This document shows, in pieces, positions 1-64,000 of a stretch of 64,000 bases of DNA. Source of the DNA: Boletus sp. NGJ (taxonomy: Eukaryota > Basidiomycota > Agaricomycetes > Boletales > Boletaceae). How positions within the stretch are numbered: the stretch's first letter is position 1; each line of letters opens with the position of its first letter. A program made the position numbers and the translations under genes. The notes under the pieces are model-generated. The model was given only the letters and a program-made list of their open reading frames with translations. It made no database searches and was not told the DNA's origin. The stretch covers positions 47,868-111,867 of the forward strand of contig JAGTXK010000031.1 of the NCBI GenBank assembly GCA_019096195.1, read 5' to 3'.

Positions 1-365
1 AACCCAGGTTCTCGTGATTACCTGTGACATCACGAAGTAACGATACGGAGATTTATCTCGCCTTTCTCCTGTGTTATACCTGCTCGTAGTAAAGCAGTCA
101 TCCTCTGGTCCCCCATCACCATTGCCCATCATTTTCAACAACTTGTATTTCAACTCTTACAAAGGAGTAGGGACCCCAGAACTGGATTGTAAGATATCTG
201 GTAGTAAGGTCCTGAAAGAAGACCAACACAGGAAAAGGAAAACCTACATCAGAAACCCCAACAAAATCAGACCTCTCTGCCCCTCCTCTGCATTTGCACT
301 TTATCGCATTGCCTACTTCCACTCCTACCTTCACCCCACATCACTCTTAAAACTGAACCCCAAAT
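1..365 (+). other. Untranslated leader of the gypsy element
   Basis: This stretch precedes the gag start codon at 366. No conserved coding frame was found; a 100-residue frame at 71-373 and its antisense have no recognisable domain. A primer-binding site and the 5' LTR end should lie at or before position 1 and cannot be placed from this window. Confidence 0.5.
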
Positions 366-1526
366 ATGTCTAGAGTCGACATTGACGAACTCGTCCAAAA
401 GCTCGCCGACCTTACCCAGGAACACGATAAAGAAAACATCACTAAGAAAATCACTGATCCTGGAAAATGGGACGGCACAAGGTCAACCTTCTGCCCTTCG
501 TGGATTAAGCTCCATCTCTGGGTCAACGCCCAGAAATGGAAAAACAATAAAATCATGGACATTGCAGTTCTCTCACGCCTTGAGAGAAAGGCAGAAGCTT
601 TTGCTCAGCTGATAATGGAGCATTATCTTGATGAAGAGGCGACCATTGAGACAGACGCAAATGGAATTATGCTACCGGCAAAAGGAGTTGATGCATGGCC
701 CACCTGGAATAGGTTACAGGAGCAGATCAAAACTCATGTCTGTATCGACACCTTGGCCCACGAGTCATTAAGGAAACTCGAGGCCTTGAAACAAAACAGT
801 CATCCTATTGACCTGTTCCTCCAAAAATTCAAGATCCTGAGAAAAGAGTCATATATTGACGACCATCACGCAGAAGTTCTACTGAAGAAGGTAGTAGACT
901 TTAAAATATACGAAAGGTCACGATTAAACTCTCCGGCTCGAAACTTTGACTATGAGGATCTGGTTATCAATTACAGGGTAATCGGATGAGTGTTCGAACA
1001 GATAGCAAACAAACGCGGACCCCCTATATGATCTCAACCTCCTCGCTCGTCATTCCCTCCTCCCCATGGGCAGCCCCCACACAATTCATATCGCCCCACC
1101 TACACGGCAGTAGGTACACAACCGGGTCACGGTGCACCCATGAAAATAGGAGTCCAGCAGGCTGGACCTTCTAAGGAAACTAGAACCTGTTTCCACTGTG
1201 GCAAACCCAGCCACATAAAACCGAACTGCCCCACGAACCCTTTCAAACAGACTGGTCGTCCAATGCAACACCAGATATGGGATTGGAATCAAGGCTCGTA
1301 TGTCAAGCAATCACAGGGAGAAAAAGAGTATCCCTCTTTTTTTAATGAAACCCAATCCCGCGCATACGCATCTCGACCACTCCTGCAACCTCCTGCAGCT
1401 ACAGTGGCACCAAGTGTAGCATCAAGGGCATACGTTTCCGATGAGGCGGAAGCGTATTACAGAGATAAATTTGAAGTGGAAGCCAAAGCCAGAGCTGCAC
1501 AGGCTTTAAATGGACAGCGCCAATGA
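366..1526 (+). pseudogene. gag: Gag of gypsy chromovirus, two internal TGA stops
   Basis: Structural polyprotein that would form the cytoplasmic virus-like particle and package element RNA. One frame runs from ATG 366 to TGA 1524-1526 and is broken by TGA at 987-989 and 1029-1031. The N-terminal half has the retrotransposon capsid-like pattern (LFLQKFKILR near residue 155). Near residue 275 there is a zinc knuckle CFHCGKPSHIKPNC (CX2CX4HX4C), the nucleic-acid-binding motif of Gag. The terminal TGA overlaps the pol ATG as ATGA at 1523-1526, suggesting reinitiation. Both internal stops are reachable from CGA or TGG by one transition, so decay of a once-open frame is likely. Length without the stops is about 386 residues. 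Confidence 0.9.
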
Positions 1527-4500
1527 GTGAAGAGGGAACTCAGTGGCACAAACATTCTTCTTTTTCATCTACTCTTACAACATGTACAAGTACCGATTTT
1601 CCTATCTCCGATCTTTCTTCTGTTTTACGTAATCTATCAATGAAATCTGCGAGGGCATCTCAATTGAGCGCGGCACCAGAATTAAGTGTACTTAATTCCC
1701 TCGTGAAACAACAAAAAATATCGAATATCTATAAACCCACGAAGGTCACGTTAAACCAAGCATCTACGCTTTCCTATGATGGAGAATTTTCCCTCAAAAC
1801 CATAGTATCATGCAACGTTGATGGCCAGTGGTTGTGTTGCCGTTTCCAGTCCCTCCTGGATTCAGGAGCATCACACACCTTCATAGATCAGGACTATGTA
1901 AAACGTCACGGAATACCTTTTTATACCATAGATAACCCCATTAAGATATATAACGCTGATGGTTCAGTAGGAGCTATCGGACCGATCCGTCATGCAGTAA
2001 CACTGATGGTGGAAATTGAAGGACACTACGAAGTTATAGACACTTACATATCTAAATTAGGAACTCATCATATGATCATTGGGTATGATTGGCTATATCG
2101 TCACAACCCTGACATTGATTGGGTAAAGCAGACAATTACCTTTCCCCACTGTACCTCGTACTGTAAAATTATGGGCTTAGGACCTACTTCCTCTTACAAA
2201 CCAGCTCAAATACGTACAATAGAAGAAGGACTCAAAGAAAAAGTCCCTTTAGCTTATCACGAGTTTTTAGACATTTTCTCGGAGAAAGAATCTCAAAGGA
2301 TGCCTTTACGAAAACATTGAGATCACGCAATCGATCTCAAAGAAGACTTCATCCCAAAGAAAGAATGTGTTATTCCCCTTTCGGACATCGAGATGGAAGA
2401 AGTCAGAACATTCATCAAAAAGGAAGTCAAAAAGGGTTACGTCAAACCCTCTAAATCTCCGCAAATGTCCCCTGTCTTCTTTATTCCAAAAAAGGACAGC
2501 AAAAAATGAATGGTTATGGACTACCGATATTTAAATAAAGGAACCATTAAAAACTCCTATCCGCTCCCTCTTATCCCGCAGTTAATTGATCGACTCAAAA
2601 ACACGGACCTATTCACGGCTATGGATCTTCGATGGGGATATAACAATGTCCATATCAAAGAAGGCAATGAATGGAAAGCAGCTTTCATCACCCCTATCAG
2701 AGCATACGAGCCTACTGTTATGTATTTCAGTCTCACAAACTCTCCTCCCACATTCCAAACCATGATGAATGACATATTTAATGACATGTATGCTGTCGTC
2801 GTCATTTACATCGACAACATTATGATATTTACATCAAAAAAGACAAAAAAACAACACGAAGAAGTTGTGAAGGAAGTTCTACGCCGCTTACACAAGAATG
2901 ACCTTTACATAAAACCAGAAAAGTGTACCTTCTCGGCAGAAAAAGTGGACTTTTTGAGAATGGTTGTATCTAAAGAGGGGGTAGAGATGCAGTTGAAAAA
3001 AGTAGCTGGGGTCATGGATTGGCCAATTCCTACTTGATTAAAGCAACTCCAAGGTTTCCTCGGACTTTGTAATTATTATAGACGATTCATAGAAGGCTTC
3101 GTGCAAATCGCTCGACCCTTGAACGATCTTACCAAGAAAGACGTTCCATTCAAATGGGGTCCAGATCAACAAGAAGCATTCACAAACTTAAAAAGAAAAT
3201 TTACGAAAGCACCGCTTCTCACGTATCCCAATTGCGATCAAGAAATGCGCGTAGAAACCAATGCCTCGGACATCGCCATGGGAGCAGTGCTCTCTACTTT
3301 GTGTAATGATGGAAATTTGCGACCTGTAGCCTTTATCTCTCATTCTTTTGACAGCACAGAGCACAACTATCCAATCTACAACAAGGAACTGCTTGCAGTA
3401 ATATGTGCCCTTGAAGAATGGCGTCACTATTTAATTGGTCACGAAAGGTTTGAAATCTGGACTGACCATAAAAATCTAGAGTATTGGAAGAAGCCTCAAA
3501 CACTCAGTGGACGTCAAGCACGTTGGCACGCACTTCTCCAAGAATTTAATTATTCCTTCATATACAAACCTGGATCATCTAATGGAAGAGCTGATGCTTT
3601 ATCCCGATGACCAGATCACGGTGACGCAGTTGTAGATCATAATCAAAATGTCACCGTTCTTCCCCCTTCTATTTTTATAAATCACGTTTCTCTCTCTTCA
3701 GACCTTATGACAAAAATACAAAAAGAATCCAAAAAATATGACGTAGACGCCATAAACAACTTTCTTTTCTATTCTGAACTTAATCTATTCAAAAACGAAA
3801 AAGATCAAATATATGTTCCAGAACCATTACGTACCGAAATCATTACTTTATGTCACGACTCGCCCATTGCAGGACATGGCGGTCATTCCAAAACTATACA
3901 CACTCTTTCTCAATATTTCTTGTGGCCAGGAGTCACAAAGGATGTAAAAAATTACATAGATCACTGCCAAGTGTGCGCCCTCACGAAGGGTAAGCAAAAT
4001 GCACCGGCAGGAAAAGTTATTCCTCTACTCGCAGCAAAAAGACCATGGGAAGATTTATCAGTGGACTTTATCACAGGTCTACCTCCATCACAATCCTTTA
4101 CCACAATCTGCATTGTTGTGGACAGATTCTCTAAAGAAGTCATTTTCATACCTACGTATGATACATGTTCCTCAAAAGACCTTGCTATTTTATTTAGAGA
4201 CCATGTCTGGTCTACACACGGACTCTCTTCTACCCTCATTTCAGATCGAGGACCACAGTTCGTTTCTGCATTCACACAAGAGCTTTGCAAGCTTCTTGGA
4301 ATAAAACAGAAAATCTCTACGGCATATCATCCGCAAACAGATGGACAAACAGAGTGCGTTAACCGAGATCTCGAGCAATATCTTCGCGCATATGCTGGAA
4401 AGAAACAAAACGACTGGGTCGAATGGCTGAAGTTAGCCCAATTCTCTCACAATAATACCGTCACAACGGCTACCGGAGAAATTCCCTTTAAAGTAACAAG

Positions 4501-5203
4501 AAACTACGTACCACGTATGGGTTTCAAAGGGCATCTCACGGGTTTTGCAGACAAAATTGGGCATAACCATAAGGATATTGAAAAAGTGCTGGAAGCTACA
4601 CGTGAGAGGATGATCACCTCTTCCAATAAAAAACAATCTATGGCACCAGATTATTCTATTGGTCAGCAAGTCTGGCTATCAACAGATAAATTAAAACTTC
4701 CTTATATGGCTAAAAAACTCACACAAAAATGGATTGGCCCCTACGTGATCACTAGGGTGCCTCCTAATGCCATAACACTCAAGCTCCCAAATTCTGTTCA
4801 CATCCATCCAACTGTGAACATCTCTCACATCAAACCATATAAAGAAATGCTGCCTGGACAGCCTAAATCTCGACCTGATGCAATAGAGATTGACAAAGAG
4901 GGAGAAGAGCAGTTCGAAGTTGATTTTATTGCCGCTTCCAGGATGAAGAAAGGTAAACTAGAATATCTGGTCCATTGGAAAGGTTACGATGAAACTGATC
5001 GTACATGGGAATCTGAAGAAATTCACATCATGGCACCAGATGCAGTCAAAGATTTCCATCGTCTTAACCCTTCCACACCATGCAAGCTTCATGGTTTATC
5101 TCTATCAGCTTTCACTTCTTTATTTTCACCTTATGAAAACTTCACCGAAAACGAAAAACAACGACTCGCCTGGAATTCAAGTCTTAAGGAGGGGGTAGTG
5201 TAA
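1523..5203 (+). pseudogene. pol: Pol polyprotein (PR-RT-RNase H-IN-chromodomain), four TGA stops
   Basis: One frame runs from ATG 1523 to TAA 5201-5203, broken only by TGA at 2318, 2507, 3035 and 3608. Domains in order: aspartic protease (LLDSGASHTFID, about 1853-1888); reverse transcriptase ([20 protein letters not shown]; the catalytic box reads YIDN instead of YIDD near 2808-2819); RNase H (ETNASDIAMGAVLS, YNKELLAVI, TDHKNLEYW); integrase with an HHCC zinc region (HDSPIAGHGGH, CQVCALTKG) and DDE residues in VDFITGLP, SDRGPQF and TECVNRDLEQ; chromodomain (FEVDFIAASR, YLVHWKGY) at about residues 1130-1180. Chromodomains in this family steer integration to modified chromatin. The final stop lies inside the first bases of the 3' LTR. 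Confidence 0.95.
5184..5198 (+). promoter_or_regulatory. Polypurine tract of the gypsy element
   Basis: A purine run (AAGGAGGGGG, 5186-5195) lies three bases before the TG that opens the 3' LTR. Such tracts prime plus-strand DNA synthesis in LTR retrotransposons. Placement follows from position next to the LTR. Confidence 0.7.
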
Positions 5204-5681
5204 TAACATAGGAAATTTTCAAACTTTTCAAACACTCATTTACTTCTCATTTTCTTTAACTCTTTTCTTCATAAGTCACATGACTGTGCACGTGACCATG
5301 GGAACACATCACATGATAGGTCTAGAACCTATGATGTCATATGACATCATACCTCATGTGATCCACGCCTCTTTAATTTTCGCTCTTCTCATATAGCCCT
5401 ATTAATCTCTGCCTTACTATATATAGTAGTTTAGCACATGCACTGCTTGGTCCGTGCGCACTCTTCTCATATATATAAGCTAGCACTTTGACAACTGGTA
5501 CCCCCAGTCTAATCCATTTGTCTCTTCCTCCAATAACCTATTAGCTTCGGCCATCGGTCATCGTAGGGTTAGGAATAGTCAGGCCTAAGACTCTCCACCT
5601 GATTCGCTCAGCCAGGACCTGCGTAGCCTGCGAAGCACGTTCCGAGCCTTGTGGATTGTTTTCTGAAAGAGATTCATAACA
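5199..5681 (+). repeat. 3' LTR, family A (483 bp)
   Basis: Starts TGTAATAACA and ends CATAACA. The boundary is set by alignment with two solo copies (24771-25244 and 27022-27498), whose ends are fixed by target duplications. It holds palindromic CACATGAC/CATGTGAC-type motifs and a TATATAAG box (about 5472) that could serve as a promoter. The following five bases are GATGT, half of an expected target duplication whose partner is off-window. Confidence 0.92.
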
Positions 5682-5730
5682 GATGTAAGGATATTGAGCT
5701 TGTGTTGCAGATCCATGTCCCACACAGCCT

Positions 5731-6530
5731 ATGAGCATGTCTATGAAAGAGAAAAAACCTGCACAGCTAGTCAGGTGGACAGAGAATGCCTCACTTGAGC
5801 AATGGATTGAAATTCTAAACTGGCATTATGCCAATGGCAAGAATCAGACAAGGACAGCAGGCCATTTTAATAAACTGTATCCCACCCTCCACCTTACCCA
5901 GCCACAGATTTCTGAATGGATCAAATGTGAAGTGAAATGGTGGACAGAGTATAACAGCAGTGGAGGCTTGTCTCGCTCTGTAAAGCAAGTATGTCAGACA
6001 TAGCACCTGGAGGTGACAAAGATGCTGGATCTCTGGGTTTTAAAGGCATGGCAGACAAGATTCTATTGACTGGCAATGTTCTCCGCCAAAAGTGGAAGGA
6101 ATTTGCTAACCTTGCTGCCATATCAGAGGATGAGTAGCTTTGTCTCAGTGAAGGGTGGTTAATCCAATACAAGGAACGAAACAGCCTGAAACAGATGAAA
6201 CATCATGGTGAAGCTGCATTTGCAGCATCCAACACAATTGACAAGGAATGGCTTTGAATTAGGGGGGTTATCAAAGAAGGTGGTTACAAGTAGTATGGTG
6301 TTTTTAATGGCGATGAAACAGAGTTAAATTATGCATGTGTATTTCTGTTCTAATGTCAGGTTCTAAATCTCAAGTTAGTTTGCACAGTATGGCACCTGAT
6401 CTTGGACTCTTTGACACACAAAACTCTGGCATGAAGGGGAACAAAAATAGATTAACATATTTTTTCACAGTGAACACTGAGGGCTTAATAAAGTTAACTC
6501 CACTTATCATTGGAAAGGCATACTACCGGT
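5731..6530 (+). pseudogene. Pogo/Tigger-like (CENP-B-type DDE) transposase relic
   Basis: The first part (90 codons from 5731) reads as a helix-turn-helix DNA-binding region with the pattern QISEWIKCE. After frame breaks comes a second conserved part: LSEGWLIQYKERN, then YGVFNGDETELNY, then MAPDLGLFDTQNSGMKGNKN and KLTPLIIGKA. In pogo/Tigger transposases the corresponding block is a DET motif carrying a catalytic aspartate, followed by a basic KGxKxR segment and PLVIGK. Stops (about 6001, 6136, 6256, 6291) and frameshifts break it. The C-terminal third is missing, since homology ends near 6525 where a zinc-knuckle fragment begins. Function would be cut-and-paste transposition in the nucleus. 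Confidence 0.75.
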
Positions 6531-6738
6531 GCCCCTACTGTTGGGTGGTTGCCCCCAACCATCCACAGTATGCTTGCCCATGAAGAGCTTGCACCTACTG
6601 TGGTGGAAGAGGACATGGTTATCAGACCTGTTCCAGCCAGGGAGTCTTTGATGACTCCTGGGACCTTACCAATTACGAGGAGAACAAGGGGAATAGAGAA
6701 GTTCTTGAGATGGAACTTCAAGACTATGAAGAGGGTAA
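6523..6738 (+). pseudogene. Fragment with two zinc knuckles, Gag-like
   Basis: In the frame continuing from the pogo-like relic there is CPYCWVVAPNHPQYAC followed, after one TGA, by CTYCGGRGHGYQTC (CX2CX4HX4C, a canonical zinc knuckle), then an acidic stretch rich in E, D and N up to LTR B. Zinc knuckles of this type are typical of retroelement Gag proteins. The source element is not identified; the neighbouring LTR B lies in the opposite orientation, so it need not belong to it. The exact join with the transposase was not resolved. Confidence 0.45.
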
Positions 6739-7650
6739 TGTTATGGTTAGGGAAGAGGGTACATCCTTTTCTCTCCCTTCACCCCCTCCAGGACTATGGG
6801 ACAACCTCTTCCTCAACTCTGACCAGGGATTCCCCTGCAACACTAACACAGGCATCACCTCATCCAGAGCTCCCTTTCTAGGCGATGCCTATTTTGACCA
6901 TGACACTGCCTCTTTTTCATTTCATTGATATATGCATTTCACCTCTGATTCAATCAATAGACATTGCCTCCTTGGCTGTGCTCTCTTGTATACAGCCTAG
7001 TATTCCAAATCCTCCATTTGACTGATGCCTTGGTCTCATATGGTAATATTCTGTCTGCAACTCATTATTACCATATACAATATGAAGCCTGCCCTAGATG
7101 GGAAAGGCCTATATATATGGGCATTCGCCCTCCATGTAACTCTAACCTAGATCTACACAACTTCCCATGTAATCTACCAGCTCTCCCAGCTCTCAGTTCC
7201 ACTTCACCTCAGAAGCCTACTCCTGCTCTGGAGGTGATCACCACAGTGCTTGTGATCGTCTTCTTCATCACTTCGCACTTGTGTGGCCTTGTTGCTGTTT
7301 GCTCGCATCGCTAGATGGCAACTCCAACGCCAATAGAGGTTGGCCCGTGTAAGCCCAGGACTCCACCACTGACAGCACAATAAATCCAGGACTCCGCCAC
7401 TGGTACCATATTGGTCAGGACTCTACCATTCCTTTGGATTGTGCCACCATCCTCAAAGTCCGAGACTCCAACATCAGTCACAGAGTAGCAGCTCCAACCC
7501 CAAGGGAGGCTCTACATTAAAGCTAGCCATTGATCCCTAGTCCAAGGAATCTTTGGGCCTCAGGAGGTATTTTCCCCTCAAGTCTGGCTAGTCCAGTAAT
7601 CACACAGGGTTGATTACTTGGGAATGTATTACTTGTTACCCAGCGTAACA
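6739..7650 (-). repeat. LTR family B copy (912 bp, minus)
   Basis: Reverse-complement copy of the LTR best preserved at 40035-40949. It begins TGTTATGGTTA on the plus strand and ends CAGCGTAACA at 7650. Flanking bases (GGTAA and TATAC) are not a target duplication, unlike three other full copies, so this one has probably lost a flank or been rearranged. CpG sites present in the 40035 copy are mostly TpG or CpA here. Confidence 0.88.
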
Positions 7651-8015
7651 TATACCTGATACAATGAATTATGTCTGACAACTTGAAGTGACAAAGCAAG
7701 GTTATGCAGAATGACCTTGAACTGAATTATGGACTAATCAAACATGTGAGATGCTAAGCTACACCCCATGACTAACCATAACTGCATGCCCAAATTTACT
7801 GACTGTACATGGGACAGGAAAGCACTCAGAGCTCAAAAACAAATGGTGGCCTATTTAGGTCCAGGACTTCCATGTCAATATGATGAAGTGAGCTGAAGCA
7901 GTCTGCAAGCAATTTGCATTGTCCAAACTGTACACACTCACATAAATCCCCTGTGAGAAATCAGGACATGTCCTCCTCCCCCATTTAGCAATCAGGCAAC
8001 ATCAGTAAATACAGG
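7651..8015. other. No gene recognised
   Basis: AT-rich sequence between LTR B and the foldback repeat. No long frame, no known motif and no repeat shared with the rest of the window was noticed. Confidence 0.5.
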
Positions 8016-9052
8016 ATTTCATCATAGTGCCCATAGTGCCATAGTAGTTTCATAGTAGTCATAGTAGTCCCATAGATAATTCATAGTGTTCATAGTGTTC
8101 ATAGTATCATAGTATTGAAAGTGTATTCATAGTATTTTATAGTATATTTATAGTGTTTATAGTATCATAGTATCATAGTACCATAGCATTTCATAGCATT
8201 CATAGTATATTCATAGTAGTCATAGTCATAGTAGTAATTTAAGCTAATCCTAATCTTAATCCTAATCCTAATCTGAAATTGAAAGTATACAAAGAGTGTA
8301 GTCAAAAAGTATACAAAAAGTATAGTCAAAGGTGTAGTCAAATGTTGTACAAAAAGTATAGTATAGTGTAGCAAAAATGTGCACCAAATGTAGCAAAAGT
8401 GTAGCAAACAAAGTGTAGTAAAAAAAAGCAAACAAAAGTGTAGCAGGGTGTAGTACAGTGTAGCAAACAAAGTGTACCAAAAGTGTACCAAAAGTGTAGA
8501 CTTACACTCAAAAAAAATATCCAAGTCCATTTTCTCACACTCAGTGTTAAAAAAGCGGACATTGTTTGCCAATGTTTGTGCCACCATTCTTATATAAACA
8601 AGCCAGACTTCAAAAACATTCCCACACCCTCTTGTTTCTCAATTTTATTCTGCTCTACTCATTACATGAAGTCAACACTTCACTTTGTAAATCATTAGGA
8701 TTAGGATTAGGACTAGGATTGGAATTGGGATTGGGATTGTAATCAGAATTAGAATTAGAATTAGAATTAGAATTAATAGAATTAATATTTGATTGAAATT
8801 GGAATTAGAATTGGCTTGAAATTGGATTAGAATTAGCATTGCTATGTGCTATGGAAGCACTATGTATACTATGGCATCACTATGACCACTATGGAAGTAC
8901 TATGAGAATACTATGAGACACTATGGACCACTATGGAAGTACTATGAGAATACTATGGCCACACTATGAACAGACTAGGAGAGACACTGTCATAGTACTA
9001 TAAAAACCACTATCCAGTTGGACCCTCACTATGAGCACTATGTTACTGTCCA
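8016..9052. repeat. Foldback element built from simple repeats
   Basis: The arms are mutually inverted. The left arm has CATAGT-type repeats (8016-8230) then a GATTAGG-type run in its complementary form, CCTAATC (8245-8275). The right arm has GGATTAG repeats (8695-8745) with GAATTA variants to 8780, then ACTATG repeats (8845-9050). The outer ends pair: CATAGTGCCCATAGTG at 8022-8037 against the reverse complement of CACTATGAGCACTATG near 9029-9044. The centre has AAAGTGTAGCA-type repeats (8285-8505) and unique sequence. This resembles a foldback or long-TIR MITE with degenerate arms. No target duplication was found and no protein is encoded. Confidence 0.6.
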
Positions 9053-9229
9053 GTACTGTCCAGTACTGGACAGTTACAGTTCTGTTTTTTACTGATGAAT
9101 GGGAGCAAGTAGAAACTGATCACCAACTCCACTCAAACTTCATACACAACAAGCTCAGATCACATTCATAATTATGGTTCAAGGCTTTCCAAGGCCAGAG
9201 GGGAAGTCCAATCAGCCACTGAGGACTCC
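9053..9229. other. Flank of KDZ-1, no gene seen
   Basis: Short unique stretch that begins with a duplicated CTGTCCAGTA motif (about 9045-9070). Nothing coding was recognised. It ends with the left target duplication of KDZ-1. Confidence 0.5.
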
Positions 9230-9237
9230 CCTGAAGA
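9230..9237. other. Left target-site duplication of KDZ-1
   Basis: CCTGAAGA, identical to 23429-23436 on the other side of the element. Confidence 0.85.
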
Positions 9238-10090
9238 GCCCATGTGGTCACAATCTCCTGTAGCATACGGAGAGCCTGCTTGCAAAAGGCCCGATATGTA
9301 CGGATGAGCCCATGGTGGGCCTGAGATATATGAGGCTCATGAGACACGGTCAGGCCTGGCTGAGATGAGCATGTGTAGAATATGGAGGGGCCTGGACATA
9401 GTGAATGAATGAGGTGTGGATAGAAATGGAAGGGCCCTGAGCAGGGTGGGCAGGGCTGAATACCAATGGATATGGGGGCACTGGAAAGGGTAGATAATCC
9501 TGACATCAATGTATGCAGGAGGACTGAGCAGGGTGGGTGTTATCAAGAACCAAATGATATGGGAGGATTGAGGAGGGTGGGAGTGGCTGAATGCCGATGT
9601 ATACAGGGAGACTGAGCAGAATGGGAGTGACCAATACCTGAATGATATGGCGGGACCAAGCAAGGTAGGTATTCCTGACATTGATCGATATGGGGGGACT
9701 GAGCAGGGTGGGAGTGATTGACATCTGAATGATACAGTGGGACCCAGCAGGGTAGGGGTGACCAACAACCAAGTGAGATGGGGGCACCAAGCAGGGTAGG
9801 TATTCCTGACATTGGGGGACCGAGCAGGGTGGGAGTGGCTGAGTACTGATGAATATGGGGGCACTGAGCAGGGTAGGGCTGATCAACACCTGAAGGATAT
9901 GGGGGGACCAAGCAGGGTGGGAGTGGCTGATTACTGATGGATATGGGGGCACCAAGCAGAGTAGGTATTCCTGCCATTCATGGATACAGGGGGACCGAGT
10001 AGGGTACGAGTGACCAACACCTGAATGATACAGGGGACCATATAGGATGGGAGTGGCTGATTGCCCATGGATATGGGGCCACTGAACAGG
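9238..10090. repeat. KDZ-1 left terminal inverted repeat and subterminal array
   Basis: The terminal 60 bp are inverted-repeat homologues of 23365-23428. Inside, from about 9420, runs a degenerate tandem array with period near 45 bp, each unit built round GACTGAGCAGGGTGGGAGTG and a GATATGGGGG segment. The same units occur inverted at about 22600-23240. Arrays like this often bind the transposase. Proline-rich minus-strand frames here are only translations of the array. Confidence 0.85.
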
Positions 10091-10137
10091 GTAGCTATCT
10101 ACATGGATCCTGGCTGCTCACATGGGTCCACACCAGA

Positions 10138-10685
10138 TTAAGACATGAAACATCTGTTTCCATAGGAACAATCTGCCCTCTCATATAACTCAGATAGGAA
10201 AACCTGCAATGCCTTCTCATGGTAGGATGGCATGTCATCCATCCACCATGGACACTGGAATCCATAGGTGGGCATACATGCAGTTGGCTGCCAGTTTGGT
10301 AGAAGCTCCAGCATTTGAGTGATGCCATTGATGGATATGCCTTGAATTCTGTGGATAATGTCCAATTTCAGATTTTCTGGGCTGGCCCCGACTTTGATAA
10401 TTCGGATGCAGGATGGGGTTGGTGGGGGTAATGTTTGCATAGGCACATACAGTACTAAGAAAAAGCTTAAGGTATTCTGCAATTGGACATGGTCAGGACA
10501 CCAATTAGTGATGTGTAAGGTGGGAAGCATACCGATTCCATGGACAAGTTATCATACCAAGTTGCCAGCCATTTGTCTGCTGGAAGTTGAGCAAGATAGG
10601 CCACAGCAACTTCGATCTGGCACTTCTGATACCAGAGCATCATGTGGAGAGTGGTGATGGGCATGTTGTTAGGAAAGGTCTCCAT
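10138..10685 (-). pseudogene. orfC of KDZ-1, 3' part missing
   Basis: Start ATG at 10683-10685 (METFPNN), conserved in KDZ-3 and close to METIENM of KDZ-2. The first exon has LWYQKCQIEVAVAYLAQLP and W(L)ATW. A short GT-AG intron (about 10458-10510, GTATG...GCAG) is at the same place in all three copies. The second exon has FLVLYVPMQTLPPPTPSC, IKVGASPENL, PNWQP and PWWMDDMPSY, ending at 10138. The KDZ-2 copy then adds a coiled-coil exon; here that exon and everything to the terminal array are deleted. No known domain was recognised. It lies just downstream of the transposase on the same strand. Confidence 0.6.
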
Positions 10686-11817
10686 GGCAGAGGGTTAAGG
10701 GAGGGGGGTAAAAATGAATATCAGCTTGTGGAGGTATCCAGTTATTTGTATTCAGTCCACACAGAGCCTGGAATATCCCAGATTCACCAACAATGGTGGA
10801 CACTTTTGGACAAGCCACCCATATTTGTCATAACATGACATCGGCTTAAGCAACTGGGTTACTATCAAACATCTCCAAACATTGTGATGCTCAGCAGGTT
10901 TCCCAATCTGCACAACACTGCTCCTGAAGGTGTGCATAGATGGCCTGCTGGTGGGCAGCATAGCATATGTGTCCTCAGTCATCATTTTTCTGACTGTGGA
11001 CTGCCTGCTCTTCCCATTGATGAGATTTGTGATCAAAGTAATTGATGGCCCATTCAAACTCAGTCATCAGCAGCTCTTCCTCCTCTTTCCACCTATTTAT
11101 TGTGGCCTTTGCATGTAACCAATGTACCCGGTAAACTGCAGATACTATAAGATCAGTAGGAAGATTCAGCCAGATGTGGAGCTTACATTCAGACATCCAG
11201 TCATTCATCTCAGTGTCTCTTGGTATATCCATTGACCAAAACCAGGCCAGCTTGTTTGAGTTCTGGTTGTGGGAATTGGGCTCAGTCACTGTAGTGCTAA
11301 CCTTAGGATCCTTGTCCTCCAGCACCTGATATCTAGCCATCATGTCATCATCAGCCGAAAGCTGTACCATGGCAGATCTGCATCTCTGATATATGGCAAC
11401 ATGCCAGCGGACAACTGCTTTCACAGAATTCACCTTTCCCCATACTCGAGTGGTCTTTGCATGACTCACAGCATGCTCAACTTCCATGTGGAACAACACC
11501 ACCTTGTCTGCCAACCCCAGCCATATCTCATGTAAGGCATCATTTGCTTGCCCAGCACGAAGTTTCAGCTCCTGTTGAATAAGGTGGCCAGCCCCTAGTG
11601 TCATACATTTATCCAGACCCAAGTTAGATGGTAATGGCAGCTTTGCCTCATCGGGCCATTTATCACCGAGGTTGTCAGCTTCATCCCTGCCATTACTCTC
11701 CCCATCTGATATATCTGATGGCACTCTGTTGTCATCTTCATAGCAGATGAAGGTGGATGCTTCAGTGAAAAAGTGTGAAAGTTCAGTCACCAACTGATCA
11801 GCTCAGCGAGCAAGCAC

Positions 11818-12795
11818 TGTTACGCTGGGTAACAATGTGATACATTCCCGTATAATCCCCTGTTGGATTATAGGACTAGCAGGACTTGAGGGAAATATCT
11901 ACCTCCAGAGGCCCAAGGTTTCCTCTGACTGGGGACCAACTGCTAGCTTTACGTAGAGTCCTCTCGTTACCTCTACAACCAATGGCGGAGTCTTGTATTT
12001 ACCACGGTGGTGTGATCCTTCGTGAAGGATGGGCAGACCAGATGCGGAGGCCAGAGACAGTTGCCTTCCGTCAGCTAGTTCTCTGGGCTTACTCAGCCTA
12101 GTGCCGGTGGCAGAGTCCCAGGCTTGCTGGGTCAGTGGCAGAGTCCTGACTGATGATGACCAACCTCTGTTGGTCATTGGAGTTGCTGAAGCTTTAGAAG
12201 CCTGTAACAGCAACGACGGTGCACAAGTGCGAAGTGATGAGAAGGATGATCACAAGTGTGAGGGCAATCACCTCCAGAGCATGGAAGGATGGCTTCTGAG
12301 GTGAAGTGGAACCTCAGCAGGAGAAGCAGTAGATTACACAGGAAGGAGTATAGATCTAGGTTAGAGTTACATGAAGGGCCTGCATCTCCATTTATAGGCC
12401 TTACCCTTCTAGAGCAGGCTCCGTAACGAATATAGTAATCATTAGTTGCAGATGAAAGATTACTATAAATGGATCAAGGCATGAGTTAAAATGGGAAGGT
12501 AGGAATACTAGGCTATGCACAAGAGAGCACAGCCAAGGAGGCAATGTCTATGATCAGGTCAAGAAGGAAGAAGGCATATATCAGATGAAATAAGGGAGGC
12601 AATGTCCATATCAAATGGGTAGGTTCCTGAAAAGGGAGTTATGAATAACTTCCTAGAAAGGAGGTTCCAAATGGGGCAATGCCTGAGTTGGTGTCATGGG
12701 GGAATCCCTGGTCCGAGTTGAAGAATAGGTCGTCCCATAGTCCTATGGGAGGTGAAGGAAGGGGAAAAGATGTACCCCCTTCGATAACCATAACA
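11818..12795 (+). repeat. Solo LTR family B (978 bp)
   Basis: TGTTACGCTGGG at the start, CCATAACA at the end, and a perfect 5-bp target duplication AGCAC (11813-11817 and 12796-12800). The insertion splits the C-terminal half of the KDZ-1 transposase gene. No internal retroelement sequence remains, so this is a recombination product. Confidence 0.93.
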
Positions 12796-13497
12796 AGCAC
12801 CAACTGTTGAAGATCTGTAGCTCTTGATTCCGTCCGCCTCATGTCTTTTCAAAGTGAGAGCTGAGCCTCCTCAAGTTTTAGTCCCTTGGATAGCCATGTT
12901 GCTGCTCCATGGTGCATGCCAGGTGTCTTTGCAACAGCCTCAAGCATTTCAATTTCTACAGCCTTTATGGTGGGTGCTATACTTGTGGAAATATCAATAA
13001 GAGTTCCCTGTGAGTGCATCTCCTCTTCCAACATACCTTTATCTAGCCATACCTCAAATATATCCATTGCCAATGGATCACTGAGTTGTCTCTGCATCGC
13101 CATCTGCTCCTGGCTCAGCCACTATTGTCTTTAAGTGCCTGGAATACCTACATTGAGGTCGTTGAATGTCTTCTGGGCTGATGCCAAGGATTTCCGAGTG
13201 GCCTTCAGCTTTCTGGCCAGACTTCCAGCTGGCAAAGATGAGTATAGGAAGCTTCCATCAATGAATACATCAATGTAGGAACATACACATTCAGATCATT
13301 TTGATGAAATTGGAATCATTTATCTGGAAATCAAGCAGCTCCTGCTGATAGAGGGAGGACATTCCTCACATAGATCCCGACATGATGTTCAAATTAGACC
13401 ACAATGTCTTGATAATCTTGCCATTGACCCTTCCCACCCCAGGAATAAACAAGAGGGCATACCGAGCAAAACATGAGGACTGATGGCTGTTACACTG

Positions 13498-14310
13498 TGT
13501 AACAAGTAACATGTTCCCAAGTAATCAACCTGTTTGATTACTGGACTAGCTGGACTTGAAGTGAGAATTCCTTCCAAGACCCTACTTCCTTGGACTGGGA
13601 ACCAACGGCTAGCTTTAATGTAGAGCCTCCCTTGGGGTTGGAGCCTGTCTGTACGACTGATGGCAAAGTCTCAGACTTTGAGGATGGTGGCACAGTCCGG
13701 TGCAGGTGCAGACCTATCCTATACTGGGGTCAGTGGCGGAGTCCTGGATTTACTATGCTGCCAGTGGTGGAGTCCTGGGCTTAGGTGAACAGACCTCTGT
13801 CTGTGTTGGTGTTGCTGTTGGCTAGAGGCATGAGTGAATGGTGGCAAGGCCACACAAGTGTGAAGTGATGAGAAGGATGATCACAAGCACTATGGTGATC
13901 ACTTCCAGAGTGGGCACAGGCTTCTAAAGTGAAGTGGAACTGGGGAGTTGGTAGATTACATGGGAAATTGTATAGATCTAGGTTGGGTTACATGAAGGGC
14001 AAACACCTGTATAAATAGGCCTTCCCCATTCAGGGCAGGCTTTGTAATATATATGGTAATACTGGAATATTACCATAAGAGATCATATCATCAGTCAAAT
14101 GGAGAGAGTGGAATACTGGGCTGTATGTGAGAGAACACAGCTGAGGAGGTAATGTCTATGATCAGATCAGCGGTGAAATGCATGTAATGGTGAAATAGAA
14201 TAGGCTGTGCCACAGCCATAGTGGTGCATCACTTAGAAAGGGAGTTTGGGGTGGGGTGATGCTTGTGTGGGTGTTGTGGGGGAATCCTGGGTAGTCAGAG
14301 GTGTCGAAGT
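13498..14310 (+). repeat. Truncated LTR family B copy
   Basis: Starts TGTTACACTGTG at 13498 and follows the LTR B consensus until about 14300, where the last 100-odd bp are missing. The sequence then continues straight into transposase coding sequence (GAAGATATTCTGG). The left edge corresponds to position 58775 of KDZ-3 and the right edge to 59826, so the LTR end and about 1.05 kb of the transposase gene were lost together. Confidence 0.82.
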
Positions 14311-15239
14311 TGAAGATATTCTGGATCTGATCCAGAGCATGTGCAGTAATTAATGGTCATGAAATGGATACCGGTCACATCAACCATAGTCAGATAATCC
14401 AACCTGTTCAGCAGTCGAAGATGGGGTGGAATATCTTCCTGGTCAATGTCTTCCCATGCCTCATCATCTAAGGGTACAGGGCCTCCATAATCACTTCAAC
14501 ATTCATGGTCACCACTGGGACAAGGGCCCTCATCATGTCCAAGATAGAGCTCAAAGCCAGTCTGCAGTAGCATTGTTGAAACATTGTCAACCAGGAAAAT
14601 GATTTCCATAACACATCAAGATCAGAGATGAATCTTTGAAGAATGTGCCAGTCCATTGCTGGATGTGGTGAAAAGGATGTCTCTGATGCTGATTCTGGCA
14701 GCACCTGATATGATACAGGGGTTGACTGAAACAGTCTGAACACCGATAGATGCCATCCCAGCGGCATATGCCACACTCTCGGGGATCAAATGGAGCTTCC
14801 ATGTCTAACAAAGCTTGCAAAAATTCTTGTTTGTGAGCAATCCATTCCTGGAGATAATCATTTGACATCTATGGCCATATAGATTAGCATATTCGCCAAA
14901 ATAATGGATGGTTACATTTTTCAGAGGTAATTGGATTGGCTGTATCTCATCAAATTCTACATTAGCTGCACTTTGCCTGCGCCAGATATCACCAGACTAA
15001 TAACTCCAAATGTGCCAAAGAACATATATGTCAGTACTGAAGGTAAACTGAGAACCACATGGCCCAGGCTTGCTCGGGGTAGATTAAACTGATTGTGATG
15101 GAGTCATGCAAATTGCATCCTTGATAGCATCCAATCTGACAAGACTCATCTTGGGCCCTCTTATTGTATTTTTTGTAATCCATGTGGTATGAGTAATTCT
15201 TGCAGGATTAATCTTTCATTTGGAGGGATTCTTCAGCAT

Positions 15240-16051
15240 TCTTAGATGGATGGAAGGCTGGTGGTACAGTAGTATCCAAACATAGATACAGCTCACTTAG
15301 CAAGGTGAGCCATAACATACATCAGTCACACCTCTATTCACCCACATGGTTTTTCAGACACTGTAGTGTTATCTTGCTAGTTCAAGCCAAGCCCATGGAT
15401 GTCAGATCTCTGACCCTGCATCCGCAGCATTACTATGATTAAGTAACCTTGGCTGCCCCATTTGCAAAGGCACAATGTAACATTATTATTTGACCAATCA
15501 ACCTCTGGCCATTTCAAAGCTGCAATTGGAGGACAGGAGGGAGAAATAGAGTAATCAACCCCAGAATGGGGTTGGTCACTGCAGGGAGGCTACCTCCCCC
15601 TCACCTAGTTTTTCTAATCTGGGCATGTTGGATAGACTGTATTATGATCCAAGGGCTTCAGCTATATGGGGCCTGAAGTCATTGCCTTCCCTTATGTAGT
15701 GATGATAGGCAGAACTCAAAATGGAATATGCACAGACACCCCCGCCATCATTGCATGTTGCTTTGGAACTCCATCTGACACCAACTACATATAGAAACGA
15801 GTTGAGTCAGCTTACCCAGCATTGCCAGCATTATATGACCAAGTTGATTACTCGGTAGCCTGGCATTACATCCTATATGTAAGGCCATCTGTCACTTCAG
15901 GGCACTAGGTCAACATATATGCATTTGTTTCTTTTCTCAGGGGTTTTCTCATTTTGGTGTAACCTTGGCTACTCAGCACATATGACAGTTGTAAACCTAA
16001 TATCGGATGAAAGGTGAAGGGTCATACTGTACTCTGAGTCAACCCTCTGCT
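15240..16051. promoter_or_regulatory. Divergent promoter region between KDZ transposase and orfW (KDZ-1)
   Basis: Non-coding stretch between two divergent start codons. It shares blocks with the equivalent region of KDZ-3: GTAACCTTGGCTACTC (15959-15974 here, 61207-61222 there), a related copy GTAACCTTGGCTGCC at 15443, and a variant block GACCAAGTTGATTACTCGG at 15838. No TATA box was assigned. The repeated motif could be a control element for both genes; this is inference from position and conservation. Confidence 0.5.
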
Positions 16052-18756
16052 ATGTCTAACTGCTCACAGGTTTGCGCTGAGACTGAGTATCAAGAAACCA
16101 TCTATAATGTTTCAGAAGATGAGATAGAGAAAGAGGAACCCCAACCTAAGGATGTCTCTGCCAAAAATGAGGCAGGGCCATCTTGCATTGAACTACAGCA
16201 TGAAGGCATCAGCATATCTGATACTGTGCTATCCATTCTCCAAGAAGGATGGCCTTCATGGAAGGCAGCAAGAGGTAAGAAATGACAAACAATCCAGAGG
16301 GCTCTGGTTAGCTGAATATGGTGTCTCAGGGAAAATCTGGCCTTGGAGCATGCTGTGTGGGACTGTAAACTTCAGATGAGAAAGATTTACCATGCCTTGA
16401 AGAATTGATTCCAAACTTCAGAAAGTCATACTGGAAATGAATGCACAAACAGGGACAGATAGGAAAGAAGAAGGATGGCATCACCATTGGTGTAACATGA
16501 ACAGCTCAGTCTGTGATCTGGGAGCAGCGCAAAGATGAAATCAAGAGGACCATAGAGGAATGGTTCAGTGCCTGGCCAGGATCCTTGGCCATGTTTCAGC
16601 ATTACCAGGCCATGCTGGCAGAGGTGATGAAAAGTCGCTCTCCCAGTGAGATGGAGGATGCCGAGTCAACTGCCATGGCATGGACTTTATGAGGTGCCTT
16701 GACTGAGGCAAAGGCACGGTAAGTGTTTTTTAGCTCATAATATTGAAGATGCTGCAGGTTGTACAGGTTTGCAACCTGGGGTGTAGCTTCTGTGATGAAG
16801 CAGTTCACCCAGGAAATGTGGAAGAGGGAAGGGATCCAGATGGCCATACTCACTGGATTCAAGGATGAGAAAGGTGAAATATTCTCCACCCCATAGGTTA
16901 ACTCTAGCCATTTTAGTTCTGCCAGCCATCTGATGGCGAAAAGCTTTGACTTCAACTCAGCCATTGAAGATGGTCCAGCCTTCAAGGGCCTGAACTCCAT
17001 TCAGGGGGAGTGGGATTGATATCTTGGCCAATGTTTTGATCCAGCAAAGAATACAGGGGAGGGCAAAGATGAAGGTGAGGATACAACCCCGGGGAAAGCC
17101 AAAAAGCAAAGGAAGCCCAGGCAGAAACGTGGTGATAATGTAGTGAATATGGTAATCTGGTCAAATGGAACCATCTGGATCCTAGATTTCACTGGCTGTA
17201 GCTGAGCCAATATGTAGAACATTGTCAGGGGCTTTTTCACTTCACACTACCACAAGTCCTCTTCATATCTGACCTTCATGCCAAGATTCAAAGCATTTAG
17301 GCTTGATTTGCAAAAACCCAAAGGTTTCAGCAATTCCAGATGATTTTTTCTTTCCAGATGATCCAAGCCATATGAACACAAGTGATACAAGGCGCTTTCT
17401 TGAATTCATTCACAAGCAACAACGAAATGTTCCAGATGATATCTTCTCATTCCAATCCCAGCTGGATGGGTTGAATCAGCTGCAGAACCCAGCAGAGAGT
17501 GGGGATGAAGATCCAGCCGAGGTAAAGCAACTGCAGAGATCCCAGAATGCAAAGCCAAGACCAGCAGATCAGCCTCAGGCTCAGGACCAGGGACAGGTTG
17601 ATGGTGGTGGCAATCAATTGGATTCTCAGGAGGAACATGGCGTGTGGTCTAACTCTGTGATCAGAAATGGAAAGTGCAGGGAGATATGGAGTCCATCTGT
17701 TCTATATACCAATTGGTCCAACAGTGAAAATGATGTTGGTGAGTTACCTTTGAAGTCTGTTGCATTTAAGATGGGGTCACAGAAACAAGATATGCGGTTA
17801 CCCATGCATTCTGCCCATTCAACTCATGTTACACAATGGAAGGAATGACAGCAAGGCATCCCTGCATGGAAGTTGGTGGTGACAGAATAGTCCAGAGTGA
17901 TGAAGAGCACTGACTGAGACCGATCAAGGTTGGACCTCCAAAAGATGGTAGGCTCCAATATCTCAGTCACATTCCACTATTGATTATTGGTGTCTCTGTG
18001 TGCAGCTATGAAGCAGTCGAGGATAACTCCAAGATCGGAGAAGGACTTATTGCAGCCCCCTCAACAACTGTTCAAGGTTGGACCACCAAGAAAAGGTGGG
18101 CAACATGCTTTTAAATAACAGTTTTCATCTGGGACATCATTGGAGAATTGACATTAAACATTGTCAAATCAGGAACCCAGGAGATCACAGGGCCAACAAA
18201 TGTCCAAGAGACTCAATTCAGGAATGTTCCAGGTGTAGGGAGGTCTGATCGGGAGACTCAGGTCAAAGACACCATCGCACATCAGCTAATTACCAAGGTG
18301 CATGCATTGGCTGCTCATTTCATAGGATAGCCAAAAGGTCATGCTGAAGCAGTTGAATTAGTGGCTGAGATACCAATAGTTTGAAACAATCCTCACCTGA
18401 AGCCCACAATGAAGAGACTGGCCCCAGTCAATGATGGCAGCGATGGTAGGTTTCCGGATTTCTCCTTCAATAGGCCAGGGGTATTTATAACAAATCTAGC
18501 ATTGGCATCCCATCCCAAAAAATTGAAATCGGCAATGAAAATGCCAAAGACTCATCCCAAGGTTGGTATGGCTGACATCAATGGTGGTGCAAAACCAAGG
18601 AATCCAAAGCCGAGATCCCATGCTCGCACTCTGGGAATATCTGTTGAAATGCACACCGAACCTGATAGTACGGTTGCAAACCTGCCATCTGAATCCCATC
18701 TAATTCATCAATTTGCACAAAGGTACAACACTGCATCGATCTGGGCAGGCACGTAA
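16052..18756 (+). pseudogene. orfW of KDZ-1 (WKAARGKK family, function unknown)
   Basis: The start was chosen at ATG 16052 because MS[ND] with the following EY/DY and acidic stretch is shared with KDZ-2 and KDZ-3. Conserved blocks: LQEGWPSWKAARGKK (about 16237-16284); GKKKDGITIG, IWEQRKDEIKR, MFQHYQAMLAEVMK (16460-16640); SFDFNSAIEDG, GEWDWYLGQCF-like, KQRKPRQKRGDN, GTIWILDFTG (16950-17205); DFFFPDDPSHMN and RRFLEFIHKQQ (17340-17420); then a low-complexity basic tail to PRSHARTLG. Related proteins without known function are common in basidiomycetes. A splice donor used in KDZ-3 is mutated here (ATGAG for GTGAG at 16376), and a Trp codon became TGA near 16495. No enzymatic motif was seen. Confidence 0.6.
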
Positions 18757-19095
18757 GGCTCCACTTCCCGGGATGCTGAATAGTCCACACCCAGTCCTCT
18801 GCTGAAAAGGAGATGAGCCAGTTTACAGAATACCTCTTCATTCATACTCTCATTGTGAATGTAGGTTAGTCTGAATCTGGTAAAGTCCTTTTCACATGCA
18901 TATAATACACCATGGCATAGAATAATTGCAGGATGTAAACTAAGTAAAGTCCGAGCCAGTCCCCCTCTCACCTGCTGTCCTGCCTGCCTGGTCCTTGGCC
19001 TTACTTTCTGTTTTGATGGCCACTTTAGACTTACCCAAATATTCTGCATCTTGGATGCTGGCTATTGGTGGTAGCAGGGACGATGGAGGCCAGAG

Positions 19096-20949
19096 TTATG
19101 GCAGTTGACGGTTGAAAAATCCTGTCCCTGTTTGAAAGAGAGGTAGAGGGCCCCAACCCAAGTCTGGGACAGTGCTCAGGCTGCTACCCCAAGATACCGT
19201 AGTGGCTGGTTGATTGTGTGGCAGCAAAACTCGCTGTGGCAAGGGAGTGATCAAATAAGGCACCAAGGATTCTGTAGAGAAAGTGATGGGCAGCAAGTTA
19301 GGACAAAAGATGTCCTGGGTGGCTACCAGGGGAGTGAGGGATGGCATACATTCTGCAGAAGACAGTGTGTGGGGGAAGGGTGAGCCAGGGATAACTGGCT
19401 CAGCAATACATGGGATGAATGCCGCAGTGGGCAGCTCTGAGACTTTCTCCTTAGAACCAGCCTGTGGGGGAAATTGTTCAAATGGGTAGTGCATTCACAT
19501 ACATAGGTGACGAACCATCTTGCCCCTGATTCTGCCAGCCTCATCACAAAGCTTGGCCATGATGTGACTAAACGTTGCCAGACTATCTGCCATAGAATTG
19601 ACCTGGTCCTCAAGCTGCACGTGATTGACTAGAAGCTGCTTGTGGCTGTCCCAAAGTTCCTGGTATGCCTTCAACAGCTTGCCATAGTTAGGAGTGTTTG
19701 GTGTCTCCAGTGCAGTTGATTGTGTGGCTGCTTTCATGAATGGCATCTCTGGTGCAGTTGATTTTGTGGCTGCTTTGGTGAATGGCATCGACTTGGCCAC
19801 CCTTGGTATCACCATGGCCTCGAGAACTATGGAGTAGGTGAATGAATCTGGCAACAATTAAATGCAGAGATTGAACTTATCCTGGACTGGTTTTGAACAC
19901 TTGATCTTCTTTGTCAGCAGGCCAATTTTCAAGTTGGCCACTGGCTCACCTTGTAAAAACTCTGTGGTTTCAAGGATGGGGATGGTATTGCTGTGGGAAA
20001 CAGCTGGGGGAGTGGGACATGCAGGGGAAGCTGGTTAGAATGTTGACCATGGTTGCTGGCTGTGTGATTGACTATGTCCCCACCATTTTTGTGTTGGATC
20101 AGGCAACAGCGATAGGTGAATGTGGGACTGGGACCATTGATGCTTTCTGGCAAGAGAACATTGAACCTTGCATTGGTGGCATTCCAGATAGGTGTGTCTG
20201 GGATTCAGAGTGCAGGTAATACCCCAGTGGTTGCAGGCATCATATGTCTCCATGGTGTTCCCCAATCCTAGGATGTCCACTGCAGGTGATGGCAGGTGAG
20301 ATCTTCCTGCAGAGCGTCCCCTTGACCAGCCACTGGTCGAAGCTTGTGAGACACCACTGTGGTGTCTTGTTTGTCCCTGCAGCTGAACCTCGATATCTGT
20401 GGGATCAATCTCCCAAGCCTTACCATTCCTGACCCCAGATGTCTTTGGCCCCAGCTGAGGGACCTCTGTGTTGCTCTTTTCATCAACTGGCTTTCGGCCT
20501 ATCTCTTCACCCTGGGCTTTGTCAGGAATTTTGGAGGCAGAGACATTTGCTGAGAACCTGGCCACAGCATTCCCAGCATCGACTTGGCCAACCTTGAGCC
20601 ATGGGTGGTCAGGTTGGCTGGTAATATTGTGGGTCAGGATCTTGTGCCAGTCTGGCCAACAGCCATTTGCATAGGCCAGAAGCTCAATGTTGCAGGCGAC
20701 AGCCAGGAGAGGAATGCTTTCGGCCAAACTTGTGCACGCCTGAATCATTTTCTAAAACACGCTTTATTGCCTGGCCAGTTGCATAGAATTACAATCATGT
20801 ACCAGATGCCCTTTAATCTTGGTGATGGCCTGGTGCCATGCATCTCTCTGTGTGGCACCTCGTTCAGTTGTTCTGAGTACCTTGACCTTCAGAATGTTGC
20901 AAATGGCTGCTGTAGTGTCATCAATGATGGATTGAATAGCATTGGGCAT
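19096..20949 (-). pseudogene. orfZ of KDZ-1 (zinc cluster plus coiled coil)
   Basis: Start at 20949 (MPNAIQS), matched by MSSSMQC in KDZ-2. Then AWHQAITKIKGHL, an intron, SIPLLAVACNIELLAYANG and WPDWHKILTHNITSQPDHPW. A Cys-rich block near 20090-20180 (CNHWGITC, then ECHQCKVQCSL) resembles the basidiomycete zinc-cluster pattern; the first Cys of KDZ-2 is Tyr here. Around 19500-19800 is a heptad-rich segment (NYGKLLKAYQELWDSHK, VQLEDQVNSM) typical of a coiled coil. Likely a nuclear DNA-binding or scaffold protein. Transcribed away from orfP with about 330 bp between, and convergent with orfW. Confidence 0.6.
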
Positions 20950-21282
20950 AATGGATTGAAATGAGAGAAAGAATTGAAAATGCAGAAATGGGGCACGGGA
21001 AGCTTTAGTATGAAAATGCTGACCAGAACGTTCTGCAGATTCACTCTCCACCATTATTCTTTGGCAATTACAGCTGATTGCATTATTGTCCATGTTGTCC
21101 ACCATAGCCAGTAAATGCACACTCCACCAGTAACCACAAGATCTCCACATCTAATTTAAAGTTCTTTGCCCAACCTTCCCCAGCATTCTGTCTTTTCTCT
21201 TTTTCAGCACCAATCTGCCATGCAAAAGCAAGTTCGATTCTGGATCCCAGGTAGATGTGACTATGCTTGGTCTAGGGAATAA
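20950..21282. promoter_or_regulatory. Divergent promoter region between orfZ and orfP (KDZ-1)
   Basis: About 330 bp separate the two divergent genes. A spliced upstream exon of orfP could lie here, as the first orfP frame at 21283 begins close by. No box was identified with confidence. Confidence 0.35.
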
Positions 21283-22481
21283 TTGATGATTTGTCCCAAA
21301 CAGATAGATCCTCAGTCACAAGTGAAGAAACATTGGCCTTGGTTTTTACTAAGTCTGACTCCGTCAGTATGCGATTGGCCTGGGATTGCTTTGATAATTC
21401 ACATTATTTTATATCTGGATATAATTAACCCACTGGAGCATTGGCGCATTCCAACCCCACCTCCATTTCATCATTACCGACCTTCTTCAATGGCTACCAA
21501 CATCAACGATTTCACCGGCATACAGGTACCAACCCCACCCCTCTTCACATCTGAGGATTCCACATCAATGCCAGGCTTTCAACTCTAGGATTTGTCTGGA
21601 ATCCACTTTCCCACCCCTCCACCCTTTCAACCAAATGATGACACATAGTCTTTGTGTATTCTGACCCCTCCTTCATTCATCCCAATGGCCGAAGGCCGAG
21701 TCTTTGGTGCACAAGAACACATGTCAACCCCATCCCTCATCACATCAAGGCATTTAACACCAATGCAAGGAATTCACCCCCAACATTCTTCAGATACTAA
21801 CTTCCCAACACCTCTATCATTTCATCCAACAGACAACTTTGGGTTGCCATATATACCCATGCCTCCTCCATTCACCCCTAAGGGCCATGGCCATGTCCTT
21901 GCCATGGTTTCACTAGAGGCCATAAAGGCAAAGCGCCCCCAGCAACCGGCAACCCCCCGAATGCAGAGCAGTCCATTGATTCCGAAAAATCAACTAGCCA
22001 AAGAACAACATAATCCATCAGTTCTACTCGGTCATGAGGCGAGACAGAGGATGTGGGCTCAGGCCATGGAGATTATTGCATGTACAGTAAGAGTAAGCAA
22101 AATGTACATTTCACCTTTGAAGCCTACATTTATGCATGCGTCTACATGCAACAGGTGCAAGTAATGACTCAGAGTGCAATCAGCTGGCCAGAGAGGGGGT
22201 GAAAATCCAGGGAATTCCAGATTTCAGTGAGTGCACCGAAGCCCTCTTTGATAACAGCAAACTCTGAAGATATTTGCAGTGTTTGCAAACACTGCCACCA
22301 TTGATGCCATGGTGCAAGGGTTGACAGCCATTTAGCTTCATCCAATTGAACATCTGCTGGTGCATATAGCCATGGAAATGGCCATGGAGTCATTTATTCA
22401 TGCTTTATGGTGTAGGATGGAACTGTACCAGACTCAAGTCAGGCTGTTGGACATGTTGGAATACATTTAGAATCAGCATGT
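21283..22481 (+). pseudogene. orfP of KDZ-1 (PTPPPF-repeat protein)
   Basis: From about 21445 the protein repeats a short motif: IPTPPPF, VPTPPLF, FPTPPPF, ILTPPSF, FPTPLSF and IPMPPPF, spaced roughly 20-45 residues, with stops at 21588 and 21646. Then come SLEAIKAKRPQQP and an ESNDSECNQLAREG-type block ending KIQGIPDF, an intron, and a helical C-terminus with VFANTATIDAMVQG, AMEMAMESF and LLDMLEYI to 22481. KDZ-2 carries the same order of blocks (IPTPPPF repeats, DQLVRDGINIAGIPDF, VFANTAMVNGM, EMLEYV). Regular short proline motifs suggest linear docking sites in a disordered region; no known family was recognised. The start codon is uncertain. Confidence 0.6.
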
Positions 22482-22599
22482 GTAACTGTATATAGTGCAT
22501 AAATCATAAGTAGAAGGAGGTTTCCCACCCAAGGTGGACATACTGAATATGCAAAGCTGAGTTGGTGTGCAAGACCACCCCATATACAGCAAGGTCAGA

Positions 22600-23428
22600 G
22601 ATACTAATTCTTCCCAGTGCCCCCATATCGATCAGCTGTAGGTTAAAAGCCCCTGCCTGATCCCCCCATATCCATCAGTGATCAGCCACTCCCACCATGC
22701 TCAGTCCTCCATATTCATCAATGTCAGGAATACTTACCCTGCTTGGTCCCCCTGTATCCATCAATGTTAGGAATACCTACCCTGCTTGGTCCCCCTGTAT
22801 CTATTGGTAATCACCCACTCCCACCCTGTTTGGTCCCCCCATACATGTTGATGTCAAGAATACCTACCCTGCTTGGTCCCCCCATATCCTTTGGGTGTCA
22901 GCCAGCCCTACCCTGCTCGGTGCCCCATATTCATCAGTACTCAGTCACTCCCACCCTGCTCAGTCCCCCCATATCAATTAATGTTAGGGATATCTATCCT
23001 GCTCGGTCCCCCTGTATTCTTTGGGTGTTGGTCAGCCCTACCCTACTCAGTCCCACCATATCATTCAGGTGTCAGTCACTCCCACCCTGCTTGGTCTCCC
23101 TGTATATATTGGCATTCAGCCACTCCCACCCTGCTCAGTCCCCCCACATACATCAATGTCAGGAATATCTACCCTTCCCAGTGCCCCCATATCCATCATG
23201 CATTCAGCCCCACCCACCCTGCTCAGGGCCCTTCCATTTCTATCCACACCTCATTTATTCACCATGTCCAGGCCCTTCTGTATTCTATGCATGCTCATCT
23301 CAGCCGGGCCCAACCATGTCTCATGAGCCTCATATATCTCAGGCCCACCACAGGATCATCCATACATATTGGGCCTTTTGTAAGCAGGCTCTTCATATGC
23401 TATGGGGGATTATAACTGCATTATGTGC
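22600..23428. repeat. KDZ-1 right subterminal array and terminal inverted repeat
   Basis: Inverted counterpart of 9238-10090. Units read CCACCCTGCTCAGTCCCCCC and CTACCCTGCTTGGTCCCCC with a 45-60 bp period, followed by CAGGCCCACCAC, GGGCCTTTTGTAAGCAGGCT and the end GCATTATGTGC at 23428. Confidence 0.85.
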
Positions 23429-23499
23429 CCTGAAGACAGCCAAAGGGCAATGGTAGGTGGAATCACATCATCAACAATAGGCACACCAGCCAACCCCAA
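23429..23499. other. 71 bp separating KDZ-1 and KDZ-2, with both target duplications
   Basis: Contains CCTGAAGA (23429-23436, right duplication of KDZ-1) and AACCCCAA (23492-23499, left duplication of KDZ-2). The remaining 55 bp are the only host-like sequence between two elements of 14 and 16 kb. Confidence 0.7.
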
Positions 23500-24540
23500 G
23501 CCTGTGTAGTTACATTTCCCGTATCATACAACAAGCCTGCTTGCAAAAGGCCTGATTGGTATGGATGGCCCCAGCACAAGCCCGAGGTGTGGGGGGACAT
23601 GAGACACAGGCAGGCCCAAGGGTATGAGTATTAGTAGATTATGGGAGGGCCTACCAATACATAATCAAGGAAAGCTTGATAAATAAGAAGGGGCCTAAGG
23701 GGGGAGTTGTATGATCTAGCCTAAATATTACCTTTGGGCCCGAGTATGCTGTCCATAATCAAGCCTGAGGAATGCCTGCAGGCCTGAGTCATGAATAAAA
23801 TACCAAGCATATGGAATCCAAGCAGGCCTGAAGGGTGTGAGGGGGGAAAGCTCATTGCTAATGGACAGGCCTGAGCAGGGTGAGGGGGAGATACCTCAAT
23901 GTATACAGACAAGCCTGGGCAGGGTGAGTGATGCAATCATCAGTGCATTTGGATAGGCCTGAAATGGGCAGGTTTGCATATGTTGATGTATTCAGAAGGG
24001 CCCAAGGTGGTTTGAGGGGGACATACCTTGATGCATTCGGACAAGCCTGGGCAGGGTGACTGATGGACTCATCAACATATTTGAGCAGGCCCAAGAGGGG
24101 CAGGTGGATGAGCCTCGATGCATTTGGATGGGCCTGGAGTGATAGGGGAGAACTCACCTGGATGCATTTGGATTCAGATGAGCCTGGGCAGGATGGCAGA
24201 CTAACTCATCGACATATTCGAGCAGGCCCGAGGAGGGTGGGGGGCAGGCCTTGATGTATTCAAACGGACCTGGAGTGGTGGGGGGAGCTCACCTCAATGC
24301 ATTCAGACAGGCCTGGGATGCTAGAGGGAATGCATCTCAATGCATTTGGATGAGCCTGGGCAGGGTGACTGATGGACTCATCAACATATCCGAGCAGGCC
24401 CAAAGAGGGTAGGAGGGCAGGCCTTGATGTATTTGGATGGGCCTGGAGTGATGGGAGTGAACTCACCCCAATGCATTTAGACAGGCTCAAGCATTGCAGA
24501 CAAGATGGACATCAGGGTGTTCATAGCTAACTAGGCAGGG
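23500..24540. repeat. KDZ-2 left terminal inverted repeat and subterminal array
   Basis: Terminal 220 bp are inverted relative to the right end. From about 23840 runs a degenerate array, period roughly 50-60 bp, with units such as CATCAACATATTTGAGCAGG, GATGCATTTGGATGGGCCTGG and GGGCAGGGTGACTGATGGAC. The array sequence differs from KDZ-1 although the outer termini are related. Confidence 0.85.
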
Positions 24541-24765
24541 TAAGCAATGTATCCCCTAATATAACCAGCCAGAATTCAGCCAACAAGATATATGCATGAC
24601 AATTTACTGGTGACCTTGTCTCTCAATTAGGCATGGCAACACTGAGCTCTATTCATCTTTTATTTCTGGAACTCAACAGGGCCAGAATTCCACCCCAAGC
24701 CTTTGATGCTTTCTGACAGTTTGCCATCCCAGTATATACGGCACTAGCCTACACATGTTGCTCTT
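24541..24765. other. Remnant between array and solo LTR, no gene recognised
   Basis: Lies beyond the point where the solo LTR cuts orfP. It may hold the last codons or 3' untranslated part of orfP, but no similarity to the KDZ-1 copy was visible. Confidence 0.35.
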
Positions 24766-24770
24766 GTATG

Positions 24771-25244
24771 TGTTATAATATACAATAATTTCAAACTTTT
24801 CACTTCAACACTTACTTTTTCATTTCATCAAACTTTTTCTTCTCAAGTCACATGACTGTGCATGTGACCGTGGGAACAATCACATGACAAGGTCTAGAAC
24901 CTATGATGTCAAATGACATCATACCTCATGTGATCCACGACCTTTTAATTTCCGCTCTTGTCACACAGCCCATTTAATCTCCGTCTTACTATGCATAGTA
25001 ATTTATCACATACACAGCTTGGTCTGTGTGCCATCTCTGTACATATATAAGATAGCACTTTGGCGACTGGAATCCCCAGTCTAATCCATTTGTATTCTGC
25101 TCCAACAATCCATTGCCTTGGCCACTCTGGTCATTGTAGGATTGGCATAGTATGGACTAAGACTCCTCACCTAATTTGTTCAGCCAGGACCTGTGTAGCC
25201 TGCAAGTGTCGAGCCTTGTGATTTGTTCCAAAAGACTCATAACA
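24771..25244 (+). repeat. Solo LTR family A (474 bp)
   Basis: TGTTATAATA at the start and CATAACA at the end. Flanks GTATG (24766-24770) and GTACG (25245-25249) are a 5-bp target duplication with one C/T difference at a CpG. It interrupts the C-terminal end of orfP in KDZ-2. Confidence 0.9.
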
Positions 25245-25249
25245 GTACG

Positions 25250-26228
25250 TATTCTAGCATCTCCAAAAACCTTAGCTGGGTTTTCAATAATTCCACCTTT
25301 CACTTTGAAGCCCAAGCAAATAAATCCACCACCATCTCCATGGCCATGCTGGCAAGAGGATGTTTGATTGGTCTGTGGGAAACTCAGGTGTAGTGTTCCA
25401 ACATCCCATTGACCATTGCAGTGTTGGCAAACACTATGTGAAATATTACTAAATGTATAATCTCAGAACTAAACTGACATACCAAAATCTGGAATGCCCG
25501 CAATGTTGATCCCATCTCTAACAAGCTGATCATATTCAGCATCATTTATAGAAGCCTCTAAATGCACGTTTTAGCATGCAACTTAACCACCCAAAATGAA
25601 TATTCCACCCACCCTGGCCTTGAATCATTCACTTGATTGCTACTTGTCTCTCCTATCTCACTTCACAGCCCAATAGGTCTCATACCAATCTTTGGCAGCG
25701 TTGAACCTCAGCAGGCTGCTTGGCACCAGGGGATGGATACCTCAGAGCCTGTTTGAGCTTCTTCGGCTTTGGCAATGCTGCCAGAGTGGCAACTTGAGAG
25801 GGCATGTCAGTTTCCATGTGAGCAAATGGGGGCAGTGTTGGAATGCAAATGCTGTTAAAGCAAGGGCATTCCTTCAAAGGAAATGGCGGTGGTGTTGGGA
25901 TGTGAGTGACAGTGAGATCGGTCAAAGCATTCATATGATGCTGCGATGAGCTGGGCTGAAATGGAGGTGGCATTGGAATCCTTGTCTGCCGCTAGAGTAT
26001 CTCAGTTTTTGAAGACAATGGTGGGGGGGTTGGGATCTGTATTCTCTGGAACAGCTCATGAATGCCACTAGCATGTTTGGCAGTCATGGGCTCGAATGGT
26101 GGGGGTGACGGTATCTGACCCACAGGAGTGGCAGTGATGGGGATAAATGGTGAGGGTGACAATATCTTACCAATGTGTTTGCCAATCATGTGGACAAATG
26201 GTGGGGGTGAAGGAATCTGAATGGTGGG
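25250..26228 (-). pseudogene. orfP of KDZ-2 (PTPPPF-repeat protein), cut by an LTR
   Basis: Minus-strand frame 26228 to 25680, with one stop at 25992-25994, carries seven motif copies: IPSPPPF, LSPSPF, IPSPPPF, IPTPPPL, IPMPPPF, IPTPPPF and IPTLPPF, each followed by a variable spacer. Then KPKKLKQALRYPSPG, then (25490-25560) ASINDAEYDQLVRDG and GIPDF, an intron, and VFANTAMVNGM, AMEMVVDLF, FLEMLEYV, stopping at the solo LTR. Order and motifs match orfP of KDZ-1. Seven copies of a docking-like proline motif ahead of a helical tail suggest a multivalent adaptor; this is inference. Divergent from orfZ. Confidence 0.62.
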
Positions 26229-26760
26229 GTTTTAGTTATGGGCTGAGGGAACACAAACCACCCAAGGAAAATGGTGCCAAATGCTGGATTGCAGCACCTC
26301 TTGCCAATGACACATTGGCCATTTCTGAGGATGGTATATCAAGGACTTTTCCAGAGTCAAACAGATGACTTACCGATATCATTTATTGTGGATTCGCATG
26401 CTGGCGTGGAGTGTAATGACTGCGAACTGCTTGCCACTAAGCTTTCATCAACTGTAATAATAAAACCACTCAGCATTGTCGGCTAGAATATTAGTAGGAT
26501 ATACTAGGAAGGGTAAATTGAACTTGTTTTTGCATGTCGCAATTGTAGTGAAATGAGATGGATATGGGGTGAACCAATGATGTTAGATTCGGGTGTCTGA
26601 CTTGGGGCTAGCCAACTTAGCCTAGTGTGGAATAGCTGAACAATGCCATCAGAGTGCAAATGCTCGGCATATGCTGATATAAGTGTTGCCCACAAATCTG
26701 TCCTGAACCACACTCTTTTCTCCTTCTCTTTCTGCATTCAACACATCAGCTATCACAGCA
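26229..26760. promoter_or_regulatory. Divergent promoter region between orfP and orfZ (KDZ-2)
   Basis: About 530 bp with no convincing coding frame. It lies between the divergent starts of orfP and orfZ, as in KDZ-1. An upstream orfP exon may lie in it. Confidence 0.35.
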
Positions 26761-28738
26761 ATGAGCTCCAGCATGCAATGTATTGTTAATGCAGCAAATG
26801 CAGACATCGCCGACATCCTCACTGTAAAGATTCTTTAGCGAATGCCTGATATCACAGCTCAGACTGAGGCATGGCACAAGGCCATTGATGAGATCAAGGC
26901 AGCTTTGGTAAGTATTTATAAGCTCTACTAGATGACAATGAACATTTGCTTTGTAGGAAACAATTCAGTTTGTTGCAGGACATGCAGATGTAATCCCCCT
27001 CCTTTCCATCGCCTCAGACATTGTTATGAACCTTTCGGCACAAACCACAAGGCTCAACCTATTTGCAGGTTACACGAAGCCTGGCTCAACAGATGAAGTG
27101 GGGAGCCTTAGTCCATACTATTCCCAACCCTATGATGACCAGAGTGGCCAAAGCTAATGAGTTGTTGGAGGAAGAATACAAGTGGATTAGACTGGGGTTT
27201 CCAGTCATGAAAGTGCTACTTTATATACATGAGAGAGATGCACACAGACCAAGCAGTGCGTGTGATAATTTACTAAGTATAGTAAGACAGAGATTAAAGG
27301 GGCTGTGTGAGAAGAACGGAAATTAAAGAGTCATGGATCACATGAGGTGACATCATATGATGTCATAGGTTCTAGACCTATCATGTGATGTGTTTCCATG
27401 GTCACATGCACAGTCACGTGACTTATGAAAAAAAAGGTTGATAAAAATGAAAAGTAAGTGTTCATATGAAAAGTTTGCAAATTTCGTATATTATAACAGA
27501 CATACAACTAGCCAATTATCAAAACAATCAATGGCCCGACTGGAACACCATACTCACCCACAACATCAGTGGCCAACCAGACCACCTCTGGCTCCAAATT
27601 GGTATGGTGGTCAATTCCCCAGGCCAGGACCTCAGTGGCTCTGGTTCATGACCTCCTACCTTGAAGGCAGTTGCTTCCAGTCCAGTTGAGGAGGCCACTC
27701 CAGAAATGCCTGATGCAAAAGAATTTCAGGATGATCAGAGAGTCGATAAGGGCAAAGGTAAGGCTTGGGAGGTTGATGGGGAGGAAGACGATGGCATGCC
27801 ACAAGGATGATCTCTTTGTTGTCCAGAAGTGTTCCAGCCCCAAAGGATCTGGACTCACTCATTGCTGCAGTCATCAAGCCCAAGGCTGGACAGAATGCCT
27901 GCTCAAACTCAAGAGTCCTTGCAGGATGTGCCATCAGGAGAAAGTTGTGACCATTGCCAATGATGGGGGGAAATCTGCGGGCCTGGTGATGGGTGCACCT
28001 GCATCGAATGCCACAGGTGCAAGGTGAGGTGCTCATTGCTAAAGAAATGCCTGCATTTAGAGTCTCGACCACCTTGAGCCCCATCCACCAAAGGCCCACA
28101 ACCAGGTCCACCTGATGTGACACAGGCTTGGCCAAGGGAAGATGTCACTCAAAGTCGACCAGCCCATTCCAAGTCTCACCCTCAGGCAATGCTCCCTGCT
28201 ACCACCCCACCTTTCCTGCCACTTCCAGCCATTTGAATTACTGCAGCTGCTAATTGATTGGCCGTACAAAGCACCAGAACCTCCCAGAGTGAGCCCCAAA
28301 GTGAGGTCAAGATTGGCCCCCCTAGAAAGAAGGCATGCCAACTCAGCTCTGGAAAGGCAGGGTGTTCTAAGTAAACAACAAGTAAGTCGTAACAGAGCTG
28401 AAACTTGAACATCGCCATTGATATGCGAGTATTTGATGGGGTTGTTTTGCCTAGGGCAAACAAGGGCGCATCAAGCAGCAAGATGGTTGAATCCTCCGAG
28501 TTACCTCAGGACTACGACACCCTATTAAGGGCCTACAGGGAGCTTTGCATAAGGAACACACGGGTAGAGGAGAGGTTGGCTGCCGTCAAGGACAGCCTGC
28601 TGAGCTTTGGTCATGTTTTGGACAGTGTTGTTCAGAAAACACACATGGACTCCAGAGAGAATGTTCAGGTTGGACCATCTCAGATGACCTTCCTGTTTGA
28701 CCAAGGTCTTACCTTGCTCAAGACAGCCAAACACTAGG
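26761..28738 (+). pseudogene. orfZ of KDZ-2 (zinc cluster plus coiled coil), interrupted by solo LTR
   Basis: ATG 26761 (MSSSMQCIVNAANADIADIL), then an in-frame TAG, RMPDITAQTEAWHKAIDEIK, an intron, and VIPLLSIASDI. The coding sequence is split by an LTR (27022-27498) and resumes with YQNNQWPDWNTILTHNISG. Cys-rich block near 27950-28045: CDHCQ, WGEIC, then CTCIECHRCKVRC, a zinc-cluster-like set of eight or nine cysteines with one TGA inside. A coiled-coil-like segment follows (LPQDYDTLLRAYRELCIRN, LLSFGHVLDSV) to the stop at 28738; the frame may go on to about 28970. Probable nuclear DNA-binding or dimerising partner of the element. A 240-residue antisense frame here is a shadow. Confidence 0.62.
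27022..27498 (-). repeat. Solo LTR family A (477 bp, minus) in orfZ
   Basis: Reverse complement of LTR A: starts TGTTATGAAC and ends TTATAACA. Perfect 5-bp target duplication GACAT at 27017-27021 and 27499-27503. Removing it and one duplication restores continuity with the orfZ frame of KDZ-1. Confidence 0.94.
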
Positions 28739-29499
28739 CTGTTGACAGTTCCAAAGATGCCGATACCCCCAAACCACCCTCGACTGAACTCGCTAATCCT
28801 AACCCCACCACCTTGTTTCTCCCCCAGTTGAGCAGGAATCCTCAGGTTGAGGCCAATGCCCTGGGAACATTGAGTTGGGGCCTGCCCAACCCTTTTCTGG
28901 ATGCAACCCATTGGTGTCCCCCCCTGCTCTTCCCCCTCACCGATCCAATCATGGCCCCAAACATGAGCTAGGCGTTGTCCTGCCAATGCTGGCTTCGCCA
29001 GACCTGACTGCTCCAATCTTGGCATTGGAGCCAACTTCCATGACCAAGGATGCTGAAAGGGGTGAGGTGCTGCACCCATGGAGGACATTGAGTAGGGTGG
29101 ACACTTTCCATACTTATGTACTTTGTATTTAGCTATCAGTTCAAAACTCCGCATTGCATTGTCATGTTGAAAGGTTACACATAAGGGCATTGTAAGGGAA
29201 GCATAAATAAGATATGACCATGTCTTATATGACTGAATCTTATCCAATCACACTTTGCATTTGTTTCGGGGGGGATGTAAAAATGCAGATGCATCGGCAT
29301 CTGGCGGCAGTGGAGCTTTGCATGGCCTCCCAGAACACTGTGGGGTCAGAGTATCTGGTGCATTTCCCCATCAAAAAATGATGGCCAGAATATGTGAAGT
29401 GGAAAACTTGCCCTCACGGCTGAAGTCATTCCAAGGTGGTGAGACTGATTTTCCAGTTTGGCATCTCAGCAAAGGCTTAATGCCACTCTCGGTCACTGG

Positions 29500-31864
29500 T
29501 TGAGAGGCCTTCAACGCTGACTTCAATTTCTTTTGGGATTGGCCAGCTGCTAAAAAGGGAACATCAGACTTTGTAATGCCTTGCCATTACCAGCCAAATC
29601 CTAACTTCCTCATTAATAGATGCAGGTCTCTTTGGGGGGCATTTCTGACTGGGTTTGGCTGGAATAACCAGCAGCTCATCAACCCAACCCTCTCTACCCA
29701 CCATAGGTTCAGTATTGTTTGAATGGCCTTGAGCCTGCATAGCAATTCCATTCATTCACCCCATATTTGCAACAGTGGCCCTTTGGGTATTTCCCACACC
29801 ATCCTTCTTATGCTTGGCGGCCGGCCCCACTCTCAGCTTTGCTGGTCACCACAAAGATCATTACAAAAGTCTCACAGGTGGAGAGTGTGTTATGCACCAT
29901 TTCTGGGTAGTCTGACCTTCGTTGGTGGAAGTGCGCATGGTTGATCTGCTTGGCCATCCGGAATAACCCTTTTTGGAAAGGTCAGGAGAGTTCATTTGAC
30001 TGCATGGAGTCAGATAAAAGGCTCACTACCTCATCAGGCGAAGGGTACCTACCATGCCTGGGTGGTCCAACTTTGAATATAGTGGCCTTCGGCGCTGTGC
30101 ATCCAACATCTTTGTCACTTTCTGACCAAGATATTGGGCTTGAACTAGCCACCTCCCTGCCTTTTCCTTTGTTCATTGCTGCAGCAGCTCCTCCTTGTTT
30201 ATCACCTGCAGATTTGAAGCTGTCAGAGTTAGAGTCAGCTGATTTCCAATGGCCAGGTTGACTAGGTCTGCTGCAACTTGCCCCTTTTGACCAAGATTTC
30301 AGTTGGGGTTGGCTTGGCTTGGCCTCCACCTCTGAGGTATCTACCAGGTTCTGCAGCTTGTCCTTAGCATCAAGCCAATACTAAAATGCAAATATGTTAT
30401 TAGGCTTGTCCTTCTATCGTGACTGAATGAACTTGAGAAACTCTTGGGCCTCGCTTGTTTTCAAATGGCTTGGGTCATCAGGGAAGATAAAACCCTCAGG
30501 AAGATGCTCACCTGAGAATAGGAAGTCCTGGAATTTTGCTAATTTTTTAAAGGGCGCCGAAACCTTAGGCATTTTGCTTGTTAAATCTACCGGCAGAGTC
30601 AAGAGTAAGACTGCCTAATGTGATGATCACATATGGTAATGGGCAGTAAGAAATCTGCAAATCATGGCTTGCAAATCACATCATGTTCAGCCAGTTAGCT
30701 TAGAGATCCAGATGGCACTGTTCAATGTGGTAATCATTTTCACTGGCTCATCACTGCGTTTCTACTTCCTCTTCATCGGCTTCGGTCCTACATCCTCAGT
30801 TCCATTTTCACCCTCCTCCTCCCCTTTGGCTTCATCCCCAGCTTGTTCAAAACATTGGCCAAGATACCAATCCCATTCACCTTGGATGGAATGGAATCCA
30901 TTGAAATCCAGGCCATTGTCAATCTCTGCATTATAGTCAAAGCTATTCAGAATTAGACCCCAAGGGCACTCTGAACGATTGACATTCACACACCAGCTTG
31001 AGAACAGCTCCCCATTTTCACCCTTGAAACTGGTCAATATTACCATCCAGATCCTCCCTCTCCTCCACATTTCTTCAGAGAACTGCTTCATTGCAGATGC
31101 TGCTCCCTTGGTTGCAAATCTAAACCATCAAATTGACGACCATTAGTCTCAATTGAAATGTTCCCGCTCAAACACTCACCTTGCCTTGGCATCATCAGAG
31201 GTGCCTTGCTGGTTCCATACCTTGGTAGTAAGCTTGGCCTGCTGCATTTCTCCAGGGGATAGGCCTTTGATTACTTTGGCTAGTACCTTTTGATAATGAT
31301 GAAACATCCCAGTAGAACCTGGTTGTGCTCCAAAGCATGCCTCTATGGCCTTTTTGATTTCATCTTTTTGAAGCTCCTGAATGACGAACCAAGCTATCCA
31401 GAGCCTACCAATGGAGAAGCCACTCTTTTTCTTCACTGATCGATTATGTTTATGCATCCAATTCAGATATATCTAAGTCATGTTCAGTGTAAATCGTAGA
31501 GGTTGCTGGTAATAATACACACCTGCAGGTGTCGGTCCCATTCTGCACTGTCCATGTGCCGGTTCTCTCTTAGCTGGCAGACATTAGCCAAAAGGGCTTG
31601 CCAGATCGTCTTTCTTTTATTCCCTTTGGCAGCCTTCCAGGATGGCCATCTATCTTTCAGTAGTTGTAGTGCATGGTCGGAAATTCCAGTATGTTCCTCT
31701 TGCTCTATGACCTCCTCTTCTATTTCTTATGTTCAGGATGGCCCTGCCTCATTCTCAGCAGCATCTGGCCCTGGCTCTACCAGACTGTCCTCTCTATCAT
31801 CCTTAGATGATTGATATATGGTTGCTTGATATTTGGTGGCAGCATAATCCTCCAAGTCAGACAT
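29500..31864 (-). pseudogene. orfW of KDZ-2 (WKAARGKK family, function unknown)
   Basis: Start codon at 31862-31864 (MSDLEDYAATKYQATIY), same position as in the other copies. Blocks in order on the minus strand: DRWPSWKAAKGNKRKTIWQ; VKKKSGFSIGRLWIAWFVIQ and KDEIKKAIEACFG (31176-31457); an intron; MKQFSEEMWRRGRIWMVILT, GEWDWYLGQCF (30762-31091); KVSAPFKKLAKFQDFLF, GFIFPDDPSHLKTSEAQ, EFLKFIQ (30414-30602); then a charged tail with KATIFKVGPPRHG (29982-30329). Stops and frameshifts separate the blocks. Divergent from the KDZ transposase with 468 bp between. The 3' limit is uncertain. Confidence 0.6.
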
Positions 31865-32332
31865 TACAGAGGCTAAGGGCACAGGTTTTGGTGTGGACTG
31901 CTGTGTTACCAGGTTAGACTCTCATTGTCCAATCAGTATCACAATATCACCTGTTGTTTATGTTGTCCTGTCTCTTCCATCTCTGCCAGGCACCAAGTAG
32001 CTGAGGTGAGGTGTTTGCCAATTAGCCCCCTCATTACAGGGCATATGACAGGTACATACTAGGCAAGGTTGCAGAACAAAGGAAGTATCCAACAGGAACT
32101 CAATTATTGACAGCCTCATCAGTTATCCGACATCTATTGTCTCAGGCGGAAGTTCCAACAAGTCCAGATGTGACGAGCTACCCGAAGTGACTTGTCTGAA
32201 ATTCTGAAATATGCTATGGGTTATGGGTGATGAGGAAGTGGTCGATTTGGCTCTTGTACTGGATGAAAATGTGAGTCGTTATCGTTATCTGTGTATTTGT
32301 AGTTACAGTACCTAGCTTCATCTGTCCCAAGA
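31865..32332. promoter_or_regulatory. Divergent promoter region between orfW and KDZ transposase (KDZ-2)
   Basis: 468 bp between the two divergent start codons. A GTTACCAGGTTAGACTCT segment near 31906 loosely resembles the GTAACCTTGGCTACTC blocks of KDZ-1 and KDZ-3. No TATA box assigned. Confidence 0.4.
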
Positions 32333-35300
32333 ATGCCAAAGAACCCCTACAAGAGAAAGATTAACCCAGGCAGAGTGACTCATGCTGCATGGGTAACAAA
32401 GAACACTACAAGGGGTCCAAAGATGGCATTTGTCAAAGTGAATTCTGGCCAGAACTCAGGGCAAACTACTCTGGCACAATTAGCCCAATCCACTCCCAGC
32501 AAGCCTGGTCCTCCAGGCTCTCAGTTTACATTTCAGAGCAATATGTTGGTACTTTGGCATTTCTGCACTTACATCATTCTGATGATTTTGATACAGGTAG
32601 GATGACAGAGAAGTGCAATTTGAAGTAATACAGCCGATCAGACTACCCCGCAAAAATGTGCAGATCTTTATCTGCATTCAATGCCCTCACTCATACAATC
32701 ATCTAGCCATCCAATGATTCTCTTCATGAATGGGTAGCTCACAAGGATGAATTTCTGCAATCACTCCTAGACATGGAAGCCCCCTCACAACCCTGAGAAT
32801 GCAGTGTGTGTCATAGGGATGGTATTTATTGGTGTTCGGACTGTTTCAATTGCCCTTTGTTTTGCACTTGATGCTGTCAAGATCAGCATCGAAGAAATCC
32901 ATTTCATGAAATTGAGCAGTGGACCGGAGGATTCTTTGAGCATTCCACTCTGATGTTGGTGAGTCCATTGCTTGTCTAAATGTAAGCTCCTGCATAAAGG
33001 TTGACCGATGTAAAATCAGACTAGGCTTGATCTTGATCTTGGCCATGAAGGAGACCATTGCCCATTGGGTGGTTATGCAAACCAGAATATTCCCAGAGGT
33101 CCAGTGCCCGTGGATGATAATGCTTGGGAGGATGTTGATCAAGATGATATTCCTCCTTACCTTCATCCACCAACTGGTTCAGATTATCTTACTATTGTTG
33201 ATGTCACCAGCATTCATTTTATCACTGTTAACTACTGTGCATGTCCTGGTTCAGAACCAGATTATCTCCAGCTGCTACAGTGCAGGCTTTTTCTGGTGAC
33301 CCTGCAAATGCCAAAAACCACTTTTACATTTTCTGTGTTGGACGATTTCATCTGAGATAATCTAGAATGCAGAACTTCAGAAATGAATTATTACAGCAAG
33401 CTCTGAAGGATCACCTTAAATGTTTTCCCTCATATTGTGCCAGTATGTTTCATGAACCCATTTATTCTTATATTCATGGCATTCAAGAATCATTACGAAG
33501 AGTTACTTTGGGTAGCTGGTCAGTGGAGAGTTCTTAAGCTGCTCAAGTGGAATGGGTTCAGCCATGCTTCTCAGGCTCCAAAACACAGTGAGTTGGCTCT
33601 GTTTTGCCCCATCTGCCCGCAACCTGGCATAAATGTGCATGCATCTTCGGACGAGCTGACCAAGTGAGTGGTTTATGTTTCAAGTCATTTCCAATCCAAC
33701 CCATAAGTGGACAGCCAGAAGTATACCTGAACATTGGTCATGGATGGAAACTTCAAGGCTGAACATATGCAGGAGAAGTGCCTGGCTGACCAGACCTGGT
33801 TCATGGACAGTCTCAGTTATATGGTAATTTGACCAGATTACTGAGCATATCTTAAGATCACAAACCACCCCCTGGAGGTATTAGTTATGTACCACAACAG
33901 CACACTGCCCATTTCTGACTAATAAGTCCAGAGGTCTAGTTGTAACAACCACCGAGCTGTTAATCAAGCAAATGTGAGCTGAGGTAAATTGGAGGCCACC
34001 AGGATCAGTGGTTCAGCTTGTGCTTGCCACAGTTGCTTCGTTCCACATTCGGTAGTGGATTTTCAAAAGGGAGAGAGGTATTTGATATGGTGACTCATAT
34101 CTCCCATTTTTCACATCTGCACAGGCAGGTGAATATGGACTATTCATTCATCAATGCCCTAACACACAACATGGACCATATTGGAAGGGTTATATGTTTC
34201 TATGACATTAACTGCTCCTACATGAAAAAGTTCTGGGCTCAGATTAAAAACAACAAGTTTCTTCAACTCTCCACAGATCTGGAGATCATACCTGGGATCG
34301 GAATCTGGCACATGCACAGACACCAGGCATCATGCTTCACTTGGTATGCTCCTCTATTCATTTCTGGAGCTGGATGGGTCGATGGAGAGATAATCATGAC
34401 ATTATGGTCAAATTTGAACATAGTCTCCAGGTCAACTCAGGGAATGTCATCTCCACATCAGCAAGAGCTTCTTGACTTCCAGATGAATGATTCTAATTTT
34501 GTCAGGATGATCTGAATGAGCACATATTTTTCAGCTTGTACCACTGGAGGATGTTAGCTAAACTCACTCATGACAGGTAGAAGTCTGGCAAGGAAGCTTA
34601 AGGTTGCTTGGATCTCCTCAGCAGCAACTTACAATGCATTCCATGATCTTAACATGTCTGTGCCTGAACTACAATGACAGAAATGGCTAAAGCAGGAGGA
34701 GATGGCCATATAGACGTGTTGGAATGATCCTTCTGAAATGGATATATTTGAGGTTCAATTGAAGAAAGGTGAGTTGACCAGGGTTGGAGTTGTCAAATGT
34801 CACTAATCTGATGACAGCACCAACGGTGCGTGTCGTTGAGCTAGAAATACTGGAAAGTGCATCTCAGAAGACTGGTATGCTCCACGGAGCAGCAACATGG
34901 CTGTCCAGGGGTTTAAAAATCAATAAGGGTCAAATATCACTCAAATGAGATATTAAATGGCTGGGTTCAAGAGGGACTGAGTTACAACGGCTGGCTCTTG
35001 CACGCTGCACCAATTGACTTTCAACCCAAATTGCAGGCTTTTTGGCCAAAGTTTCAGCATTTCTTGCTAAAGAAATGCCAAAGAATTCATGTCAGATATT
35101 TCAGAGACTGAAGCGGATTTAGTTGATGAAGACATGGACCACACCCTCAGAAGCAAATGACCCTATGAAATCAGGCTACCCTTGCTGTCAAATTTGGGCG
35201 TTGAGAAATGCAATGCTCTGGATGCTCAGCATTTGGTCAAACAGGAGCTGATTCTCCGAGCTGGCCAAGCAAATGATGCCTTGCATGAAGTTCAGCTGGC

Positions 35301-35924
35301 TTTGATAGACAAAGTGGTGTTGTTTCACACTAATGTTCAGTATGTGTCCAGCCATACAAGAAGCACCTGGGCATGGAGGAGAGTGAATGCTGTGGATTCA
35401 GTTGTCAGCTAACATCCTGCCATATATCACCAATGCCGAGCTGCAATGATGTGTCTTTCAGCTGATGAGGAGATGATGGCTCAGCATCAGCCTCTGAAGG
35501 ATGAGGATCTGAAGATTAGCACTGCAGTCGCCATGCCGAATGCCAGAAACCATCAAACTTCTGGGATGGCCTGGTTCTGGTCGATGGATGTACCTGGGGA
35601 CACGGAGATGAATGATTGGATGTCCGAATGTAATATGATTTCATCTGACTCAGTATTAGGCGTCCTGCTAATGGTTTCACCAGTTTGCTGAGTACATTGG
35701 TTATGTGCCAAAGTAACAATGACTGGAAAGAGGAGAATGAACTGTTGAAGACCAAGTTTGAATTGACCATCAATTTCTTCAACCATAAATCCTCTGAATG
35801 GGCATGGCGATCCGCTAACAGTCTGCAGAAGGGTCTCCGAGGTCAGGCATGCTATGCAGCCCAGCAACAATCAATGTATGCTCAGCTGCGGGACCAGTGC
35901 CATGTGGAGTGGGAAGGTTGCTGA
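32333..35924 (+). pseudogene. KDZ transposase of KDZ-2, all domains present but broken
   Basis: ATG 32333 (MPKNPYKRKINPGRVTHAAW). Zinc region at about 32715-32950: HEWVAHKDEFLQSLLDMEAP, ECSVC, CSDCF, then Cys and HPFH-like ligands. Middle: SDYLTIVDVTSIHFITVNYC, FTFSVLDDFI, LLKLLKWNGF, LFCPICPQPGINV. Catalytic candidates: MDGNFKAEHM (Asp at 33743), FYDINC (Asp at 34204), GAGWVDGE with LW (about 34387), and IGIWHMHRHQASCF. C-terminus: GQANDALHEVQLALIDK, AWFWSMDVPGDTEMNDWM, ending EWEGC at 35922. KDZ proteins are DDE transposases making 8-bp duplications. Several frame breaks go beyond introns (for example 33840-34010, 34515-35180). Confidence 0.88.
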
Positions 35925-36090
35925 GAATTAGAACGGGTGGGGGATTTTGACAGTAGTCCCATTGTCTGATTGCGATGATCAGCTGCTTATTGTCTTTGAC
36001 ACTGGGAGTTTCCAAACTTCGGCTCCCATACCATATATAAAGTCAAGCTTCCGAATAGAATGTTCGATTGAACCTTCCCCTCATCCCATC

Positions 36091-36856
36091 ATGGAGACAA
36101 TTGAAAACATGTCCACATCCAATTTCCACCTTATCCTTTGGCATTACAAGTGCAGGATTGAAGTCGCCATCACCCATCTCACCCAAGTTCCCATGCTGAT
36201 GAATGGCCGGCAACTTGGTATGACAACCTGCAGGTGCAGAAGCGGTATGCCCACCCAATTACTTTGGACAATAACTTCCTAACCATATCAAATTCTAGCA
36301 AACATTTGGTTTCTTTCTCGTGGCATATGCACCTCGGCAAACGGTCCCCCCCCTAACCCCGGCATGCTCCAGCTTCATTAAAGTAGGAATGTCACCAGAG
36401 GCCCTGCAAGCCAGTATCTTGGCTTGCAATCCGGCTGGATTTGATGGCCTGAGGAGAACCATGCAGAGCTTTTGCCTGACTGGCAGCCTGCCATTGGTGG
36501 GCCGATGTTCAGATTCAAAGAACCATGGTGGGTGGGCGACATGCCGAGCTATTACTTGGTGGATGAGGTGAGAGGTTTGGTGGATGCACTCACGAAGGCT
36601 GATGACTTTGTTCGGAGTATGTATTTTCAGGCTTTTAGGCCATCATTGTTGCCAGCTTATATTTCACCAGGGTATTTGGCCTGAGAATGAATCTCCAATG
36701 GATAGGGCTCATAACGCCCGATTGGAGAAGATAGAGGCGGGAATTCTGGCCGAGCTGGAGCAGAATATGGCCGAGCTTGAGAAGACCGAGGCAACTCTGG
36801 TAGAGTCATGGGTTGACGTGGGGCGGCTCCACAAATTGCGTCGCGCACATAGGTGA
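36091..36856 (+). pseudogene. orfC of KDZ-2 (unknown, C-terminal coiled coil)
   Basis: ATG 36091 (METIENMSTSNFHLILWHYK) about 165 bp after the transposase stop, same strand. First exon CRIEVAITHLTQVP; GT-AG intron about 36244-36298; second exon with LTPACSSFIKVGMSPEAL, then one frameshift, PDWQPAIGGPMFRFKEPWW and GDMPSYYLVDE. A last exon reads ESPMDRAHNARLEKIEAG, ELEQNMAELEKTEATLV and stops at 36856. That last part has heptad spacing like a coiled coil and is conserved in KDZ-3. No known family recognised. Convergent with the TET/JBP gene, whose end lies about 50 bp away. Confidence 0.58.
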
Positions 36857-36905
36857 TTTAGCCTTGCTACATCCTCCTATATAATCCAGTCCATTTCTTT
36901 GTAAT

Positions 36906-38260
36906 CTACGACTGTCTGCTCCATGTACTATACTCCACATAGTTGCAATGGGGAATGCTGAAGTATTCATGGACATTGTCTCGCATGTAGAATGCCAGAA
37001 CTCCCCGATCACCGTCTGCTGCACCAACACCATGCTCTAACATCTGTCCAGAAAGGCCAAGAATGGTTCCTGGAGGATATTGAAGTTGTCGTTTGATGGT
37101 TGGAATGATGAAATCAAGTTCAGCATGGTTGCTGACCATGACAAGCAGATCCAGCCACTGAGGCTGACCATGAACGTCAGTGTGGAGAGGGCTCATGCGG
37201 TTAGCCATAATAGACACCACGTTATATATGGATGCCCATGATTTGAAGACATCTTTGAAATCCGGATCTTCCTGTTTGGTGGCCCAATTGCTGAACTGAA
37301 ACATGGCCTCCCATCCGGTTGAGTACATGTTGGGATGCATTATAGCAAGGGTGGCAGCAAGAAGGGCTGTATGTTCTTACATGGCCTAAACCCATTCCCT
37401 GGCCCCATTACCATCCCAGGCACCCTTCAAGAGGGCCGAGACTTCAGGTCCATCTGGGTCACCCTAAATGCTGAGCAGGATGAATGAAGAAGGTCACCAT
37501 ATTTGACTTAACTTACACTTCGGCCTTGTTGAAACCAAGCAGGGGAGAGGTTAATCGACCCTCAAATGTCCACCTCAGATTGGAAGTATTTAGGCAAGGT
37601 TCGCCAAGCTTGCTGTGGCTTCCCAGACACACTTTGGGAGAGAGGACTGGTAAGAAGGCGCAGATGATCCCAAATATATAACTTTATGATCGATTGGTAA
37701 TGACTCATGCTTAATATGTAATGAACCTACCTGGTTCGGCTGACTTAAAGCTCCTGGCAGATACCACAGCAGGATATATCCAGATTGATCAGTGATTATT
37801 GAGGGTTCTGTGAGTTGCTCATACTGTTGGTCATCGAGGCCAGTAGTCGGTTCGAGTTCATTCCTGTCCTGACTCTTTGAATGGCCCCCTCTTTTCATTC
37901 GCTCACTGAGCTGAATACTGTCAATATCCCCTATGATCACTGAGAGGGAATGAGCTTCACAATCTCATCACCCAAGGGGAAATTCATACCTTGGTTTTGA
38001 AAGGCAGTGACCATAATTCTTATCATCCGATCTGCCTCACAAATAGTCTCAAGGGGAATGATTCGGTGTGGGAGGGTGATCTGCATGCCAGACTGCAATG
38101 ATGCCTTGAATCTAGTCACCATGTAGGTTGCCAAAGTGTCGGTATAGAACATTGCCCATTTGCTTGGAATATGTGAATGATGCATGGTTTGTAGATGGGT
38201 GATTTGAGATGTGTATGGAAGGGATGGACTTATTGGGGAGAAATGCCCAATATATACCAA
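36906..38260 (-). pseudogene. TET/JBP-like 2-oxoglutarate/Fe(II) dioxygenase of KDZ-2
   Basis: TET/JBP enzymes oxidise 5-methylcytosine or thymine in DNA using Fe(II) and 2-oxoglutarate. Exons on the minus strand: FYTDTLATYMVTRFKASL and LETICEADRMIRIMVTAFQN (38260-37937); SGYILLWYLPGALSQPNQV (37940-37740); INLSPAWFQQG-type block near 37530-37560; then the double-stranded beta-helix core 37340-36906. The core keeps the iron ligands HTD (37176-37184), distal His in LEHGVG (37032) and the 2-oxoglutarate Arg in YMRDNVHEY (36981). Two in-frame stops (TAA 37377, TAG 37386) lie just before the core, so the gene is broken although the active site is intact. KDZ-linked TET/JBP genes are known from basidiomycetes. 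Confidence 0.82.
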
Positions 38261-38529
38261 CTCAGCTATTTCCGAGGGTGATGTTTCAAAATTCTGGCAG
38301 CCAGGGAATTTGCAACATATATAATATGGTTAGAAGGGCAGCATTTTCACCAGGATACTATGCAGGCAAGTGAATTTGAGGATAAATGGGTGTGATTGGA
38401 AGGGAGCAATATCCCAGCTTGGTTCTCCTCCCCCTACAAGCCTCGGTTCCCCATACCCTGCAACCCATCCACATTGGTGGGTGTGTGCATTACCAGTCTG
38501 AATTAATTTCTCTCCTATCCACCTCAGGC

Positions 38530-39924
38530 CTGTCCGAATATGAGCATCCCAGGCTTGTCTGAATGCATTAAGGTGTGTTTCCCCTGATCACCTCAGGGCC
38601 TTCCAAATACATCTCAGTGTATCCACTCCTACCTACCTTGGGCCTGCTTGAATAGATCTACAGGTGCATTACTTACCTTGCCCAGATTAGTCCGAATGCA
38701 TCGAGGTGAGTTCCCCCAGACCACCCCCAGGCTGTCTGAATAAATTGAAGCATTTTCTCCCTTCCCCCCTCAGGCCTGCTCAAACATGTCGACGAGTCCA
38801 TCCATCACCCCATCCAGGTTCAAATGCATTGAGGTGCATTCCCTCCTGTCACTCCACATAATGCAGTCACCCTTTCCCCTACTACACGACAAGCCTGCTT
38901 GCAAATCTGAATACATCGAGGTCTGTCTCTCTACCCCCCTTGGGCCTGCTTGAATATGTTGATGAGTCCATCAGTCACCCTGACAAGGCTTGTCTGAATG
39001 CATTGAGATGTGTTCCCCTGAGCATCCCAGGCCTGTCTGAATATATTGAGTTGAGTTCCCCCCTGCCACTCCAGGCCCGTCCGAATGCATCGAGGTGAGC
39101 TCCCCCCACCACTCCAGGCCCGTTCGAATACATCAAGGCCTGCCCCCTATCCTCCTCGGGCCTGCTCGAATATGTTGATGAGTCAGTCTGCCATCCTGCC
39201 CAGGCTCATCTGAATTCATCAACATGCATTCCCCCAAGCATCCCAGGCCCATCCAAATGCATCCAGGTGAGTTCTCCCCTATCACTCCAGGCCCATCCAA
39301 ATGCATCGAGGCTCATCCACCTGCCCCTCTTGGGCCTGCTCAAATATATTAATGAGTCCATCAGTCACCCTGCCCAGGCTTGTCCGAATGCATCAAGGTA
39401 TGTCCCCCTCAAACCACCTTGGGCCCTCCTGAATACATCAACATATGCAAACCTGCCCATTTCAGGCCTATCCAAATGCACTGATGATTGCATCACTCAC
39501 CCTGCCCAGGCTTGTCTGTATACATTGAGGTATCTCCCCCTCACCCTGCTCAGGCCTGTCCATTAGCAATGAGCTTTCCCCCCTCACACCCTTCAGGCCT
39601 GCTTGGATTCCACATGCTTGGTATTTTATTCACTCAGGCCTACAGGCATTCTTCAGGCTTGATTATGGAGAGCATGCTTGGGCCCAAAGATGATATTCAG
39701 ACTAGGTCATACAACCCCCCCTTAGGCCCCTTCTTATTTATCAAGCTTTCCTTGATTATGTATTGGTAGGCCCTCCCATAATCTACTAATACTCATACCC
39801 TTGGGCCTGCCTGTGTCTCATGTCCCCCCACACCTCGGGCCTGTGCTGGGGCCATCCATACCAATCAGGCATTTTGCAAGCAGGCTTGTCATGTAGTATG
39901 GAAAAAGGTGACTGCATTATGTGC
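38530..39924. repeat. KDZ-2 right subterminal array and terminal inverted repeat
   Basis: Inverted counterpart of 23500-24540, with units such as CCCAGGCTTGTCTGAATGCA and GGGCCTGCTCGAATATGTTG. It ends GACTGCATTATGTGC at 39924. An additional copy of the terminal sequence, in left-end orientation, lies inside at 38854-38905. The array is about 350 bp longer than the left one. Confidence 0.85.
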
Positions 39925-39944
39925 AACCCCCCCCCCCCCCCCAA
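39925..39944. repeat. Right target duplication of KDZ-2 with a C16 run
   Basis: AA, sixteen C, AA. The left flank is AACCCCAA, so this is best read as the duplication with slippage in the C run. Confidence 0.6.
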
Positions 39945-40034
39945 ACACAAAACACAAATCAAAATAGCACCACCATACATCTCAATTCCAATAACCCTGC
40001 AACAGAATGTGGACCTGCCACACCAGGCACTACC

Positions 40035-40949
40035 TGTTACGCCGGGTAACAATTGTGACACGTTCCCGTATAATCCCAACACCTGTTGGATTACCGGACT
40101 AGCAGGCTTGAGGAAGAGATCACTTAACCTCCAGAGGCCCAAATACCCTCTGACTGGGAACCACTGCTAGCTTTACGTAGAGCGCTATGTTACCTCTATG
40201 ACCAATGGCGGAGTCTCGGATTTGGAATGCCGGTGGCGGAGTCCCGGTCTTGCTGGATTGCTGGTGGCGGAGTCCCGGTCTTACTGGGTCAGTGGCGGAG
40301 TCCTGACCTACTACGACCAACCCCTGTTGGTCGTTGGAGTTGCCGAAGCTTTAGGAGCTGGTTACGGCAACGACAGCGCACAAGTGCGAAATGAAGAGGA
40401 GGATGATCACAAGCACGAGGGCGAGCACCTCCAGAGCGTGGGAGAAGGCTTCTGAGGTGAAGTGGAACCTTGGCGGGAGAAGCTGTAGATTACACGGGAA
40501 GATGTGTAGATCTAGGTTAAGGTTACATGAAGGGCCCGCGTCCCTATTTATAGACCTTGCCCCTCTAGGGCAGGCTTCATGACGAGTATAGTAATATCTA
40601 GTCGCAGACAAGAGATTACTATAAGTGGATCAAGGCATGAATCGAAACAGGAAGGTAGGAATACTGGGCTATGTATGAGAGAACACAGCTGAGGAGGCAA
40701 TGTCAATGATCGGATCGAGAAGGAAGAAGACATATATCAATGAAATAGGAAGGCGGTGTCCATACCAAACGGGTAGGTTCCTAAAAAGGGAGTTACAAGT
40801 AACTTCCTAGAAAGGTAGTTCCGAATGGGGCGATGCCTGAGTTGGGGTTGTGGGGGAATCCCTGGTCGGAGTCGAAGAAGAGGTCGTCCCATAGGCCTAT
40901 GGGGGGAGAGGGAAGGGGAAAAGATGTACCCCCTTCGGTAACCGTAACA
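40035..40949 (+). repeat. Solo LTR family B (915 bp), best-preserved copy
   Basis: TGTTACGCCGGG at the start and CCGTAACA at the end, with perfect 5-bp target duplication CTACC (40030-40034 and 40950-40954). It keeps many CpG sites that are TpG or CpA in the other copies. Internal tandem repeat at about 40205-40310: four units round GGTGGCGGAGTCCCGGTCTT. A TATTTATAG box at about 40545 may be the promoter. Inserted in sequence just upstream of the LINE fragment. Confidence 0.94.
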
Positions 40950-41065
40950 CTACCAGCCTACCAACCAACATGCAACATAGCCAAACAAACTCAGAAACAC
41001 ATACCCCTACCTGGGCTACCTCATGAAACCATAGAACAACCATATACAGCCAACATATACAAACT

Positions 41066-41490
41066 ATGACAGACTCACAGACGACATCTAACACACAGAA
41101 CAACACCACCACACACCCCAACCAAACCCCTAAAACACCTGCTGACCCCCAACTCCCTTCAACTGCAAACCCCTCTGACACAAACAAAAAAATGATCGCA
41201 AGCAAACATCCTCATCACCACCCTAAACATCAAAGGACAATCACACTCAGCAAATGGAATCACACACAGCCAAATAACAAAGTGGATTGATGTACATAAA
41301 CTGATGCACCAGAAACAAAGTATCCTTTGTCTCCAAGAAACTCACATGGATCACAAATACCTCACAAACATAGATCAATTATTTGGTAAATGCACACTGT
41401 CCATGCCTCAATAAACCCAAATAACCCAATCTCCTCAGCTGGTGTTGCCTTTGTCATTAACAAGGAACAACTATGCCCAGAACAAACACA
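41066..41490 (+). pseudogene. LINE (non-LTR retrotransposon) endonuclease fragment
   Basis: A Thr/Pro/Asn-rich start from ATG 41066 is followed, after frame changes, by ITIHTLNIKGQSHSANG, QSILCLQETHMDHKYL, NIDQLFGKC and NPISSAGVAFVINKEQ. The LNIKG and QETH motifs are hallmarks of the apurinic-type endonuclease at the start of the second LINE frame, which nicks target DNA. Similarity ends near 41490; no reverse transcriptase follows. At least two frameshifts occur. Confidence 0.72.
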
Positions 41491-42320
41491 AGTGTCTGGT
41501 CATTGTGGTGTAGGAGGAAATTTTCTCATTCCTGTTACAGTATGTCTCTTTAAACCAGTTACTTGTTTGCCCCTGGAATGCAATTTGTTGTCATCTAACA
41601 GTTGTTATGTAGCACATGGTATGGACAGTGAAGACAGGGCATTGTTTGCCCTGGAATGCAATTTAGTGTCATCTAATGTTATAACATATGGTACAGGTGG
41701 CAAAGATAGAGCATTGCCATAAGTTCTCATGGGTCCTGGGTTGGTCTCAGGTATGTAGATTCCAACCTGTACCCATACCCATAGGTACCCATACCCAAGA
41801 CCCACCATGGGTACCTGGTACCCCTACAGTTCCCTAGTGATGAGTTGGTCTCAGACAGATGGATCACACTGGCATCATTCTCATTGGTTCATTCTGCAGA
41901 GTAATACCACATGGGGGACAGATCAGATCAATGCATACACACATCACCCTGCATCTATGTGCGATGGACTGTTGAGTGTCGAGTACAAGCATCACATACC
42001 TGCACAATCATATCCCATGCAGGTATGGAGGTAGTTATAGTACTACACAATAATAGTGTGCATTGGAAATGGCGAGTATAAACAAAGCAAAGCACTAGCA
42101 AGATAGAGCAAGACAGCAAAACAAGAATACAAGATACTAGGCACTGAGATTCTAGCAAGACAGAGCAAGACAGTGAACAAGGATATAAGATGTATCTAAG
42201 CTTGTACACAAGATATGTTGATCAAATGGTACATTGATAGCAGTTACAGACAGCCAATATAAGCAAGGGTATCTGGAAAGCATTAACAGAGCAAGACAGC
42301 GAATGAGAATATAAATGTAA
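41491..42320. other. Mixed non-coding repeats
   Basis: Holds an approximate tandem duplication of about 70 bp (41575-41645 and 41649-41712; both start TGGAATGCAATTT and end with GGGCATTG or AGCATTG), a cluster of TACCCATA motifs (41760-41825), and AGCAAGACAG-type short repeats (42085-42310). No gene was recognised. Confidence 0.5.
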
Positions 42321-45217
42321 CTAGGCACCAAGATGTACATACAAGATTCATTGATCAAATGGTACATCCACTAATTTTTTCATCATCCTATTCAGCACTG
42401 ATGCAGCATGGGTATAATCCAGATGACCATGCTCAGCTATCATGTTGTCATAGAACACCGATGTAATCTTGTTTGTCTGAGCATTGTCCACCGCCCACAT
42501 CATCCCAATCATAGAATGGAATCTGGCGAACTGCATCGCCGACGCAAGATGCATCACCTCATCCAGACTGTCCTCATCTTTGACAGTCGTATGACATGCA
42601 GAGAGATATGCAAACTCGGGGTTCTCTAGTTCACACTGACTGATCCAGTCAATCATGAAGTGTTCATCATGGAGAGTGAATGTGGATTTGAATGGCTGGT
42701 TGTGATTTAGTATACCATGACATGCAAGGTGCACCCATTCATTCTTCCCAAGTTCCTCAGCCACCCATGTGATGCAGGACTCTTGAGCTTTGATGTGCGT
42801 GAATGTGGTGAGTCCATCAATGCACTGCTCAATGTTGGCTAGTTCAGCGCCAACCAAAACAAGTTCACTCTCACCCATGGCTTTCGCTTGACCTATACCA
42901 ATGAAGAGTTTCCCATTGGATGCAGAATGCATGAGAACATGACATCTAGCACAAATGAGGGCAGTGAGGGTTGGGGTATAAGATGAAATGTAGAGATTGG
43001 CGAGGTTCTGTTGCCCCTTCCTATATGGACTGGCAGCATGGAGGGAAAGAAGAGTGAACTCGGCAGTGGGGCACCACCAGATGTGCGATTGAGATGGAAG
43101 TACTGTCTGGAGGAAGTTCATAATGGGTGAAACAACCTCATCCCAGAGTTCCCACATAATGATGCCGAGATCTCTTGTGATGTCCATCAACTTTGCATGT
43201 ACAGTCAACATACTGAGCTTCAATGACAGTTGTCAGACACCATTCCTTGTGATTGATAATGAAATGTGAACGGGATTTAGTCGTTCAACTAGGACGATGA
43301 GTGCATCACAGCCATACTCGCTTGCATTTACAATGATGACGGGGCCCTCGCGGGCTGCCTGTTGGAGATCTGAGAAGAGCAGGGGTAGAAGGAAATTGGA
43401 GAGACCAGGCAACTCGTGGATTCTGGTGACAAGTGTCTCCAATTTAACATTGAGATGACACACCCAATCATGCTGATCTGGGCCAGGTGAATTAAGGGCA
43501 GTACGAATCAGCAGGGTCTGTTGCATGAACTCATCTGCCAACATCCTTCCTTGCAGGTCAAATGCAATGACATTATTAAGTGGAGAACCCAGTTGAGTGA
43601 GCTGGCTCCAAAGAACACCCTGATCCTGTTCTAGAAGCACAACTGCATCTCTGGGAGAGTGGTTGCGAAGGCAAGCTGAGAATAAGTCCACTGCAAGTGA
43701 CAACGTGATGTTCTTGAGGACAGTGTGATGTTGAGGCAGAGGTGGTAGAGTGGCGATGTGATGAATGAGTAAGTGAAGAGATGTTCAATAAGCTAGAAGG
43801 ATGGTGGGATGGTGGAAATCTTCGGCTACATAGATCCATGATCTAGCGGCAGACAGATCAGTGGATGACCCCACTGAGGGTGGACGTGCCAGTTGAGCAT
43901 AGATATTGAATAGCTCCTCCTTATCCTTTAACTGACTCAATGTTATAAATTGAGTACACAGGTACTCTGCAAGGTTAATCAGTGATTGCAATCGATCTGG
44001 GTGGCCTGGTGAGTGAAGCTCCAGTGCATCTCGGCCAAGGAGAATGGCCTTGTTGAGTTCCTCTATTGCCCCGAGCTGCTCGTACCGATTGAAAAAACAA
44101 ACTCCAAGGTTGTTCAATGACATTGAGCAATCTGGATGTCCCAGTGGGCGAAGCACCAGTGCAGCTCGGTCGAAGACAGTGGCCTCATTTAGATCCTTGA
44201 TCGCCCCGAGCTGCTTGTACTGGCTTGAGAGATGAACTGTGAGCTTGCTCAATGATGTTGAGCAATCTGGGTGCCCCAGTGGGCGAAGCACCAATGTGTC
44301 TTGATTGAGGACAATATCCTCATTGAGAGATCAACTACGAGGTTGTTCAATGATATTAAGCGATCTGGGTGCCCCAGTGGGCGAAGCATCAGTGTGTCTC
44401 AGTGGAGGACAATGGCCTTGTTGAGGTCCTTGATTGCTCTGAGCTGCTCATATCAAATTGAGAGGTCAACTGCAAGGTTGTTCAATGACATTGAGCGACC
44501 CGGGTGCCCCGGTGGGCAAAGCACTAGTGCGGCTCAGTCAAGGACAATAGCTTCGTTGAAATCCTTGATCACCCCGAATTGCTTGTACTGAGTTAAGAGG
44601 TCAACTGCGAGGTTGTTCAATGACATTGGGTGATTTGGGTGCCCCAGTGGGCAAAGCACCAGTGCATCTCGGTGGAGGACAATGGCCTTGTTGATATTCT
44701 CCATTGCCCCAAGTCGGTTGTAACAAGTGGAGAGATGCATTGCAAAGTTATTCAAAGACGTTGGATGGTCTGGGTGCCCCAATGGGCAAAGCTTCAGTGT
44801 GTCTTGGCTGAGGGCAATGGCCTCATTGAGGTCCTCTATCATCCCGAGCTGATTGTACTCAGTGGTGAGGTGAAGTCCAAGGTTGTTCAAAGCCATGAAC
44901 TGATCCAGGTGCTCTGCTGTACAGAGCGCCAGTGCATCTCAGCTGAGCAAAATGGCCTCTTCCAGGTCTGTCAGGGCCCCAAGCTGGCCATAATGATCAG
45001 CTAGATGAACTTCAAGGCATGTCAGGGAGATATATCGCTTAGGATGGCCGAGTGGGCAAAGTTCTAGTGCTTTGCGATCAAGGACGATCACCTCGTAGAT
45101 ATAATTGGTTCCACCTCCTTGCTTAAACATAACAGCAAGGAATATCGCCATTGAATGCAACTGATCAACTGGCAGAAATATCATTTCAACTCTGTCTGCG
45201 CCGGAGGTAAGTGACAA
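42321..45217 (-). pseudogene. TPR-CHAT protein (caspase-like HetF-associated peptidase), broken
   Basis: N-terminal part: about nine tandem 44-residue tetratricopeptide repeats of the form LGHPD.. SLNNLA...L..RYEQLGAIEDLNEAI (45217-43930). Then DAVVLLEQDQGVLWSQL (43600) and a C-terminal CHAT domain (43223-42348) with catalytic His in WVHLACHG (42717) and Cys in YLSACHT (42594). CHAT domains are caspase-fold proteases; TPR-CHAT proteins are expanded in mushrooms and thought to act in regulated cell death or non-self response. Breaks: TGA near 43788 and 43233, a TGA replacing the Trp of DQWILYVHLGA at the C-terminus, and a deletion plus frameshift near 44325 inside one repeat. The His-Cys dyad is intact. 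Confidence 0.85.
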
Positions 45218-46160
45218 TTACCTTTTGAATCCATCTGGTCTGACCGAACTTGTTTCAACACCACAGTTTGAAGAGACACTGGGGATATTGTGTGAGCGGA
45301 CCAGGTCCAAAAAGGCAACGATGCACAGGTTCTACTACTTGGCCAGGTGAATATGGAAACTGCACCCTCTAAATGAACTACTCATTCGATTTGTTGGGAA
45401 CCTCCTCGCTGTCTCATTCTCATTCACTATGTTTGATTGCATTGCACCATCAGCACAGGAAGTGGGAGAAGTGGGCTGGATTGTCCCCATGAGATTCTCA
45501 CTGTTCTAAAGGAAGTAAATTTCTTTTGTGCTGATTGTGCAAGTGTCTCCCTCATAACCTTTCTCTCCGGAGGATACACTATTCTGCTGGGATGCTTGCC
45601 GAGAGTATTGGAGGGTCCAGGAGGCAGTGAGAGTTGGCAACAGAAGGACAGTGGGGATAACATGAGGAATGCTGGGAACCCGTACCGCTGGCTCTCCTCC
45701 TCTAGAGAAAAGAGATCATCCTTGGAAAGGATGACAGAAGGAGTTGAATTCAAGTTATTCTGCCTGTGGTCCCTTGCAACTAAGTTTCAACATGCTTCCT
45801 CTTCCTTTTTCTCAGAAATGTGTCAATGCTCACATGTAAAGCTGCTCGAACTTCTTCCATAGCCTGTGCTTCCATGACTATGCTTGTTCGGCAAGCTTGT
45901 CCCAAGCGCTCCTTCCACGATCTCTCCACCTGTCTCTGTCCTGTCCACTTCTTGGATGTACCTCCATCCTGAGTACCCAAAAAGTGGAAACTTTGTGCTC
46001 TGTCTCAGTTGCTTCTTCCGAGCTGCTTGATGGCCAATTGGACATTAGTCATGGTTGTTTTCATGACTTCAGTGTCAGCAATGTCTACTCTCCGATGGCA
46101 ATGCCAACCATGCTATCTGTGTCACCATCTTGCAGGGATGTCAATTTGAACTGATCGAGT
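45218..46160 (-). other. Possible N-terminal region of the TPR-CHAT gene
   Basis: Minus-strand frames (45427-45753, 45780-45980) are short and share no recognised domain. Their position upstream of the TPR repeats, same strand, suggests 5' exons of the same gene or its promoter. One frame has TFLRKRKRKH near 45800. Confidence 0.25.
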
Positions 46161-46825
46161 TGGGTGGGCTGGTAATGTGGTCACCAGATGAAGCAGAGGA
46201 GGTACAGACTCTCCCATGTGGTGCCGCTGGTGTCATATGGCTCTGAGGGAATAATCAAATTTTGCCAGCCCCTGAAATGACAGAGCAGTAAGCAAATGAA
46301 TGGCGACATTGTTTAGCATAGGGTAGGGAGGATGAACGCAGCTGGGGTGGTTGGCGTGGTGTTGTGCAAGAAGGATGGATACACAGTACATACAGGGCAC
46401 ACGTCTGTGGAACAGATATGCTTTGTGTTTGAGATAATTTGAAAGGATGGTTGGAGGTGTGCTTACCTGCCACTATCCATTGTTCTACTTGTTGTCTTTC
46501 TCAACAATTTCAATAGGTTGTCTGGTTCCAAAGGCTATGCCATCATCATGTCTGGGCACAAAGTTGTGACACAGAGCGTACATAAATTCTGGCATTGTAG
46601 ACAGGGTTAGAATGTAAAGCATTAGCATAGCATAGAGATGAGCATTAAGTGGTGGGTAATGTGAAGGTGAAAGGTAGACGACTTTGGTATAGTTGATATA
46701 TTTAGAGTGCATATGTGAGTCGTTGGGAGCTGTAACTAGTTTCATCACAAAAATAGCAGAAACCTAACATGCCCAAACACAGTGTACATATGCCAGCTCA
46801 CCTAACCACGACAAAATGACATCAT
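46161..46825. other. No gene recognised
   Basis: Only short frames on both strands (for example 46485-46748 minus). No domain, repeat or RNA gene seen. Confidence 0.4.
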
Positions 46826-47740
46826 ATGTTTCTTCGACATGAGTCTGTCACCTCCTGGTCAAATGGCCTCTGGCATGTTCGACCATTGTTTGCCTGTACT
46901 GTATCTTATAGAAATTATGGATATGTATATATTGTGTCCCATGAATCTACAAGCTTGGCACTTGGGTCTTCCGACCCCGTAAGTATGGCTTACTTAGGAA
47001 CACTTTTTATCTATGTGTTCTGACTCTCCCTCTGCCTTGTTTTTTGACTGTCACCACAACTTGAAATGCCTGGATGCATTAACAACTGGGAATGTGATGC
47101 TGACACATCTGGCAATGTTCTCCTCCTGGAAGTCAAGAATCTTTTGACCAGTTGGCTGACATATATCATTGACTTTACATCTGAGCAGCCTGGCCCTTTT
47201 GTATGTCGTACCACAGTCTGGCATTCCAACGTCTTATCATATACATATATCAATACTAATTCTTCTTATCCAGAAACTCATTCTGTGTCTTAAAGATGCC
47301 TCAAAGGAGGTGTACACTGAAAGTATGGACAATGAAGACATGTCTTGTGCTTACAAATATTCTCCCTGTGCAAATCTCACAATTGAGGTGTCAAAGTAAG
47401 TCAAATATAAAAGATTCGACACATGTTTATTGAGGTTTCTCAATACAGGGATCCAAACCATGGTGCTGATGCTGAGAAAATTTCAGCCAAGGCCATTCCA
47501 GTTGTTCTTGGAGGCATAGAGTGTGATTCTAAATCACTCAAATGCAAGATCATTGAGGATTCAGATGGCAAAGAAGGTATCTGGCCACCACCTTGTTCCA
47601 GGTGCAAAATCCCCCCTCACATGCCCCTTCAGTCACTTCACACCATCCACACCTTTCCCACCTCTCTCAAGCATGTCACAAACTGACTGCTCATTTGTTG
47701 TTGGTCATACAATCATCATATTTTTGATAGATAAGTAACT
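46826..47740 (+). CDS. Unrecognised spliced gene, candidate
   Basis: Successive plus-strand frames are separated by intron-like sequence: GTAAGT (46979) before a stretch ending in AG near 47060; GTAAGTCAAAT (47395) to TACAG (47450). Spliced, the later exons read TIEVSK joined to DPNHGADAEKISAKAIPVV, LGGIECDSKSLKCKIIEDSD, followed by another short intron GTATCT...CCAG (47577-47601) and CKIPPHMPL. I recognise no domain. It may be a small host gene or a gene fragment; exon limits are tentative. Confidence 0.3.
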
Positions 47741-47744
47741 TGTG

Positions 47745-50700
47745 CTATGCATGTACCAGCTTGAACAGTACCCAATGCAATGTAATTTTTGTGCAACATC
47801 GTTCAGAGTGCACCATACCTTTCGTGACCATAAAGATCGTCATCCTCCAGTTCATCATATTCACAAGGATTCTCATTGTTATGGTCATCAATGTCATCCT
47901 CCTGCTTGATGTCATTTTCATCCTCACCCCTTTCCATTACCTCTTCCCACTCCAACTGTTCATCATCATCCCATTCTCCTTCTCCCCCCTCAACCTCTCT
48001 ATTGCTCACATCTCCTTCATCATCATCATCTGATCTGGATATCACCACATTGCAGTCGTCATCTGGAACCCCTTCTCCTCTGACATCACCTTTTAGAAAA
48101 TCATTTCAGTCCCAAGTGGCCTTGTGCCCAATCCCACCACCTCATAGGCGCATGAACATATCACGATCCACAAACCTACAGTCAAATCAGTTATAAACCA
48201 CTCATGTTGATTGAGATACTCACATGTTAACATAGTAGTAGTTCCAATCGCAATCATCTCATGCACCGTCCTCTTTGCAATGAGCCTTTGAGGGACCGAG
48301 TAGTTCATCTGTTGAGTCATATGTGAAAGCAGGGATAAGATGTACCCCTCAGACAACACTATCAGGATTGACAAAACTGAATGCTTCAAGTGTATTGTCA
48401 TGTTCAAAGAACTGAAGGTGATGTAGTCACTTCTCTCTCCAGCCCAATGGATAATTCACATTGTGTCTGAACCACTGAACAAATAGAACATTCATTTGAA
48501 TTGGTTGTAAGAAGGGCAAGTAAATGTTCTCCCATACCTGAACAAGAACGTGGAAAATGTGAATGACATGAGCATACCAATATGGATGACTCCTCTCGTC
48601 CTCCTGAGATAGCACCATAATGTCCGAATGACTAAGCAGATTGATGCAGCCTTGCTTGCATTGTAGATCATAGGTGGTATAGTTGACAGATGGAGTGGAG
48701 TGGAAGTAGATACAGTTGTCCTTGATATTAATACAAACCCAATTTTCATCTGAAAAGTTGTGTTTGTCCCTATTGTATTCCAGACTAAGGAAGTGTGCAA
48801 GTACATGATCCTGGAGGCGAATCAAAAAATTCTGATCCTGATCACTCTGATACACTCAGATATGACACCACAAGAACTCATATCAAATGCTGTCTCTCCT
48901 TGTTGCTCTGCAAGCCAGGCAGTTAGATTGTTGAACATCCGGAAAGACTTGGCAATGTAGTAATGGTCTGATGGGGATATCTGAACATGTCGCCTTGGCT
49001 GTCTCCCTTGATTCAATGCTTGGCGAACTGTATTGAATTTCCTAACAAAACATTCAATAGCTTCTTGATTCACTATACTGGCAACCATAGAATTCTTCTT
49101 TTTCCCAGAACATGGATATTGTCATTTTAATTGCTGGTGTTCAAGTTCACCCTATTAAATATGAGAACAGATAAAAGGTCAAGGAGATAACTTACTGTCT
49201 GAGTTGTGTAGTTGTTGGTAGTTCAATATTGTCTAATTGTATCCGGGTAGTCAGCGAGGGCATGATACTTGTAAGTCGTGAGGTTCAGATGCTTGACTTT
49301 AGCCCTCATTCCTATTGCAGGGGTGATACTACCCTGTTTTGCAGCAAAGGCTGCCATCCGACGGCCACAGGCTGCACTTTCTTGGGGAAGTTTAGTAGTC
49401 TGGTAATGCCCACATGTCTCCCTTTCGAACTTGACAACTGAACGACAAAGTAATTTGATTGCCCTTTCGAAAAAGGCTAGAGTGTTGTCAGTATGAACTT
49501 GAAGCTTGGTGTAACCGTGCCAAGCTGCCAGGTCAAAGAGGTGATTGAGCACAATTGCATTGTGTGGAGCTGAAAGAATGCCTTCAAAGCAAGGCATTGC
49601 ACACTATCATTTCAAGACCAGAATTGATGAGAAGCAGTTACTGAATACATTAAAGATCTAACCTGAAGCAGGTCCTCAAAGTCTCTTGCAGCGACATGTT
49701 TCAAGCTTGATGTGTTGTTCTCAAATCTCTGAATTGTTTCCCTTCCGAATGTTGATACCCTTCTATACCTTATAACACATATAGACATTATTTAATAGAG
49801 AGTGAGAAAACGCACCTATAGTTAAGCCGCTTGATTGTGGTACCACCTTCTGCAAAGAGAATACACAACAAATGCATGAATATCACCTTCCATACACCTA
49901 GTTCAAATTCATAAAGGAGGTCAACAACTAAGAGCAAATAAAATTGAATCCCTTATTGGAGATCTGCTTGGTGAAGGCGTTCTGAGTCGATCAATGAGTG
50001 AGATACTAAGATAGATAAGATGACATACATGGGTGGGAATCAAGGACTCACTGTCGAGTATATTCCTAACACATACCCCATTAATACTTGCCCCATGTTG
50101 GAAGATTGATTTGCATGCTTCATTCACCTTCTCTCTGAGGCTTCAGTTGCTTATTTGAACATTGTGCAGTTGGGTTGTCATATCACTTCATGATCCCATC
50201 TTGGAGATATCTGCCTTTGCAACTAAGCATGGGAGACAGGGGCATTTTCCTAGAAACTTGATACAAGCAAGTAGGATCCTAGACACAATTAGCTCCTACC
50301 AAATGAAAAAATCTTACTTACTTACTTCTCAGGGTAATTGGCTGAGTAAGTGAAGAATTGAACATACAGGCAGTGAGTGATCCCATCAAAAAACTTGACT
50401 ACAATCCCATTTTCATAGGCATCAACAAGTCAGTTGTCAAGGAGTAGTGTCCAAATCACATGCATTAGCTTGTGTTTGCAGTGGGTGTAAATATCATTGG
50501 ATGATGCTTCACCATAGTACTTGCTGTATTCGTCTTGGAAATTGTTAGGTAGCTACAAGAAAAGTCGGCACCATGATCCAACTTGAAAGGCAAGAAACAA
50601 TGTACAGTGGAAATATAAGCAACATGGTGACACACATCCCCTGTGGGTTTCACACGAGTATATTTGGACTGGTTGGCTAGGTAAAGATAAATGGGCCACA

Positions 50701-51830
50701 GTGAAGCATCACCAAAATTGGCTAACTGTGTGGCGTCAGACCATAGCATAATTGGAGCTACAATATGCTCCATATCATCTCCAGGATCACATGGGAGTGA
50801 GTGAACTGATCAATAAGCATCAAGGAATGCAGGGGATGAATAGGCTTTACCATAGACACAGATCCGCTTGCTGTCCTTCAACATTTGCCAATATTCTTCA
50901 TATGGAACATTGTGGAATGTTAATGAATCTGGGCTTTGAAATGTGAAAATGATCGTATTGACAATGTCACGATGGTAGACAGCATCAATTGTTAGCCTAG
51001 GAAGGGTAGGATCATTTTCAGAGGTGTACTTGACATGCTCGTGAGGCAATGGGATGGTCACAGAGGATTGCCACCATCCATGAGTGGTGTTGAAAGGATT
51101 AGAGGAATCTGCTATATACTTCTTGATTTGCTTCCTCTCTCAGTCATGGCTGAAGACCATGTCATCTACTGGGTTAAAGTGGGGGTCTTGAATATATGTC
51201 CATAGGCGATCCAGTTCATTAGCAGATTTTGTTGTCCCCCCTGAGTATTGCTAAGCCATCAGAAGTCCTGCAGTTGGGGAACTGAATGCCAAGTAGAGAG
51301 TCTTGAGTGTGATGTCCGATATCCCATCTGGTGAGTCTGAGGAGTCTGCATCCTCACCCTAGAGGGTAGGTGCGTCAGTCACAGCTGCAAGATCATCCCT
51401 TTGAAGGATACCAGGATATCTTGGGAATACCTTGAACATTCCCATCTCATCTTGCATTGTTTTGAACCTGACAGAGCACAAGAGGGGTGGTGAGTGGGAT
51501 TGACGCAGTGATGATGGACCTTTAGGAACCGCAGCACAAGGCAGGTAGTCCTTGTAATGTGCTGGAAGATGAATCTGTCATCCTGAATGTGAGGAGACAT
51601 AGAGAGGAGACATGGGGACAGGCCTCTCACTGGGTGAGCTATCTTGTGAAGGGAGCAGGGGTGGAGGAACACCATCACACAGTGTATCGACCTCTGGTGT
51701 GAGGTTGACAAGGTAATCAAGATCGCACAGATGGTAGAACAGGACGAGGCCAGCAAGGCTGGTGAGCTTGAGGAAGACGAGAGCATCAAGAAGCTTTGCA
51801 GTGAACAGTTGAACAAATAGTAAGTTCTAC
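47745..51830 (-). pseudogene. Plavaka-type (CACTA-like) transposase relic
   Basis: Blocks in order on the minus strand: AELDRLWTY near 51215; VTIPLPHEHVKYTSENDPTL and VYGKAYSSPAFLDAY (51061-50810); MLWSDATQLANFGDASLWPI and LANQSKYTRVKPTGDVCHHV (50773-50590); FDLAAWHGYTKLQVHTDNTL and TYKYHALADYPDTIRQY (49597-49223); YIAKSFRMFNNLTAWLAEQQ (48970-48890); QDHVLAHFLSLEYNRD, VNYTTYD, DERSHPYWYAHVI, FVQWFRHN (48855-48430); and an acidic tail rich in E and D (48048-47803). The order and motifs match Plavaka transposases of Agaricomycetes. The stretch 50060-50450 could not be matched. Stops and gaps show it is inactive; no terminal repeats were located. Confidence 0.85.
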
Positions 51831-52652
51831 TTCATGATGGCTATGATGCTGAACATTTCCAAAGTGATGATGAAATATGCCAGGACTTCCTCAAAACCTA
51901 CTGCAAGGTGCTACAAATCATGCTGGGGCTGTCAATGCTCATTAAAGACCCCAAACATACTGCTGAGTTGGCAGCTGTTGTGCAAAAGGTGAGTTTCTTC
52001 AAAGTATCCATGCATATATGCATGTGCATGAGTGCTAACAAGGATAACAGATGAACAAGACTATCCACAGAACGAGATTGATTGATGCTACCAAGTTAAG
52101 GCTCTCAATTGGGCTATATGTGGCTCCAGATCCTCATAAGGTAGGACTTGATCCACCGATCATCAACTCAACTGGCTGGGAGGAGATGGGCCTGAAACAC
52201 CCTGTGCTCGCACAATTCATATGTCCTGCAGATTAACTTGAGCAATTTATGGTGAATCCCGAGGAGTAAGTGCCAGTGTATGAGGTTATTTGAACATGCC
52301 TGATTGGTTTTCACAGAACATGTAAGCTGCTAGAATGTGGGAAGATCCACATGAGGGTGAACAATTTTCCTGCCATATTCTGGAGTGGAGATAGACATCC
52401 TGGAGAGAACTACAATGCCAAGAACATGTGCAAAGGCCTTTTCCGAGGGTATATGCTCATCTGAGTGTGTCCTCCTCCATTGTTTTGAATGCAACTGAAG
52501 TAGAGGTGATCAGATTGCACACCACATATTCATTGGCCCAATGTCTGCCCTCAATCCCACTTCAAAAAAGGATTCGAAGTCATGCAATGCAGTCCTTCAT
52601 GACATGATCACTGTAGAACCAGAACATATTGGATATGTTTATGTCCAAGTAA
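51810..52652 (+). pseudogene. DUF6698-like protein gene, cut by KDZ-3
   Basis: Plus-strand exons: DDEICQDFLKTYCKVLQIML (about 51865), an intron (51988-52050), RTRLIDATKLRLSIGLYVAP and LKHPVLAQFICPAD (52080-52235), an intron, then GKIHMRVNNFPAIFWSGD, NMCKGLFRGYMLI (52345-52460) and MITVEPEHIGYVYVQ (52600-52650). This follows the usual block order of DUF6698, a basidiomycete family of unknown function. The KDZ-3 terminus begins right after the last block, so the gene's 3' end was displaced. The 5' end overlaps the start of the Plavaka relic on the other strand and is uncertain. Confidence 0.6.
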
Positions 52653-52691
52653 GCACATAATGCAGTCAAATTTGCCATACCATACAGTGAG

Positions 52692-53654
52692 TGTTATGCT
52701 GGGTAACAATGTGACACATTCCTGTATAATCAACCCTGTTTGATTATAGGACTAGCAGGACTTGAGGGGAAAATACCTCCAGAGGCCCAATAATTCCTCT
52801 GACTGAGGACCGGCTGCTAGCTTTACATAGAGTGTCCTGGTTGCCTCTATGACCAATGGTGAAGTCTTGGATTTACCTACAGTGGCACAATCCTTTGAGA
52901 AGGAAGGGCAGACTGGATGTGGAGGCCAGAGACTAGATCTCTGGACTTACCTGGCCTAGTGCCGGTGGTGGAGTCCCAGGCTTGCGGGGTCAGTGGCAGA
53001 GTCCTAACCAATACGGGCCAACCTCTGTTGGCATTGGAGTTGCCGAAGCTTTAGAAGCAGGTTCTGATGGCAATGAGGCCACACAAGTCCATAGTGATGA
53101 GGAAGACAATCACGAGCACAAGGGTGATCACCTCCAGAGTGGGAGTGAGGCTTCTGAGGTGAAGTGGAACCAGTAGCAGGAGAAGCTGGTAGATTACACA
53201 GGAAGGAGTGTAGATCTAGGTTAAGGTTACATGAAGAACCAGCATCCCTATTTATAGGCCACACCCATCTAGGGCAGGCTTCATATCGAGTATAGTAATC
53301 GTAAGTCACAGATGAAAGATTACCATAAAAGGATCATGGCATCAGACAAATGGAGGGAATAGGAACACTGGGCTATGCATGAGAGAGCACAGCCGGGGAG
53401 GCAATGTCTATGATTGGATCAAGAAGGAAGAAGGCATATATCAATGAAATAGGGAAGGCAGTGTCCAAACCAAATGGGTAGCTTCCTGAAAAGGGAGTTA
53501 CAAGTAACTTCCTAGAAAGGAGGTTCCGAATGGGGCGATGCCTGAGTTGGTGTCGTGGGGGAATCCCTGGTCTGAGTCAAAGAACAGATTGTCCCAAAGT
53601 CCTACAGGAGGTGAGGGAAGGGGAAAAGATGTACCCCCTTCGGTAACCATAACA
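52692..53654 (+). repeat. Solo LTR family B (963 bp) inside KDZ-3 terminus
   Basis: Starts TGTTATGCTGGG, ends CCATAACA, perfect 5-bp duplication GTGAG (52687-52691 and 53655-53659). The insertion splits the terminal inverted repeat of KDZ-3, so it postdates that element. Confidence 0.94.
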
Positions 53655-54600
53655 GTGAGCCTGCTTGCAAAACACCCAACATGTACGGATGATACTGTGA
53701 TGGGCCTGAGATATATGAGATGCGTAAGACACAGCCAGGCCCACCTAACATGCATATACATAGGATACAGAAGGCCCTGGAAAGGGTAACTAGATGAAGG
53801 ATTGATGGATATGAAATAACCCCGGTGGGGTGAGTAAGATTGAGGTCAATACATACGATGGAACTGAGCAGTGTGAGTGTGGCTGACCTCAATGTATATG
53901 ATGAGACCAGGCAGGTTGGGGGTGACCAAGGGCCAATGTATATGACCACACCAAGAAGTATGAGGGTGACTGACCTCAATGTATACGGTGGGACCAAGTA
54001 GGGCAGAGGTGACCAAGTACCAATGTATGTGACCACACTGAGTGGTGTGAGTGTAACTGACCTCAATGGATATGACAAGATTGAGCAGGGCAGAGGTTAC
54101 CTACCGACATATACGAGCACACCAGGCAGGGTGAGCATGACTGATCTCAATGTATACAGTAGGACCAAGCAGGGCAAAGGTGACCAAGTGCCAATGTATA
54201 CAACCACACCGAGAGGTGTGAGTGGGGCTTACCTTGATGGATATGGTGAGGCTGGGCAGGGTGGGGTGACCGAGTCCCGATGTATATGACGGGACCGAGC
54301 AATATGGGGGTGGCTGACCTTGATGCATATGGTGTGACCGAGAAGTGAGGCTGTGACTTACCTTAATGCATTTGACCAGACCAAGCAGTGTGAGCATGGC
54401 TTGCCTCGATGGATACAGCAGGACTGAGCAGGGTGGGGATGACCACTTGCCAATCTATGTGACAGGACCGAGCAGTGTAAGTGTGATTGACCTTGATGCA
54501 TACAATAGGATTGAGCAGGGTGAGTGTGACCTAGTGCAACGGATACAGAAGAGACTGAGCAAGTGCATGCAATGCACCTTGAATATGGGGAGATGCTACA
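53655..54600. repeat. KDZ-3 left subterminal array
   Basis: Degenerate tandem array with units such as GTGTGAGTGTGGCTGACCTC, AATGTATATGACCACACC and GACTGAGCAGGGTGGGGATG, period roughly 50-60 bp. Closer in sequence to the array of KDZ-1 than to that of KDZ-2. Confidence 0.82.
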
Positions 54601-54719
54601 GCTAATGCATTGCTCTGTCCAAAATCTACTCTTCTCGGCAGCTGTGAATGATTCTCCAAATCTGGACTAACACTTGAAACATGAGTTTCCATGGGAACCT
54701 ACCACTCTATATATTTTCC

Positions 54720-56010
54720 TGATCCCTACTTTCCCTGATCCTCTCAGATCTTCCTTTTACCATAAGCCCCTCTGAAATTCCCAACAATTGGGCCATTCCC
54801 TACACCGATAAATTGGCTGCCTATATGGTTTCTAGATTTCAGAATTTCCTGCCACCTGCTGACAACAACAGTTGGCCAAAAATTCCACCTCCATGCATTC
54901 CCGTGCAGACAGTTTGTGAGGTGAACAGGATGGTTGGCATTATTTCAAAAGCATATCAAAACAAGGGTATGGCTCTCACATTTGATGATGCCCCACTCAT
55001 TCCCACCCAGTGATGATCAGCAATGTCAACATCATTCAGCTTGGTAAATGAATCAAAAGGAGGGGACATTCAATGGTACCATCAGACACCGATGATCAGG
55101 AATATACTGCACTCACTGAACCCGTGGTTGTTACCAATCATTCAGGCTATGTCTTACTTTGGTACTTACCCGGTGCAATCAGTCAACCTAATCAAGTGAG
55201 TATGTCCCCAAATGCTGTGACCATCTCACCGACAGATCAATCAAGCAATACATCTGGGAACAGCTACTGCTGCTATCTGGGCCTCTTTCCCACAGCTTGA
55301 CCAGGAATACTCACTGGTGAATCTCAGAGGCAAACTTCCACCCTACAGCAAAGCTGCAAGGGACGATAAACCTATCCCCTGCTTGGTTTCAACAGGGCTG
55401 AAATGTCGGTTTATTTGGCTTCCCCCCTTTTCCATTAACCTGATACCGGTCAACAGGGGGAAAATGGGCCACCCGAGGTCTCAGCATTGCTCAAGGCAAC
55501 CAAAACTGATAGCAGAGCATGTGAATGGCTGCTGGCCATGAAAGAGCATTCAGCTCTTTTGGCAGCATCAGTTGCCATCCTGCATCCTGAAATGTATGAG
55601 TCAGGTTGGGAGGTATTGGTTTGGCTTGGCAACTGGATGGCTGCACAGGAGGACATTGATATGAAGGATGTACTTCCTTTGTGGTCATTGGTTTATAATG
55701 TTGTGTCCATCATGGCCAACCGAGCAAGTCCATTTCACACCAATATTAATGGAAGGCCCCAGTGGTTGGATCTTCTCGTCTCAGTCGACAACTACATCAG
55801 GTTAGATTTTGTGGTCCCAACCATCAAGCATCAGCTTCGGTATGACCCCAGGACAGTAATCGCATTCTTGGGGCAAATGCTCAAGCATGGAGTCGGTTAA
55901 GTTGAAGGGGAGTGGGGGGGTGCTCTTATACTATATGTGGGACAATGTCCATGAATACATGGATGTTTCCTGCTGTAAGTACATGAAATACGAGAGGTGG
56001 GGAGGACAGT
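54720..56010 (+). pseudogene. TET/JBP-like dioxygenase of KDZ-3, active site destroyed
   Basis: Exons: NNWAIPYTDKLAAYMVSRF and VQTVCEVNRMVGIISKAYQN (54780-55013); GHSMVPSDTDDQEYTALTEP and SGYVLLWYLPGAISQPNQV (55020-55197), with a CGA to TGA change ahead of it; NLSPAWFQQG (about 55370-55400); core 55487-55900. The iron motif reads HTN (Asn codon 55742-55744) instead of HTD. The distal His is kept (55886), a TAA follows at 55898, and the 2-oxoglutarate Arg is Trp (TGG 55938). Three hits in the catalytic core make this copy inactive. No start Met is visible in the first exon. A TATATA box lies near 54705. Confidence 0.82.
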
Positions 56011-56176
56011 AAAGAATAGATAGGCCATTAAAGTCGGAAGTAGATTTGTTGCCTCAGTCTGTGCTTAGTTAGTCATCTTTGCTGAACTCAGCCAAGATAT
56101 TGCCAGGTAAAGTCTGAATTACAAATTAGAACCATTAACTATGGACAAGGAGTCTGGATCACAGGCCAAGCATGCA

Positions 56177-56935
56177 TCACTGACGCTTCCAAAACAGTTT
56201 TTGCAACCGAACGATATCTACCCAAGACTCTATCATCATTGCCTCCATCTTTGCAAGCTTGGCGATATTTTGCTAAAGCTCAGCCAAAATCCTGGTCACC
56301 AGGGCATCCAGCCAAGCATTGTAAGCATTGTCCAATGGAGACTCATGCATTGGCCAATAGCCCTTGTAATGAATTAGTCGACGACTGTGATCCAAGCAAT
56401 CCACATACCTGGAAGAAGGTTTTCACCCTTGCAAAGGAATCAGAAATGAAGAACTGAGATGCCTTGAGGCGGTAGTCCAGAATGTCAGCCACCCACCATG
56501 GGTGCTCGAATCCACAGATGGGAGCACCCGCGCTTGGCCGCCAGCCTGGAAAGAGCTCTGGGGTTCACTTCATGCCATTGAGGTCAATTTCGGAGGAGGC
56601 ACGGATGATGTCCTGTTGGAGACCCTCCAGACTGACGCCGACTTTGATGAATTGGGCACAGGATGGGGTTGGCAGAGTTATGGTGTGCATGGGCACATAT
56701 AGGCCTATGTAAAAGGCCAAGATATTCTGCAAATCAATAATGTCAAAGGGCTGATTTGTGATGTAAAATGGGGAAAACATGCCCATTTCATCATCAGGTT
56801 ATTGTGCCAAGTTGCTAGCCACTGCTTGGCAGGAAGTTGTGCAAGATGTGCCACAGCCACTTCAATCCAGCACTTCTGATATCAAAGCATCATGTGGAGA
56901 GTGGTGACAGGTGTGTTGTTAGAAAATGTTTCCAT
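56177..56935 (-). pseudogene. orfC of KDZ-3
   Basis: ATG at 56933-56935 (METFSNNTPVTTLHMML), then a TGA replacing Trp before YQKCWIEVAVAHLAQLP. The second exon after the shared intron has the ILAFYIGLYVPMHT, PTPSCAQFIKVGVSLEGL block. The last exon ends SPLDNAYNAWLDAL, IESWVDIVRLQKL and TGA at 56177-56179, equivalent to the coiled-coil exon of KDZ-2. The intron donor is GCATG here, GTATG in the other copies. Same strand as and downstream of the KDZ transposase; convergent with TET. Confidence 0.55.
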
Positions 56936-57136
56936 GGCAGGATGATGAGGAATGGGAAATATGATGAAATGGAGGGTGTGGAGAGACTGTGGTTATATAT
57001 TCAGCCCACTCAGACCTTGAAATATTCCAGATTCACCAACAATGTGTGACAGTTTCAGACAGGCTGTGTATGTTTGTCACGATATGATGTCTACTCATAA
57101 AAAGAGGCTACCATCCAATGTCTCCCTAAGTTGTGA

Positions 57137-60100
57137 CTGGCGGCAGCTTTTCCACTCTGCCTAACACTACTCCAGAAGTCAAGATGGCCTGCTGGTGGGC
57201 AGTATAGCATGTTTCTCCTTGGCTGTCCTTCTGCTAACTCTGTGCTGCATGCTCTTCCCATTCCCTTGATTTGTGGTCGAAGCAACCACTGGTCCATCCA
57301 AACTTGGCCATCAGTAGCTCTACCTCCTCTCCCCACCAATCCATTGTGGCTTTTGCACACAACCAATGTACCCAGTAGACTGTAGATATATATAATGTCA
57401 GCAGAAAGGTCTCACGAGAATGTGGAGCTTACATTCAAACATCCAGTCGTTCATCTCAGTGTCCCCCAGTGTATCCATCAACCAGAACCAGGCCAGGTTG
57501 TTGGTGTGATGATTGCGGGAGTTGGGCTTGGTGACCACCATGCTAACCTTAAGATCCTCATCCTTCAACACCTGATATCTGGCCAACATGTCATCCTCAG
57601 CCAAAAGATTTATTATGGCAGATTGGCATTTCCAATATATGGCAACTTGCCAAGCAAGTAAGGCATCCACAGCATTCACCTTTCCCCAAGCCCTGGTTGT
57701 CTTCACATGGCTTGAAGCATGCTGAACATCGGTGCAGAACAACACTGCCTTGTCTACTAATGCAAGCCAGATTTCATGTAAAGCATCATTTGCTTGGCTG
57801 GCACGGAATTTGAGCTCCTGTTTAACCAGGTGCAGGTGGTGAGCACTGATCACCATGCACTTGTCATGACCCAGGTTTGATGGCAATGGCAGCTTTGCCT
57901 GATTAGGTTGTTTAGCTCCAAGATCATTGACCATGTCTTCCTCTCTAATATTACTGTCTCCATCTGATACATCTGATTCCACATTGTCATCATCCTCCAA
58001 CCAAAGGAATGTGGAAGCTTCAGTGAGGAAGTGTGAAATCTCAGCAGCCAGCCGATCAGCTCAGTGAGCAAGGGCCAGCTGTTGATGTTTGGTGGCCCTG
58101 GAAGCCATCCATTTCATATCTTTGCTGAGTGATATCTGTGCCTCCTCAAGTTTTAAACCATTTGCAAGCCATGTTGCAGCTCTGGAGTGGGCTGCCAGTG
58201 TGTGAGTTACACTCTCAAGCATTTCCCTCTCAATGGCCTGTATGGTCAGTGCTGTACTCGGCGATGCATAAGCAACAGTCTGAGCTCTGTGGCAATATGC
58301 CCCATGTTTCAACTCACCTTTGTGTAGCTGCATCTTGAATATATCCATTGCCGATGGATTGCTGATGCGTCTCTCCAAAGCTCTCTGCTCCTTGACCAGC
58401 CACTGCTGTCTTTGAATGTGGGCAACCCCCCCCATCAAGGGCATGGAATGTTGCCCTTGCCGATGCAAACAATTTCTGTGCAGCCTTGAGCTTCCTTGCC
58501 AGAGTTCCAGCTGGTATCAATGAGTACAGGCGGGATAAATAGGGTAAACAACCACTGGGAAACATATACATTCTGATCATTTTGATAAATTGGAATTGTT
58601 CATTTGGAAGTCGAGAAACTCTTGCTGATGGGGGGAGGTCATTCCTCAGGTAGACCCAGACACAATGTTTAAAGTAGACCATAAGGTCTCAATGATCTCA
58701 CCATCGACCCATCCTGCCCCAGGAATGAACAAGGGGGAGTACCAAGCAAAACATGAAGATTGATGTCCATGCATGTGCCACATCCTGATGCCGGGTATGA
58801 TGGCCAGATTCAGCAGCAGCTGAATGAACCTGTTATCACATAGCCAAGCTCGGAGCTTCTTCATATAAGAACAGTTGATGTCATAGAAACTTATGATGCT
58901 TGAAATATTGTCCATATTGTGGGTAAGGGCATTAACAAAAGAGTAGTCCATGTTCACCTGCCTGTGTGGATCTAGGTGATCGGCATATTCATATTCTTCC
59001 TGCATATTGCTTACCTTTCCCCCTTCTGAAAGTCGACCACCGAATGTGGTACAAAACAGCCATGCTGAGCACATGCTGAACTGCCAATCCCAGTGGAATC
59101 CAATTTGCCTCAGCTGGCATTCACCTGGTTCACAGCTTGGTGATTGTTGCAACTTGACCTCTGTTGATGGACATCAGCAATTATAGAAACGGTGTTTCTT
59201 CATTGCATGATTACCTCCAGGGGGTGGTGCATCTCCTTTAGATACTTCTGATAGTTCAGCCGAGTTACCATGAAGCCGAGGCCATCCATCAGCCAGATTT
59301 GGTCATTAGGCTGCCTCTCCCACATGTGTTTGGCCTTGAAGTTTCCATCCATGATAAGAGTTCAGCCATACTTCCAGCTATAGGGATTTTGATCAGATAG
59401 TGCAGTGGTGAGTGAATATCATCACCAACTCAGAAAGCTTGTTGATGGAGACATGCACATTTATCCCTGGTTGAGAACATGCAGGGCAAAAAAGGGCAAG
59501 ATCTCCCTTCAGTGGCTGCTGGGAATGGTGGCCGAAGCCATTCCACTTAAGAAGCTTTAGCAGCCTCCACTATCTGGTGACCCTAAGCAACTCTCGGTAA
59601 TGATTCTGGACCTGTATGAGCAGTTGACATGCAGAAAGCGGGTCAGCAACTTACCGGCACAATGTGAGGAAAGACGTTGGTGGTTATCCTTCAGAGCTTG
59701 CTGTAATAGTTCATTCCAGATGTTCCACACTCCAAATTATCTTGGATGAAGTCATCCAGCAAGGTAAAGGTAAATACAATCCTTGGAATTTGTAGTGTCG
59801 CAGGGTAAAGCTTGCACCACAAAAGTTGAAGATATTCTGGGTCAGAATCGGGGCATGTGCAGTAGTTGATGGTTATGAAATGAATCCCAGTCACATTGAC
59901 CACCGTCAGATAATTTGACCCACTTGGCCGATGAAGGTGTGGAGGAATGTCATCTCGGTTGATGTCTTCCCACGCCTCGTCATCCATGGATGCTGGGTCA
60001 TTAGGTGTATCCAGACATTTCTGGCTGCCCCTCAGACACAGCCCACCCTCATGACTGAGATGGAGCTCAAAGCCGGTCTGTCGCAACATGTTTCAAAATC

Positions 60101-60759
60101 ATCCAAGACTTAGGATTGCTGTACAAAGCTCACCAAGATCAGAGATGAATGGCCAAAGAATGCCCTGGTCCACTACTGAATGCTGATGAAAAGGATGCCT
60201 TTTATGTTGGTCCCTACAGCACCCACTATATAACAGTGGCTGACCGAAACTGTCTGAACACCGATAGATATCATTCTGCTGGCATATACAACATTCTCAG
60301 GGATCAGTGGGAGCTTCCATGTCCAACACAGCTTACAGAAATTCTTCCTTGTGAATCACCCATTCCCAGAGATAATCATTTGAGGTCTAACGTTTGTGTG
60401 GATTAGTGGATTCATCCAAATCAAGGATGGGGTACATTTTTAGGAGGCAATCGGATTGGCCAAATGTCATCTAATTCTCCATTGGCGGCATCTGGCCTTC
60501 ACTGGATATCATCAGAATAGCAGGTTTAAATGTGACAAAGAACATACATGCTGGCACTGAAGGTACACTGAGAGTCAGATGGTCCAGGCTTGCTTGGGGT
60601 GGACTGGACAGATTGGGATGGTGTTGTGGAAGGTGGATCCTTGGTAGCATCCAATCTGACAAGAGTCATCTTAGGCCCCCTTGTGGTATTTTTCATTATC
60701 CAAGTGGCATGTGTAACTCTTCCAGGGTTAATCTTTCACTTGTAGGCACTCTTAGGCAT
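57137..60759 (-). pseudogene. KDZ transposase of KDZ-3
   Basis: ATG at 60757-60759 (MPKSAYK, then TGA, KINPGRVTHATW). Zinc region 60130-60390: DMEAPTDP, CCICQQND, YRCSDS (one Cys changed to Ser), CCRDQHKRHPFHQ. Middle part 59691-60089: DDEAWEDINRDDIPPHLHRP, NYLTVVNVTGIHFITINYC, FTFTLLDDFIQDN. Catalytic part: MDGNFKAKHM (Asp codon 59347-59349), VNMDYSFVNALTHNMDNI, FYDINC and VDGEIIETLW (59152-58646). C-terminal part 58468-57137: ATWLANGLKLEEAQISLSKD, GQANDALHEIWLALVDK, AWFWLMDTLGDTEMNDWM. Near 57150 a frameshift changes the last residues. Best catalytic region of the three, but stops remain. Confidence 0.87.
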
Positions 60760-61317
60760 TCTTAGGATGATGGAAGACAGTACAGCTAGCATGAAAAACA
60801 CAGATCCAACTCACTTTACACCACGAGCCAAAACACAAATCAGTAATGCACATGTACACCTGCATGTGGTTTGTCGGACGCTGTAGTGTCTCATCTCGGC
60901 TAGTCAGAACCAAGTCCATGGATCCCAGAACTTTGATTTCTCCCGCAGCACTTCTGTGATTCGGTGACCTCAGCTATGCCCCACGTATGGATATATTGCG
61001 ATCACAATCACTTCAGCTAATTACATGGATCAAGGAATATGTCTGCCTGGGGGAATTGCCAGTATCATGTAACCAAGTTTGCTGCTTGGTGCCTGGCCCT
61101 ATGCCATATGGTTCATTTTATATGACTTCTCTTGGTGACATTTCGGGTACTTATGGCACCGAGCCCTGGCATATCTTACTCCTCTCAGGAGTATTGCGGT
61201 TATCATGTAACCTTGGCTACTCGGTCTCCAGTAATCATGACATAGAGACATGGTTGTTGTAACACTATCCAATGACAAATGAATGCATTGTGCTGCACTT
61301 TGAGTCTACCCTCTACT
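60760..61317. promoter_or_regulatory. Divergent promoter region between KDZ transposase and orfW (KDZ-3)
   Basis: 558 bp. Contains GTAACCTTGGCTACTC at 61207-61222 and ATGTAACCAAGTTTGCTGC at 61067, matching blocks in the same interval of KDZ-1. Spacing and conservation suggest a shared control element. Confidence 0.5.
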
Positions 61318-63775
61318 ATGTCTGACAACAAGATGGAATATGCCACAACCGACTATCAAGGAACTGTCCAAGATGGCTCACAAGATGACATGGAAGATGA
61401 GGAACCCCAGGCCAAGGATGTCTTAGCTGAAAATGAGGCAGGGCCATCTCAGAATCCAATGCGACATGAGAACCCTAGCATATCTGACAACTCACTGCAC
61501 ATTCTCCAGGAGCAGTGGCCATCATGGAAGGCTGCCAGAGGTAAAAAACGACAAACCATCTGGAGGGCTCTGATACTTCGGATCCGGTGTCTGAGGGAGA
61601 ACCTTACCCTGGAGGATGCGGTGTGGAAGTGCCAAGTTCAGGTGAGAAACGAAATGTTGTTTCTGTCATGAAGATTTGATTCCAGATTTTTCAAAAGGTA
61701 TATGAGAAATGGATGCAAAAACAAGGGCAGACAGGGAAAAAAAAGGATGGCATTGCCCTCGGCAAGACATGGACAGCTTGGTCTGTGATTCGGGAGCAAT
61801 GGAAAGAAGAAATCAAGGGGATGATCAAGGAATGGTTCAGCACGGAGCCAGGATCCTCAGCAATGTTTCAGCATTATTAGATGATGCTATCAGAAGTCAT
61901 GAATGGTCTCTCTCCTGATGAGATCCAGAATGCTGAGTCGACTGCTGCCACATGGAATTCACAGGGTGCCATGACTGAAGCAAAGGCATGGCAAGTGTTT
62001 CTGATTGAATCATCCACCACCTGCTGAAAGTCATATAGGTTTGCAACGAGGGGTGTGGCATCAGTCATGAGGCAGTTCTCTCTGGATATGTGGAAAAAAG
62101 GAGGGATCTGGATGGTCATATTGAGTGGGTTTAAGGATGAGAAAGGGGAGGTGTTCTCAAACCAGTGGATGGACTCTCGGCACTTCAAAATTCCCATAGT
62201 CTGACCAACATAAGCTTTGACTTCAACTCAGCAATCGAACAAGGCCCATCTTTCCAAGGCTTCGACGCAATCCAGAGAGACTGGGATAGGTATCTCAGCA
62301 GTTGCTTTGCTTCTACAGAGGATGAAGTGGAGGCAGATGACGAAGATGAACATTTGGGCCAGGCTAAGGTGAAAAGGTGGAGAAAGCTGAGGCAGAAACG
62401 AGGAGACAATGCAGTGAACATGGTAACTCAATTGGATGGCTCCATCTGGATCCCAGATTTCACTGGGCGAAACTGAGGTGATATACAAAATATGGTCTGA
62501 GGCTTTCTCACCTCACACTACCATATGTCAGCCTTATATCTAACCACCATGCACAACATTAATGATCCCCAGGCTTGATATGCAAAAATAAGAAGGTTTC
62601 AGCCCCTTTCAAAAAGCTTGCTGAGTTCCAGGATGACTTGTTCCAGTCTGAACATCTTCCAGATGGCTTCATCTTTCCTGACAATCCTAGCCATCTAAAG
62701 GCCGATGACACAAAACGATTTCTGGAGTTTATTCAAATCTGACAATGGGATACACCAAATGATATCTTTCATTTCCAATGCTGGTTGGATGGGAAGTATG
62801 AGCTTCAGGACCCAGCAGAGATCTCAGCCAGAAAGGTTAAGGGCGAAGAGGCCCTCTGAGGCTCTGATTGATGAACAGGATAATAGTGGCCAGGATGAAT
62901 TGACCTTGGAGGAAGAAGATTCGGTGCGATACAATTCCAACAAAAGAAATGGGAAGCGTAAGGTGGTCAGGAGCCCATCTGCCCCATATAGTGATTGGTC
63001 AGAGACCAAACAAGAAGCTGGGGAACTTTCTCAGAAAATGGTATCATTTAAGGCGGGCACCTCTACATACGGTATGGCATCAGAAGTGCATTTTGGAGCT
63101 TTCATTTGACTGATTCAGCGAAAGGATTGTCCACAAGAAATTTCCAACTGGAGAGCAGCAGTGACCGAAGGGGCCAGAGCAGGGTGGATGGGCGACTGAG
63201 GCCGATCAACATTGGGACCTCCATAAATGGTAGGCAGTTAGTTGCTTCAGATATCACGTCATTGATGCTGTGGATCTGGATTTGTAGTTGGACAACTGCC
63301 AACCCAGAATCCAAAGGGTGGGTCTCACCATCCACAAGAATGATTCAAAGTTGGACTGCCCAGAAATGCCAAGAACGCTGACCATGCAACTTGGGCGAAT
63401 GCTGTCACCCCAACTAGGCAAATCATTGGCATGCAGGCCTCCGCAGGACAGTTGGATCACAGCACCGAACAAATCCACTCGAGGGATAAGATGCCAATGC
63501 CAAAGGAGCATCCTTTGCTGAAAACAACGATGAAGCGGACTTTTCCAGTTGGTGATGGTGACCAAGGTATATAGCTTGATTTCGCTCCAGATGGACAAGG
63601 CTAATAGATTCAAGATGCACCCTTAGCACCCCCCAAAAAGAAATTGAAGTCGGCATTAAAAAAGCTGAGTACATTGCCACCGGCCAGTCATGTTGGAGCT
63701 GAGGGCAGGCAAAAACCAAGGTCCTGAGCTCGCACCCTGGTGGTATTGGATGAGACAGGGGCCCGAATCCAAGGT
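61318..63775 (+). pseudogene. orfW of KDZ-3 (WKAARGKK family, function unknown)
   Basis: Start ATG 61318 (MSDNKMEYATTDYQGTVQD). Exon 1: QEQWPSWKAARGKKRQTIWR, RCLRENLTLEDAVWKCQVQ; GT-AG intron 61642-61685; then KVYEKWMQKQGQTGKKKDG, VIREQWKEEIKGMIKEWF, LSEVMNGLSPDEIQNAEST (61686-61980); an intron whose donor is GC; MRQFSLDMWKKGGIWMVIL; SFDFNSAIEQGPSFQGFDAI, DRYLSSCF, LRQKRGDNAVNMV (62210-62420); FKKLAEFQDDLF, GFIFPDNPSHLKADDTKR, FLEFIQ (62610-62740); acidic/basic tail with PKKKLKSALKK near 63640. It is the least damaged copy in its first third. Function unknown; divergent from the transposase. Confidence 0.62.
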
Positions 63776-64000
63776 ATATGAATATTCATCCTTTTTAAAT
63801 TGCATCTGACGCCAGCATTTCATCAAAAGGCACAACTCTGTATTGATCAGGAAGGGCGCACAAGGCTTCACAGCCACCTGATGCTGATGCATCAACACCT
63901 GGAACTCAGCAGCCCAGAAAATAGCCCTATATACAGTGGCTCAAAAAACTGTCCGCATATTTGGTCATTTTTCACTAAACATGTTATTCCCCAATAACCC
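63776..64000. other. Window edge, possible orfW 3' end
   Basis: Short frames only. By analogy with KDZ-1 and KDZ-2 the next gene, orfZ on the minus strand, should follow beyond the window. Confidence 0.35.

Follow-up and report, generated by a model that had tools for sequence, protein, structure and literature searches.

A conserved six-gene block forms the gene content of a family of large KDZ transposons with oriented terminal arrays in Boletus sp. NGJ

The block of six genes encoding orfP, orfZ, orfW, a KDZ transposase, orfC and a TET/JBP protein is the whole gene content of one family of large DNA transposons, about 13–16 kb in size and longer where inserts are present. Self-alignment of the window, the entire stretch of DNA analysed and the last 64,000 bases of contig 37 (111,867 bases), returned three collinear blocks, with elements 1 and 3 (el1, el3) in the same orientation and element 2 (el2) inverted. 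The claim of a sequence-only reading that the three blocks share one gene order and strand set (P, Z, W, KDZ, C, TET) was borne out by this comparison, as was the pairing it described: orfP/orfZ and orfW/KDZ are divergent, orfZ/orfW and orfC/TET convergent, and KDZ and orfC lie in tandem. By tblastn, el2 carries six of six genes, el1 is without TET, and el3 shows four (TET, orfC, KDZ and orfW) before the contig ends. PF18758 (KDZ) matches above the cut-off lie inside all three, at 13309–13497 (−), 33725–34497 (+) and 58589–58966 (−). Since order and strands are repeated in 13 complete cassettes across the genome, el2 included, the recurrence is far beyond chance. In a tree of a KDZ exon from 11 copies, el1, el2 and el3 were placed in three different lineages and are therefore not recent duplicates of one another. 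The same reading had suggested a working multi-protein transposition or chromatin system; fixed order and strand in the 13 complete cassettes and purifying selection on all six genes support the working system. It does not, however, stand alone as a chromatin system beside KDZ genes but makes up the content of one apparently Kyakuja-type transposon with its own termini.

The three copies proposed in the window are real, and their borders were corrected to 9236–23427 for el1, 23498–39923 for el2 and 52654 to beyond 64000 for el3. El1, a decayed element, has both ends, which are flanked by the target site duplication (TSD) CCCTGAA at 9229–9235 and 23428–23434. Its left terminus GAGCCCATGTGG, with an inward GCAGGGTG array, occupies 9236–10100 (+), followed by orfC (10171–10688, −, tblastn), the KDZ transposase (11185–15329, −), orfW (16076–17797, +, tblastn), orfZ (20044–20949, −, tblastn, with a decayed cysteine motif), orfP (21442–22482, +, tblastn) and the right array and terminus (22661–23427, −), where CACATAATGCAG is read on the minus strand. 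A TET homology search of el1 gave no match. Two inserts interrupt its KDZ gene, namely a solo-LTR-like insert at 11818–12795 (TGTTA..TAACA, 5-bp TSD AGCAC) and a second at 13488–14306, with approximate borders, which is related to 6808–7650, has no visible TSD and coincides with the loss of about 1 kb of the gene. The complete, inverted el2 is flanked by CAACCCC at 23491–23497 and 39924–39930, the right-hand copy coinciding with a run of C. It consists of a left terminus and array (23498–24500, +, an inverted repeat of the right end with 96% identity over 494 bp), orfP (25246–25979, −, tblastn), orfZ (26761–28074, +, containing a solo-LTR-like repeat at about 27018–27507), orfW (30051–31864, −, tblastn), the KDZ transposase (32360–35634, +, PF18758 and tblastn), orfC (36091–36838, +, tblastn), a predicted TET/JBP dioxygenase (36909–38185, −) and the right array and terminus (38910–39923, −). 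In el3 (52654–64000), which is seen only up to the contig end and has no TSD because its second end is absent, the left terminus CACATAATGCAG is split by a solo-LTR-like insert (52692–53654, 5-bp TSD GTGAG), so that the element begins about 1 kb to the left of its visible array (53655–54600, +). A start at 53617 was considered and rejected, the terminus having been found on the far side of the insert. Further inward lie TET (54771–56009, +), orfC (56192–56938, −, tblastn), the KDZ transposase (57431–60865, −, PF18758 and tblastn) and orfW (61318–63076, +, tblastn). All three window copies are damaged, the KDZ gene of el1 and orfZ of el2 being interrupted and the TET of el3 altered in its HxD motif.

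In the five copies with both ends, the 7-bp TSD is exact in el1, el2, C33 and C101 and agrees at 5 of 7 bases in C56. One end reads CACAT and the other GAGCC or AAGCC in 5/5 copies. Imperfect terminal inverted repeats (TIRs) were found as matching cores at both ends, continuing into inverted array DNA; in el2, 23531–24433 and 39889–38910 are 87% identical. Units resembling ACCGAGCAGGGTG are arrayed at both ends, pointing inward with a 43.5-bp phase, and the dinucleotide adjacent to the core is CG, TG or CA in 80 of the 84 array units. The TIR-core and array patterns gave 0 matches in reversed control sequence. Exact motifs are scarce at the ends of el2, where AGCAGGG occurs once per end and GCAGGGTG 3 and 4 times. 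These regular, oriented and CpG-bearing terminal arrays are an apparently new observation, and searches of literature listings found no description of them or of the four companion genes. The arrays at both ends look like docking sites. The elements are CpG-depleted, a property not specific to them (0.37 at window positions 42300–45000 and 0.30–0.63 in other repeat-rich stretches), and CpG is lower in ends than in interiors in only 5 of 10 cases.

Chaining of matches across the genome yielded, besides the 13 complete cassettes, 3 with five genes and 6 with four. Within 8 kb, KDZ was found near 23 of 28 orfW loci, TET near 27 of 29 orfC loci and orfZ near 34 of 35 orfP loci. Conversely, 32 of 56 KDZ loci have none of the listed orfW loci of the same genome within 20 kb. 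Among them are cassettes that have decayed or been truncated (C102 and C42 retain orfC and TET), and others belong to a distant KDZ type (4 of 8 compared matched, with 25–30% identity over 93–127 residues). Computed exon by exon, dN/dS between families was 0.13–0.28 for the six genes, one orfP reading apart, and therefore none looks like idle cargo and the companions are working parts. Purifying selection on the companions is similar in degree to that on the transposase, and the constraint on TET matches that on KDZ. The orfP exons of C33 gave 0.49–0.64 (antisense 0.47–0.49) in a frame picked by stop count, with a second frame open; in the ATG frame, orfP gave 0.10–0.22.

No Pfam family scored above the cut-off for orfW, orfZ, orfP or orfC, and PDB sequence searches with orfW, orfZ and orfC returned no useful match. 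For orfW, considered as a candidate HMG-domain protein, Pfam matches were absent even at E 1, and confidence in its helical structural model is low (pLDDT 42.6). The consensus spacing of Zn2Cys6 proteins is CX2CX6CX5-12CX2CX6-8C. This six-cysteine spacing was found in orfZ of 5/8 copies and in P0003, against a mean of 0.05 per window in 20 shuffles, and is missing in el1, el2 and C101. At E 1, no Zn2Cys6 family was matched in Pfam by orfZ of C101, whose own motif is broken, or by P0003. Homologues of orfW, orfZ and orfC were found elsewhere as single sequences. It is unlikely that orfC is the tail of the KDZ gene: in 10 copies the two matches are 185–248 bp apart with at least one KDZ-frame stop between them in each, and the stop stands at one aligned place in 9 of the 10, el3 being damaged there. 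A spliced KDZ-orfC fusion could nevertheless exist, and the gene models of C33 and C133c are spliced across the gap.

The TET of el2, HTDVHGQPQWLD, keeps the HxD motif together with the positions of Gly331 (G331) and Asp337 (D337) of CcTET, which is also its best match (7vpn and 8jkk, E 2e-17); the Pfam Tet_JBP score of 34.1 is under the cut-off of 34.9. Judged by these positions, the protein is classed as a predicted AG-type TET/JBP. The TET of el3 reads HxN instead (within 55730–55783) and is therefore predicted to be inactive. In C101, orfC is absent and TET reduced to a fragment; since this copy and the TET-less el1 keep both ends, a copy can persist with fewer than six intact genes. Such gaps may reflect gene loss after insertion or movement in trans.

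An earlier study by Iyer et al. (PNAS, 2014) reportedly linked KDZ elements to TET, with extra proteins including a divergent HMG domain. Fixed gene order has been described in TET-bearing IS3EU elements, with an alpha-kinase, and in some hAT7 families (Kojima, 2025; PMC12730594), and in view of both reports extra genes and fixed order are not new in themselves. The elements match the TET+ Kyakuja transposons of Agaricomycetes in having a KDZ transposase, a 7-bp TSD, an AG-type TET and one CA terminus. However, Kyakuja is described with 5'-CA..TG-3' termini and no TIRs, and the present elements depart from this on both points, having one GA/AA terminus and imperfect TIRs; four further conserved genes are also described here, and the text of that paper contains none of the words HMG, accessory or other genes (PMC12730594). 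Other systems show a likeness that would be one of role, drawn from published descriptions. In the VANDAL/VANC system of Arabidopsis, an element-encoded protein likewise counters methylation of its own element; in the passages concerned, no dioxygenase is named, whereas terminal inverted arrays and a predicted 5mC oxidase are present here (PMC5735166). En/Spm (CACTA) elements share subterminal repeat arrays and have, in TNPA, a DNA-binding protein separate from the transposase, but they differ in transposase family and, for the soybean element, in a 3-base TSD, and the excerpts carry no mention of TET (PMC2613891).

Taken together, the best overall explanation, which is probably but by no means securely correct, is a transposase combined with a self-directed anti-silencing kit in which TET would be the eraser. 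The KDZ transposase would cut at the GAGCC/CACAT termini, and the phased, CpG-containing ACCGAGCAGGGTG units at both ends would be bound by one or more small companions, the foremost candidates being orfZ, which has the Zn2Cys6-like cysteine spacing, and the helical orfW. The bound protein would bring the TET of the element to its own ends, which the host would methylate, and thereby keep these ends accessible to transcription and synapsis; orfC and orfP are candidate further members of the array-binding complex. An anti-silencing role has been inferred for transposon TET, its function being stated to lack experimental validation (Kojima, 2025; PMC12730594). A self-addressed demethylase, in which an element protein reads the phased CpG arrays and delivers its own TET as a targeted eraser counterpart of VANC, is offered more tentatively. 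Counting against the best explanation are the ability of subterminal repeats to act in synapsis only, unconnected with methylation, the CpG depletion elsewhere, the lower CpG of ends in only half of the cases, the few exact el2 motifs, the C33 orfP dN/dS, the incomplete gene sets of el1 and C101, the lack of Pfam matches above the cut-off for the four companions and the low-confidence orfW model. At issue is how TET enzymes carried by transposons reach their targets: a selected fixed gene set and oriented, CpG-bearing arrays allow targeted demethylation to be tested directly on small proteins and short DNA molecules and, if true, could yield a natural sequence-guided demethylation tool.

Rather unlikely is a plain multi-gene transposon, whose arrays and small proteins would serve only synapsis and cutting of unusually long ends, with TET as an anti-silencing gene captured separately and acting independently of the arrays. 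TNPA-bound subterminal repeats are indeed cis-determinants of En/Spm excision (PMC2613891), TET genes seem to be passively transferred among transposon families (PMC12730594), and el1 retains both ends and arrays while lacking TET; yet the proximity of TET to nearly all orfC loci, its KDZ-like constraint and array dinucleotides that vary as decaying methylated CpG would speak against such independence. Chance cargo or segmental duplication, in which a stretch of host DNA was copied together with a KDZ gene, is scarcely credible. Although some copies may stem from duplication, as in the two inverted neighbouring elements of contig 133 (97.4% identity over 16.8 kb), this explanation is already contradicted by exact 7-bp TSDs, which stand with common termini at unrelated sites; the same block in at least three diverged lineages and the clean reversed control also speak against it. 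It is also very improbable that the four companions are recently captured host genes still working in the host. A few orfZ, orfP and orfW loci do lie away from any cassette (e.g., C7:202.7 kb, C89:1014.3 kb and C81:1737.2 kb), and an intact host gene may be among them, but orfZ stands beside almost every orfP locus and many partial copies adjoin a TIR core.

The three collinear blocks resolved by self-alignment of the window, which forms the final 64,000 bases of contig 37 in a 32.8-Mb genome, bore out the sequence-only reading that three elements share gene order and relative strand. The elements span 9236-23427 (el1), 23498-39923 (el2) and from 52654 to beyond 64000 (el3), with el2 oriented opposite to the other two. 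With gene spans located by tblastn and models guided by conservation, the cassette in el3 orientation reads TET/JBP dioxygenase (TET, plus), orfC (minus), KDZ transposase (minus), orfW (plus), orfZ (minus) and orfP (plus). Element ends are marked by the core AGCCTGCTTGCAAAA. Outward of it, el1 starts with GAGCCCATGTGG and ends in CATTATGTG, flanked by the 7-bp duplication CCCTGAA; el2 starts with AAGCCTGTG, ends likewise in CATTATGTG and carries CAACCCC, weaker evidence because the right copy lies at a run of C. Exact 7-bp duplications flank the copies on contigs 33 (CACCATT) and 101 (TCCATAT), and five of seven bases agree on contig 56 (GTTGATG/GTTGACA). All five two-ended copies have CACAT at one end and GAGCC or AAGCC at the other. 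A 963-bp insert of the form TGTTA..TAACA (52692-53654; 5-bp duplication GTGAG) interrupts the left end of el3, so the start of this element is placed at 52654. The right array of el2 also holds, at 38860-38905, another terminus-like sequence (CACATAATGCAGTCACC..AGCCTGCTTGCAAA), which points in the direction opposite to that end and is perhaps a trace of end rearrangement.

Both ends carry arrays of a short, inward-directed motif. Across 11 ends, each taken over 1.4 kb, GCAGGGTG occurred 53 times inward and never outward, whereas 200 Markov simulations averaged 0.94 occurrences and never exceeded 4; the 44 gaps between looser cores gave a period of 43.5 bp (R 0.964). Genome-wide, the spaced pair AGCAGGGTN33-38AGCAGGGT was found 84 times and its reversed form 0 times. 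Seventy-five pairs are directed at the nearest TET, orfC or orfP gene within 6 kb, six are directed away (five of them at a junction of two fragments on contig 17) and three have no such gene within that distance. Furthermore, 67 terminal inverted-repeat (TIR) cores were detected with one mismatch permitted (reversed control 0), of which 50 point toward and 4 away from the nearest of these genes within 6 kb, and 13 have none.

Six own-genome searches, one per cassette gene and merged by hand, gave 56 KDZ, 36 TET, at least 28 orfW, 29 orfC, 35 orfZ and 35 orfP loci. Chaining by expected order and strand, with 8-kb steps and up to 18 kb between orfW and orfZ, recovered 13 complete cassettes, including el2 and one containing a 16-kb gap; two are inverted neighbours on contig 133 (about 31.7-48.5 and 56.7-73.5 kb) that may be a single duplicated insertion, because they are 97.4% identical over 16.8 kb. 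Five-gene chains numbered three (el1, contig 101 and contig 27, the last without KDZ), and shorter chains of four (el3 included), three and two genes numbered 6, 7 and 16. Inward TIR cores flank 9 of the 13 complete cassettes as well as el1 and the contig 101 copy, with spans of 13.0-27.9 kb. KDZ lies within 8 kb of 23 of the 28 listed orfW loci and 21 of 29 orfC loci, orfZ within 8 kb of 34/35 orfP loci, and TET within 8 kb of 27/29 orfC loci. KDZ was found near fewer orfZ (15/35 within 8 kb, 22/35 within 20 kb) and orfP loci (7/35 and 21/35), because both genes occupy the distal side of the cassette and partial copies are often fragments of an element end; at least 24 of the 56 KDZ loci have orfW within 20 kb. 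Partial copies with only orfP-orfZ or only TET-orfC (contigs 50, 35, 39, 106 and 71, and contigs 41, 129 and 137) are deletion derivatives or fragments, and a TIR core adjoins each except that on contig 137. A second, distant KDZ type occurs without the cassette on contigs 49, 81, 106, 103, 75 and others; four of eight fetched loci matched the cassette KDZ (25-30% identity over 93-127 residues) and the remaining four gave no match.

The cassette KDZ transposase belongs to PF18758. TET scored slightly below the Pfam Tet_JBP cut-off, its best PDB match being CcTet (E 2e-17); the el2 sequence HTDVHGQPQWLD keeps HxD and both positions that Kojima names for CcTET, and el3 has HTN at the HxD place. 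orfC is probably a separate gene behind KDZ, with homologues (P0004-P0008) whose genomic context is absent. orfP has a proline-rich start and a conserved tail and matched no family. orfW likewise fell in no known family; a protein from Imleria badia, P0001, is a partial homologue (31% identity over 56% of a composite query) and is collinear with real orfW copies. The orfZ cysteine spacing CX2CX6CX7CX2CX6C, kept in five of eight copies and in the homologue P0003 and lost in el1, el2 and the contig 101 copy, is what we take, by comparison with the consensus spacing, to be a Zn2Cys6-like cluster; no Pfam profile supports this reading.

Interpreted most simply, the family is an autonomous transposon encoding proteins that would mark its ends and keep them open. 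A companion protein would bind the end arrays, with orfZ or orfW as candidates and its identity a guess, and the bound array would bring the element's TET to its own ends. Both steps are proposed by analogy only, from the parallels offered by VANC and by TNPA of En/Spm; in the VANC case a short motif is repeated in tandem with a single orientation, and a protein encoded by the element leads to loss of methylation. According to Kojima 2025 (PMC12730594), Kyakuja elements have 7-bp target-site duplications (TSDs), CA..TG termini and no TIRs, and gene order is conserved in some other TET-bearing families. TSD length and TET type agree with the present elements, but termini and TIRs disagree; they are therefore named a new, Kyakuja-type variant and not proven Kyakuja. 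Literature text searches, with most subscription-journal papers outside their coverage, returned no description of the four companion genes or of such arrays.

The dinucleotide preceding the second core was CG in 21, TG in 35, CA in 24, CC in 3 and TA in 1 of 84 units (19, 31, 23, 3 and 1 of 77 distinct strings), compared with 21% for CG, TG and CA together in the array unit at large. This excess is the pattern that would be expected of methylated CpG decaying on either strand, and from sequence we infer that the elements are methylated in the host. Further such columns appeared at positions 24 and 33 of 43-bp units (only 9 distinct) and 18 and 34 of 44-bp units (only 13 distinct). CpG observed/expected was 0.18, 0.24 and 0.27 in el1, el2 and el3 (TpG/CpA 1.43-1.46), against 0.90 and 0.96 (TpG/CpA 1.15 and 1.12) in two stretches picked arbitrarily from large contigs. 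Other repeat-rich DNA was also depleted (window 42300-45000, 0.37; stretches L009, L010 and L011, 0.44, 0.30 and 0.63), and ends were lower than interiors in only five of ten cases and higher in five, which counts against a special role of CpG depletion in these elements. Depletion was far weaker in the young retroelement at 1-5200 (0.73).

This retroelement (1-5681, with L009:9273-9755) is of Ty3/Gypsy type with a chromodomain and 97% identical LTRs. Two el2 repeats of about 490 bp (24764-25244 and 27018-27507) match its LTR at 5199-5686 by 79-80% and are probably older solo LTRs of its kin. The window also holds solo-LTR-like repeats at 6739-7650, 11818-12795, 13488-14306, 40035-40949 and 52692-53654. 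They measure about 0.8-0.98 kb, most have the form TGTTA..TAACA, and 5-bp duplications were found at three (AGCAC, CTACC, GTGAG). Directly left of el1, 8034-9068 is an extended tract of degenerate short tandem repeats (CATAGTA, ATTAGA, CTATGGAA). A minus-strand coding region at 42351-44938 combines a CHAT domain with tandem repeats of about 135 bp and has an 84% relative in L009.
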